From Clavelina lepadiformis (lineage: Eukaryota; Chordata; Ascidiacea; Aplousobranchia; Clavelinidae), in the NCBI RefSeq assembly GCF_947623445.1, contig NC_135240.1:5456001-5520000 (forward strand): 64,000 nucleotides of DNA, in the 5' to 3' direction. Positions 1 through 64,000 of the stretch are shown here, piece by piece (the first letter of the stretch is position 1; each line of letters opens with the position of its first letter). The translations under genes were made by a program, and so were the position numbers. The notes under the pieces are model-generated. The model saw nothing but the letters and a program-made list of their open reading frames with translations, made no database searches and was not told where the DNA came from.

Positions 1-129
1 ATTAACAGAGTATATGAAATAAGGTGGATCAATGGTTGATTTCTTGCATATGCGCCATAGCTGTGAAGATCTCAGTGTATGAAGAACAACGTTTTATGAA
101 TGAATGGAATCGAAATCTTTCAAATGCTT

Positions 130-224
130 TGGCAAATCCACACTGCCAACTAGCGGAACAATTCCAGTGCATGATGTTTTCGAGGAAGCTCGACAAAGTC
201 GTCAGCCCTTCAACGACCGAATGA
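130..224 (+). pseudogene. Last-exon relic of a fourth BBOX1-like gene
   Basis: The stretch matches the last exon of the three BBOX1-like genes further right. It shares the string GCGGAACAATT and the peptide pattern RKLDKVVSP, which corresponds to KKLGRVVSP in the complete copies, and it stops in a similar place. Upstream residues do not align well, so this is either the end of a more diverged paralogue whose other exons lie left of the window, or an isolated remnant. It suggests that the BBOX1-like cluster once extended leftwards. The match is short. Confidence 0.4.
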
Positions 225-702
225 TTCATTCATTGTTCTGAGATTTGTACAAATTTTGTAAAACCCGAATCTGACACATGCCATGCAGCTAAATATGAAG
301 AATGCTTCATTTTAATAATAATAATCAATGTGTTTGTCCTCATTGAATTATACCTGGTGCCGTTCCAAGAAACTTTCTGCAAGATTTTATATCATATGAA
401 TAAATGGTGACAAACCGCCAGTCATTTCCTAAAACACCCTCCCTAAGGTCGCCTGAAACAAACGAATTGAGTCGCTTGATACTCGCAGCATATTGCTTAG
501 AGGTTGAACATGTCGGGTAATTACCGTTTATGCTTTTTGTTGACGTGAAAGTATTTTGTGTTGTTAACTTTGCTTTGCGATATATCCATACTATAATACC
601 GTGTCAAACTACGTGGCATACGGATATCCATTTAATTCTCAACAATTACAATGCACACCGTGATAAAGTTATTCATGAACACAACAGTGAAGCAACAGGA
701 AA
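225..702. other. Gene-free spacer
   Basis: AT-rich sequence between the BBOX1-like relic and the 3' end of EIPR1. No coding region, RNA gene or repeat with recognisable ends was seen. It probably holds the 3' untranslated region of EIPR1. Confidence 0.4.
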
Positions 703-2215
703 TTAAAGCAGGATGTCGAATTTGACCTTTTTTGGAACTTTGTTGATTACAACACGTCCATCATAGCTCAAAGACGCAAACGACCAGGGGTCAGCCGAGC
801 TCCATTCCACAGCATATACACTGTCCTCGTGTTCCTCGTAGATCTCGATCAAGCCGTCCTTTGGAGGTTCCTTCTCACTTCCGAGATCATCTTCATCTTC
901 ATCCATGAGATGACCGAACGGTTCGGAAGACAAAGAAGCCTTGTTAAAGAGCACAACGCGACTGTCGCTGCCGCAACTGAGCACAAGTTGATCGTGAAAT
1001 GGGTTGAAGCGAGCTGACCAAACCCAGTGCGAGTGTTCGTCGCTGATTACTGACACTGGCGCTGTGGGCTCTCTCACATCCCAGAATTTCACCAAGCAGT
1101 CATCTCCGCATGAGACAAGGTAGTATTGCTTGTTCGGGTTGAAATCGAGGTCGCGTACCAGCTGGCCGTGAGCATTTTCGATCCGAAAAGCCTCTGCGTC
1201 GCCGCGTACATCCCATCCAATGATGTGTTGGTTTGTTGCGACCGCAAACTGCTTGGCGCCGTGGTGAGGATTCCACTTCCCGTTTGTCACCGGGCATGGA
1301 TGACCTTTCTTCTCGGGAAGTTTGAAAACACGGATGAGCCTTGGTTCCGCTTTCATGATGTCCCACAGATGCATTTGTCCACTCCCCAAAGACATAACCT
1401 GTGAGTCATCTTCTATCGGCTTCCATAAGACGTGCGAAACGCTCCTCACTTCATCTGATTTCAATTCTCCGATTTCCGAGATGGAATTAGGTTGATTTAG
1501 AGAGTCGGTTACAGTTTCATTGCACTGATCTGCCGGCAACCTCCACAGTTTACAACCACTGCGAATGTCGCCACCAGCAATATGGTTGAAGCAGGTTGAA
1601 AACAAGGACACATCATTACAACTTGATGAAATATGCCAGACCTAAAAGTATACAAAACACATGTACAACCAAACTTGCTAAGGAATATAGCTATTGTCAT
1701 GCCAAGCTGTTTAGAGTGCACTTCACGTATAATGTATACAAGCCACACCCAAATGCTGATAAAATTAAAAAATATAACCCAGAAAATTAATCAAAGTAAA
1801 TTGTGAAAGAATTACAAGGCACGGTTGATGTAAGGCACATAAAGGTGATGACAAAAATAAAAAATATATGCTATAATTTCTAGTTATATAACTGAGGCAA
1901 TACAATGCTTGTTATTGTTGCATGTGATATGATAACATATATACATATGAAAACAAGATAGTTTAGTAACAGAAGTCAGACACCAGAGATAGTTGTTGTA
2001 CACCTTAACCTCACCTCGCCGGACGTGTGGGGAAAAATAGTTTTCTCGAGTTGATTATTTTCATCATCAAATGTAATTAAGTGGACTTGATTTTCCTGCC
2101 TTAAAGACTGGGTAGCGACAAGAAATCTCGTGTAGTTTGTTTCAGCCGCTTGCGGGCATAGACATCGAGCTTGCAGTTCCAGCCCGTAAATTAACGGAGC
2201 GTCTTCAACATCCAT
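703..2215 (-). CDS. EIPR1: EARP/GARP complex-interacting protein 1 (WD40 protein)
   Basis: EIPR1 (also called TSSC1) is a WD40 beta-propeller protein that binds the EARP and GARP tethering complexes and acts in endosomal recycling and retrograde traffic to the Golgi. Two exons are seen: 2015-2215 (start) and 703-1641 (end), joined through a GTGAG donor and a TTTTAG acceptor, giving about 379 residues against 387 in human. Diagnostic stretches are DDENN near residue 50, VWHIS across the splice, [33 protein letters not shown] followed by an acidic loop, and [19 protein letters not shown] before a terminal ILL. The start [13 protein letters not shown] lines up with the human start MEDDAPVIYGLE. 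The start codon lies only 27 bases after the stop of the CHCHD1-like gene on the same strand. Confidence 0.92.
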
Positions 2216-2242
2216 TTTTGAACAAGAAAGAATTAACACTGT
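2216..2242 (-). promoter_or_regulatory. 27-base intercistronic gap
   Basis: The bases between the CHCHD1-like stop and the EIPR1 start leave no room for a separate promoter. Read on the minus strand, an AG (GTAGACAG) lies just at and after the upstream stop and could serve as a trans-splice acceptor. This is the geometry of tunicate operons resolved by spliced-leader trans-splicing. Operon status is inferred from spacing alone. Confidence 0.45.
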
Positions 2243-2548
2243 CTACAAGGGAATATAAGGTAACTTATCCCCTAAATACTCTTTGATTTGGTTTCTTTCT
2301 TCTTCACAAGGTATCAAGGGTTTCAGTCCCTCTCTCATTCGCTTATCTTTCACCTTCCCCCAGAATGTCATGCAATCTTGGTAATTCACGATTTCCACGA
2401 GGCACTTTTCCTTCTTGTAGCTGTTAACGCTCATGCACACAAGAACCTCATCTTGTTCAGAAATGCAGGGATTAGTTTTTGGATTTCTGACTTTTGTAAC
2501 AGCTGAGGTCTTCGGATTTCTTTTAACATCTGGGTTAATCTGACTCAT
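2243..2548 (-). CDS. CHCHD1: Twin CX9C protein, CHCHD1 (mS37)-like
   Basis: A single-exon gene for a 101-residue basic protein with a coiled-coil-helix-coiled-coil-helix domain. Two CX9C motifs are present: C-ISEQDEVLV-C (residues 28-38) and C-LVEIVNYQD-C (49-59). Such proteins are oxidised by the Mia40 relay in the mitochondrial intermembrane space. Within the family the length, the basic N-terminus and the tail (a helix ending in LPYIPL, compared with NKPYLS) fit CHCHD1, the mitochondrial small ribosomal subunit protein mS37, better than the shorter CHCHD7. Start and stop are clear. It sits directly upstream of EIPR1 on the same strand. Its first 20 codons were copied into the second tandem unit at 16111-16170. 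Confidence 0.68.
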   Translation of the reverse strand: MSQINPDVKRNPKTSAVTKVRNPKTNPCISEQDEVLVCMSVNSYKKEKCLVEIVNYQDCMTFWGKVKDKRMREGLKPLIPCEEERNQIKEYLGDKLPYIPL

Positions 2549-2988
2549 GCTTATTCATGATGACACAGCAAACCAATATCTTAATGTTTCTTTTCACTTC
2601 CTAGCAAAACATGGTGAGAAGTAGCATAAGTGATTAGCAATGCAAACATCAACAAACAGACAAATCACATTAAATGCTATGAAATCTGGCTTGAGATAAG
2701 TGAAAAGCACCGACAGTAAGTATGAATTATTGTTGTTGTTTACATCATTTTTTGCCAGGCAGGTGGGTTCATAATATTATTAATTGCTTTCACAGTAAAT
2801 GGATAATCAGTAAATGGTAAATGGATGTACAATCCTGTACAGCAAATATGCAAGTGACAACTATATGGCAATTACAGCTACAACCACTAAGTTGAACATA
2901 AAATATCTAGTGCTTGTGATGATTTAGAACTAATGAATATATACAAAGTAACTTAACAAAAGTTTTCCATGCTGCCCAACATTGCAAC

Positions 2989-3894
2989 TCACACAGCACC
3001 AAGAGCATAATTAAATTCATCACTGTTTTCATATTTGTACATGTCCAAGGCCACTTCACAGCTCTCTCTAACCACATCACTTGGGTCGTTTAAGTGTTCA
3101 TTGAGAGTAGCGAGGCAGGTTTCATTCGCTATTGAACCTAATGCCTCAGCACATTCATGTCTTACCATACAATTTTCGTTTCTGTCCGACAAAGTTTTCA
3201 TCAAGTCTGGAACAGCAACAGCGAGCTGCATTTGTCCCAAAACATACGCAACTTCGTGTCGAAACAACGCACTGTCCGAAGAATACAGTCCCTTGGTAAG
3301 AGCGACGGCAGCTTCATCTGTGTTTAGATTTCGAAGTGAAAACATGGCCCTGTATCTTTCAAACATAGTATTTTCAGAATTTGTCAGCTTATCCTCAAGA
3401 ATCTTGACGTCAGTTATAGAACCCAAACCGCTGGGTGTCGGATCAACAGATTTAAATGGGCTTGGAATAAGTTTTGCCTCCTCACTGCTGTTCTCCTTAT
3501 CTCTCAACCACTTGATTCTTCCCACTGCAAGCTGGCATGTTTCTGCCACCTCCTGACATGCATCGTTGCAATACTTTTCCAAAACAGACAGACAACTGGC
3601 TTCTCCAATGGCGCCGATGGCTTCAGCGGCCTCATGCCTCAGGATGGGCGCCAGGGAACTGTCTTCCAGCACTCCAATCAACTTCGGAAGAGCGGTGGTG
3701 TTTTGCATTTGTCCCAAACAGTAAGCAAGTTCGTGGTTTAGCAAGTCTGACTTGTCTAAAAGACATTTCTCTATTTGCTTCACGGCTGCGTCACTGCCAA
3801 CGCTACGAAGCATAAACAGCGCTCGAAATCGTTCACTGAGAGCTGCACTGGTGTTGTTGAGGACGCCGCCAATTTTATTCACATCAAGCCCCAT
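2989..3894 (-). CDS. DOHH: Deoxyhypusine hydroxylase, copy 1
   Basis: DOHH is the di-iron HEAT-repeat enzyme that hydroxylates deoxyhypusine in eIF5A, the last step of hypusine synthesis in the cytosol. The intronless gene encodes 301 residues (human 302). The four His-Glu iron-ligand pairs are all present, at about residues 54-55 (NHELAYCLGQ), 87-88 (RHEAAEAIGAIG), 213-214 (RHEVAYVLGQ) and 246-247 (RHECAEALGSIA), split into two halves of the symmetric HEAT superhelix. The frame is open further upstream, but only from a GTG codon. The ATG at 3894 (MGLDVNKIGG) aligns with the human start and is chosen. The C-terminal region VVRESCEVALDMYKYE is typical. A near-identical copy lies at 16594-17499. 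Confidence 0.95.
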   Translation of the reverse strand: MGLDVNKIGGVLNNTSAALSERFRALFMLRSVGSDAAVKQIEKCLLDKSDLLNHELAYCLGQMQNTTALPKLIGVLEDSSLAPILRHEAAEAIGAIGEASCLSVLEKYCNDACQEVAETCQLAVGRIKWLRDKENSSEEAKLIPSPFKSVDPTPSGLGSITDVKILEDKLTNSENTMFERYRAMFSLRNLNTDEAAVALTKGLYSSDSALFRHEVAYVLGQMQLAVAVPDLMKTLSDRNENCMVRHECAEALGSIANETCLATLNEHLNDPSDVVRESCEVALDMYKYENSDEFNYALGAV

Positions 3895-5139
3895 TCTCGC
3901 ATAGAAACAAATCAAGTTATCTGACACTTTAAAGCAAATGGCCTAGTAGTCTAAAAAAACATTTTAAAAAGCTTGTGTTCTCCCTGTGTGAAGAGCTTGT
4001 ATAATTCCATCGCGGCGAAGGAGCAAATATTGTTTGGCCACGCGCATAAATATCAGCTTCGGCCTTATATAACACAGCTTGTATATCCTAAGCCCTTATC
4101 AATAGTTTTCCTAATCGAGACCAAACAACTTAAGGTCGATTTAAAACACATTTAACAAGACATCACTTCCGCTTTAATCTTCTGTACAGCCTAATATACT
4201 AGGTTTGACCTTGACTAATGCAAAGCCTACTTTGCAACCTAAATTTCCTTGACGTTCCACCAAATTTTACCACGCTTGAATGATGGCGATTCACCAAGCA
4301 TTAACGTGGGTGTTGCCAGCATAAATTATTTTTCAACTTTGTCATCGGGCTGTTAAAGTCTGTGAGTTTGCATGGATGTGGTATTGTAAAAAATTATCCT
4401 CAGAACAAAGATTCAGAATGTAAAACACTTAAACTCGATAACGATACCACACCAACCTCAATCAAAGAAATGCAAATCGTAATCGAAAAGCTACCAAGAC
4501 AAATTTATTACATTTATTTGCCAAGCAGATTTATGCAAGTTGTTATTCAGTAAAATTATAATGGTTAAACTGGATTTAAGCAGAATTTATTTATGTTTTT
4601 GTTTAATAACCACTGCAAAATTATTTTAATGAATTTATAAAATATAAGTTTTGGAATTAGGTTTTATGATTGATATTGTATAATTCCACTAAGTTGTAAG
4701 AAACCCTGCGGTTTAACCACTCAAATACATAAACATCTTATGCAAACTTTTTTTATAGTTTATTGCGATATCACAAAAAATATAAAGGCATATCGTTGAT
4801 TCCCTCAGGGAAAGATTTTAGCAGAATAACCGTTACTTTACTCCGGTAACTAAAACCTTACCGGATTACATACAGTATGTGTGACAAATCACCCAGTTTA
4901 TCACATGATCAGTACATTACGTCATCCGGTGTTTTCGGACAACCGCATGCGGGTAACCCCAATGCGGTATGCTACAAGAATAATCACGGAAACAACACAA
5001 TAATTATCCAGTTCTCACGCGAACTAGCAATGAAGTCAAAGAAAACGACGTTATACTATTTGACGAGGTACGTATGCAATATTGAAGGTCCGTCTGATCT
5101 TTGAAATACAAAAGTGGGATGATGTTAAAGCCTCTATGG
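3895..5139. other. DOHH 5' flank, gene-free
   Basis: AT-rich spacer between the DOHH start and the hAT-like element, repeated almost unchanged at 17500-18745. It must include the DOHH promoter, but no TATA box or other clear signal was recognised. Short open frames here lack codon structure or similarity. Confidence 0.4.
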
Positions 5140-5230
5140 CAGTGATGGAATTCAGCCGGTTTGCACCGGTACGTGCGAATCGGTTCTTAGAATTTTACTG
5201 ACTTCCGCGAACCGGTTGTTAACAAGCGTA

Positions 5231-8200
5231 GGGGAAAGTGGGGCAAGATGGGACTCAGGGCAGGACGGGACATGATGGATTTTTCCAAAAGTATTGGTTT
5301 TAGCGCCCTCTATCCATTTGGATGGTACAGGTTACCACAATTCTTAGTGACTTGCAAAAAATTGAAAAGTTTGCGTGAAGCAGATGGTTTAGGCAGTGGC
5401 AGAAGTGTTTGTAAGCCACTTCTTATAAGAAATTTTTTTAAAACTTTACTATTTTAGCTAGATTTGACAAAACTTTGGAAAATGAAATGTGTTTTAGAGA
5501 TGCAGCAAGACAAGTAATTTTAAAAGGTAGATAACTTTTTCAGATCTGAGTTACATATAATAAGCAAACCAAAAAATTCAAAATGTTGGTCATTGGGGCA
5601 AAACGAGACAGGACTGCTTGGGGCAAGACGGGTCAAATATCCCGTCCTGCCCCATTGAAATTATTAATAATCTTTGTTTAATATCTAATGATATATTAGC
5701 CTAAATTGTCGTCTAGGCTACTGCAATGTGATGCAAATGTGAATTTAACTAGTCTAATAATGTAAACAGCCGGTATTCTAATTTTAGCTCACTGTTTTGT
5801 TGTTGTTAAGTAACGTAGTCTGGTCTAATATGTAGCGTATAACACTTGTTTTTTTGTATTGTTTAGCTGGTGTGTTGATGCTTATAATATGCTTAAATTT
5901 CTGTATTCTTACTTTTATTGCTACTTATTGACGGTTATTGAACCATGGTGCGGAACTATGTACGAAAAACCCAGAGGGGTAAATGGTGAGAAGAAAATAT
6001 GAAAAAAGCAATTGATGATATCAAAAATAAAAAGTTGTCTATTCGTCAAGCTGCTGAACAGCATGGAGTCCCAAAAAGTACTTTGGAAAGACATTGGAAA
6101 GGAAGAGTAGTTCACCCTGGCAAAGTAAACCTAGGGAAGTACAAGCAAGCTCTTAACAGCGACTTAGAAGAAGAGCTCGTGGAACATGTTAAGAAAATGC
6201 AGGAAATGTTTTTCGGATTAACTGGTGAAACTCTTCGTGCCCTGGCCTTCCAGTTAGCAAATGCAAATGGCATTCCAGTACCATTCAATATAAACAACCA
6301 GAAAGCAGGCAAAGACTGGTTGTCATGTTTTTTGAAGAGACATCCTGACTTGAGTCTGCGACAACCAGAGCCAACAAGCCTATCAAGAGCAACGGGCTTT
6401 AACCGTACACAAGTTGGTCGTTTTTTTGATTTGCTCAAGGGCATTTATGAAAAAGAAGCAATAACTGTTGAAAATGTGTACAACGTGGATGAAACTGGAA
6501 TTACCTGTGTCCAAAAGCCAGGAAAAATAATTGCAAAAAAGGGGATGAAGCAAGTGGGTAGGATTACAAGTGCTGAGCGGGGAAAAACTATTACTGCAGT
6601 TTGTGCAATGAGTGCCATTGGGAATTATGTCCCCCCTATTTTTATTTTTCCTCGAAAACGGATGGCCATGGGTCTATTGCAGGATGCCCCATCAGGTTCT
6701 CGTGGATTTGCCTCACCGTCTGGCTGGATAGATTCCGAAATATTTTTGGATTGGTTGAAACACTTCAAAAAATATGCAAATCCCTCCATTGATAAAAAAG
6801 TTCTTTTAATCCTGGACAATCATGCGAGCCATTTGAACCTGCCTGCGATTGAGTTTGCTCGTCAGAATGGAATCATAATGTTGTCAATTCCTCCTCACAC
6901 ATCTCACCGCTTGCAACCCCTGGATAGGACATTCTTTGGGCCTTTGAAGACATATTACAATCAGGCTATCGACCACTGGATGGTTACCAATTATGGTAAA
7001 CGTGTTCAAAGTTCTCAAGTCTGTGGATTTTTTTGCACTGCATATTCCAAAGCGGCTACAGTTCAGAAAGCTGTAAATGGATTCAAATCGGCAGGTATAA
7101 TGCCCTTCAACCCGGACATTTTTGACGAAACAGACTTTGCTCCGTCGATGGTGACCGAGATCCATGCTGTTGGTTCACCGGAATTGGAAGCTCATGGTGC
7201 AACCACCAGCTTTCTGGCTGAAGTAGAAGGGGTTACGAGCATTCAGCTGTGTAATAACACTATCACTAGCTCTCAGACTGCTGCTGAAAGAGAAGGGGTT
7301 GCGGGTATGCAGCGGAGTGGTGACTATGCTCCCAGCGATCAGGTTTCAGCTGAAAGAGAAGGGGTTGCAAGCATGCAGCGGAGTGGTGACTCTACTACCA
7401 GCGATCAGGCTGCAGCTGAAGGGCTCGGGGGTATTCTGCTTAGTGATGGCCCTACCACCAGTGCGCAGATTGCAGTTCAATCGGAAGTGCAGCTGACTAA
7501 TGGCCCTTCCACCAGGGTGCATGTGATGGACATCTCTCCACTTCCTGATGCGAAACTGACCACTCGGAAGAGGAAAGCCATGAAATCGCAGGTGCTAACC
7601 AGTTCACCTTTCAAGAAAATTTTACTTTCAAAGAGCAAAGTTCCTTCCTCAAACAAACGTATCCATAAAAGGAACAAGAAGCAATTGCAATTTCCCGGAA
7701 GCTATGAATGTCTGATTTGCAGTGAATTGTATATACATCCACCGAAAGAAGACTGGATCCAGTGTTCTTTATGCAAAAAGTGGTGTCATGAAAACTGCTC
7801 TGCTTATCCTGGACATGGCAATTTTGTGTGTGACTTTTGCGCTAAAAAGTAGCCTGTCATTCTGCCTCATTGTTGGCTAATGTTATTCGCCTATGTGTGC
7901 TGCAAATAGAGACAAATCGTTTTTTGATATGACAAGATATTGGCAGTGCTGTATATGTTCGTTATTACAATTGATTACTTGTTTATTGTTTTCACGCAAT
8001 GCTTTAGTGGAAGGCATAAATTAGAGTAAGATAATATGAAATATTTCAGAGTATTAAGCACAAAAAACATACAAAACGGCTTCAGTGGTGGTTATAGAAG
8101 TCCAAACCTTACAAAATATCTGCATAATTAAAGCTCAAATCGAGTTTGGTAATAATGGGGTAGGACGGGACGGGTGTCCCGTCCTGCCCTAGGTGTGGAG

Positions 8201-8394
8201 CAAGATGGGACAACTTAATTTTATTTTATTTTTTTAATTACGGCGGTGTGTGATTTTGGCCGAGTCTAATATTATGGTTGCTGGTAGTGGTGCACCTAAG
8301 GTATATTATGGTACCAAAGTTAGCAAAATTGATGAAAGGGAATTCTTTAAAATACTGATTGAAGTTAAGTGTCCCGTCTTGCCCCACTTTCCTC
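5231..8394 (+). mobile_element. Pogo/Tigger-type DNA transposon, copy 1
   Basis: A 3.16 kb element flanked by TA target repeats (5229-5230 and 8395-8396). Terminal inverted repeats are GGGGAAAGTGGGGCAAGATG on the left and GAGGAAAGTGGGGCAAGACG on the right (reverse strand). Further GGGGCAAGACGGG and CCCGTCCTGCCC blocks lie inside both ends (about 5618-5655 and 8160-8200) and are likely transposase binding sites. It carries one transposase gene. It is inserted in a hAT-like element, and both were copied together in the segmental duplication, so the two pogo copies are not independent insertions. Confidence 0.85.
5999..7852 (+). CDS. Pogo/Tigger-like transposase with C-terminal PHD finger, copy 1
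   Basis: An open frame of 617 residues. Domains in order: a psq-type helix-turn-helix (about 1-35, LSIRQAAEQHGVPKSTLERH), a CENP-B-type DNA-binding region (about 40-120), a DDE catalytic core with NVDETG, LILDNHASH and HRLQPLD (second and third Asp separated by 35 residues), a low-complexity segment with repeated EREGVA-MQRSGD units, and a terminal C4HC3 PHD finger (about 570-615). The family usually starts with MVRNY-RKT. That start is visible at 5945 (MVRNYVRKTQRGKW) in the same frame, but a TGA at 5987-5989 separates it from this frame. Unless translation starts at 5999, the product is truncated at codon 14. The other copy has the same stop. Function in this locus is that of a resident transposon. 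Confidence 0.85.
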   Translation: MKKAIDDIKNKKLSIRQAAEQHGVPKSTLERHWKGRVVHPGKVNLGKYKQALNSDLEEELVEHVKKMQEMFFGLTGETLRALAFQLANANGIPVPFNINNQKAGKDWLSCFLKRHPDLSLRQPEPTSLSRATGFNRTQVGRFFDLLKGIYEKEAITVENVYNVDETGITCVQKPGKIIAKKGMKQVGRITSAERGKTITAVCAMSAIGNYVPPIFIFPRKRMAMGLLQDAPSGSRGFASPSGWIDSEIFLDWLKHFKKYANPSIDKKVLLILDNHASHLNLPAIEFARQNGIIMLSIPPHTSHRLQPLDRTFFGPLKTYYNQAIDHWMVTNYGKRVQSSQVCGFFCTAYSKAATVQKAVNGFKSAGIMPFNPDIFDETDFAPSMVTEIHAVGSPELEAHGATTSFLAEVEGVTSIQLCNNTITSSQTAAEREGVAGMQRSGDYAPSDQVSAEREGVASMQRSGDSTTSDQAAAEGLGGILLSDGPTTSAQIAVQSEVQLTNGPSTRVHVMDISPLPDAKLTTRKRKAMKSQVLTSSPFKKILLSKSKVPSSNKRIHKRNKKQLQFPGSYECLICSELYIHPPKEDWIQCSLCKKWCHENCSAYPGHGNFVCDFCAKK

Positions 8395-8496
8395 TATGTA
8401 CAAGGTATATTGGTATATCGGCCCCGGGTCAATATGGCATGATGCTAGAGAGAGAACCGGATGCTAAAATATTTAAACCCCAGCATTGCTCTAAGG

Positions 8497-9239
8497 CCAA
8501 TCTGAGGCACCGACCTAAAAAATGACGTGACGCTATTGTCTAATTAGACTTCAACCCTGACAAAATTTAACCAACAATGACCTTTCCACTTAATATGGGC
8601 ACGTTTGCCGTGTATAAATGCAATGGACACACACACACAGACAGAAAGAAGAGACAGCTATTCAAATGGAGTTTTGAGATTTGCTTTGATTGAGATCGGA
8701 TTTGGGAACACGCGTTAAACAGACTTGAGTGAACGTTAGAAGTTTGAGAAGTGTTTAGTCGTAATGCTCAATGAAATGACGATTTGCGAGCCAACGTTAA
8801 TACTACGACTGAAGCATTAAGTGAGTTTATTACTTTTGAGCACTGACATTCGGAGGCGATTGTGTGAGAATCGACAAATATAACTTGTATATATATGATG
8901 TCGTTCCTGTTCTTTTGTTCCAGGATTCAGTAGGTTGATGTAAGCAAAATAAACAGTTTAACCCACGGGTGACTAAAGTTGTTCCTAAAATTGACTCATA
9001 CTGCGCTATTCCGTCATCGATGAGGCAAAGGAACAATTAATTGTGAACTCTACAATCAACCGACAAACTCCAGTAAAATATGATTAATTATCTCAGTAGG
9101 CAAACACCGATTTTACTTCCGACCTTAAAGGAAAAGGAAAGACCCTTACAGGTCTGTCAAAGTGCCCATGAGGGGCGTCCATGCTATGTGTGTGTGTAAT
9201 CTTACGGGAAATATTGATAAATGCAACTTTTTTTGCAAA
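8497..9239. other. Gene-free spacer with short CA repeat
   Basis: Shared with 22102-22849 in the second unit. It contains a GTATAAATG box near 8610 followed by a CA-rich stretch (about 8630-8645), which could be a promoter, but no supported open frame follows. The start of the Gypsy relic is not sharp. Confidence 0.35.
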
Positions 9240-11330
9240 CAATTTAGAGCGACATAAACACACCAGCGACTAACATAAACGTGAATGCATCACTGGTACA
9301 GACACATCGAGCACACATTTGGTTGCCTTTGCTTGTTGTGGCTCTTTTACTTACTTATTGCTTTGTCGATTCTTTTGTGTGCGTGTGTGGAATTTTAAAA
9401 CCAGATCCTAGTCGAGTGAAACCTTTAATGGATATGCCAATCCCAACAACTCCAATCAACTTCATCGCATAGTAGGTATGTTTGTAACCAAACTTTTTCT
9501 TAACCAGGAAACTTCCCGCTTGACAGCTAGTCAATTAGTTCTTTTGCCTCACTAACTTTTAATAGCATTTTCTTCGATAAAAACACCCATCTTACTTCTA
9601 TAAAACCCAAACGTAACTCAAATCAACACTCGCCCAGCACTTCCCAGCCGAGCGCAACACCACACCAAAAAAAATTCCACGCAATGTGGGATCAATCAAT
9701 GTGGGACGCTAAATACTAATTAGGCCCTCGGGGTAGCGATGTGAGACGTCACCAGAGATCGAATAAAAACATATGTACATATAAACAAGTAAAATACGCA
9801 GAACGTGAGCATGCATAAAAATGACACAATGCTAATAAAAACGGAAGTCGACCCAAACATTTGACTAAATCAACCAATAAAAGTGATGCGAAAAACAGTG
9901 TACAATGTGATGGTTATAAAACGGGTGCATAAAAATAATCCCGTGACATGTTGGCTTACTTTGCGCAACGGATACAGTCTTATTCTGAGAAAATTAAGCA
10001 TTTCATCAAAACGGTCCTGTTTCCACTTAGTGAAGAGGCGTTCGAATCCTTAAACACTCTTAAAAACGACTTGTCTTCTGCCGCATTGGGAGTGATTGAC
10101 AAAGAGTTACCATTTGTCCCAGAAACTGATGCAACAGAACGTTTCCCGTCGGGTAGAGAAACCGCCCTGTTCTTAAGAGATCTTGCTTAGATGACTAAGC
10201 AAATGGTTTCTTCTGTTGGTGATGACGAAAGCATTGTGCATGATACGTTGCTCCAGCCGGAAAATAGTGACGCGCTTGATAAAGATGTTGTTAATCGCGA
10301 TTTTGTTGTAGATGTTGATGTTTTTGGTGCGAACGAGATGTTAAAGATGATGAAAATGATTCGAATGAAGGAGTATCTACTCAACCAACATCGTTACCTG
10401 CACTTTACTTGAGGAGGTCAAAACGCTTTCGAAAAGTTGTAGATAGGCTAGATACGGCGTCGTTCCATACTTTAAGTGTTTACTGATTTGCAGGACTCCT
10501 TGCATAATACCGTATGTGCTGTGGTTTGTATTCGATATCTTGAATGACATTGTTAGTGTTTCAATACGATGTGTTTATGTTGGTGATGTTATTCCACACT
10601 TTCCGTGTAATTTTGTAACCAGAGGGAAAGAATGTGATAATTTTTGGTTTTCTTTGACCAATTCATACATGCATGTATATGCATGCAAAATGCAAAATGC
10701 AAAATGCACATGGGTATGTTACAGTTTGTCGTCTTGACTTCCTTCCCTTACTAATTGTTTATTTCCGGAAGCATGTGACGCTTCTCTACTCAGTGCAGGG
10801 TGTTCTTTAGTGCAGTCGGAACCTGTAGCACTGCATTTGGTTGCCTTGCTTGTTGTGGCGGGCTCTTTTACTTATTTACTTATTTATTGCTTTGTCGATT
10901 CTTTAACTGTTTTATGAGTGTAGATACCGGAATTGTAAGTTTAATAAAGCATATGCTAAGGTTAGTAGCGATTTGATTCATCACATGGCACTGAATTGTT
11001 ATTGAGTTGTGACGACTAAATCAGTGAATCATTCGATTTTGTCAGCAACCAATGCGATGTATAAGCGATGTGCTGTTCACAACGGTCCAATGAATTGCTT
11101 GAACGCTTGTTAGCCCTTTCATGACCGCAGTTTCAAAAGATATAACACGGAAAAGTTTAAAATATCATGACGACTGTGTTCATGTAGATGCGGTGAAGCG
11201 ACGAAAAACAACGAATCAAAGCTTACGTCTTCTTGTTGCCAAGTCCAACACCTAGCCAGGCTGATCAGCACCAGCAGCACGTACAGTCAAACTGACAGCC
11301 AATGAAGGTGTAGAGTTGAAGGACGAAGTT
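9240..11330 (+). mobile_element. Ty3/Gypsy LTR retrotransposon fossil, copy 1
   Basis: Short pol pieces are recognisable: reverse transcriptase motifs (KPDPSRVKPLMDMPIP, LAYFAQRI and the region around EEAFESLNTLKNDLSSAALG with PF and TD), and a basic pol C-terminal tail. AT-rich sequence from about 10630 to 11330, beginning TGTGATAATTTTTGG and including an AATAAA, may be LTR or leader material. The element is broken, with large internal losses and several smaller breaks, and is interrupted by an insertion at 9481-9950. Related relics occur at 22850-24385, 48180-49863 and 58716-59480. It predates the segmental duplications that copied it. Confidence 0.6.
9481..9950. mobile_element. 470-bp insertion, unclassified nonautonomous element
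   Basis: The second tandem unit reads straight through GGTATG-TTGG at this point. Here 470 bases starting TTTGTAACCAAAC and ending CCGTGACATG lie between the two halves, with ATG at both junctions. No open frame is present. The TGTAAC start recalls the element at 25085-25408, but the family is not established. Confidence 0.5.
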
Positions 11331-11684
11331 AACATTTATGGAAATGTCATATTTAAATCGAAACAAAATCTTCAATTAAAGTTATAACTTTTATTTTATA
11401 ATCTATCGCTCGTGTCATAAAAACACGAACATTTGTTTTTCACGTCACCAATTCTATGACTTTATACGTAAGTTTTGTACATAAAAAGAATATAATCAAT
11501 TGGTCGGGTAAAACAATGATGACAGACATTCCATGCTGGGTGACTGCCATTGACGTTGAAAGATTTGTTGACTTGGAAACCTTTGGTAATGTGTTGCAGA
11601 ATATAAGGGTTTGGAATTATCCAGTTTACCGTCAATTTTTAGCGTTTGCTTCTCTTTGTAGTCAGGATATACTTTCAGCGTAAG

Positions 11685-14600
11685 ATGCTTGCGAATAAAA
11701 CCTTGTCTACACTAATTCGCAATGTTTGCATAAGAAGGAATTTTTGTCTCTCACAAAAAATTCTACGCGAAAACTTTGGTGTAAAATGCGGTGAGTTAAA
11801 AATTCTGATGTCAATTAAAATTTTCGAAACATACTTTTATGTTTGGGAAATATTTTTGTACAGAAATAAAATAATTATTTTCTTAACCCCAGGTGTATAT
11901 GCACAACAATCAAAACCGACCCACACGAACAAGGAAAGGTTTTTACAAGCCTCTGCAAAATCGCTGAATTCTAAACGTTTGGGTTCGATGCCTCAGATCA
12001 AAACGGAAATATCGAATGTTCGAGTTTTACCGGATAAGACGGAACTCGTGATTGAATGGATGGACGGACACGAAAGTTTGTAAGTAGAGTGACATAGAAA
12101 TCCAAAACGACAACGTGGAAGTGGTCGCTCGATAAATTTCGACATGCATTAAATATTTCATCCAGCAAGATTATAATTATTATTATCAATCGAGGATTTT
12201 TTTATCATAAATGCGACAGTCTGATTCAAACATTTCAAAACTGTTGGAGGAATTTTATACTATTTTCATGAATGCTAAAGTAATAAGATGAGCAAAGGAA
12301 AAATATTCAAAAATACTGGATGAAGATCAACCCATTTCTAGAATAAGTCTAGAAGTGGTTTGAGTTAACAATGAAAATCGTAACTTATTGCTTAGATAGA
12401 ATTATTCAGGCTACTATGAGCTAATTCTAGTGATGACGTAAATCAGTTCTTATTACAAAATCGTGATCTCTTAATATAACACACGATTCATGTAAGAGGA
12501 TGGATTTAGCAGCCGTGTAAGAGTGAGTTATCACCGATTTACGCCAAACGTGAGATGTGTCACATGCGTGTGAATAATTAGGATTTATAAATTTCAATGC
12601 AAGTATCGGTTTTCGTTTTGGTTTATATGACATAACACGTGTCATGTGAAAAGTTATTTTATTGAGCATACGAGTTATATGATCGATTTATCTACAATGT
12701 TTCATGTGTAAGTAAAATTCAAAAATCCTCTTGTAATTAGCCCTTTTATGACGTGTTATTATACGAATATATGAAATTGTGCAGATTTCAAGCTTCTTGG
12801 CTTCGTTTTCATTGTTTCTGTCCGTCCTGCTACAGTTCAGCTGACGGCCTCTACAAAATTGACATTGAACGTTTCAAAAAAAACTTGACTATTTCCTCGA
12901 CTTCTTGGAACCAGTCAGGTGATGATAAGACCATGTCGGGTTGTCATGGTGATTTGTGACAACTTTTAACTTTTTTAAAAATTTTTGTTCCTTTTATATG
13001 TTTCTTTTTCATATTTTTTTTGCTAAAACTCTTTTTACAAAACTTCAATTTCAGAACAAGTTTTAAAAGTTCATTTTGATAACAACGTTCCAAGCAATCA
13101 CGTGGCTCTCTTACCTTACGATTGGTTGAGGGAAAACTGCTATTGTGACGTGTGTCTTAAGAAAAAGCTTTCTGATCGTGACGTCATAACAAGAAATTCC
13201 CAAAAACCAAAGAAGATGCCGGTCGTGGATTATGACGAAATTAAAGATAATCCTGGCCAGTTTTTGTTCGAGTGCGCATCAGACGATGTCATCATCACAT
13301 CAAATGTTCTTTATTTTGAAATTAAATGTTAAAAAGATTGGAAAGCCGAAAAAATGTTTGAAACCTTAAACTATACAATACAACATATATTTTAAAAATA
13401 CTGTAACATTATTCAAATTATCTATTACCATCAAATGCCACCTTCACCGTGAATTTATTCATTCTTTTCTCTACTGTAGTTTTATGCATCACACTTTCGA
13501 GGTCGGTTATTGCAAGATCCTCAACTTTCCCAAGGAAGATGAGCTGTTTATGGAGGTTGTGTGACGTCTTAAAGTTGATTTATGCATAAAACTTGTAAAT
13601 TTGATTTTTGTAAAAACTAAACGAAACAACGAAATGAATGAAAAAATCTTTCATTAGTTTGCGGAATCGCTGGGTCCTGTGGAAAGCAACCCGTATGGAT
13701 ATTACAACGTAAGTTTAAAACGTTGCTGTGAACTACTGCGGTCGGGCAGCTTTGTAACTGTAGTAACAGATTTTATTCGTATGACCATGTATTAAAAAAT
13801 GAACATTAAAAATGTTAATTAGATTTTTAAAGGAGTAGATTTGAAGCAAAAATCTATAAAGCTCCGCTAGATAATTAAAATGTAACGCCCGTATTATTTA
13901 ACAGTTGTAATATTTTCTAATGCTTGTTGACAACATAAGGGGACTTTTTTTGATTACGTAATAAACACCGGAGCAGTAGACAATGTGGGACAGACCAACG
14001 TTGACTTGCCCTTTCATCAGGATTACCGCTACGTGGACACTTGTGGTCAAACTATATTGCATAATTGCATCAGGTAATATGCAGATATATTTTCATTCTT
14101 GCGGCGGAGCTGTAAACTTTTTCTTTAAATCAAAAGTTCCTCTTGAATATGAAATGACAAAGTTTTAAATTTTCCTGACATACTTCAGCACCTTAATAGT
14201 TACCCTCCGGTTACTTTACAGATTCGACGACTGTGTGACAGGGGGCGAGAGCATCATGGTCGATCTGTTCCAAGTAGCCGAAATTCTTCGCGATGAATCG
14301 CCGGAAGATTTTAAAGTTCTGACCAAAGTTCCGGTGATTTACGAGAACGTGAACAGCAACAAGCGACATTTCCAAATCCAGAAAACCCACATCGAGGTCG
14401 ACTATAACGGCAAGGTGGTTATGGGGAACGAAAGTAGCAACTTCACCAGCTATGTGCGCTGTTAGACAAAGAATATACCGTTGAGTAATGGACGGATGAA
14501 GCGTCAATACTTTTCGATTCTTTAAAAATTTTCGAAGTAAAAGAATTGCAGCCGGGAATATGTTGTCCGGTGAATGAAAGATGATGATAGGAATTGGGTG

Positions 14601-15279
14601 TTGTTGGGTACAGGCTATCATATGCTGAAATATTTGGCGGAAATTTTGTTTTTTCCATACAATTATATCAGTATCCTTCAAAAACATGGAAATGCGATAC
14701 AAACCTGAAATTTCAATATTTTAAGGTGACGTCGTGCCTATGGTCAGGCGACCTACGACCGAGGCTGCAGGTTCGTCAGAGTGACGTCACAAGATATTAC
14801 AAGGCACACAAGAAGTTTTCGGAAATCATGAAACGAGAAGAACTACATGTATGTTGAAAAACTATAATATTAAGTTATTCAATTTTATGTGATGACGTAG
14901 ATTGCAAATGACGTCATATAATGATGTCATAGATTCGATTCCGACACGTAACCGGTAGTTTGGTTGCCATGAACAACAGGAGAATGGCTCACAAAAGGAC
15001 ACAATTTGAGAGCAACGGAGGCGTTCGTCATTTCCAAGTATGTGAAATAATCAATCAATGAAAGATATGAAATAAGTCTAAACAATGTCGTAATTAAATT
15101 TCGAAGGACTTTGGGCCCTTTTTAACACCTTGTATGAGGTTAAAACAATTTAACTTTTCTTGTTTTTGAAGCAACTTGGCCTCCATACCGCCTTCATGCG
15201 GAACAATTACATGCTGCTTGCGAAGAAGCTCGGTAGAGTTGTCAGTCCCCCAATGACTGGGAATGGTTCATTTTTCTGA
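11685..15279 (+). CDS. BBOX1: Gamma-butyrobetaine dioxygenase-like 2OG-Fe(II) oxygenase, copy 1
   Basis: A member of the BBOX1/TMLHE family, whose enzymes hydroxylate gamma-butyrobetaine or trimethyllysine in carnitine synthesis using 2-oxoglutarate, oxygen and iron. Eleven exons: 11685-11790, 11893-12079, 12785-12918, 13055-13271, 13480-13555, 13658-13708, 13940-14073, 14222-14460, 14748-14848, 14933-15037, 15172-15279; all phases join, giving 485 residues. An N-terminal zinc site is visible (HCFCPSC, Cys108/110/113, and His158). The iron triad is His283 and Asp285 (PFHQDY) plus His435 (RRMAHKR), and Arg447 is the likely 2-oxoglutarate anchor. FQIQKTHIEVDYNGKVV resembles BBOX1 more than TMLHE. 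The first 35 residues are basic without acids until about residue 29, like a mitochondrial presequence. Donors of exons 4 (GAGTGCGC) and 8 (GCTGTTAG) are weak and less certain. Substrate cannot be read from sequence. Confidence 0.8.
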
Positions 15280-16110
15280 GATTTCTATGAAGTTTTATCA
15301 ATTCGTAAAAACAAAATGAAACAAAGCTTAGCAGATATATGGCGATTGTTTGATTAAATGTTTAATATTAATATTTGTTTTCTGCGTCCATACTTGACAT
15401 TTTCCTGTAGTCGTAAGCCGTGCAATTTTATCGGCAAAACGACTGGATGTAAAACATTTTATGGCCCTATGGAAATGAGTGTATTATAGTTTTTTAATAT
15501 ACATATACACAGTATATGTATCATATATATTTATATTCAAGTTTTATAGTGTATAAATAAAATATAGTTATCACTTCATGCAGATCAGATTTTTTGTTGC
15601 GCTACCACCACATACCATTCCGTTTATTTTTCCAAATTATTCTTAACAAATTTAAAAAGCAATTACGCGCAATCAGTGTTGTTTAGGACCAAAAGTATTC
15701 TCTTAAACTTCTACAGTTGTCTCTAAAAATTTAAAATGTCGTATTACAGCATAAAATTAGTAGTAACTTCTTAACGAACGCCAATGTCAAAGCTGAAACA
15801 ATCAATGGCGTAATTTGAAATCAATAAATTTCTTCCGTGGCGGCAACGAGAACCACCAGAGAGAAATCAAACCATAAAGACCCTGAAGATTTGGGTCATC
15901 ATAACAAGACGTCATCAAGTGCTCATTATCAATCAATCATTTCCTCCACCTGAAACAGGTTTCTTGCCCGAGATGGGGTTTCTTTTCCCATCCACTGATG
16001 TACAACACTGAAGCAATTTTCATTCATCAGTTGCTTGAACACACCACCTGCTTTGTAAATCTTTGGCAACTTTCTCCCCTAGGTCGCGTTCTATGGTGCC
16101 TTACAAAACC
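15280..16110. other. 3' flank of BBOX1-like copy 1, gene-free
   Basis: AT-rich, with a TATATA-rich stretch near 15500-15560. Homologous to sequence after the other two BBOX1-like genes until about 15895. The last 215 bases before the duplication junction at 16110/16111 are found nowhere else in the window. Confidence 0.45.
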
Positions 16111-16170
16111 GACTTTTGTAACAGCTGAGGTCTTCGGATTTCTTTTAACATCTGGGTTAATCTGACTCAT
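16111..16170 (-). pseudogene. CHCHD1-like 5' fragment
   Basis: The first 20 codons of the CHCHD1-like gene (MSQINPDVKRNPKTSAVTKV) are present and unchanged. The sequence then switches at 16110/16111 to unrelated DNA, so both CX9C motifs are lost. It marks the breakpoint of the tandem duplication. If the promoter was copied, a short chimeric transcript is possible, but no function is expected. Confidence 0.85.
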
Positions 16171-16593
16171 GCTTATTCATGATGACACAGCAAACCAATA
16201 TCTTAATGTTTCTTTTCACTTCCTAACAAAACATGGTTAGAAGTAGCATAAGTGATTAGCAATGCAAACATCAACAAACAGACAAATCACATTAAATGCT
16301 ATGAAATCTGGCTTGAGACGAGTGAAAAGCACCGACAGTAAGTATGAATTATTGTTGTTGTTTACATCATTTTTTGCCAGGCAGGTGGGTTCATAATATT
16401 ATTAATTGCTTTCACAGTAAATGGATAATCTGTACAATCTTATGCAGCAAATATGCATGTGACAACTATATGGCAATTACAGCTGCAACCACTAAGTTGA
16501 ACATAAAATATCTAGTGCTTGTGATGATTTAGAACTAATGAATATATACAAAGTAACTTAATAAAAGTTTTCCATGCTGCCCAACATTGCAAC

Positions 16594-17499
16594 TCACACA
16601 GCACCAAGAGCATAATTAAATTCATCACTGTTTTCATATTTGTACATGTCCAAGGCCACTTCACAGCTCTCTCTAACCACATCACTTGGGTCGTTTAAGT
16701 GTTCATTGAGAGTAGCGAGGCAGGTTTCATTCGCTATTGAACCTAATGCCTCAGCACATTCATGTCTTACCATACAATTTTCGTTTCTGTCCGACAAAGT
16801 CTTCATTAAGTCTGGAACAGCAACAGCAAGCTGCATTTGCCCCAAAACATACGCAACTTCGTGTCGAAACAACGCACTGTCCGAAGAATATAGTCCCTTA
16901 GTAAGAGCGACGGCGGCTTCATCTGTGTTTAGATTTCGAAGTGAAAACATGGCTCTGTATCTTTCAAACATAGTATTTTCAGAATTTGTCAGCTTATCCT
17001 CAAGAATATTGACGTCAGTTATAGAACCCAAACCACTGGGTGTCGGATCAACAGATTTAAATGGGCTTGGAATAAGTTTTGCCTCCTCACTGCTGTTCTC
17101 CTTATCTCTCAACCACTTGATTCTTCCCACTGCAAGCTGGCATGTTTCTGCCACCTCCTGACATGCATCGTTGCAATACTTTTCCAAAACAGACAGACAA
17201 CTGGCTTCTCCAATGGGGCCGATGGCTTCAGCGGCCTCATGCCTCAGGATGGGCGCCAGGGAACTGTCTTCCAGCACTCCAATCAACTTCGGAAGAGCGG
17301 TGGTGTTTTGCATTTGTCCCAAACAGTAAGCAAGTTCGTGGTTTAGCAAGTCTGACTTGTCTACAAGACATTTCTCTATTTGCTTCACGGCTGCGTCACT
17401 GCCAACGCTACGAAGCATAAACAGCGCTCGAAATCGTTCACTGAGAGCTGCACTGGTGTTGTTGAGGACGCCGCCAATTTTATTCACATCAAGCCCCAT
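16594..17499 (-). CDS. DOHH: Deoxyhypusine hydroxylase, copy 2
   Basis: Intronless 301-residue duplicate of the gene at 2989-3894. It keeps all four His-Glu iron-ligand pairs (about residues 54-55, 87-88, 213-214 and 246-247). It differs from copy 1 at three residues: Leu46 to Val, Ala95 to Pro, and Lys164 to Asn. Ala95 lies in the conserved LGAIG-type turn just after the second His-Glu motif, so the proline may matter for that helix. The start is the ATG at 17499, by the same reasoning as for copy 1. The flanks are also near-identical, so this is either a recent duplicate or an uncollapsed allele. Confidence 0.93.
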   Translation of the reverse strand: MGLDVNKIGGVLNNTSAALSERFRALFMLRSVGSDAAVKQIEKCLVDKSDLLNHELAYCLGQMQNTTALPKLIGVLEDSSLAPILRHEAAEAIGPIGEASCLSVLEKYCNDACQEVAETCQLAVGRIKWLRDKENSSEEAKLIPSPFKSVDPTPSGLGSITDVNILEDKLTNSENTMFERYRAMFSLRNLNTDEAAVALTKGLYSSDSALFRHEVAYVLGQMQLAVAVPDLMKTLSDRNENCMVRHECAEALGSIANETCLATLNEHLNDPSDVVRESCEVALDMYKYENSDEFNYALGAV

Positions 17500-18745
17500 T
17501 CTCGCATAGAAACAAATCAAGTTATCTGACACTTTAAAGCAAATGGCCTAGTAGTCTAAAAAAACATTTTAAAAAGCTTGTGTTCTCCCTGTGTGAAGAG
17601 CTTGTATAATTCCATCGCGGCGAAGGAGCAAATATTGTTTGGCCACGCGCATAAATATCAGCTTCGGCCTTATATAACACAGCTTGTATATCCTAAGCCC
17701 TTATCAATAGTTTTCCTAATCGAGACCAAACAACTTAAGGTCGATTTAAAACACATTTAACAAGACATCAGTTCCGCTTTAATCTTCTGTACAGCCTAAT
17801 ATACTAGGTTTGACCTTGACTAATGCAAAGCCTACTTTGCAACCTAAATTTCCTTGACGTTCCACCAAATTTTACCACGCTTGAATGATGGCGATTCACC
17901 AAGCATTAACGTGGGTGTTGCCAGCATAAATTATTTTTCAACTTTGTCATCGGGCTGTTAAAGTCTTTGAGTTGGCATGGACGTGGTATTGTAACAAATT
18001 ATCCTCAGAACAAAGATTCAGAATGTAAAACACTTAAACTCGATAACGATACCACACCAACCTCAATCAAAGAAATGCAAATCGTAATCGAAAAGCTACC
18101 AAGACAAATTTATTACATTTATTTGCCAAGCAGATTTATGCAAGTTGTTATTCAGTAAAATTATAATGGTTAAACTGGATTTAAGCAGAATTTATTTATG
18201 TTTTTGTTTAATAACCACTGCAAAATTATTTTAATGAATTTATAAAATATAAGTTTTGGAATTAGGTTTTATGATTGATATTGTATAATTCCACTAAGTT
18301 GTAAGAAACCCTGCGGTTTAACCACTCAAATACATAAACATCTTATGCAAACTTTTTTTATAATTTATTGCGATATCACAAAAAATATAAAGGCATATCG
18401 TTGATTCCCTCAGGGAAAGATTTTAGCAGAATAACCGTTACTTTACTCCGGTAACTAAAACCTTACCCGGATTACATACAGTATGTGTGACAAATCACCC
18501 AGTTTATCACATGATCAGTACATTACGTCATCCGGTGTTTTCGGACAACCGCATGCGGGTAACCCCAATGCCGTATGCTACAAGAATAATCACGGAAACA
18601 ACACAATAATTATCCAGTTCTCACGCGAACTAGCAATGAAGTCAAAGAAAACGACGTTATACTATTTGACGAGGTACGTATGCAATATTGAAGGTCCGTC
18701 TGATCTTTGAAATACAAAAGTGGGATGATGTTAAAGCCTCTATGG
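17500..18745. other. DOHH copy 2 5' flank, gene-free
   Basis: Near-exact repeat of 3895-5139, with only scattered single-base differences. No gene or clear regulatory signal was recognised. Confidence 0.4.
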
Positions 18746-18836
18746 CAGTGATGGAATTCAGCCGGTTTGCACCGGTACGTGCGAATCGGTTCTTAGAATT
18801 TTACTGACTTCCGCGAACCGGTTGTTAACAAGCGTA

Positions 18837-21800
18837 GGGGAAAGTGGGGCAAGATGGGACTCAGGGCAGGACGGGACATGATGGATTTTTCCAAAAGTAT
18901 TGGTTTTAGCGCCCTCTATCCATTTGGATGGTACAGGTTACCACAATTCTTAGTGACTTGCAAAAAATTGAAAAGTTTGCGTGAAGCAGATGGTTTAGGC
19001 AGTGGCAGAAGTGTTTGTAAGCCACTTCTTATAAGAAATTTTTTTAAAACTTTACTATTTTAGCTAGATTTGACAAAACTTTGGAAAATGAAATGTGTTT
19101 TAGAGATGCAGCAAGACAAGTAATTTTAAAAGGTAGATAACTTTTTCAGATCTGAGTTACATATAATAAGCAAACCAAAAAATTCAAAATGTTGGTCATT
19201 GGGGCAAAACGAGACAGGACTGCTTGGGGCAAGACGGGTCAAATATCCCGTCCTGCCCCATTGAAATTATTAATAATCTTTGTTTAATATCTAATGATAT
19301 ATTAGCCTAAATTGTCGTCTAGGCTACTGCAATGTGATGCAAATGTGAATTTAACTAGTCTAATAATGTAAACAGCCGGTATTCTAATTTTAGCTCACTG
19401 TTTTGTTGTTGTTAAGTAACGTAGTCTGGTCTAATATGTAGCGTATAACACTTGTTTTTTTGTATTGTTTAGCTGGTGTGTTGATGCTTATAATATGCTT
19501 AAATTTCTGTATTCTTACTTTTATTGCTACTTATTGACGGTTATTGAACCATGGTGCGGAACTATGTACGAAAAACCCAGAGGGGTAAATGGTGAGAAGA
19601 AAATATGAAAAAAGCAATTGATGATATCAAAAATAAAAAGTTGTCTATTCGTCAAGCTGCTGAACAGCATGGAGTCCCAAAAAGTACTTTGGAAAGACAT
19701 TGGAAAGGAAGAGTAGTTCACCCTGGCAAAGTAAACCTAGGGAAGTACAAGCAAGCTCTTAACAGCGACTTAGAAGAAGAGCTCGTGGAACATGTTAAGA
19801 AAATGCAGGAAATGTTTTTCGGATTAACTGGTGAAACTCTTCGTGCCCTGGCCTTCCAGTTAGCAAATGCAAATGGCATTCCAGTACCATTCAATATAAA
19901 CAACCAGAAAGCAGGCAAAGACTGGTTGTCATGTTTTTTGAAGAGACATCCTGACTTGAGTCTGCGACAACCAGAGCCAACAAGCCTATCAAGAGCAACG
20001 GGCTTTAACCGTACACAAGTTGGTCGTTTTTTTGATTTGCTCAAGGGCATTTATGAAAAAGAAGCAATAACTGTTGAAAATGTGTACAACGTGGATGAAA
20101 CTGGAATTACCTGTGTCCAAAAGCCAGGAAAAATAATTGCAAAAAAGGGGATGAAGCAAGTGGGTAGGATTACAAGTGCTGAGCGGGGAAAAACTATTAC
20201 TGCAGTTTGTGCAATGAGTGCCATTGGGAATTATGTCCCCCCTATTTTTATTTTTCCTCGAAAACGGATGGCCATGGGTCTATTGCAGGATGCCCCATCA
20301 GGTTCTCGTGGATTTGCCTCACCGTCTGGCTGGATAGATTCCGAAATATTTTTTGATTGGTTGAAACACTTCAAAAAATATGCAAATCCCTCCATTGATA
20401 AAAAAGTTCTTTTAATCCTGGACAATCATGCGAGCCATTTGAACCTGCCTGCGATTGAGTTTGCTCGTCAGAATGGAATCATAATGTTGTCAATTCCTCC
20501 TCACACATCTCACCGCTTGCAACCCCTGGATAGGACATTCTTTGGGCCTTTGAAGACATATTACAATCAGGCTATCGACCACTGGATGGTTACCAATTAT
20601 GGTAAACGTGTTCAAAGTTCTCAAGTCTGTGGATTTTTTTGCACTGCATATTCCAAAGCGGCTACAGTTCAGAAAGCTGTAAATGGATTCAAATCGTCAG
20701 GTATAATGCCCTTCAACCCGGACATTTTTGACGAAACAAACTTTGCTCCGTCGATGGTGACCGAGATCCATGCTGTTGGTTCACCGGAATTGGAAGCTCA
20801 TGGTGCAACCACCAGCTCTCTGGCTGAAGTAGAAGGGGTTACGAGCATTCAGCTGTGTAATAACACTATCACTAGCTCTCAGACTGCTGCTGAAAGAGAA
20901 GGGGTTGCGGGTATGCAGCGGAGTGGTGACTATGCTCCCAGCGATCAGGTTTCAGCTGAAAGAGAAGGGGTTGCAAGCATGCAGCGGAGTGGTGACTCTA
21001 CTACCAGCGATCAGGCTGCAGCTGAAGGGCTCGGGGGTATTCTGCTTAGTGATGGCCCTACCACCAGTGCGCAGATTGCAGTTCAATCGGAAGTGCAGCT
21101 GACTGATGGCCCTTCCACCAGGGTGCATGTGATGGACATCTCTCCACTTCCTGATGCGAAACTGACCACTCGGAAGAGGAAAGCCATGAAATCGCAGGTG
21201 CTAACCAGTTCACCTTTCAAGAAAATTTTACTTTCAAAGAGCAAAGTTCCTTCCTCAAACAAACGTATCCATAAAAGGAACAAGAAGCAATTGCAATTTC
21301 CCGGAAGCTATGAATGTCTGATTTGCAGTGAATTGTATATACATCCACCGAAAGAAGACTGGATCCAGTGTTCTTTGTGCAAAAAGTGGTGTCATGAAAA
21401 CTGCTCTGCTTATCCTGGACATGGCAATTTTGTGTGTGACTTTTGCGCTAAAAAGTAGCCTGTCATTCTGCCTCATTGTTGGCTAATGTTATTCGCCTAT
21501 GTGTGCTGCAAATAGAGACAAATCGTTTTTTGATATGACAAGATATTGGCAGTGCTGTATATATTCGTTATTACAATTGATTACTTGTTTATTGTTTTCA
21601 CGCAATGCTTTAGTGGAAGGCATAATTAGAGTAAGATAATATGAAATATTTCAGAGTATTAAGCACAAAAAACATACAAAACGGCTTCAGTGGTGGTTAT
21701 AGAAGTCCAAACCTTACAAAATACCTGCATAATTAAAGCTCAAATCGAGTTTGGTAATAATGGGGTAGGACGGGACGGGTGACCCGTCCTGCCCTAGGTG

Positions 21801-21999
21801 TGGGGCAAGATGGGACAACTTAATTTTATTTTATTTTTTTAATTACGGCGGTGTGTGATTTTGGCCGAGTCTAATATTATGGTTGCTGGTAGTGGTGCAC
21901 CTAAGGTATATTATGGTACCAAAGTTAGCAAAATTGATGAAAGGGAATTCTTTAAAATACTGATTGAAGTTAAGTGTCCCGTCTTGCCCCACTTTCCTC
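18837..21999 (+). mobile_element. Pogo/Tigger-type DNA transposon, copy 2
   Basis: Flanked by TA at 18835-18836 and 22000-22001, with the same terminal inverted repeats and subterminal GGGGCAAGACGGG/CCCGTCCTGCCC blocks as copy 1. One base shorter overall. It sits at the same position of the hAT-like element, so it is the duplicated copy of a single insertion. Confidence 0.85.
19605..21458 (+). CDS. Pogo/Tigger-like transposase with PHD finger, copy 2
   Basis: 617 residues in the same arrangement as copy 1: psq helix-turn-helix, CENP-B-type region, DDE core (NVDETG, LILDNHASH, HRLQPLD), repeated EREGVA units and a C4HC3 PHD finger. It differs from copy 1 at only five residues (Leu to Phe in the EIFLDW segment, Ala to Ser, Asp to Asn, Phe to Ser, Asn to Asp); the catalytic residues are unchanged. 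The family-type start at 19551 (MVRNYVRKTQRGKW) is again cut off by an in-frame TGA before this frame, so the stop predates the duplication. Confidence 0.84.
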   Translation: MKKAIDDIKNKKLSIRQAAEQHGVPKSTLERHWKGRVVHPGKVNLGKYKQALNSDLEEELVEHVKKMQEMFFGLTGETLRALAFQLANANGIPVPFNINNQKAGKDWLSCFLKRHPDLSLRQPEPTSLSRATGFNRTQVGRFFDLLKGIYEKEAITVENVYNVDETGITCVQKPGKIIAKKGMKQVGRITSAERGKTITAVCAMSAIGNYVPPIFIFPRKRMAMGLLQDAPSGSRGFASPSGWIDSEIFFDWLKHFKKYANPSIDKKVLLILDNHASHLNLPAIEFARQNGIIMLSIPPHTSHRLQPLDRTFFGPLKTYYNQAIDHWMVTNYGKRVQSSQVCGFFCTAYSKAATVQKAVNGFKSSGIMPFNPDIFDETNFAPSMVTEIHAVGSPELEAHGATTSSLAEVEGVTSIQLCNNTITSSQTAAEREGVAGMQRSGDYAPSDQVSAEREGVASMQRSGDSTTSDQAAAEGLGGILLSDGPTTSAQIAVQSEVQLTDGPSTRVHVMDISPLPDAKLTTRKRKAMKSQVLTSSPFKKILLSKSKVPSSNKRIHKRNKKQLQFPGSYECLICSELYIHPPKEDWIQCSLCKKWCHENCSAYPGHGNFVCDFCAKK

Positions 22000-22101
22000 T
22001 ATGTACAAGGTATATTGGTATATCGGCCCCGGGTCAATATGGCATGATGCTAGAGAGAGAACCGGATGCTAAAATATTTAAACCCCAGCATTGCTCTAAG
22101 G

Positions 22102-22849
22102 CCAATCTGAGGCACCGACCTAAAAAATGACGTGACGCTATTGTCTAATTAGACTTCAACCCGGACAAAATTTAACCAACAATGACCTTTCCACTTAATA
22201 TGGGCACGTTTGCCGTGTATAAATGCAATGGACACACACACAAAGACAGAAGAGAGATATACAACTATTCAAATGGAGTTTTGAGATTTGCTTTGATTGA
22301 GATCGGATTTGGGAACACGCGTTGAACAGACTTGAGTGAACGTTAGAAGTTTGAGAAGTGTTTAGTCGTAATGCTCAATGAAATGACGATTTGCGAGCCA
22401 ACGTTAATACTATGACTGAAGCATTAAGTGAGTTTATTACTTTTGAGCACTGACATTCGGAGGCGATTGTGTGAGAATCGACAAATATAACTTGTATATA
22501 TGATGTCGTTCCTGTTCTTTTGTTCCAGGATTCAGTAGGTTAATGTAAGCAAAATAAACAGTTTAACCCACGGGTGACTAAAGTTGTTCCTAAAATTGAC
22601 TCATACTGCGCTACTCCGTCATCGATGAGGCAAAGGAACAATTAATTGTGAATTCTACAATCAACCGACAAACTCCAGTAAAATATGATTAATCAGACCA
22701 GTAGGCAAACACCGGTTTTACTTCCGACCTTAAAGGAGAAGGAAAGCCCCTTACAGGTCTGTCAAAGTGCCCATGGGGGGCATCCATGCTATGTGTGGGT
22801 GTAGTCTTAAGAGAAATATTGATAAATACAAACTTTTTTTTGCAAACAA
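22102..22849. other. Gene-free spacer
   Basis: Counterpart of 8497-9239, with the same GTATAAATG box and a shorter CA run. No supported gene. Confidence 0.35.
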
Positions 22850-24385
22850 TTTAGAGCGACATAAACACACCAGCGACTAACATAAGCGTGGATGCATCAC
22901 TGGTACAGACACATCGAGCACACATTTAGTTGCTTTGCTTGTTGTGGCGGGCTCTTTTACTTACTTATCGCTTTGTCGATTCTTGTGTGTGCGTGTGTGG
23001 AATTTTAAAGCCAGATCCTAGTCGAGTGAAACCTTTAATGGATATGCCAATCCTAACAACTCCAATCAACTTCAGCGAATTGTAGGTATGTTGGTTTGCT
23101 TAGCGCAACGGATACAGTCTTATTCTGAGAGAATCAAGCATTTGATCAAAACGGTTCTGTTTCCACTTAGTGAAGAGGTGTTCGAATCCTTAAACGCTCA
23201 TAAAAAAACGACTTGTCTTCTTCCGCATTGGGAGTGATTGACAAAGAGTTGCCATTTGTCGCAGAAACTGATACAACAGTTCGTTTCCCGTCGGGTAAAG
23301 AAACCGCCCTGTTCTTAAGAGATCTTGCTTCGATGACTAAGCAAATGGTTTCTTCTGTTGGTGATGACGAAAGCGTTTTGCATGATACGTTGCTCCAGCC
23401 GGAAAATAGTGACGCGCTTGATAGTGATGTTGTTAACGGTGATGATGTGTTTATGTTGGTGATGCTATTCCACTCTTCCCATGTAATTTTGTAGCCTGTG
23501 GGAAAGAATGTGATAATTTTTGGATTTCTTTGACCAATTTATACATACATGTATGCATACAAAATGCACATGGGTTTGTTACAGTTTGTCATCCTGGCTT
23601 CCTTTTCTTACTAATTGTTTATTTCCGGAGGCAGGTGACGTTTCTCTGCTCGGTGTAGGGTGGCCCTTATAGCAGTCGGAACCTGTAGCACCGCATTTTG
23701 TTGCCTTGCTTGTTATGGCGAGCTCTTTTACTTATTTACTTATTTATTGCTTTGTCGATTCTTCATTTTTTTTATGAGTGTAGATACCGGAATTGTAAGT
23801 TTAATAAAGCATATGTTAAGGTTAGTAGCGATTTGGTTTATCACATGGCGCTGAATTGTTATTGCGTTGTGATGACAAAAATCAGTGAATCATTCGATTT
23901 TGTCAGCTACCAATATTGCGATGTATAAGCGATGTGCTGTTCACAACGGTTCAATAAATTGCTTGAACACTCGTTAGTCCTTTCATGACCGCAGTTTCAA
24001 TGAATGATACGGAAAAGTTTAAAATATCCTGAAGACTGTGTTCACGTAGATGCGGTAAAACAACGAAAAACAACGAATTAAAGCTTATTTCTTCTTGTTC
24101 CTAAGTCCAACACCTAGCCAGGCTGATCAGCACCAGCAGCACATACAGTCAAAGCCTTTCGAGGAAGACAATCCAGGCGTGTACCCCGCAGTTTAAGCCG
24201 ATTATTGCAGGGAATTAACCTTTAAACATTGTGGAGTATTTGCTTTATCATCTTATTGCGTATACCTAGGCCTAATAATTTGCTCGGTTACATAATGGCA
24301 ACTTTGGTCCTACAAGACCAAAATCCGGCTCCATTTTCAAACACACGTAAGAAACCGTGTTATGAAAGGAATTTGGAAAACTGAC
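22850..24385 (+). mobile_element. Ty3/Gypsy fossil, copy 2
   Basis: Counterpart of the relic at 9240-11330, without the 470-bp insertion. Reverse transcriptase pieces (VKPLMDMPI, then the SEEVFESLN region) and a shortened C-terminal pol piece are recognisable, followed by LTR- or leader-like sequence up to about 24385. It is broken in several places and more reduced than the others. Confidence 0.58.
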
Positions 24386-24678
24386 AGCCAATGAAGGTGT
24401 AGAGTTGAAGGACGAAGTTAACATTTATGGAAATGTCATATTTAAATGAAAAAAAAATCTTCAATTGAAATTATAACTTTAATTTTATAATTTATCGCTC
24501 GTGTCGCAAAAACACGAAGGTTTGTGTTTTACGTCACCAATTCTATGACTTTATACGTAAGTTTTATAGATAAGATAAGATGATGTGTTGCAGAGTATCA
24601 GGGTTTGGAATTATCCAGTTTATCGTCAATTTTTAGCATTTGCTTCTCTTTGTAGTCAGAATATACTTTCAGCGTAAC

Positions 24679-27600
24679 ATGCTTGCGAATAAAACCTTGT
24701 CTACACTAATCCGCAATGTATGCATTAGAAGGAATTTTTGTCTTTCACAGAAAATTCTACGCGGAAACATCGGTGTAAAATGCGGTGAGTTAAAAATTCT
24801 GATGTCAATTGAAATTTTCGAAACATACTTTTATGTTTGGGAAATATTTTTGTACAGAAATAAAATAATTGTTTTCTCAACTCCAGGGGTATCTGCACAA
24901 CAATCAAAACCGACCCACACGAACAAGGAAAGGTTTTTACAAACCTCTGCAAAATCGCTGAAATCTGAACGTTTGGGTTCGATGCCTCAGATCAAAACGG
25001 AAATATCGAATGTTCAAGTTTTACTGGATAAGACGGAACTCGTGATTGAATGGATGGACGGACACGAAAGTTTGTAAGTAGAGTTGTAACAGAACATTTT
25101 CTTTCGTATGCCAGGCTCAATTCCCACATTCACTGTGAACCGCGACGCCACCAGTAAAACCCAAGAAATCAACTCATTTTATTCAACAGCCTCTACGACC
25201 CAAAACGAAAACCGACCTACTCAAATCACCTAACGAACGGCTTTTATAGGGCACAAAAGGCAAGGCGCCAAATTAATGATAAGATAAAAGTGCACAAAAC
25301 GTGAGACAAACAACAGTAATTGCAACCAATCAACGCACTAGAGAACAAACTCACAAAAACGGTAAAATACAAAATACTGTGAATAACGCGTGACATAAAT
25401 TCGTTACAGAGCGACATAGAAATCCAACACAACAACGTGGTAGTGGTCGCTCGATAAATTTTATACTATTTTCAACAAAAACTAAAGTAATAAGATGAGC
25501 AAAGGAAAAATTTTCAAAAATACTGGAAGAAGATCAACCCATTTCTAAAATAAGTCTAGAAGCGGTTTGAGTTAACAATGAAAATCGTAACTTATTGCTT
25601 AGATAGAATTATTCAGGCTACTATGAGCTAATTCTAGTGATGACGTAAATCAGTTCTTATTACAAAATCGTGATCTCTTTATATAACACACGATTCATGT
25701 AAGAGGATGGTTTTAGCGGCCGTGTAAGAGTGAGTTATCACCGATTTACGCCAAACGTGAGACGTGTCACATGCGTGTGAATAATTAAGATTTATAAATA
25801 TTAACGCAAGTATCGCTTTTCCTTTTGGTTTATATGACATAACACGTGTCATGTGAAAAGTTATTTTATTGAGCATACGAGTTATATGATCGATTTATCT
25901 ACAATGTTTTATGTGTAAGTAAAATTCAAACATCTTCATGTAATTAACCCTTTTATGACGTGTTTCTATACGAATATAGGCTATGAAATTGTGCAGATTT
26001 CAGGCTTCTTGGCTTCGTTTTCATTGTTTCTGTCCGTCCTGCTACAGTTCAGCTGATGGCCTCTACAAAATTGACATTGAACGTTTCAAAAAAAACTTGA
26101 CTATTTCCTCGACTTCTTGGAACCAGTCAGGTGATGATGAGACCATGTCGGGTTGTCATGGTGATTTATGACAACGCAAACTTTTTTAAAAATTTTTGTT
26201 CCTTTTAGATGTTTCTTTTTCTTTTTTAGATTTTTTTGCCAAAACTCTTTTTACAAAACTTCAATTTCAGAACAAGTTTTAAAAGTTCATTTTGATAACG
26301 ACGTTCCAAGCAATCACGTGGCTCTCTTACCTTACGATTGGTTGAGGGAAAACTGCTATTGTGACGTGTGTCTTAAGAAAAAGCTTTCTGATCGTGACGT
26401 CATAACAAGAAATTCCCAAACACCAAAGAAGATGCCGGTCGTGGATTATGACGAAATTAAAGATAATCCTGGCCAGTTTTTGTTCGAGTGCGCATCAGAC
26501 GATGTCATCATCACATCAAATGTTCTTTATTTTGAAATTAAATGTTAAAAACATTGGAAAGCCGAAAAAATGTTTGAAACCTTAAACTATACAATACAAC
26601 ATATATTTTAAAAATACTGTAACATTTTTCAACTTCATCTATTACCATCAAATGCCACCTTCACCGTGAATTTATTCATTCTTTTCTCTACTGTAGTTTT
26701 ATGCATCACACTTTCGAGGTCGGTTATTGCAAGATCCTCAACTTTCCCAAGGAAGATGAGCTGTTTATGGAGGTTGTGTGACGTCTTAAAGTTGATTTAT
26801 GTATAAAACTTGTAAATTCGATGTTTGTAAAAACTATACGAAACAATGAAATGAATGATAAAATCTTTCATTAGTTTGCGGAATCGCTGGGTCCTGTAGA
26901 AAGCAACCCGTTTGGATATTACAACGTAAGTTTAAAACGTTGCTGTGAACAACTGCGGTCGGGAAGTTTTGTGACTGTAGTAACAGATTTTATTCATATA
27001 AACATGTATTAAAAAAATGAAAATTAAAAATGTAAATTGGATTTTTAAAGAAGTAGATTTAAACGACATAAACCACTATATCTGAAGCAAAAATCTATAA
27101 AGCTCCGCTAGATAATTAAACTGTAACGCCGGTATTATTTAACAGTCGCAATATTTTCTAATGGTTGTTGACAATATAAGGGGACTTTTTTTGATGACGT
27201 CAAAAACACCGGGGCGGTGGACAATGCGGGACATACCAACGTTGACTTGCCCTTTCATCAGGATTACCGCTACGCGGACACTTGTGGTCAAACTATAATG
27301 TTTAATTGCGTCAGGTAATATGCAGATATATTTTCATTCTTGCGGCGGAGCTGTAAATTATTTCTTTAAATCAAAAGTTCCTCTTGAATATGAAATGACA
27401 AAGTTTTAAATTTTCCTGACATACTTCAGCACCTTAATAGTTACCCTCCGGTTACTTTACAGATTCGACGACTGTGTGACAGGGGGCGAGAGCTTAATGG
27501 TCGATCTCTTCCAAGTCGCCGAAATTCTTCGCGATGAATCGCCGGAAGATTTTAAAGTTCTGACCAAAGTTCCGGTGATTTACGAGAACGTGAACGGCAA

Positions 27601-28523
27601 CAAGCGACATTTCCAAATCCAGAAAACCCACATCGAGGTCGACTATAACGGCAAGGTGGTTATGGGGAACGAAAGTAGCAACCTCACCAGCTATGTGGGC
27701 TGTTAGAGAAAGATTATATTGTTGAGTAATGGACGGATGAAGCGTCAATACTTTTCGATTCTTTAAAAACTTTCGAAGTTTAAAAAAGAATTGCAGCCGG
27801 GAATATGTTGTCCGGTGAATGAAAGATGATGATAGGAATTGGGTGTTGTTGGGTACAGGCTATCATATGCTGAAATATTTTGCGGAAATTTTGTTTTTTC
27901 CATACAATTATATCAGTATCCTTCAAAAACATGGAAATGCGATACAAACCTGAAATTTCAATATTTTAAGGTGACGTCGTGCCTATGGTCAGGCGACCTA
28001 CGACCGAGGCTGCAGGTTCGTCAGAGTGACGTCACAAGATATTACAAGGCACACAAGAAGTTTTCGGAAATCATGAAACGAGAAGAACTACATGTATGTT
28101 GAAAAACTATAATATTAAGTTATTCAATTTTATGTGATGACGTAGATTGCAAATGACGTCATATAATGATGTCATAGATTCGATTCCGACACGTAACCGG
28201 TAGTTTGGTTGCCATGAACAACAGGAGAATGGCTCACAAAAGGACACAATTTGAGAGCAACGGAGGCGTTCGTCATTTCCAAGTATGTGAAATAATCAAT
28301 CAATGAAAGATATGAAATAAGTCTAAACAATGTCGTAATTAAATTTCGAAGGACTTTGGGCCTTTTTAACACCTTGTATGAGGTTAAAACAATTTAACTT
28401 TTCTTGTTTTTGAAGCAACTTGGCCTCCATACCGCCTTCATGCGGAACAATTACATGCTGCTTGCGAAGAAGCTCGGTAGAGTTGTCAGTCCCCCAATGA
28501 CTGGGAATGGTTCATTTTTCTGA
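24679..28523 (+). CDS. BBOX1: Gamma-butyrobetaine dioxygenase-like 2OG-Fe(II) oxygenase, copy 2
   Basis: Eleven exons with lengths identical to copy 1: 24679-24784, 24887-25073, 25997-26130, 26271-26487, 26697-26772, 26875-26925, 27181-27314, 27463-27701, 27993-28093, 28178-28282, 28416-28523, giving 485 residues with no internal stop. The zinc site (HCFCPSC), iron ligands (PFHQDY and RRMAHKR) and the basic presequence-like start are kept. Exon 7 reads GTFFDDVKNTGAVDNAGHTN, which, with copies 1 and 3, fixes the acceptor at ATAAG. The 5' flank lost about 130 bases found in copies 1 and 3, so expression may differ. Intron 2 holds a 324-bp TGTAAC-ended insertion. Roles are as for copy 1. Confidence 0.8.
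25085..25408. mobile_element. MITE-like insertion with TGTAAC ends
   Basis: Present only in intron 2 of BBOX1-like copy 2; copies 1 and 3 read through. The ends are inverted (TGTAACAGAA and, reversed, TGTAACGAA), and the flanks GAGT/GAGC suggest a 4-bp target repeat. It has no coding capacity. A related sequence (CCAGGCT and GAACCGC in the same spacing) starts near 40385. Confidence 0.6.
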
Positions 28524-29803
28524 GATTTCTATGAAGTTTTATCAATTCGTAAAAACAAAATGAAACAAAGCTTAGCAGATATATGGCGATTGTTTGATTA
28601 AATGTCTAATATTAATGTTTGTTTTCTGCGTCCATACTTGACATTTTCCTGTGGCCGTAAGTCGTGCAATTTTATCGGCAAAACCACTGGATGTAAAACA
28701 TTTTATGCTCCCACGGAAATTCGTGTATTATAGTTTGTTAATATATATATATACAGTATATTTATCATATATATGAGTTAATATATGTATATTCAAGTTT
28801 TACAGTGTATAAATAAAATATAGATATCACTTCATGTAGATCAGATTTTTTGTTGCGCTACCACTACATACCATTCCGCATATTCTTGCCAAATTATTCT
28901 TAACAAATTTAAAAAGCAATTACGCACAATCAGTGTTGTTTAGGACCAAAATATTCTTTTAAACTTCTACAGTTGTCTCTAAAAACGTATAATTTCGTAT
29001 TACAGCAGAAATTTAGCAGTTAGTTTTTAAAATTTGCTTTTTTAACTTCTTAACGGACGTTAAATTCAAATCTTAAAAAATCAATGGCGTAATTTGAAAT
29101 CAATAAATAACTTCCGTGGCGGCAACGACAACCGCCAAAGAGAAACCAGACAATAAAGACCCTGAAGATTTGGGTCATCATAACAAGACATCATGACGTC
29201 ATCACGTCATCAAACATTTCAAACACGAAAGTTGTTTGCTGATTTGTATTCTACCAGCAGATAGTCACTGACAAAGTAAACAGATTTAAAATGACTCGCA
29301 CAACATTGCTTAAATTAAAAAACGATAGATTAGGCTTCATGGAGGAAGTCTATAACTTAATTCGAACATAACTACTCAACACGGTAGTACTTAAAAATGT
29401 TTCATGGCCTTGTAAATGTTGTATTAAACCCACTGCTACCAAATATATAAGATTTTTAATACTTTTATGAAAACATAAAACTATTTTCCTGAACGAAGAC
29501 TAGGTCACGATTCCGGCCTTGCTTTACTAGAACTTGTAGCATAACTGCATAAACAGACACTTGGAGTCTTCTTAATTCTTGTTGCCTGGTGCAGCAGGGA
29601 AACCACCTGAATAACAATCTCGAAGGTGTGGTAAAAATTATTACTGTAAGGTATTTTTTATCACGACTGCCCATCATTGATTGATTGGTTATAATTTTAT
29701 TTTATTGCCGAACAATGCTCAAAAACACACAGATAAGCTCAACCAACGTCGGGTTAAATTAGTGTTGTTGGCCGGCAATTTTGCATGGAATCGTGGTGAA
29801 GAT
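28524..29803. other. Spacer between convergent BBOX1-like copy 2 and copy A
   Basis: AT-rich 3' flank, with a TATATA-rich stretch near 28740-28800 and two to three overlapping TGACGTCA-type palindromes at about 29190-29215. It is repeated in inverted orientation at 42905-44194. The polyadenylation signal of copy A (AATAAA on the minus strand) lies at 29701-29706. Confidence 0.45.
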
Positions 29804-31654
29804 TTAGCAGACGTCTTTTAGCTCTCTCAAAAGCTTCTTCCAAGCGGTGACGTCACTGTTGAATCCGTCATCGATGTTAAAGGGAAGTTCTTTTCCTCCC
29901 CAGTTTAAGCCGAGTTTGGTTAGACGATTTGTAAAACAACTGGCACCCGGTTTTTCAGCAGCTGAATTATGACATCACAATAAGGTCATTATGAGCAGAA
30001 AATCAACTTTTGCTGCTGATTTCTCTTGCAAACGAGTGAATATGAACAGAAGTGACGGCAAAAAGCACATGAAGTTAGTATATAGTGACCACAAACAGAG
30101 CATTGATTATGCCCAAGTTTTTGAGCGATTTGCCGGTCAGTTAAAAAATCGGGAAATTTTCTAAACCAGACATATCTCAATCTCTCACAGCAAGTCATTT
30201 AAGAAACAGATGAACAAGCGCGACAATAATAACCGACCTGCAATACAAGTCCCGAAGCAAATTCCATCGACGGTATCGAGAAAAACGTGCACTGCGTGGC
30301 CGACGTGGAAGTTGGAATATTTGGGAGGATCAGTTTTCGGATTTCTGTTCTTGATGAATCGACGTTTACGGAAGGAAAACACAACCTTGACCTGAAAACA
30401 AGTTTCTATAATGTTTAAATAAGGGAAAATCTAAATGCAGACATAACAAAATGAACAACAACATTTACTTGTGACAACTCCTCAATGACTTACCACCACG
30501 TCACAATCTCTCGCAGCGTCTCCCACCGCGTCAAGAGAGTCGGCAAAATCCGGATGAACTCGAATTTCCACGTCATCATAACCCATCACGGCATCTGTCG
30601 GTTCGTATTCCACCAATGGGCAGTCTGTGATGTCATAAACAAGCTTCAATACTCTGCCATATTAACCGGGCTATAAGTTTGAATCATATCGGCTGTAGCT
30701 TAGTCTATAAAAAGACATTTGAGTGAAACAAACAACTGTTTGATTTGGTTCCTAATTCAATAATGAGCTTTATGCTGTCAAGTTAAACATAGTTAGCTGA
30801 AAAGCCATAAGTCTTATATAACGACCAACAATAAACTTCGACATACGAATCTTATATGACCAAAGTGACATTTACTGTCCAGTAAATGTCTTTTCACCTC
30901 CTTCTTTCTTGGTATCGCAACATTTTCTCTCTCCTGGTCCACCGCACAATCCATCCTCGTATTTGCCGTTGCAAAAGTTTGTAGAATTTTGACAAATGCC
31001 CAACGCATCCTCGCAGGGTTCGTCGTCAACGCTCCATTCTTCTTGGTTCTCCATGCCTGTGGTATAGATTATGTTTGTATAGTTATAGCAAGGTTCTAAA
31101 CCATCCAGTTATCAAAATATTTCTCCTTTGTTGTTGTGCTAATGCAGTTGTTATGCAGCTGACTCAACATATTTTAACCTTTTGTCAGTATACCCTCCAG
31201 GTATTACGGTGAGAATCACTAAAATCATTGCATATACTGTAATTGAATTCAACCGAATCACCAATCACCAATGATAGCAAGGGAATTGTTTCACTTAATA
31301 GGAATTGCCGCAAATCTTACATTGAGTGTCGCAAGCCATGCAGCATCTGAAGTGGTTTCCACCGTTGCATTGTCGTTCTGCGTCTTCCTTATCAGCCCAC
31401 CCTCCCATGCAATCGTTGGTCGGCCAATACAAGCAAGCTCCGCGGGCATCCTTGCATGATGGCTGGGCGCCTGCAAGATAATTTCCCGATCAGTAATACA
31501 TAATCTTGTACAGGGCGTATTCATACAACGCGTTAACACTAAGCGGTGGTAATAACCTAATAGTTTAGACAACTAACCACTTTTCATTATAAAATATCAA
31601 ACGCTTACCAGTTACAACAAATAGCAAGAACAGAGCAGCTATTGTCTTCAACAT
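29804..31654 (-). CDS. Secreted protein with two defensin-like cassettes and a degenerate M15-like domain, copy A
   Basis: Six exons: 31609-31654, 31321-31470, 30898-31056, 30494-30624, 30238-30391, 29804-29961, giving 265 residues. The signal peptide is MLKTIAALFLLFVVTG. Exon 2 encodes cassette 1 (GGNHFRCC) and exon 3 cassette 2 (NGKYEDGLCGG, KCC), each with six cysteines ending in CC. Exons 4-6 form a domain like M15 peptidoglycan peptidases: HPDF-SLDAVGDAA, VFSFRKRRF, YSNFHVGHAVHV and LGLNWGGKELPF. The LGLNWGG block is closest to the M15 pattern in this copy. Exon 4 ends CDVV where the others have CGVK. Convergent with BBOX1-like copy 2 and divergent from copy B. The fold assignment is inference and no activity is shown. 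Confidence 0.75.
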
Positions 31655-31755
31655 TTTTGTTCAATAGCTCTTGTAGTCTTCTTGAAGTTGAAGAAAATTT
31701 AGTTGCAAATTCGAAATGACTTGCACAGAATGACTGAGGCTTCAAACAACTCCCA

Positions 31756-31762
31756 ATATATA
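31756..31762 (-). promoter_or_regulatory. TATA box of copy A
   Basis: TATATAT on the minus strand, about 100 bases before the start codon, followed by TTGGGAG and the CATTCTGTGCAAGTCATTTC block also seen before copies B and D. Confidence 0.6.
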
Positions 31763-33084
31763 GACAGCAATTTATGACGTAATCTGACGTAATTAAAGAA
31801 AGAGATGATCTGCCACAACTGAAGCAAAGATTGATCGTTTCTCGATCCTTTTTGTCATATATCTGGTACTGATTTGCTGATACTTTATCTTAAAACAAAG
31901 TGATATTGTGTTACCTGGCCGAAAGTAAAAATGGGGTTTCCTAAAAACTCCCTGGTTTTTCGATGTTTTGAAAATATAAATTTTTGAGAACTTTCCATGT
32001 TTTCAAACTTCACTTAAAAGTAATTTTATGTGAAGTTTTTACGATTTGTTCAATGTTCTAGAAGCTTGTGATTTGTGAATGCAGTATTTTGAGCGAAGTT
32101 TCAATGAATTGTTTTTGACAAATCACTAAAAATATCTGTTCAGTTTCTCACATCGTTGATCGCCTTCATATGCACGAAAATAGATATTGTATGCATGTTA
32201 AAACGTGCATGCGTTGCAAAAAGTACTTTCACCCATGGATTATTTACTTAACTCGTATCTATCTGGCACACTCCCTAAAAGTTAACACAGGTAGATTTGA
32301 TAAGTTATGAAAAGTAGATCACGAAGCAGCATCATCGTGACAACACATCAGTGGAAATCTAAGTGGAAACTCTATTTTTTTAAGTAATAAAACAATCTCT
32401 TTCTTTCGTCTGTGTGCTACTTTCTATTGATCTCTGTGGACGTTAAATTTCAATGTTTAAAAATGAAGGTTTTATGAATGCTGGTTTCAAACAAGATCAA
32501 GCCCATTCTAATTTCCTCAAACCAAAGTACCTCCACAAACCGCCAGCTGTGGGATGGACATTAAAAAGGTGTTACGACTCTTTTTAATCTCCATCCTGCC
32601 AAATAAGTACAACAACGTTTACTGTTAGTTATGAGTCAAAGCTACAGTATAAAGGTTTATTGTGGTTGTTTCTGGATATTTTCCCGGCGTTATTTCCTGT
32701 ATAAACTCAATTTTTGGTCGAAAAGTCTGAAATAGCAGCAGACATTAAAACCAATACGGTCAATCGGAATGAACATCACCGTAAACCGCGAACACGTCTC
32801 ATGACGAGATGACTTTAACCTTGAAATATGAATCAAAATCTAATCGAACGTCAAAGAGACTGCTGTATGCAAACTGAAAATATAGAAAAACTTTTTTGGT
32901 TTATTAAAGATTGTATCTTCAAACTCGTCTGCAAAGTAACCTACCGCAACGTCCATTGGTTATTTCGCAACAGCAGTTTATAAAACTTCCTATTACGTCA
33001 TATGTGAGCAACTGGCTATGACCTGGAGTTAGCTAATGTAAGCTGTTACAGAATCACAACTTGCTCAAGTCAAAGAATAGAAAT

Positions 33085-33400
33085 TATAAGTTGGGCTTTC
33101 ATTATGGACGCTTGGCCTTCGTTAAGTATTTGTACAATTTCAACATCAAATCTGTTGAATAGACACATAACTGCGGATTACTCTAAGTCAAAATGAGCCA
33201 ACATGTGACGTCACTCGCTATTTCATTAGCGATTTAACGCTAAAAAAGACACAGTGATGGCTTAAAATTGGCAGTAAAGTTGAAAAGGGTGCGACTTTCT
33301 AAATTATGTTGATAAAACCATTTCCTAAAAGCACGTCTCGTATGTCAGCCACAGTCTCTTTGATAATTGCTTGTACGTGACAAAAGACTCAGTCACGCAT
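33085..33400. repeat. Inverted repeat partner of 41630-41960
   Basis: TTTCATTAT, TTGGCCTTCGT and CAACATGTGACGTCAC blocks recur in the same order on the opposite strand at 41630-41960. In both places the sequence lies upstream of a member of the secreted family (copy A here, orphan exon C there). Confidence 0.6.
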
Positions 33401-34609
33401 AGAATGGAAATAGCCTGAATACGGAGCCACTTGACATGACAGCGCGGTGGTTTTTGGAAGCAAACTGCTCACTTGACCAAGCCTGCCAACCACATCAGTG
33501 ACAATCTTTTCCGCTGTACAAGAGGAAGAAACTTATGAATAGTACAAATAGCCTGCAGCATGATGTAACTGGCGTTTCTACGAATCTAAACTTATGGTTA
33601 TCAAGCTCGTATTAGCATCGTAAATACTTTGAAACTGCTCGCCAATGGCTGATGGCTTTCAATTGTTGAAAGATGAAAAATCGCTCATGCTTATTTCTTG
33701 TGAGATTCTTTTTTTTGCAAAACTGTAAAATGTGCTACAAGCAATGCTTCTTTAGTAAAATTTGACGTAGATAAACTTGTCCTCTGCAACCATGGTAGAA
33801 TTTGAATGTTTTCAGTTTCATCTGAGTTTTTCTATTATTTATTTGACTAACAATTCCGAAAGCAATTCTTCAGACATTTCGACGCTTTCATTATGTTACT
33901 TAGCCAACGATCTCTTGTTGCACTTTTACATTTCTTTAATTAGGTTCTTACGTTTGTAATTGTTTGTAAACTGCAACAGAATACCGTACTTACACTCTTA
34001 CAGCTGGTATAACGATACAAAGTTTAAGGTTTGCTGGAAAGTGGGGAAATTAGTGTGAAACTGTTGTACTTGCAGGACTCATATAGTATTCATGGCTGTA
34101 ATGACAAATCAATGGTGAAAATAATTGATGGTTAAACAAAGCTTAATGACGTACCTGCTGGTGGTTATTATTCACTTAGTAAGCTTTAAATTTAAAACTG
34201 TTCTTTAGCACACCCCAAAAAATAATTTTCATTTAATTTTATTTAGTGATGAAACCTTTATTCTTTTCGACACCTTGTAATTTTGTATAGGTGATTTGAT
34301 ATTATAATTTTTTTGAGTAACAAACATTTCTCAAACACCTCAACCATTTTTTCAATCATATTCTCAGCAAATTTCCATTTATTAATCTTTATTTCTTTTA
34401 ATTTTCAATAAAAGCGAGTATATTATTTGAGTTGTTTATGATTTTGAAATATGCTTCCATATCAGACTCAACTTTTTAGAAAACTATTGTTTAGTCTTGA
34501 CCAATAGAGTATTTATTTGTAATATACGTAGGCTACTGTACATACAACACAAAAAGTCTTTGCTGAAACTGCAGAAACTAGATAATATTAATTTCAAAAC
34601 AACAGGAAA

Positions 34610-35830
34610 AGGCCTTGAGCGGTTTCGATAAAATCATGTCGAGGCTAAAAAATGCTTTGTAATACAGTTGTCAAAAATCCAACAAACCATCAATTTGGAG
34701 AAGTATTTTTCATCGTTTGAGCGCCATCGGCCGGAAAAATATTTTATCAATTGAAAAATATTACACAACTTGTTTTTATGGTCAGCGTCCAGTTTTGCAA
34801 ATTGCGTTGTCGCAAAACCTGCCCAAGCGAAGGGATTCTCTGTAACTTTAAAAAGAGTTTATCTCATTTTTTATCCTAATTGAAGTGTGATCTCTGCATT
34901 CTTTGTTTTAACTCGGACATCTTTTTGCAAACATTTTCCAAGGACCAACCTAATTTACAAACAGATCAAAGTTTAATATTTTTGAAGAAAGCAAGGACCA
35001 TTGCAGGTGATTTAAATACCAGAATATTTCAACAGCTCCTTGACGTTAACGGGTTAAACTTATAAGCTGTGATGAAGCCTATAGCAACAGTTTATTATTA
35101 GCAACATCGAGACAAAATTACCATAATCAACTAGAACTAGATATGTTGTTATGTCAGACTCGGAAAGCGATTAAAAATGAAAAAAATGCACTCATAGAGC
35201 GGTTTCGTATCAGTTTTGTGATTTCTAACCTCTGTCAGTCTTTCCTAAAACCACGTTGCAAAATGGCAATGTAATTGGATAAATATCATCGCAAACGATA
35301 ATATTTTGTAATATTTTTCTTAAAACTCCGATCATGTGATAACTTGAGATACAATTCGTGTGATGCTGCAAATTCAGTCAAGTTCATCTTTTTTATAACT
35401 CTGGTGTTTGATCTTGATAAATGTCGTACTTATTTGCAGTCGATTTAAGTAACACAAAGTTTTTAATGAAATTACAACAAGTACATGGTTTTAACCTCAA
35501 AGCAGCAGCTTGCTGGCAGACACAATTGAAGCAGGAATCAGGTTGAAAAAGAAAAGCCTTGAGCGGTTTCGATCAAATAACGTCATGTAATCGTGGAAGC
35601 CATAAGTTAGCAGGTTCGTCTACAAGCAGGATAAGGTATAGACATGTTTAAGCCAAACAAATGATTAATTTAAAGTACATATGTTTAATCGTTTGAGCGC
35701 TAGCGGCTAGGAAAGTGTTTTAATTAAAGCTGAAAACAGTTGTTGACAACTTGTTTTTGTATTCGGCGTTTATTTTTGCAAACTATCTAAATTCCTACCA
35801 AAACCTGATCGAGCAAAGTTGTTCTCTGCA
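34610..35830. repeat. Two upstream repeat units with GGTTTCGAT and GAGCGC motifs
   Basis: Unit starts CCTTGAGCGGTTTCGAT occur at about 34614 and 35555. Each is followed about 100-140 bases later by CGTTTGAGCGCCATCGGC or CGTTTGAGCGCTAGCGGC and then an ACTTGTTTTT stretch. The same motifs on the opposite strand flank copies D, E and F. Confidence 0.6.
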
Positions 35831-37285
35831 AGTTTAAAAAGCGTTTAGCTTGTTTCTTGTATTTTTTTAAATTTCTGATATTTTTTCTGGTAAACAAATT
35901 CACTTCAAACAGATTAAGTTAAGTGTTATTAAGTGTTGTTAGATTAAGTGTTGTTATCGTCCAAGCAAAAATGTGCATGCATTAATGGATGACTTGAATA
36001 CCTGAATATTGTTTCAACAACTTCATAACGATAAAAATATTCTTTTCATTTTAAATACCATGAAATATTAATTCAGCAAATAATTTTAGAGGACTTCCTG
36101 TAAGCTATCAAAACATTTACTTGTTCTTGCTACTGAAGTTTACGTTAGTAAATATGACTACTTGCATAAGGCAGCTGGAACATGGTACGTTGCCGTCACG
36201 TAACAAACAATTACAGTGGACATTTCTTTAATCAAAACTTTTCAAATATTAGTGTTGATGCATCCATGTTGCTGTGCACTACAAATGTATTAGGAAAGTT
36301 TGCTTTACAGCACTCATCAGTTTTGTAAAAGTATTTTTACAAGTTATGTGTGTTTTTTATTGTGCATAATGTATTTTGTAATGTAATGTAATGTCAATAC
36401 TGCATAACAATATTGAAAGTAGCTAAACTTTTACAAACTATGTATTATTTTATTAAAATACACGGATGTAGGAAGTTTAGTCTGGGTTTGGTGCCCGACC
36501 TGTTGTGAACCGTTCTTTTGACTGGTTGGAATACAAATGTGCGGTACCGCTGTGGTCATTAAGCTGGGACAAATGGGGTTGTGTGCTTTAAAAATCACAT
36601 AGTTCGCAAATGGTAGCGTTTCAGTTTTGCCTTTGAACAACTTCAGACTTAACATGATCGTTTAACGAAGAGCTCGAAAACAACGATGTACATGTGAAGC
36701 TGTCCGTCTAATTTCGTTCTTCTTTTAGCAACAATTATCTGCAAAGCGTCCGGACATGCTTTAAATTAGAATTTTGATTTTTGTAACATAATCTTCATTG
36801 TCTTCATTGTCATCAATTTTCCATTTCCAGAATCTTCCGCAGATGGGGAGCCTTAACTTTTGTGGAAAACATCGAAGCGTTTAACAAAGCTGTTACGCTT
36901 CAACAAACATTTGACACTGACGGTAGAATAACGAATACAGAATTATACAGACGGGATTGATATTGATTATGTTGTTATGACAGTTACCTTGTTTTCCAAG
37001 CAGTGGCCACATTCTGCAAAACATCTTTATTTTCCGCCGTTAAATGTGGAGCTAGGCTCCTGCTTTTGATGTTGTAGTAACATCTATTATATTATTATTG
37101 TCTGCACAACAAATACCAGAATTAACTCGAAATTTCTGGTGGATGATGAATCAGTCAACGCGTTAAGCAGCATTAGAAGCAACCAGCAGCGCTTGAAGCA
37201 GTTTCACTTCGACTGTGTCGAATCTTTCCATGAAGCGAAACTGCCTACGGCAGTTTCGATCAAATGATTCGTCGACAATTTCCCC

Positions 37286-37292
37286 TATATAA
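37286..37292 (+). promoter_or_regulatory. TATA box of copy B
   Basis: TATATAA about 100 bases before the ATG, preceded by two inverted copies of a GCAGTTTCGATC / GAAACTGC motif (about 37200-37265) and followed by CATTCTGTGCAAGTCATTTC. Confidence 0.65.
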
Positions 37293-37393
37293 TGGGAGTC
37301 GTGTGAAGCTTCAGTCATTCTGTGCAAGTCATTTCGAATTTGCCACTAACTCTTACTTCACTTCAAGAAGACTACAAGAGCTGTTCAAGAAAG

Positions 37394-39622
37394 ATGTTGA
37401 AGATAATAGCTGCTCTTTTCTTGCTATTTGTTGTTACTGGTAGGATGTATGCAAATGTTATGCGGAAAGTTTAGGACTGTTTGTTAAATTCAACTTAATG
37501 TGTAAAAACTATTAATAAATTTACAGTTGTACCCAAGTAAGTTTCATAACTGCTGTTGAACTTTTTTCACTGATCAAAAAAAAAAAATTACAGGCGCCGA
37601 CCAAGAATGCAGAGATGCCGGCGGAGCTTGTCTCTATTGGCCGACCAACCAGTGCATGGGAGGGTGGGCTGATAAAGACGACTCAGAGCGAAATTGTACC
37701 GGAGGAAACCACTTCAGATGCTGCATGGGTTGCGACGCTCAGTGTAAGCTTATTTTCGATCTTTGCTTGGTTCAGCATTTCACATGTCACTTTCTCATCT
37801 CATGTCAACTTTTCGTGTTGTTAAATCTGATAGATTTCGTTTCTAGGCGATTTATTTTCAATAAACCAGCCAATACTTTTAAAACGTTCATTGCAAATAT
37901 ACAATTCCCACAGGCATGGAGGAACAAGAGGACTGGAGCGTTGACGACGAACCCTGCGAAGAAGCGTTGGGAACCTGCCAAAACTCTACAAACTTCTGCA
38001 ACGGCAAATACGAGGATGGATTGTGCGGTGGACCAGAAGATAGAAAATGCTGCGATACTAAAAAGGAAGGAAGTAAGAGAGCGATTGTATGTGTTATTAC
38101 TTGTATATAATATTACCTGTTGCATTAATTTTATTTGTTTTTTCTAAGTTATACTGTTGTCGTAATATTTTGAGTAGGAATTTTCATGCACGATGTTTAA
38201 ACGATCAGACTCACCAAATTCTTCTGTTATTCAAAGTTTCAGCATTCGCTACTCTTTGAGCTTTCGCAAACATAAGCTTGCTTCTTCAGGTGTACTAAGA
38301 AAGTAGTACTATTTTCTTACTTTACTTCTTTCTACCACATTCTTAGTACACCTTAAAAAGAAAGCTTGTTTTTGTGAAAGTTTGCCGTGTAGAAGAATCA
38401 AAAATTAAGTTAACTTCAGAGTATCAACCTATGTCTTGTTTTATTTTGCTATATACTTGGTTAAAACGGTTCAGCCACCATCAGCTTCGATTCAGTGTAT
38501 TTATACTAACGCTTTTTAATATTACACTCTGTTTATTAAAACAGATTTTTATATGAATATTGTCAAACGTGTTTATTCACAGATTGTCAGTTGGTTGAAT
38601 ATGAACCTACAGCACAAGTGATGGGTTACGATGACGTGGAAATTCGAATTCATCCGGATTTTGTGACTTCTCTCGATGCAGTGGGAAATGCAGCGAGATA
38701 CTGCGGGGTTAAAGTAAGCTTTTACACCGTTGAAAGAATTTTAATGACTCAGTCTTAGGAGCAAGCTCTTGTATTTTTGACCGATGTTTGTTTCAACTTT
38801 GCCGAATTGCGAACATTTTTAGGGTTATTTGTCCAAAGTATAACTTTCTCTTTGCTTATTTGGCTTAACGCTCCAAAAACATGATTACATTTGTTCATTT
38901 TAAAATATGGGTGGATAAAGCTTGTCCATCTAGCTGAATTCATTGGAAATTTGTTTTTCAGGTCAAGGTTGTGTTTTCCTTCCGCAAACGTCGATTCATC
39001 AAGAACAGAAATCCGAAAACTGATCCTCCCAAATATTCCAACTTCCACGTCGGCCACGCAGTGCACGTTTTTCTCGAAACCATCGATGGAATTTGCTTCG
39101 GGACTTGCATTGCAGGTCGGTTATTGCTTTCATGCTTGCTTGGGATATCCTAGATGCGATACGACAGTTAATCATTAATGAAGATTTTCCGTATTTCTTC
39201 TTTATTTAAATGCGAGTTGTCACAGTACATTAAAATAATTACATGCGTTTGTTAATTGTTTAATTGTGTTAAGTGTCATTTATGCTTTGAATGTATGTTG
39301 ATGAAAGAATCTCATCAATATAAACGTGGTGGGCATCAATATCAATATAAACATCAATATAAACGTGATTATTTTTCTAAACTTGTTTTTTGTTTAAAAG
39401 ATCGATCAAGTAGTAGTTTGTATAGAATGTTTTGAAATAACTTGATTGTGATGTCACAACGTAGACGCGGAGAAACCAGGCGCTGGATGTTTCACGAATC
39501 GTCTCACATTAGCGGGCTTGAACTGGGGAGGAAAAGAACTTCCTTTCGACATCGATGACGGATTCAACAGTGACGTCACCGCTTGGAAAAACCTCTTCAA
39601 AGAGCTAAAAGACGTCTGCTAA
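37394..39622 (+). CDS. Secreted protein with two defensin-like cassettes and a degenerate M15-like domain, copy B
   Basis: Six exons: 37394-37439, 37594-37743, 37914-38072, 38583-38713, 38962-39115, 39465-39622; 265 residues. Signal peptide 1-16 (MLKIIAALFLLFVVTG). Cassette 1 (residues 17-66) has C21, C28, C36, C50, C58, C59; cassette 2 (67-118) has C80, C87, C94, C103, C111, C112. Both show a C-x6-C-x6/7-C-x8-13-C-x7-CC pattern like beta-defensins. The C-terminal domain (about 125-265) follows the M15 order: helix SLDAVGNAARYCG, strand and Arg in VVFSFRKRR (Arg170), the SNFHVGHAVH motif (188-197), and LNWGGKELPF (232-241). In canonical M15 motifs (SxHxxGxAxD, later a His) the ligands are His, Asp and His. 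Here they read Phe190, His197 and apparently Gly246, so normal zinc catalysis is unlikely. AATAAA lies at 40249. A foldback element sits in the 3' untranslated region. Confidence 0.78.
38261..38380. repeat. Hairpin-forming inverted repeat in intron 3 of copy B
   Basis: Arms of about 41 bases (38261-38301 and 38340-38380) share GGTGTACTAAGAA and AAGCTTG blocks on opposite strands, around a pyrimidine-rich loop. It is absent from intron 3 of D, E and F, so it looks like a small MITE-type insertion. Confidence 0.6.
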
Positions 39623-39674
39623 ATCGTCGCCGCGATTCGATGCATAACTTCCGGCAGCCAACATTAATATAACC

Positions 39675-40189
39675 GGGAGCACGACATATGGCCGCGGGAA
39701 AGTGGCCGCGAACAAACTCACCGGGGTCAACTGAACGTGACGTAAATTGACCGCAGACAAACTGACTGTGACATAAACTGGCCGGCGATCAAATTAACCG
39801 TCGATAAATTGGCCGGCGATCAAATTAACCGGCGACAAATTGGCCGTCAAAAGGTCAAAATTTTAAACTCGGTAGTATATGATATGTAAAGTAAATATTT
39901 GTTTGTAACTATTTCCTTTGTTTTTAACAAAATTGTTTTTTATTTCAATACACATTGAAACGTTTATTGAAATAAACAGAAGTGACTAGATAGTGAATTA
40001 GAATTTTGACCTTTTGACGGCCAATTTGTCGTCGGTTAATTTGATCGCCGGCCAATTTATCGACGGTTAATTTGATCGCCGGCCAGTTTATGTCACAGTC
40101 AGTTTGTCTGCGGTCAATTTACGTCACGTTCAGTTGACCCCGGTGAGTTTGTTCGCGGCCACTTTCCCGCGGCCATATGTCGTGGAACC
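39675..40189. mobile_element. Foldback element with 9-bp target repeats (Mutator-like?)
   Basis: Long inverted arms (about 39675-39862 and 40003-40189) surround a 140-base spacer. Flanks AATATAACC occur at 39666-39674 and 40190-40198, and the uninterrupted form of this 3' region is seen after other family members. Within each arm a CCGGCGATCAAATTAACCG unit is repeated. The ends are GGGAGCACGAC and, reversed, GGTTCCACGAC. A 9-bp duplication with long arms fits Mutator-like foldback elements. No coding capacity. It lies in the copy B 3' untranslated region, before its polyadenylation signal. Confidence 0.7.
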
Positions 40190-40259
40190 AATATAACCCG
40201 ACCTTGGTTGAACGGATTTGTGTGTTGTTTTGTTAAAGATGAATCGGAAATAAAATATG

Positions 40260-42726
40260 GACAAAAACTATCGTGTAAAGAAATGATATATGTTTGATTT
40301 TTGTTCTTCAAAAAGTAATAACCCGGTTAAAAACAATAAAAATATGTAGACAGGAAATGCTTTTGAACATTTCATGTTACAGTTGTAACGAGAATTCTCT
40401 CGTTCATGAAGCCAGGCTAAAATTTCACGTTTATGGCGAACCGCAACACCCTTTTGTGAGTATAGACAACTATTTAGTCATAGTGTGTAGCGTCTTCACC
40501 GTAATAAAACAAACCGATGATCTTTACAAAAGCCACATTTAATCGGTCACAGCCAGCCACTGACTAACCCCAGCAAAAGACAACCACAACGTTTATATTT
40601 ATCGAAGGTGTCAAATACAGTAATAAAAAGATTAAAACAAACGCTTAAAAGATGCTAAGTGATAGCAAGGGACAAGCAGAAAGGGGACCTGCCATCAGTT
40701 CTTGCATTAGGTCTATATTATATTATAATACTTCGGTGTTTACACAGGTAACTTTAATCTCGAAGCAGACTCACGCAATCACGAATTTTCTGCCCTTGGA
40801 AATATCTAGTTTTTGTCTTGTAATATAGCGCTGAAAAAGCCTCGGGCAATTTCGGTTAGGTTAACTTCTTAATTATTATCTTAGGCCAAAAGATGTGTGT
40901 GACCAAACCAATTAACATTTCAGGATGTTTTGTAAATGACCCTACCTTAATGCGTTTGATACGATCGTTTAAAATCTGAATACGTATGCACAATGCACCT
41001 GTTATAACTATTCACAACAAAGCATGACGGATATATTTTCAGTACTCAGTGACGTTTCATTCTGCCCAGTGTAATTATATAACGACTGCGGCGTCAGAAT
41101 ATATCGAGAAATAACCAAAAACTTTGTCTTCTTTCAAATTGAGTCTTGAGTCTTGTAAACATTTTCACATTGTCGAGATGTCAAATCATTTCGGGTAATT
41201 CTAAATCTCGTCCTGTATCAGTTGTTGATTTCAATCGTATTCCAAGTTAGTTAGTTTTTGACTAGAAGCCTACCTCAATTGAACAATGTTCTATTAACCA
41301 TTAAATTAAAATGTTTGAGAAACATCAAACATCAAAAATTGGAAATTGTTTGCCAAAAAAATAATGAAATGACTCAGATAAAACTAAAAAAATCTGAATT
41401 TTGTCAAAATTGCAAAAAATCGTTGAAGAAGGCAATTGCACAATGCCGAATGCATAAAACACATTGCACAATGCCTAAGGCACGTTGCACAATGCGCAAT
41501 GCATATTGCATATTGCACGTTGCACATTGAAATCAAAACATTAACCGTTGGCGCATAAGCTCAAATCATTAACGATGCTATTTTGAGCCAAAACAATTAC
41601 GAGCGACCGGAATAAAATGATCGTTGGTTTCGTTTCCAGCTTGAGAGCTGATATGTGACTTTTGAAACTTCACGAACAAGCAATTATTGACGAGACTGTC
41701 TCGTGGTTTTAGGAAATGTGTTTTTCTACATTAATTAAAAGTTTATTTTTCGTGAAACTTTACCGCCAACTTTCAGTCCCGGCTGCGTCTTTGTTTGACT
41801 TGAAATCGCGAATAAAGTGACATCACATGTTGGTTCATTTTGACCTAGAGTAACCTGTAACTACGAGTTCATTCAACCGATTAAAATTCAAATAAATTGT
41901 GCAAATGCTTGACGAAAGCCAATAAGCGAATATAATGAAACCAAACTTACGATTTCTTTTCATTGATTAAAGTAACCTGGAGTTTCCAAACCTCGAAAGA
42001 GTCTCAAACCTGGAGTTTCCAAACCTCTCGAATTGCAAATCATTCACAAAGGACACATTAATCAGCGCGTGCACACAACTCCGCCTATAACAGACCGAAA
42101 AAGGGGTGGCGTGTTTGCTAAAATCATGATAAGAACACTCAAAGAACTACGAGCAATTAGAACAAAATGCAACACTCCAAGCATCAAGGAAAACACGGAA
42201 CGATACGCCTCGAACAAAACATCTGCACATACATAATTTCGTGGTTAACGCGCTATGTGCGTGTCGTATACGGGCCTACTTCCACATTAACCTGTGTCGA
42301 AAAGTTAAATGTGTGATTAGTACTTCGCACGCACTCAAACCTAGAACAAAATACAAACCTAGTGAATATATTTTTCTATTATTACTTACAACCATCGACA
42401 GTCCAGTCATAGAAAGTTGAATGGGACACTCAATGTTGATGGTGAGCAATGAAAGCGTTTTCGTCACACATCAATGCTGGATTATCTTCAATGATTTCAT
42501 AAAAGATGGAGATGGACATCCGGTTTAGTTAATTTACCACTTTAAATTCTCTGGCGAATGACTTACTTGCTTATTTATTCTCAACTATTCTTTGATTTAA
42601 GGCCAATTTGTTTTTGAGTTTTACTCCTCGATTTATCTGCCAATCAAATCGCGCAAAAACTTGTCTGCATAATGAAACAGTTTAGTGTGCTTGTTGCTTT
42701 TTAAAGTATTTGCTTGTAATAATCTC
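40260..42726. other. Intergenic region with degraded repeats
   Basis: No supported gene. A TGTAAC-type MITE relic starts near 40385. A minisatellite lies at 41437-41530. The stretch 41630-41960 is the inverted partner of 33085-33400. Two GGAGTTTCCAAACCTC units occur near 41980-42030. Confidence 0.45.
41437..41530. repeat. Minisatellite of TTGCACAATGC-like units
   Basis: About seven imperfect units of 11-13 bases built on ATTGCACAATGC. Purely a simple tandem repeat; there are no unique spacers. Confidence 0.65.
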
Positions 42727-42746
42727 ATTGTGATGTCATAATTCAG

Positions 42747-42904
42747 CTGCTGAAAAACCGGGTGCGAGTTGTTTTACAAATCTTCTCACCAAACTCTGCT
42801 TGAACTGGGGAGAAAAAGAACTTTCTTTTAACATCGATGACGGATTCAACAGTGACGTCACCGCTTGGAAGAAACTTTTGAGAGAGCTGAAAGACGTCTG
42901 CTAA
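42747..42904 (+). pseudogene. Orphan last exon of the secreted family, copy C
   Basis: 158 bases matching exon 6 of copy A, with a normal acceptor (AATTCAG) and stop, and AATAAA at 43002. Exons 1-5 are absent upstream. The LGLNWGG block has decayed to LCLNWGE. The sequence at 41630-41960 corresponds to DNA that lies beyond the promoter of copy A, so an internal deletion removed the other exons. It is not expected to make a functional protein. Confidence 0.8.
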
Positions 42905-44194
42905 AACGTCACCTCGATTCGATGCCAAATTTCCGGCCAACACCATTAATTTAACCCGACGTTGGTTGAGCTTATCTGTGTGTTTCTGAGCATTGTTCGG
43001 CAATAAAATAAAATTATAACCGATCAATCAATGATGGGCAGTCGTGAAATAAAAACAACTTACAGTAATAATTTTTACCACACCTTCTAGATTATTATTA
43101 TTCAGGTGGTTTCCCTGTTGCTCCAGGCAACAAGAATTAAGAGGACTCCAAGTGTCTGTTTATGCAGTTATGCTACAAGTTCTAGTAAAGCGAGGCCGGA
43201 ATCGTGACCTAATCCTCATTGAGGAAAATAGTTTTATGTTTTCATAAAAGTATTGAACAAGCTTATATATTACGCAGCAGTGGGTTTAATACAACATTTA
43301 CAAGGCCATGAAACATCTTAAATTACTACCGTGTTGAGTAGTTATGTTCTAATTAAGTTATAGACTTTTTCCATGTAGACAAATCTATCGTTTTTTAAAT
43401 TAAGCCATGTTGTGCGAGTTATTTTAAATCTGTTTACTTTGTCACTGACTATCTGCTGGTAGAATACAAATCAGCAAACAACTTTCGTGTTTGAAATATT
43501 TGATGACGTCATGACGTCATGATGTCTGGTTATGATGACCCAAATCTTCAGGGTCTTTATTGTCTGGTTTCTCTCTGGCGGTTGTTGTTGCCGCCACGGA
43601 AGTTATTTATTGATTTCAAATTATGCAATTGATGTTTTAAGCTTCGACTTTAGCGTCCGTTAAGAGGTTTAAAGAAACTGCAAATTTTAAAGACTAACTG
43701 CTAATTTTCTGCTGTAACACAAAATTTTAAATTTTTAGAGACAACTGGAGAAGTTTAAGAGAATGCTTTGGTCCTAAACAACACTGATTGTGTGTAATTG
43801 CTTTTTAAATTTGTTAAGAATAATTTGGCAAGAATAAGCGAAATGGTATGTAGTGGTAGCGCAACAAAAACTCTGACCTACATGAAGTGATATCTATATT
43901 TTAATTATACACTGTAAAACTTGAATATACATATATTAACACATATATATGATAAATATACTGTGCATATATATATTAACAAACTATAATACACGCATTT
44001 CTGTGGGAGCATAAAATGTTTTACATCCAGTGGTTTTGCCGATAAAATTGCACGACTTACGGCCACAGGAAAATGTCAAGTATGGACGCAGAAAACAAAT
44101 ATTAATATTAAACATTTAATCAAACAATCGCCATATATCTGCTAAGCTTTGTTTCATTTTTGTTTTTACGAATTGATAAAACTTCATAGAAATC
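42905..44194. other. Spacer, inverted copy of 28524-29803
   Basis: AT-rich 3' flank shared by orphan exon C and BBOX1-like copy 3, with overlapping TGACGTCA palindromes at about 43503-43522 and TATATA runs near 43920-43980. No gene. Confidence 0.45.
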
Positions 44195-47100
44195 TCAGAA
44201 AAATGAACCATTCCCAGTCATTGGGGGACTGACAACTCTGCCGAGCTTCTTCGCAAGCAGCATGTAATTGTTCCGCATGAAGGCGGTATGGAGGCTAAGT
44301 TGCTTCAAAAACAAGAAATTTTAAATTGTTTTAAGCTCATATAAGGTGTTAAAAAGGCCCAAAGTGCTTCGAAATTTAATTACGACATTGTTTAGACTTA
44401 TTTCATATCTTTCATTGATTGATTATTTCATATACTTTGAAATGACGAACGCCTCCGTTGCTCTCAAATTGTGTCCTTTTGTGAACCATTCTCCTGTTGT
44501 TCATGGCAACCAAACTACCGGTTACGTGTCGGAATCGAATCTATGACATCATTATATGACGTCATTTGCACTCTACGTCATCACATAAAATTGAATAACT
44601 TAATATTATAGTTTTTCAACATACATGTAGTTCTTCTCGTTTCATGATTTCCGACAACTTCTTGTGTGCCTTGTAATATCTTGTGACGTCACTCTGACGA
44701 ACCTGCAGCCTCGGTCGTAGGTCGCCTGACCATAGGCACGACGTCACCTTAAAATATTGAAATTTCAGGTTTGTATCGCATTTCCATATTTTTGAAAGAT
44801 ACTGATATAATTGTATGGAAAAAACAAAATTTTCGCCAAATATTTCAGCATCTGATAGCCTGTACGCAACAACACCCAATTCCTATCATCATCTTTCATT
44901 CACCGGACAACATATTCCCGGCTGCAATTCTTTTACTTCGAAAATTTTTAAAGAATCGAAAAATATTGACATTTCACCCGTCTATTACTCAACAGTATAT
45001 TCTTTCTCTAACAGCGCACATAGCTGGTGAAGTTGCTACTTTCGTTCCCCATAACCACCTTGCCGTTATAGTCGACCTCGATGTGGGTTTTCTGGATTTG
45101 GAAATGTCGCTTGTTGCTGTTCACGTTCTCGTAAATCACCGGAACTTTGGTCAGAACTTTAAAATCTTCCGGCGATTCATCGCGAAGAATTTCGGCGACT
45201 TGGAACAGATCGACCATGATGCTCTCGCCTCCTTTCACACAGTCGTCGAATCTGTAAAGTAACCAAGGAGTCACTATTAAGGTGCTGATGTATGTCTGAA
45301 AAAAATTAAAACTTTGTCATTTCATCTTCAAGAGGAACTTTTGATTTAAATTAAAAGTTTACAGCTCCGCCGCAAGAATGAAAATGTATCTGCATATTAC
45401 CTGATGCAATTATGCAATATAGTTTGACCACAAGTGTCCACGTAGCGGTAATCCTGATGAAAGGGCAAGTCAACGTTGGTCTGTCCCACATTGTCTACTG
45501 CTCCGGTGTTTTTTACGTCATCAAAATAAGTCCCCTTATGTTGTCAACAACCATTAGAAAATATTACGACTGTTAAATAATGCGGTCGTTACATTTTAAT
45601 TATCTAGCGTAGCTTTATAGATTTTTGCTTCAAATCTACTCCTTTAAAAATCTAATTAACATTTTTAATGTTCATTTTTGTAATCCATGTTTATATGAAT
45701 AAAATCTGTTGCTACTGTCACAAAACTGCCCGACCGCAGTTGTTCACAGCAACGTTTTAAACTTACGTTGTAATATCCATACGGGTTGCTTTCCACAGGA
45801 CCCAGCGATTCCGCAAACTAATGAAAGATTTTTTCATTCATTTAACTTTTTCGTTTCGTTTTTACAAACATCGAATTTACAAGTTTTATGCATAAATAAA
45901 CTTTAAGACGTCACACAACCTCCATAAACAGCTCATCTTCCTTTGGAAAGTTGAGGACCTTGCAGTAACCAACCTCGAAAGTGTGATGCATAAAACTACA
46001 GTAGAGAAAAGAATGAATAAATTTACGGTGAAGGTGGCATTTGATGGTAATAGATGAAGTTGAAAATTGTTATAGTATTTTTAAAATATATGTTGTATTG
46101 TATAGTTTAAGGTTTCAAACATTTTCGGCTTTCCAATGTTTTTAACATTTAATTTCAAAATAAAGAACATTTGATGTGATGACGACATCGGTTGATGCGC
46201 ACTCGAACAAAAACTGGTCAGGATTATCTTTAATTTCGTCATAATCCACGACCGGCATCTTCTTTGGTGTTTGGGAATTTCTTGTTATGACGTCACCATC
46301 AGAAAGCTTTTCTTTAAGACATACGTCACAATAACAGTTTTCCCTCAACCAATCGTAAGGTAAGAGAGCCACGTGATTGCTTGGAACATCGTTATCAAAA
46401 TGAACTTTTAAAACTTGTTCTGAAATTGAAGTTTTGTAAAAAGAGTTTTGGCAAAAAAATATATGAAAAAGAAACATCTAAAAGTAACAAAAAATTTTTA
46501 AAATTTCGCGTTGTCACAAATCACCATGACAACCCGACATGGTCTCTCATCACCTGACTTGTTCCAAGAAGTCGAGGAAATAGTCAAGTTTTTTTTGAAA
46601 CGTTCAATGTCAATTTTGTAGAGGCCATCAGCTGAACTGTAGCAGGACGGACAGAAACAATGAAAACGAAGCCAAGAAGCTTGAAATCTGCACAATTTCA
46701 TATATTCGTATAATAACACGCCATAAAAGGGCTAATTACATGAGGATTTTTTAATTTTACTTACGCATAAAACATTGTAGATAAATCGATCATATAACTC
46801 GTATGCTCAATAAAATAACTTTTCACATGACACGTGTTATGTCATATAAACCAAAACGAAAACCGATACTTGCGTTAATATTTATAAATCCTAATTATTC
46901 ACACGCATGTGACACATCTCACGTTTGGCGTAAATCGGTGATAACTCACTCTTACACGGCTGCTAAAACCATCCTCTTACATGAATCGTGTGTTATATAA
47001 AGAGATCACGATTTTGTAATAAGAACTGAATTACGTCATCACTAGGATTAGCTCATAGTAGCCTGAATAATTCTATCTAAGCAATAAGTTACGATTTTCA

Positions 47101-47787
47101 TTGTTAACTCAAACCGCTTCTAGACTTATTCTAGAAATGGGTTGATCTTCATCCAGTATTTTTGAATATTTTTCCTTTGCTCATCTAATTACTTTAGCAT
47201 TCATGAAAATAATATAAAATTCCTCCAACAGTTTTGAATTGTTTGAATCAGACTGTCGCATTTATGATAAAAAAATCCTCATTTGATAATAACAATTATA
47301 GTCTTGCTGGATGAAATATTTAATGCATGTCGAAATTTATCGAGCGACCACTACCACGTTGTTGTGTTGGATTTCTATATTACTCTACTTACAAACTTTC
47401 ATGTCCGTCCATCCATTCAATCACGAGTTCCGTCTTATCCGGTAAAACACGAACATTGGATATTTCCGTTTTGATCTGAAGCATCGAACCCAATCGTTCA
47501 GATTTCAGCGATTTTGCAGAGGCTTGTAAAAACCTTTCCTTGTTCGTGTGGATCGGTTTTGATTGTTTTGCATATACACCTGGGGTTGGGAAAATAATTA
47601 TTATATTTCTGTAGAAAAATATTTCCGAAACATAAAAGTATGTTTCGAAAATTTTATTTGACATCAGAATTTTTAACTCACCGCATTTTACACCGAAGTT
47701 TTCGCGTAGAATTTTCTGTGAAAGACAAAAATTCCTTCTAATGCAAACATTGCGAATTAGTGTAGATAGTGTTTTATTCACAAGCAT
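44195..47787 (-). CDS. BBOX1: Gamma-butyrobetaine dioxygenase-like 2OG-Fe(II) oxygenase, copy 3
   Basis: Eleven exons on the minus strand: 47682-47787, 47393-47579, 46554-46687, 46203-46419, 45920-45995, 45767-45817, 45401-45534, 45013-45251, 44625-44725, 44436-44540, 44195-44302. Exon lengths equal those of copies 1 and 2, giving 485 residues. The zinc site HCFCPSC, the PFHQDY pair and the RRMAHKR histidine are kept. Exon 7 reads GTYFDDVKNTG. Differences include LVNKT for LANKT near the start, KEKLSDGD for KKKLSDRD, and Lys for Gln at the end of exon 10. With equal exon lengths and no stops in all three copies, each may be functional. Same reaction class and probable mitochondrial location as copy 1. 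Confidence 0.79.
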
Positions 47788-48179
47788 GTTACGCTGAAAG
47801 TATATTCTGACTACAAAGAGAAGCAAATGCTAAAAATTGATAGTAAAGTTGATGATTCCAAACCCTTATATTCTGCAACACATTACCAAAGGTGTCCAAG
47901 TCAACAAATGTTTCAACGTCAATGGCAGTCACCCAGCATGGAATGTCTGTCATCATTGTTTTACCCGACCAATTGATTATATTCTTTTTATGTACAAAAC
48001 TTACGTATAAAGTCATAGAATTGGTGACGTAAAACAAATGTTCGTGTTTTTATGACACGAGCGATAGATTATAAAATTAAAGTTATAATTGTAATTGAAG
48101 ATTTTGTTTCCATTTAAATATGACATTTCCATAAATGTTAACTTCGTCCTTCAACTCTACACCTTCATTGACTGTCAGT

Positions 48180-49863
48180 TTTCCAAATTCCTTTCATAGC
48201 ACGGTTTCCTACGTGTGTTTGAAAATGGAGCCGGATTTTGGTCTTGTTGGACCAAAGTTGCCATTATGTAACCGAGCAAATTATTAGGTATACGCAATAA
48301 GATGATGAAGTAAATACTCCACAATGTTTAAAGGTTAATTCCCTGCAATAACCGGCTTAGACTGCGGGGCACACTCCTTCATTGTCTTCCTCGAAAGGCT
48401 TTGACTGTACGTGTTGCTGGTGCTGATCAGCCTGGCTAGGTGTTGGACTTTGCAACAAGAAGAAGTAAGCTTTGATTCGTTGTTTTTCGTTGCTTCACCG
48501 CATCTACATGAACACAATCGTCATGAAATTTTAAACTTTTCCGTATCATTTATTGAAACTGCAGTCATGAAAGGGCTAACAAGCGTTCAAGCAATTTATC
48601 GGACCGTTGTGAACAGCACATCGCTTATACATTGCTATGGTTGCTGACAAAATCGAATGATTCACTGATTTTGTCGTCACAACGCAATAACAATCCAGTG
48701 CAATGTGATAAACCAAATCGTTACTAACCTTAACATATGCTTTATTAAACTTACAATTCCGGTATCTACACTCATAAAACAAATAAAGAATCGACAAAGC
48801 AATAAATAAGTAAATAAGCAAAAGAGCTCGCCACAACAAGCAAGGCAACCAAATGCAGTGCTACAGGTTCCGACTGCACTAAAGAACACCCGCAGTGAGT
48901 AGAGAAGCGTCACATGCTTCCGGAAATAAACAATTAGTAAGGGAAGGAAGTCAAAACGACAAACTGTCAGATACCCATGCATTTTGCATTTTGCATGCAT
49001 ACATGTATGTATGAATTGGTCAAAGAAAACCAAAAATTATCACATTCTTCCCCTCTGGTTACAAAATTACACGGAAAGTGTGGGATAACATCACCAACAT
49101 AAACACATCGGATTGAAACACAAACTAACAATTTTATTCAAGATATTGAATACAGACTACAGCACATACGGTATTATGCAAAGAGTCCTGCAAATCAGTA
49201 AACACTTAAAGTATGGAACGACGCCGTATCTAGCCTATCTACAGCTTTTCGAATGCGTTCTGACCTCCTCAAGTCAAGTGCAGGTAACGACGTTGGTTGA
49301 GTAGATACTCCTTCATTCGAATCATTTTCATCATCTTTAACATCTCGCCACCAGCAGCATCAACATCCACAACAAAAATCACGGTTAACAACATCACTAT
49401 CAAGCACGTCACTGTTTTCCGGTTGGAGAAACGTATCATGCACAATGCTTTCGTCATCACCAACAGAAGAAACCATTTGCTTAGTCATCGAAGAAAGATC
49501 TTTTAAGAACACGGCGGTTTCTCTACCCGACGGGAAACGAATTGTTGCATCAGTTTCTGGGACAAATGGCAACTCTTTGTCAATCACTCCCAATGCGGCA
49601 GAAGACAAGTCGTTTTTAAGAGTGTTTAAGGATTCGAACGCCTCTTCACTAAGCTTCCGTCGACCTTCCTGCGAGCGCTCTAAAGATAGTCCGGAAACTG
49701 ACACTGCATAAAATCGCCTTAAAACCGCATAAAAAAGCAAGTAAGGATGTCTGTGCGCCAGACGCCATTTAGCGGTCATTGTAAATTTTCTCTGTTTGAC
49801 TAGTGTTCGAGCTCTTTTGGATAAAGATTGCAAAGCTTCTGCGCATGTTGCACTTTCAGTTGG
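48180..49863 (-). mobile_element. Ty3/Gypsy fossil, copy 3
   Basis: Inverted counterpart of the relics at 9240 and 22850, ending with pol pieces at 49090-49863 (EEAFESLNTLKNDLSSAALG and the basic C-terminal tail). LTR- or leader-like sequence lies at about 48180-49060. Broken, with several breaks. Its right part was copied again to 58716-59480. Confidence 0.58.
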
Positions 49864-50999
49864 TATGTTCTAATGCAAACGTCTTTAACCTTGGACAGTT
49901 GGATTAAAAATTTCCCCTATAACCGGTCACTTCCCAATAGAAAGACAATTTTCAGCCGGCAACATGGCGATTGTTACGGTTTCACACTCAATGCGTCATA
50001 TTAATAAAGTAAGAAATTTTCCGGTCCAATGCGCATTTGACGTCGATGTGGACTAGTTTGTTATTGTTTTGACGATAGTTGGTTCCAGGTCTAAGCTAAG
50101 TAGTAAGTTTTGTGTGGGTTTGAATTTTTGGTATTTTGGAGTATTTGTCTTAAAATTTTAAGCTAAAAACTTGTAAAGTTTAGGTAGATGTTATAAAAAA
50201 CTGAGTACATGGATTCTGTTCAAATTAAGACTGTAGGCAGTCATAACCTTGATCTCGTTGCAAGCCAAAATTCAGGATAGGTTTATGATGTAGTTATGCG
50301 ATGGTAGCTTCTTGATTTAACGTACTTTGCATTGAAAATCCTATCTTTTTGAATTGGGACATGACCCCTTTATACTTGTAACGTATCCAATAGCTTTGAT
50401 ACGCGTGATGTCGTCGATTTATTGTTTTTTAACTTTGACAATATATGACTCCTTAAAGGTCGTTTTTATCCCAGCCTTATACAAGCGTTTAAAATGAAGA
50501 GGCATGATGTAAGAATGTGAGTAAAATCCAACTGTACTTTATTTGATTATATGACTGCATGTGCATGCCGATTTAAGCGCACATCATTTTAAATAGTGCG
50601 CAAGCACGGAAAAATTTCTTACCAAAAAATCACTAATTACAATAGAAATGTTACAGTACAGGTGGCGCCACACACTTATCTGAAAACATGCAATATTTGT
50701 GCTAAACTTTTGTAACTTTATTTTAAAAGAAACTGTATGTTTTGCGCGGTTTTTGCTGGGTTTTTCGTTACACTATTTTTAAACTAGTGGCACGCCAAAT
50801 ATTATCACAGTTGACAATTGGTAGGTGGAGCCTCTTAGGTTTATGAATTTAAATGTCTGACTAAAATAATTTCTCTTATTTTACAGCTGTCTATTGCATT
50901 ATACATTTCTCTGACTACGTAAATATTCAATCGTTTTAAGCTTTTATTTATTGCCAATTCATTCCTGTCGAATATTTTACATCGAATTACGGTTTCGAT
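49864..50999. other. Gene-free spacer, duplicated at 59481-60629
   Basis: AT-rich. The same sequence with few differences lies before copy F. It contains the polyadenylation signal of copy D (AATAAA on the minus strand, about 50947-50952). No gene seen. Confidence 0.45.
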
Positions 51000-52975
51000 T
51001 TAGCAGACATCTTTGAGCTCTCGAAAGAGGTTTTTCCAGTTGGTGACGTCACTGTTGAATCCGTCATCGATGTCAAAAGGAAGTTCGCTTCCTCCCCAGT
51101 TCAAGCCCGCCAATGTGAGACGATATGTGAAGCACCCCGCGCCTGGTTTCTCCGCGTCTGGTTTGTGACATCACGAGAAATGTATTTTTTAAGATTGTAA
51201 TGTATATGCAAATATTGACTAATACTACTTGATCGTCATTTCACATAAAAAGCAAGTTTAAATGAACTTTGTCCGCCAAGTCTTTCTAGATTATGTTCTT
51301 TCATCAATATTCATGCTCATAACACTTAACATTTAACTTAAAATAAAACAATGTGACTTTTTTATAGTGTTGTACACTCTGACTTAAAAAAGCGAAAACT
51401 AAATTCTAAACAATTCAATTGCAAAAATTTTTTTTTATATCGTATCTAAAAAATCGCAAAAAGTATGAAAGCAATAACCGACCTGCAATGCAAGTTCCGA
51501 AGCAAATTCCATCGATGGTTTCAAGAAAAACGTGCACTGCATGGCCGACGTGGAAGTTGGAATATTTGGGAAGATCAATTTTCGGATTTCTGTTCTTGAT
51601 GAATCGACGTTTGCGGAAGGAAAACACAACCCTGACCTGAAAAGCAATTTTCCTTTAAATTCAGCTGGATAAACTTTATTGCAAAATATTACGAAATGTA
51701 GAAATAAAATCATACCATTTCCGTACAGCAAATAAAACAATGAGTGAGTTGTGATTAGTACATTTTGCCAGTGGGTGTTCTATATATTAAACAACAATCG
51801 TCCAAAACTCTGAAAGCTCGTTAATAAGCTCTTAGGACTGAGCTCTCCACGGTGTCGAAGCTTACCTTAACCCCGCAGTACCTGGCGGCGTCTCCCACTG
51901 CATCGAGAGAAGCGACAAAATCTGGATGAATTCGAATTTCAACGTCATCGTAACCTACCACGTTTGCTGTTGGTTCGTATTCAACCAACTGACAATCTGT
52001 GAGATAATAGGTAAGTTTTTGCTCATGACTTGCGGTTTGTGCGTTTTTGTGAAAAAAACATTGTTTAATCTTAAATGTCTAGGCTGTGATGTATCAATTG
52101 TAACGAGAAGGCCGACTATAAATTGGGGTAATTTTAAGAAAACTTAGTGAGCCGCATCATGTGAAATGCCTACTCAAAATATCACGGCAACCGTATTTCT
52201 CAAGAAAAACATAATGCAACAAGTAAAGACTAAATAATCCAAAACCCCTCTCTTACCTCCTTCCTGTTTAGTATCGCAGCATTTTCTATCTCCTGGTCCA
52301 CCGCACAATCCATCCTCGTATTTGCCATTGCAGAAGTTTGTCGAGTTTTGGCAGGTGCCCAACGCTTCTTCGCAGGGTTCGTCGTCAACGCTCCAGTCCT
52401 CTTGATCCTCCATGCCTGTGACAGGTAGTTTTTATCAGCTTAACTAGAGAAAATCTAAACCAACCATTTATGAGAAATTATTTGATGGCTTATGAAAATA
52501 AATCGCCTAGAAACGAAATCCGTCAGATTTAACAACACGAAAAGTTGACATGAGATGAGAAAGTGACGTGTGAAATGCTGAACCAAGCAAAGATCGAAAA
52601 TAAGCTTACACTGAGCGTCGCAACCCATGCAGCATCTGAAGTGGTTTCCTCCGGTACAATTTCGCTCGGAGTCGTCTTTGTCAGCCCACCCTCCCATACA
52701 CTGGTTGGTCGGCCAATAGAGACAAGCTCCGCCGGCATCTCTGCATTCTTGGTTCGCGCCTGTAATTTATTTTTGTTGATTAAAGATAAAAATTTCTACT
52801 CCAGTTTGCTTGAGCAGCCTACCGCTTCAAATTAATGGATATTACTTTGAAAGAAAGATAAGGCTAACAATACAGTATTCAGTATATATACGTACTATAG
52901 ACATTTTCACAACATTGCACAAATCTCACCAGTAACAACAAATAGCAAGAACAGGGCAGCTATTGTCTTCAACAT
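51000..52975 (-). CDS. Secreted protein with two defensin-like cassettes and a degenerate M15-like domain, copy D
   Basis: Six exons: 52930-52975, 52610-52759, 52257-52415, 51866-51996, 51483-51636, 51000-51157; 265 residues, uninterrupted. Signal peptide MLKTIAALFLLFVVTG. Both six-cysteine cassettes are complete (cassette 2 starts MEDQEDW). The C-terminal domain reads KIDLPKYSNFHVGHAVHV and LNWGGSELPFDIDDGFNSD, with TYRLT replacing TNRLT and NWKNLF replacing AWKNLF. Exon phases equal those of A and B (1, 1, 1, 0, 1). It lies head to tail with E and F. Its exons 3-6 are the parent type of copy F. Confidence 0.78.
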
Positions 52976-53080
52976 CTTTCTTTAATGTAGCTCTTGTAAT
53001 CTTCTTCAAGTTGAACAAAAAGTAAGTGGCAAATTCGAAACGACTTGCACAGAATGAGTAAGAAGTTAAACAGCTCCGAT

Positions 53081-53087
53081 TTATATA
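53081..53087 (-). promoter_or_regulatory. TATA box of copy D
   Basis: TATATAA on the minus strand about 105 bases before the ATG, with TTGATCGAAACTGCCC at about 53107-53122 just upstream. Confidence 0.62.
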
Positions 53088-53124
53088 GGAAAGTTTGCAA
53101 CCTAATTTGATCGAAACTGCCCTG

Positions 53125-55608
53125 GGCAGTTTCAACTTGAGGAGAATACGAAACTTTTAACTTTAACTTTAACTTTAACATTTTTTTTTTTTTTTTTAAC
53201 TTGAGGAGAAGACGAAAGCTGAACGAAACTGCTGCAAGCTTTGGTCGTTCCCAGTTAGGCTACTTTTCGTGTCTAATCAACTTTACCTGAAACTTTTTGG
53301 TTATGTCTGGTAATTATCGTCTTAACGTAACTTATATTAAACTTATTGTAAGCAAGGGACAAAAAATATCTTTAAACAACTTGTTTCTTGCTGTCTTGCT
53401 GTTTCTATGACGGCTAACGTTGTAAAGGATGCTGGAGGGGCTACACTTTTTTACTACAAAGACTTTTTAAAAACTTTTTAAAGAAAAAAGGAGATTTTTA
53501 TGACGTCATGAGTCGGTTGAAATATGCTGCTATCCACGTGACCTGTTATGACACTTGCTCGTTCCAATATTGTTGAATTTTAATTTTTTGCCAATCAAAT
53601 TATTTCTTACAAAATGCCAAAAATTATCGGAATTAAGAAAAATGCAAGAAAAGAGATAAAGGTTTATTTCAAATTGCAGAGAATAACTTTGTTTGGGCAG
53701 ATTCTGCAAAGGTGCATGATCACCCGACTAAATACGAGTTAATATGAGTCATCGTTTTCAGCTACTACGGCAAAATCACGTCATAGCCGCTGGCGCTCGA
53801 ACGTTGAAGCGAATTTCTGCAAAATATTTGGTGAAAAAATATACCTCGTGATTACCTTCAAGTCTGCTATTTACGAACCATACGTTTTTCTTGCTTCGGA
53901 AATTGTGTGACGTGTCTTGATCAAACCCGCCCAAGTCTCGACTTTATGAAAAGATTCCATCAATCAATTAAAACAAAGAAAACTATTCAAAACGCTGATC
54001 GTGTACAATCACTTTTCGGGTCGATTTAACAACAATAACTGTAGCGGAAATTAACTTAAAGCTTATCTGAAGCAAACTCAATATGACATTGACAAAAGTA
54101 TTTTAAAGCAATTTTTTAAAAGCATTTTCTACGTCTAAACTTCACCAAACAAAGCGTAGACTTATTTGACGTTTTCAAACATGGAAACAACTTTGAATTA
54201 TGTTGTTTCCATGACGACAAAGGTTATACGATGGGAGTTCCGTCATCATTTACCATATTGACCGTCCAATTTGTCTGAAGTGAAAAGGATATTTTTACAT
54301 CATCAAGGTTCTGTAGAATTAAGCTGGTTTCCAGATCAGTTGTTTTGACGTTTCTTTTGTAAATAAAATCAGGTTTTTAATCGTTTGCCAATCAAGTTTG
54401 TAATTACCAAATTCTTGCCAGGAAAAATTGAAAGTAAAAACAACGAGAAATGAGGTAAACGCTTTCTAAAGCAGAAAATAACTTTGCTATAAGGCAGAAA
54501 GTTCTGGAGAGCTTTTTTCCAAAAAAATGAACGCCAACTACGGGCAAGTTATGAGTCATTGTTTTTCTGCTTGTTAGAATAACTACGTATAGCCGTTGGC
54601 GCTCAGCCGACAAAGCATACTTCTTCAAAATATTTGTTGAAAAAATAATTACAAGCATACTGTTGGCCTCGAGATTATAACTTCAACCTCTCTTCTACGA
54701 ACATGCTTCCTATTTCGGACATTTTTCAACTTCATTTGATCGAAACTGCTCAAGGCTTTTTTTCAGCCTTAAATCATGACTCAAATGTGGTAAGATGCCA
54801 AACATTCATATTCAAGTACCAACTATTTTTAGTTTTAATTGGAAACCTTCCATAGCCGATGGCGCTCAAACGATTAAGCATATGTCTCCAAACTAATCAT
54901 TTGTTAGGTTAAAGCATATTTACCTTTATCCAATGCCATGTACAGCTTACGAACCTATGCTTACGGCTTCTGAGATTTCAGGACGTCATTCGATTGAAAC
55001 TGCTCGAAGCTATTTTTTCAATCTAAATCCTCGACTGAAATATGTCTGCCAGCAAGCTACTGCATTGAGACTAAAATTTTCAACGTCTTGCTGTTTCTTA
55101 TTTGTGCTTTATAAATCTACTGCAAATAAGTGCTATCTTGATCAAGATCAAACACCAGATTTCTTGAAAAGTTGAACTTGACGTGAAAGCATCACGCAAA
55201 ATGGAATCATAAAAATCTCAAATCATCGGAGTTTTATGATTAAAATATACGCAGCAGTTCTCTTCAATTCTTAGCAGTCCTTTACGTAACGCCTTTATCT
55301 CGTTACGTAACAATACATATATGTGCAAACCTTAACGATTCATATCAAATAGAGCAGTCCAGACTTAATCTTCTAGAATTTGGACATGTTTTCGGATGAC
55401 CGGCTCGACTTATTTATTAAATTAGTTTCTGTATATGCTCCTTTCTTGTCTTGCCTATAGAAATATCTCGATGTTTTCATACGATACTTTTATGCTTTTA
55501 TTTATTGCCGATTCATCTTTAACAAAACAACACACATATATGCTCAATCATAGTCGGGTTATATTTATGTAGGCCGCCGGAAATTATGCATCGAATCGCG
55601 GCGACGAT
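53125..55608. other. Upstream region of copy D with repeat motifs
   Basis: No gene. It holds a (TTTAAC)n run followed by a T run at about 53158-53200; GAAACTGC motifs near 53220, 54741 and 54991; and GGCGCTC-AACG motifs near 53790, 54597 and 54860. The AAGATCAAACACCAGA block near 55145 is the inverse of sequence near 35400, so this region is an inverted relative of the copy B upstream region. Confidence 0.5.
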
Positions 55609-57529
55609 TTAGCAGATGTCTCTGAGCTCTTTGAAGAGATCCTTCCAGGTGGTGACGTCGCTGTTAAGTCCGTCATCGATGTTGAAAGGAAAATCTTTTC
55701 CTCCCCAGTTCAAGCCCGCTAATGTGAGACGATTCGTGAAACATCCAGCGCCTGGTTTCTCCGCAGCTGGTTTGTGACATAACAATGAAATCATTATATA
55801 ATGTTGTACGTACACTATACCACTTGATTGTCCAATCATATAAACAACACGTTTAAATGATCTTTGTCCGTCACGGTTTATACGATTTCATCAACAACCA
55901 TAAAACAGACATAACATTCAATATAGAGCAGTGTACTGTATCTCTTTTATTGTAGCCTACTTGTGTATGGAAACTTGAATTTAAAGAAGTGAAAAATTTG
56001 TAACTCAGTCGTAAAAAGATCTCTTTTATTGTCTTTAAAAACCTCTAAAGCAGCATGAAAGCCATAACCGACCTGCAATGCAAGTCCCGAAGCAAATTCC
56101 TTCGATGGTTTCGAGAAAAACGTGCACTGCGCGGCCGACGTGGAAGTTGGAATATTTGGGAGGGTCAGTTTTTTTAAAAATAAATCGACGTTTGCGGAAG
56201 GAAAACACAACTTTGACCTACAAAGAAATTTTCTTTTCAACTTATCTGTACAAACTTCATTTCCAAATGTACAATTAAAATATTTACATTAAGCCATTTA
56301 AATGATCACTGTGTCATGACATGTCAGCTTACCTTAACCTCGAAGTAAATTAAATTAAATTTTGCCAGTGGGCGTTTTATGGATTAAACAACAATGGTCC
56401 AAAACTCTAAAAGTTCGTTAATAAGCTCTTAGGACTGAGCTCTCCACGGTGTCGAAGCTTACCTTAACCCCGCAGTACCTGGCGGCGTCTCCCACTGCAT
56501 CGAGTGAAGCGACAAAATCTGGATGAATTCGAATTTCAACGTCATCGTAACCTATTACGTTTGCTGTTGGTTCATATTCCACCAACTGACAATCTGGGTC
56601 AAAAGTTAATAAGTATAAACTTTTTTTCTCTTGGAAGTGTAAGTCAGTACCGGGTACAATACGTATAAGTGTAGCGACGTAAATGTATGGTAGCGAGCAA
56701 AGAGATTTCGAGCTACAAGTAAATGCATCAAATGATCGTAAATAAAATTTTGCTACTGTAACTACGGAATGTCCGCAAGAAATTACCGCTTCTTATGGAA
56801 AAACAAAAAACTTAATATTCCGAAAGCAAAGTTTATTATCGAGTAAATGTTCTCTCACCTCCCTCCTGTTTAGTATCGCAGCATTTTCTATCTCCTGGTC
56901 CACCGCACAATCCATCCTCGTATTTGCCGTTGCAGAAGTTTGTCGAGTTTTGGCAGGTGCCCAACGCTTCTTCGCAAGGTTCGTCGCCAACGCTCCAGTC
57001 CTCTTGTTCCTCCATGCCTGTGGCAATTGTATATTTGCAATGAACGTTTTAAAAGTATTGGCTGGTTTATTGAAGTAAATCGTCTAGAAACGAAATCTAT
57101 CAGATTTAACAACACGAAAAGTTGACATGAGATGAGAAAGTGACGTGTGAAATGCTGAACAAAGCAAAGATCGAAAATAAGCTTACACTGAGCGTCGCAA
57201 CCCATGCAGCATCTGAAGTGGTTTCCTCCGGTACAATTTCGCTCGGAGTCGTCTTTGTCAGCCCACCCTCCCATGCACTGGTTGGTCGGCCAATAAAGAC
57301 AAGCTCCGCCGGCATCTCTGCATTCTTGGTCCGCGCCTGTAATTTGTTTTTTCGATCAATGATAAAAATTTCAATTGCATTTGGCTCGGGTACAGCTTTA
57401 AATATACTAATATTTTACTTTTGAAAAGATAAAATTAAATACTACACTGCAAAACTTTTGCATAAAATTTGCAAAAATCTCACCAGTTACAACAGATAGC
57501 AAGAAGAGAGCAGTTATTGTCTTCAACAT
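55609..57529 (-). CDS. Secreted protein with two defensin-like cassettes and a degenerate M15-like domain, copy E (diverged)
   Basis: Six exons: 57484-57529, 57187-57336, 56859-57017, 56463-56593, 56073-56217, 55609-55766; 262 residues. Exon 5 is nine bases shorter than in its relatives, an in-frame loss of three residues: RRFIKNRNPKTDPP in copy B is here RRFIFKKTDPP. The motif HVGHAVH has become HVGRAVH. The C-terminus reads GLNWGGKDFPFNIDDGLNSD and ends RDIC. The signal peptide is MLKTITALFLLSVVTG. All splice sites keep GT-AG (acceptor of exon 5 TTTGTAG). It looks functional but is the most diverged complete copy. Confidence 0.75.
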
Positions 57530-57626
57530 CTTTCTTCAGCAATTGTTGTAATCTTCTTCAAGTTGAACAAAAAGTTAGTGACAAAATTGATAGGACTTAA
57601 ATGACTGAGGCCACCAACGACTGTGA

Positions 57627-57633
57627 TTATATA
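57627..57633 (-). promoter_or_regulatory. TATA box of copy E
   Basis: TATATAA on the minus strand about 100 bases before the ATG. A GAAACCGCTCCAAGC motif lies upstream at about 57705. Confidence 0.6.
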
Positions 57634-58715
57634 GGAGGGTTTATGACGTAAATTAAACAAAACTCTTGAGAATTTCAACTTCAGGAGAAGATTTGCAAAG
57701 GGTGAAACCGCTCCAAGCGCTGATAGTTTCCGATTAAGCTTTCTGCTTTACCTAAAGTTTTCAGTTATTTTTTGGTAATTGTTGTGTAAACGCTGTTCAT
57801 CATAAGACTTATCTCAAGTGAATTCGCTGTGATATAAAATATCTTGGAATAAAATTTGCAGCATTTTCGAACATTGACATACTCTCTTGCTGTTTCTATG
57901 GCTTTCAATGTTATACAGAATGGAGAATGGAGGTGCTGCATTTATTTGCTTCATTGATTTTCTGAATTTTATTTTTTTAAAACAAGAAATTTTAATCAAA
58001 TTATGAGTCGGTGGAGTCATGCTGATATCTACGTCACCGGTTAAGACACTTGTTTTTTTCAATGTTATTAAGATTTTATTTCTTTAAGTTCTTTATTTAC
58101 GCAAGTTAGTTCGATTAAAAATTGTTTACCGGAAACTATCGAAACTAAAAGAAATGGAAAAATGAGTCAAAAGGTTGTTTACATAATTTAAATTATTGCA
58201 ATTATTTAATTGCAGAGAATAACTCTGTTTGGGCAAGTTTTGCTAGAGGAGCATTTTGCAGAAATGAACGTTGACCAAAAACAATTCATGATCAAAGTTT
58301 TTCCGCTACTAAGAATAATTCGATAGCCAATGGCGCTCAAACGGTGAAACATATTTCTCCAATTTATCTGGATTAAAATATTTACAAAGCATTCTCTTGG
58401 CCTCGAGATTAACTTCAACCTGCCATATATGAACCTGCTCTCGGCTTTCGGTATTTCTCTCATAAATTGATCGAAACTGCTCAAGGCTTTTTCGTTTTCA
58501 ATTTGATTATATTCCTGATTCAAATATGACTGCCAGCAAGCTGATACTTTAAGATTAAAATCATCTACTTTTTGCAGTTTCTCAAAAAAGTTTTGTTTAA
58601 AGTATAATACAGATAATTAGTGGTCACATTCGCCCAGTTCACATGACCTTTTGACAACGTGATTTAAGCAAAAACTTCTGCAATAATACCAGCTACAATC
58701 TAAAACATAAACAAT
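57634..58715. other. Upstream region of copy E, gene-free
   Basis: It contains GGCGCTCAAACG (about 58332) and GATCGAAACTGCTCAAGGC (about 58468) with a following T run, the same motif pair seen upstream of copies D and F and, inverted, of B. Duplicated at 62674-63760. Confidence 0.5.
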
Positions 58716-59480
58716 CAACATAAACACATCGGATTGAAACACAAACTAACAATTTTATTCAAGATATCGAATACAGACTATAGCACATACGGTATTATGC
58801 AAAGAGTCCTGCAAATCAGTAAACGCTTAAAGTATGGAACGACGCCGTATCTAGCCTATCTACAGCTTTTCGAATGCGTTCTGACCTCCTCAAGTCAAGT
58901 GCAGGTAACGACGTTGGTTGAGTAGATACTCCTTCATTCGAATCATTTTCATCATCTTTAATATCTCGCCACCAGCAGCATCAACATCCACAACAAAAAT
59001 CACGGTTAACAACATCACACTATCAAGCACGTCACTGTTTTCCGGCTGGAGAAACGTATCATGCACAATGCTTTCGTCATCACCAACAGAAGAAACCATT
59101 TGCTTAGTCAACGAAGAAAGATCTCTTAAGAACACGGCGGTTTCTCTACCCGACGGGAAACGAATTGTTGCATCAGTTTCTGGGACAAATGGCAACTCTT
59201 TGTCAATCACTCCCAATGCGGCAGAAGACAAGTCGTTTTTAAGAGTGTTTAAGGATTCGAACGCCTCTTCACTAAGCTTCCGTCGACCTTCTTGCGAGCG
59301 CTCTAAAGATAGTCTGGAAACTGACACTGCATAAAATCGCCTTAAAACCGCATAAAAAAGCAAGTAAGGATGTCTGTGCGCCAGACGCCATTTAGCGGTC
59401 ATTGTAAATTTTCTCTGTTTGACTAGTGTTCGAGCTCTTTTGGATAAAGATGGCAAAGCTTCTGCGCTTGTTACACTTTC
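58716..59480 (-). mobile_element. Ty3/Gypsy fossil, copy 4
   Basis: Copy of the right part of the relic at 48180-49863 (pol pieces only), starting abruptly at the duplication junction 58716 (matching 49095). Broken, with several breaks. It moved by segmental duplication, not by retrotransposition. Confidence 0.6.
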
Positions 59481-60629
59481 AGTTGGTGTGTTCTAATGCA
59501 AACGTCTTTAACCTTGGACAGTTGGATTAAAAATTTTCCCTATAACGGGTCACTTCCCAATAGAAAGACAATTTTCAGCCGGCAACATGGCGATTGTTAC
59601 GGTTTCACACTCAATGCGTCATATTAATAAAGTAAGAAATTTTCCGGTCCAATGCGCATTTGACGTCGATGTGGACTAGTTTGTTATTGTTTTGACGATA
59701 GCTGGTTCCAGGTCTAAGCTAAGTAGTAAGTTTTGTGTGGGTTAGAATTTTTGGTATTTTGGAGTATTTGTCTTAAAATTTTAAGCTAAAAACTTGTAAA
59801 GTTTAGGTAGATGTTATAAAAAACTGAGTACATGGATTCTGTTCAAATTAAGACTGTAGACAGTCATAACCTTGATCTCGTTGCAAGCCAAAATTCAGGA
59901 TAGGTTTATGATGTAGTTATGCGATGGTAGCTTCTTGATTTAACGTACTTTGCATTGAAAATCCTATCTTTTTGAATTGGGACATGACTCCTTTATACTT
60001 GTAACGTATCCAATAGCTTTGATACGCGTGATGTCGTCGATTTATTGTTTTTTAACTTCGATAATATATGACTCCTTAAAGGTCGTTTTTATCCCAGCCT
60101 TATACAAGCGTTTAAAATGAAGAGGCATGATGTAAGAATGTGAGTAAAATCCAACTGTACTTTATTTGATTATATGACTGCATGTGCATGCCGATTTAAG
60201 CGCACATCATTTTAAATAGTGCGCAAGCACGGAAAAATTTCTTACCAAAAAATCACTAATTACGATAGAAATGTTACAGTACAGGTGGCGCCACACACTC
60301 ACCTGAAAACATGCGATATTTGTGCTAAACTGTGGTAACTTTATTATAAAAGAAACTGTATGTTTTGCGCGGTTTTTGCTGGGTTGTTCGTTACACTATT
60401 TTTAAACTAGTGGCACGCCAAATATTATCACAGTTGACAATTGGTAGGTGGAGCCTCTTAGGTTTATGAATTGAAATGTCTGACTAAAATAGCTTCCCTT
60501 ATTTTTCAGCTGTCTATTGCATTACACATTTCCCTGATTAGTGATTACGTTATTATTCAATCGTTTTAAGCTTTTATTTATTGTCAATTCATTCCTGTCG
60601 AATATTTTACATCGAATTACGGTGTCGGT

Positions 60630-62569
60630 TTAGCAGACATCTTTGAGCTCTCGAAAGAGGTTTTTCCAGTTGGTGACGTCACTGTTGAATCCGTCATCGA
60701 TGTCAAAAGGAAGTTCGCTTCCTCCCCAGTTCAAGCCCGCCAATGTGAGACGATATGTGAAGCACCCCGCGCCTGGTTTCTCCGCGTCTGGTTTGTGACA
60801 TCACGAGAAATGTATTTTTTAAGATTGTAATGTATATGCAAATATTGACTAATATAATAATATAATAACTTGATCGTCATTTCTCATAAAAAGCAAGTTT
60901 AAATGAACTTTGTCCGCCAAGTCTTTCTAGATTATGTTCTTTCATCAATATTCATGCTCATAACACTTAACATTTAACTTAAAATAAAACAATGTGACTT
61001 TTTTATAGTGTTGTACACTCTGACTTAAAAAAGCGAAAACTAAATTCTAAACAATTCAATTGCAAAAAACTTTTTTTATATCGTATCTAAAAAATCGCAA
61101 AAAAGTATGAAAGCAATAACCGACCTGCAATGCAAGTTCCGAAGCAAATTCCATCAATGGTTTCAAGAAAAACGTGCACTGCGTGGCCGACGTGGAAGTT
61201 GGAATATTTGGGAAGATCAATTTTCGGATTTCTGTTCTTGATGAATCGACGTTTGCGGAAGGAAAACACAACCCTGACCTGAAAAGCAATTTTCCTTTAA
61301 ATTCAGCTGGATAAACTTTATTGCAAAATATTACGAAATGTAGAAATAAAATCATACCATTTCCGTACAGCAAATAAAACAATGAGTGAGTTGTGATTAG
61401 TACATTTTGCCAGTGGGTGTTCTATATATTAAACAACAATCGTCCAAAACTCTGAAAGCTCGTTAATAAGCTCTTAGGACTGAGCTCTCAACGGTGTCGA
61501 AGCTTACCTTAACCCCGCAGTACCTGGCGGCGTCTCCCACTGCATCGAGAGAAGCGACAAAATCTGGATGAATTCGAATTTCAACGTCATCGTAACCTAC
61601 CACGTTTGCTGTTGGTTCGTATTCAACCAACTGACAATCTGTGAGATAATAGGTAAGTTTTTGCTCATGACTTGCGGTTTGTGCGTTTTTGTGAAAAAAA
61701 CATTGTTTAATCTTAAATGTCTAGGCTGTGATGTATCAATTGTAACGAGAAGGCCGACTATAAATTGGGGTAATTTTAAGAAAACTTAGTGAGCCGCATC
61801 ATGTGAAATGCCTACTCAAAATATCACGGCAACCGTATTTCTCAAGAAAAACATAATGCAACAAGTAAAGACTAAATAATCCAAAACCCCTCTCTTACCT
61901 CCTTCCTGTTTAGTATCGCAGCATTTTCTATCTCCTGGTCCACCGCACAATCCATCCTCGTATTTGCCGTTGCAGAAGTTTGTCGAGTTTTGGCAGGTTC
62001 CCAACGCTTCTTCGCAGGGTTCGTCGTCAACGCTCCAGTCCTCTTGTTCCTCCATACCTGTGGCAATTGTATATTTGCAATGAACGTTTTAAAAGTATTG
62101 GCTGGTTTATTGAAGTAAATCGTCTAGAAACGAAATCTATCAGATTTAACAACACGAAAAGTTGACATGAGATGAGAAAGTGACGTGTGAAATGCTGAAC
62201 AAAGCAAAGATCGAAAATAAGCTTACACTGAGCGTCGCAACCCATGCAGCATCTGAAGTGGTTTCCTCCGGTACAATTTCGCTCGGAGTCGTCTTTGTCA
62301 GCCCACCCTCCCATGCACTGGTTGGTCGGCCAATAAAGACAAGCTCCGCCGGCATCTCTGCATTCTTGGTCCGCGCCTGTAATTTGTTTTTTCGATCAGT
62401 GATAAAAATTTCAATTGCATTTGGCTCGGGTACAGCTTTAAATATACTAATATTTTACTTTTGAAAAGATAAAATTAAATACTACACTGCAAAACTTTTG
62501 CATAAAATTTGCAAAAATCTCACCAGTTACAACAGATAGCAAGAAGAGAGCAGTTATTGTCTTCAACAT
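60630..62569 (-). CDS. Secreted protein with two defensin-like cassettes and a degenerate M15-like domain, copy F (D/E chimera)
   Basis: Six exons: 62524-62569, 62227-62376, 61899-62057, 61508-61638, 61125-61278, 60630-60787; 265 residues, uninterrupted. Signal peptide and cassette 1 are E-type (MLKTITALFLLSVVTG); most of cassette 2 and the whole C-terminal domain are D-type (KIDLPKYSNFHVGHAVHV, SELPFDIDDGFNSD). Exon 3 combines both: the EEQEDW start is E-type, the downstream VDDEPCEE is D-type, with one further E-like base near 61969. The promoter region is E-type, so a D-type C-terminal domain is now under E-type control. Confidence 0.78.
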
Positions 62570-62666
62570 CTTTCTTCAGCAATTGTTGTAATCTTCTTCA
62601 AGTTGAACAAAAAGTTAGTGACAAAATTGATAGGACTTAAATGACTGAGGCCACCAACGACTGTGA

Positions 62667-62673
62667 TTATATA
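62667..62673 (-). promoter_or_regulatory. TATA box of copy F
   Basis: TATATAA on the minus strand, identical in position and flanks to that of copy E. Confidence 0.6.
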
Positions 62674-64000
62674 GGAGGGTTTATGATGTAAATTAAACAA
62701 AACTCTTGAGAATTTCAACTTCAGGAGAAGATTTGCAAAGGGTATAACCGCTCCAAGCGCTGATAGTTTCCGATTAAGCTTTCTGCTTTACCTAAAGTTT
62801 TCAGTTATTTTTTGGTAATTGTTGTGTAAACGCTGTTCATCATAAGACTTATCTCAAGTGAATTCGCTGTGATATAAAATATCTTGGAATAAAATTTGCA
62901 GCATTTTCGAACATTGACATACTCTCTTGCTGTTTCTATGGCTTTCAATGTTATACAGAATGGAGAATGGAGGTGCTGCATTTATTTGCTTCATTGATTT
63001 TCTGAATTTTATTTTTTTAAAACAAGAAATTTTAATCAAATTATGAGTCGGTGGAGTCATGCTGATATCTACGTCACCGGTTAAGACACTTGTTTTTTTC
63101 AATGTTATTAAGATTTTATTTCTTTAAGTTCTTTATTTACGCAAGTTAGTTCGATTAAAAATTGTTTACCGGAAACTATCGAAACTAAAAGAAATGGAAA
63201 AATGAGTCAAAAGGTTGTTTACATAATTTAAATTATTGCAATTATTTAATTGCAGAGAATAACTCTGTTTGGGCAAGTTTTGCTAGAGGAGCATTTTGCA
63301 GAAATGAACGTTGACCAAAAACAATTCATGATCAAAGTTTTTCCGCTACTAAGAATAATTCGATAGCCAATGGCGCTCAAACGGTGAAACATATTTCTCC
63401 AATTTATCTGGATTAAAAATATTTACAAAGCATTCTCTTGGCCTCGAGATTAACTTCAACCTGCCATATATGAACCTGCTCTCGGCTTTCGGTATTTCTC
63501 TCATAAATTGATCGAAACTGCTCAAGGCTTTTTCGTTTTCAATTTGATTATATTCCTGATTCAAATATGACTGCCAGCAAGCTGATACTTTAAGATTAAA
63601 ATCATCTACTTTTTGCAGTTTCTCAAAAAAGTTTTGTTTAAAGTATAATGCAGATAAAACATATCTCCATCCAGATCGAATGCCAGATTTAAGGTGAAGA
63701 AAGCAAAATTGACAATTAGTGGTCACATTCGCCCAGTTCACATGACCTTTTGACAACGTGATTTAAGCAAAAACTTCTGCACTAATACAAACTACAACCT
63801 TGCCTCGAGCAATCAGCACATGCGCATGCAACATTCATAGGTTACGATGCGGCACACACAAAATTTGCTTCACAGAAACTGTCTGTAACTGTGACCTGAT
63901 TCTTTAAAATCGAAAAGACTTCTTCGAACAGGATTATGATATATTTTTTCAGCATACAGGCTTGGACTGCGATTAGTTGTAATTCCACTTTAAACTAAAG
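62674..64000. other. Upstream region of copy F to window end, gene-free
   Basis: Repeats 57634-58690, including GGCGCTCAAACG (about 63372) and GATCGAAACTGCTCAAGGC (about 63509). From about 63780 the sequence is unique in the window, and no gene was recognised. Confidence 0.45.

Follow-up and report, generated by a model that had tools for sequence, protein, structure and literature searches.

A tandem group of rusticalin-like genes in Clavelina lepadiformis with a constrained M15-type domain that has likely lost peptidase activity

The window analysed here is a 64,000-nt stretch of Clavelina lepadiformis chromosome 1 (NC_135240.1, GCF_947623445.1, positions 5,456,001-5,520,000 of the forward strand). 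Its part 29804..62569 contains five complete six-exon genes (A-E) and one single-exon fragment (F), a layout that was proposed in an initial annotation and is confirmed by our splice-aware models of genes A-E. In window coordinates, the features are:

29804-31654, minus strand: gene A, 265 aa, canonical splice sites; exons 31609-31654 (signal peptide), 31321-31470 (cassette 1), 30898-31056 (cassette 2), and 30494-30624, 30238-30391, 29804-29961 (exons 4-6, M15-like domain)
37394-39622, plus strand: gene B, 265 aa; exons 37394-37439, 37594-37743, 37914-38072, 38583-38713, 38962-39115, 39465-39622
42734-42904, plus strand: fragment F, a lone exon-6 copy in which WGE replaces WGG
51000-52975, minus strand: gene C, 265 aa; exons 52930-52975, 52610-52759, 52257-52415, 51866-51996, 51483-51636, 51000-51157
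55609-57529, minus strand: gene D, 262 aa; exons 57484-57529, 57187-57336, 56859-57017, 56463-56593, 56073-56217 (9 nt shorter), 55609-55766
60630-62569, minus strand: gene E, 265 aa; exons 62524-62569, 62227-62376, 61899-62057, 61508-61638, 61125-61278, 60630-60787

Exon sizes are 46/150/159/131/154/158 nt in A, B, C and E, and gene D has the same set except for exon 5 (145 nt); donors are GT and acceptors AG throughout A-E. The encoded proteins begin with a signal peptide, continue with two cysteine cassettes that end in CC, and finish with a C-terminal domain; exons 4-6 code for this domain, which two introns interrupt. The five proteins are 81-98.5% identical. Gene E is a mosaic with a D-like 5' part and a C-like 3' part; the segment 61891-63657 on the gene E side is 99.3% identical to 56851-58616 on the gene D side, and the M15 protein domains of C and E are identical. 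Fragment F lies on the border of a segmental duplicate in inverted orientation (29991-25457 versus 42717-47221, 93.9%), whose breakpoint lies just upstream of gene A exon 6. At the level of sequence, the tandem expansion that had been proposed for the locus is supported.

The window copies are under purifying selection, with dN/dS of about 0.15-0.23. For the M15 part, dN/dS is 0.15-0.16 (bootstrap 0.07-0.30) in four window pairs, with point estimates of 0.16-0.23 for the four pairs that include D, and this part is constrained to about the same degree as the cassettes. Chance resemblance among A-E is excluded by the existence of five near-identical exon sets under such selection. The loss of metal ligands described below and the presence of fragment F could be taken as signs of pseudogene decay, but purifying selection means that the copies are not decaying pseudogenes: five reading frames are intact together with their splice sites, and we rejected decay, which is extremely improbable, on dN/dS values well below 1.

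The sequences place this tandem set of five genes in the rusticalin-like family (Daugavet 2019, 2020). The initial annotation took them for an undescribed-looking family, which does not hold: the architecture of signal peptide, two cysteine-rich repeats and C-terminal MD-clan peptidase domain was published in 2019, with representatives in tunicates, amphioxus, coral and Trichoplax, preproteins of 248-271 aa and two introns in the C-terminal domain at strictly conserved positions (PMC6339383). The window copies likewise have a signal peptide, two cysteine-rich repeats, a C-terminal MD-clan domain of the M15_4 / L-alanyl-D-glutamate-peptidase type with two introns, and a preprotein length within this range. 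Unlike the published homologues, whose full-length members are reported to retain catalytic and zinc residues (PMC6339383), the window branch lacks these residues and has a larger cassette-1 loop, a more basic loop and a tandem expansion. The loss is no bar to family membership, since part of the active site is also missing from the name-giving rusticalin of Styela rustica, which is likewise predicted to have no peptidase function. The Styela protein is short of 40 C-terminal residues, whereas in the full-length Clavelina copies the site was lost via substitutions beside a short deletion.

The FSFRKRR, SNFHVGHAVH and LNWGG blocks noted earlier are present in all five copies, with D reading SNFHVGRAVH. 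Direct searches did not detect M15 in the window proteins: there was no M15 match in Pfam for copies A and B (the two of five scanned) or in NCBIfam and PHROGs profile searches for copy B, and a profile of all five proteins found no M15 in the PDB. The only matches, one of copy A to Pfam Synaptonemal_3 (0.011, under the cut-off) and one of copy B to a PHROG of unknown function (0.29), were taken as chance. The link to M15 runs through paralogues in the same genome, three of which (G3, G4 and G5) are canonical, with intact SNHLVGHAID and DPVHIDD motifs. The Pfam scan for PF13539 (Peptidase_M15_4) covered two of these three, G3 and G5, and both exceeded the cut-off (G3, L040, at 1.9e-11; G5, L042, at 1.1e-10); G1 and G2, two nearby genes that together with A-E make up a divergent branch of seven Clavelina genes, were below it. 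Window copies and canonical paralogues align end to end: the hhalign probability between the two M15 profiles, built from few sequences per side, is 99.8% over 145 columns, and copy B matches G3 in BLASTP with 36% identity (2e-33). A search of the Clavelina genome with PF13539 gave three sub-threshold matches, which are the SNH exons of G3, G4 and G5, and one with PF08291 found nothing. In PDB searches, M15-type enzymes ranked first without reaching significance: a mixed nine-domain profile gave ChiX at 0.11, ahead of a cytochrome c' at 1, and G5 gave Ply500 (2VO9) at 0.3, ahead of a binding protein of no relation at 0.36. The Arg motif, the GxA core of SxHxxGxAxD and GL-WGG are shared with canonical M15 peptidases. 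The proposal of a degenerate M15-type fold is supported by the PF13539-passing paralogues and their full-length alignment with the window copies.

What distinguishes the window copies from canonical M15 peptidases is that, in the main alignment, they carry other residues at the catalytic Asp and at each of the three zinc-ligand positions. In Ply500 the zinc ligands are His80, Asp87 and His133, a pattern also seen in PlyP56, and Asp130 is the suggested catalytic residue. The window copies have Phe, His and then Asp (B, C, E) or Asn (A, D) at the ligand positions, and Leu, or Phe in D, at that of Asp130. All five read SNFHVGxAVH plus LPFD, LPFN or FPFN, as opposed to SxHxxGxAxD and DxxH of active M15_4 peptidases. 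In gene B, the two regions are:

39037..39066, plus strand: former metal motif SNFHVGHAVH (SNHLVGHAID in canonical paralogues)
39518..39559, plus strand: LNWGGKELPFDIDD, region of the catalytic Asp and third ligand (LRWGGNFNRKDPVHIDD in canonical G3)

All seven divergent genes have replaced the catalytic Asp with Leu or Phe, next to a common short deletion, and six of them lack an intact set of the three zinc ligands; the remaining gene, G1, is an intermediate that keeps all three ligands and has lost the catalytic Asp. We infer that the peptidase activity of the divergent branch has been lost. Alternatively, the window proteins may still cut peptidoglycan using a shifted acid together with a permuted metal site, which in copy B would comprise His191, His197 and Asp242. 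The two histidines do not vary among the five copies, and B, C and E share the Asp at 242. Some room for a shifted working site is left by one BLAST alignment, in which a one-residue slide pairs His191 with the canonical first ligand, and by a Glu or Asp immediately preceding the position of the lost catalytic Asp in A-E and G1. This is nevertheless unlikely, given Asn at position 242 in A and D, Leu or Phe at the catalytic-Asp position in all copies, and the abolition of ChiX activity upon replacement of the equivalent Asp120. The motif arginine is invariant in the nine aligned domains; its counterpart aids substrate binding in VanX and probably in ChiX. The net charge from this arginine to the SN motif is +6 to +9 in the seven divergent domains and +3, +3 and -2 in the canonical three, though charge differs within the canonical set too, since over the whole domain G5 is acidic and G3/G4 are basic.

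Exon 1 is signal-peptide-like, as judged by eye, in each copy (MLK(T/I)I(A/T)ALFLL(F/S)VVTG), which agrees with the predicted secretion. Of the two six-cysteine, CC-ending cassettes annotated initially, both end in CC, but cassette 1 of A-E has eight cysteines, two of them after the CC pair. Cassette 2 of copy B (Cx6Cx6Cx8Cx7CC) fits the rusticalin-like repeat Cx6Cx6-7Cx8Cx7CC exactly, whereas its cassette 1 (Cx6Cx7Cx13Cx7CC) has a larger third loop; the cassettes of A, C, D and E align with those of B without gaps. This loop has 13 residues in window copies, 17 in G1, 16 in G2, and 8 in canonical G3 and G5. AlphaFold2 models of single cassette exons have mean pLDDT of 47.8 (cassette 1) and 48.6 (cassette 2), too low to use.

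An HHpred comparison in the published family linked the repeats with the beta-defensin fold, and the window cassettes might accordingly kill bacteria as defensins do, the M15 domain being merely a wall-targeting scaffold. However, every one of the five copies has acidic cassettes, with net charges of -2 to -4 and -8 to -10. Membrane-active defensins are cationic, and defensin-like killing is disfavoured by this acidity to the point of being quite improbable. It is just as doubtful that the twin cassettes form a protease inhibitor fused to an inert M15 remnant: the published N-terminal domain was aligned with the tick carboxypeptidase inhibitor (1ZLH), but selection constrains the M15 part and the cassettes to a similar degree, and the same cassette type adjoins goose-type lysozyme exons at L044 and L046 of Clavelina. 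In such lysozymes, which include Trichoplax PLys, cysteine-rich repeats precede a peptidoglycan hydrolase, as in the window copies, although the hydrolase is a GH23 glycosidase and not an M15 fold; the N-terminal domain of PLys is cut off on maturation (PMC12855814).

We consider it moderately probable that A-E are secreted non-catalytic binders of the bacterial wall or another anionic ligand, in which purifying selection has preserved the fold, the disulphide framework and the arginine on the substrate side. The proteins would be secreted; the Styela protein is made by haemocytes (rusticalin mRNA was detected in hyalinocytes; haemocyte expression has been shown for Styela only). The contact surface would consist of the remodelled pocket, with the more basic loop at its edge, together with the enlarged third loop of cassette 1; the ligand would be the stem peptides of peptidoglycan or some other anionic polymer at a surface, and binding would lead to recognition, opsonisation or clumping, not cutting. 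Recognition appears likelier than killing because the usual catalytic residues are lost and the cassettes are acidic. The genome contains both active-looking and inactive-looking paralogues, and of the three that look active, two map to chromosome 1 no more than about 50 kb from the window. The window proteins could also be regulators or decoys of the active-looking paralogues, or structural tunic proteins, which we regard as very unlikely.

More tentatively, and with less than even confidence, we propose that a bacterial or phage-type wall-cutting enzyme joined to animal cysteine-rich modules was repurposed and gave rise to a multigene family of receptors without catalysis. Loss of the catalytic Asp would have come first, in the common ancestor of the seven genes, followed by loss of the metal ligands at least twice (in the window clade and in G2), with the pocket loop and cassette 1 both remodelled while the ligands were lost. 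No donor can be named: phage tblastn gave no match for copy B or G3, a plasmid search gave three records at E of about 2 for copy B and one Variovorax match (5e-5) for G3, and prokaryote contigs gave no match for G5, a single query that reaches close relatives only. The phage-attachment/tRNA idea of the published rusticalin papers has no support here, as ARAGORN predicted no tRNA in either the window or L039-L042.

The conserved, apparently enzyme-dead branch of the rusticalin-like family looks new. Active-looking and dead-looking paralogues of one peptidase, proposed to be horizontally acquired, are found on one chromosome of one animal, and together with the intermediate G1 they offer, in a non-vertebrate chordate, a direct test of how an enzyme may have become a receptor. 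Non-catalytic members are also known among PGRPs, and the N-terminal domain of Hedgehog has the same broad Hedgehog/DD-peptidase fold and is used in signalling (an analogy from Daugavet 2019). If the proposed path is true, then, considering the truncated Styela rusticalin, an acquired peptidase would have been repeatedly turned into an immune recognition or signalling protein, in parallel to non-catalytic PGRPs and Hedgehog.

The rusticalin-like family, which looked undescribed in the initial annotation, has in fact already been published. Rusticalin was found in hyalinocytes of Styela rustica, and its relatives, known from tunicates, amphioxus, coral and Trichoplax, combine a signal peptide and a pair of cysteine-rich repeats with a peptidase domain of clan MD (PMC6339383). 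It was proposed that this domain originated from a phage A500-type enzyme. The Ciona rusticalin-like gene has tRNA-Arg copies, the basis of the argument for phage-mediated transfer, whereas no tRNA genes were found near the Clavelina genes in the window and in the paralogue-bearing loci L039-L042. The words Clavelina, paralog and inactive are absent from the text of PMC6339383, and no catalytically dead rusticalin besides the truncated Styela protein was present among the matches listed, which covered few subscription papers and no preprints.

The five complete genes of the window (A-E) share one common exon plan and encode proteins of 262-265 aa with 81-98.5% pairwise identity, while fragment F is a single exon-6 copy located at the border of an inverted duplicate of the gene A flank; the gene set initially proposed, five complete genes and one fragment, is thus confirmed. 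The 5' part of gene E is a 99.3% match to D, and across the M15 part E and C encode the same protein sequence. Overlapping duplications (95% and 99.3%) make gene E a D/C mosaic, which suggests a recent unequal exchange or gene conversion.

Segmental duplications and dioxygenase-like domains in the window
49095-53046 and 58716-62638: segmental duplication, 95% identity
61891-63657 and 56851-58616: segmental duplication, 99.3% identity
45008-45316, minus strand: TauD (PF02668), above cut-off
46142-46477, minus strand: GBBH-like_N (PF06155), just below cut-off

The exons resembling a gamma-butyrobetaine hydroxylase-type dioxygenase (45008-46731, minus strand) lie between the rusticalin-like genes, within an inverted duplication of ~94% identity (42717-47221 versus 29991-25457). 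The window also contains a 7-kb direct duplication of 98.5% identity (2489-9482 and 16111-23092) and a dispersed repeat of ~0.5-1.3 kb, with several copies in both orientations (10026-11291, 23444-24580, 47983-49653 and 58716-59276), which is probably a mobile element.

No M15 match to the window copies was obtained in Pfam (copies A and B scanned) or in NCBIfam and PHROGs (copy B as query), and no M15 was recognised in a PDB search with a profile of all five copies. A search of the same genome (a 209 Mb assembly, with the window on contig C1) revealed further relatives, and five more genes were read from the DNA.

Paralogues outside the window
G1: locus L039, minus strand, ~25-50 kb beyond the window
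G2: locus L040, minus strand, ~25-50 kb beyond the window
G3: locus L040, plus strand, ~25-50 kb beyond the window
G4: locus L041, plus strand, ~25-50 kb beyond the window
G5: locus L042, 5.9 Mb from the window

A candidate signal-peptide exon of 46 or 52 nt was predicted for all five by relaxed search criteria, a stricter search having fitted G1 only; G4 has lost one cysteine of cassette 2. The motifs SNHLVGHAID and DPVHIDD are present in G3, G4 and G5, the canonical three. In a domain scan that covered G1, G2, G3 and G5, the last two scored 44.8 and 42.3 bits, respectively, against PF13539 (cut-off 25), and G1 and G2 gave no M15 match. Because the window domains align end to end with the canonical ones (hhalign 99.8%, with very few sequences per side; 36% and 34% BLASTP identity), the assignment of the C-terminal domain to M15 holds by transitivity. 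The M15-plus-cassette interpretation of the initial annotation was right.

The zinc ligands of Ply500 are His80, Asp87 and His133 (PMC3315420); its catalytic residue is suggested to be Asp130, whose counterpart in ChiX, Asp120, proved essential (PMC5778951). In a nine-row alignment, from which E was omitted since its domain is that of C, the window copies carry Phe, His and either Asp (B, C) or Asn (A, D) at the ligand positions, and Leu (A, B, C) or Phe (D) in place of the catalytic Asp. In G2 the ligand positions are occupied by Tyr, Gly and Asp, with Phe at the catalytic position; G1 has kept His, Asp and His, and its catalytic Asp is replaced by Phe. A gap just before the catalytic position spans three residues in the window copies and G1 and four in G2, and the FR-motif arginine is invariant in all nine rows. 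His191 comes to lie at the position of the canonical first ligand in one pairwise alignment, through a shift of a single residue. Immediately ahead of the lost Asp, the window copies and G1 carry an acidic residue that might take over its role.

A midpoint-rooted tree of ten rows, in which long branches were flagged, splits the canonical three from the other seven (100/99) and pairs G1 with G2 at 94/91, a support below the starred level. If this grouping is right, the ten sequences can be read to mean that a single loss in the common ancestor of the seven would have removed the catalytic Asp, and that at least two later losses would have affected the ligands.

The cysteine-rich repeats of rusticalin-like proteins also occur alongside lysozymes, amidases and M15 domains in fungi and animals (PMC7379824), and such an N-terminal region is found in a placozoan goose-type lysozyme (PMC12855814). 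Clavelina likewise has cassettes of this type immediately ahead of the exons of two goose-type lysozyme-like genes, on the same strand (L044, L046).

Other cassette genes of the genome
L043, 3842-5884: five cassettes (tblastn) and one more diverged, then a hydrophobic membrane-anchor-like stretch (by eye)
L044, 4121-6569, minus strand: goose-type lysozyme-like gene (lysozyme judged by eye), four cassettes ahead, one without the first cysteine
L045, 3973-5065: apparent trefoil domain, two cassettes, membrane-anchor-like stretch (by eye)
L046, 2860-4800, minus strand: goose-type lysozyme-like gene (lysozyme by PDB search), two cassettes ahead

A PDB search with the assembled L046 lysozyme gave swan and goose lysozymes, at down to 1.9e-64; in Pfam, the pair of L045 cassettes matched nothing. 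In cassette 1, the third loop is 8 residues long in G3 and G5, as it is in the first cassette of L046, and it is 13 residues long in the window copies, 17 in G1 and 16 in G2. Between the FR arginine and the SN motif lies a segment that, by its position ahead of the metal motif, would edge the former pocket; its net charge ranges from +6 to +9 in the seven divergent domains (A-E, G1 and G2), compared with +3, +3 and -2 in the three canonical ones. All five window copies have acidic cassettes, and the pI of their mature proteins is 4.6-4.8.

For the pairs A-B, A-C, A-E and B-C, dN/dS is 0.15-0.16 in the M15 part (bootstrap limits 0.07-0.30) and 0.12-0.23 in the signal peptide and cassettes (widest limits 0.04-0.50); point estimates, without bootstrap, for the M15 part in the four pairs with D are 0.16-0.23. 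With these values, the window copies are maintained proteins under purifying selection. While the family is known, what appears to be new is a divergent, constrained and apparently non-catalytic branch, the likeliest function of which would be that of a binder of bacterial surfaces.
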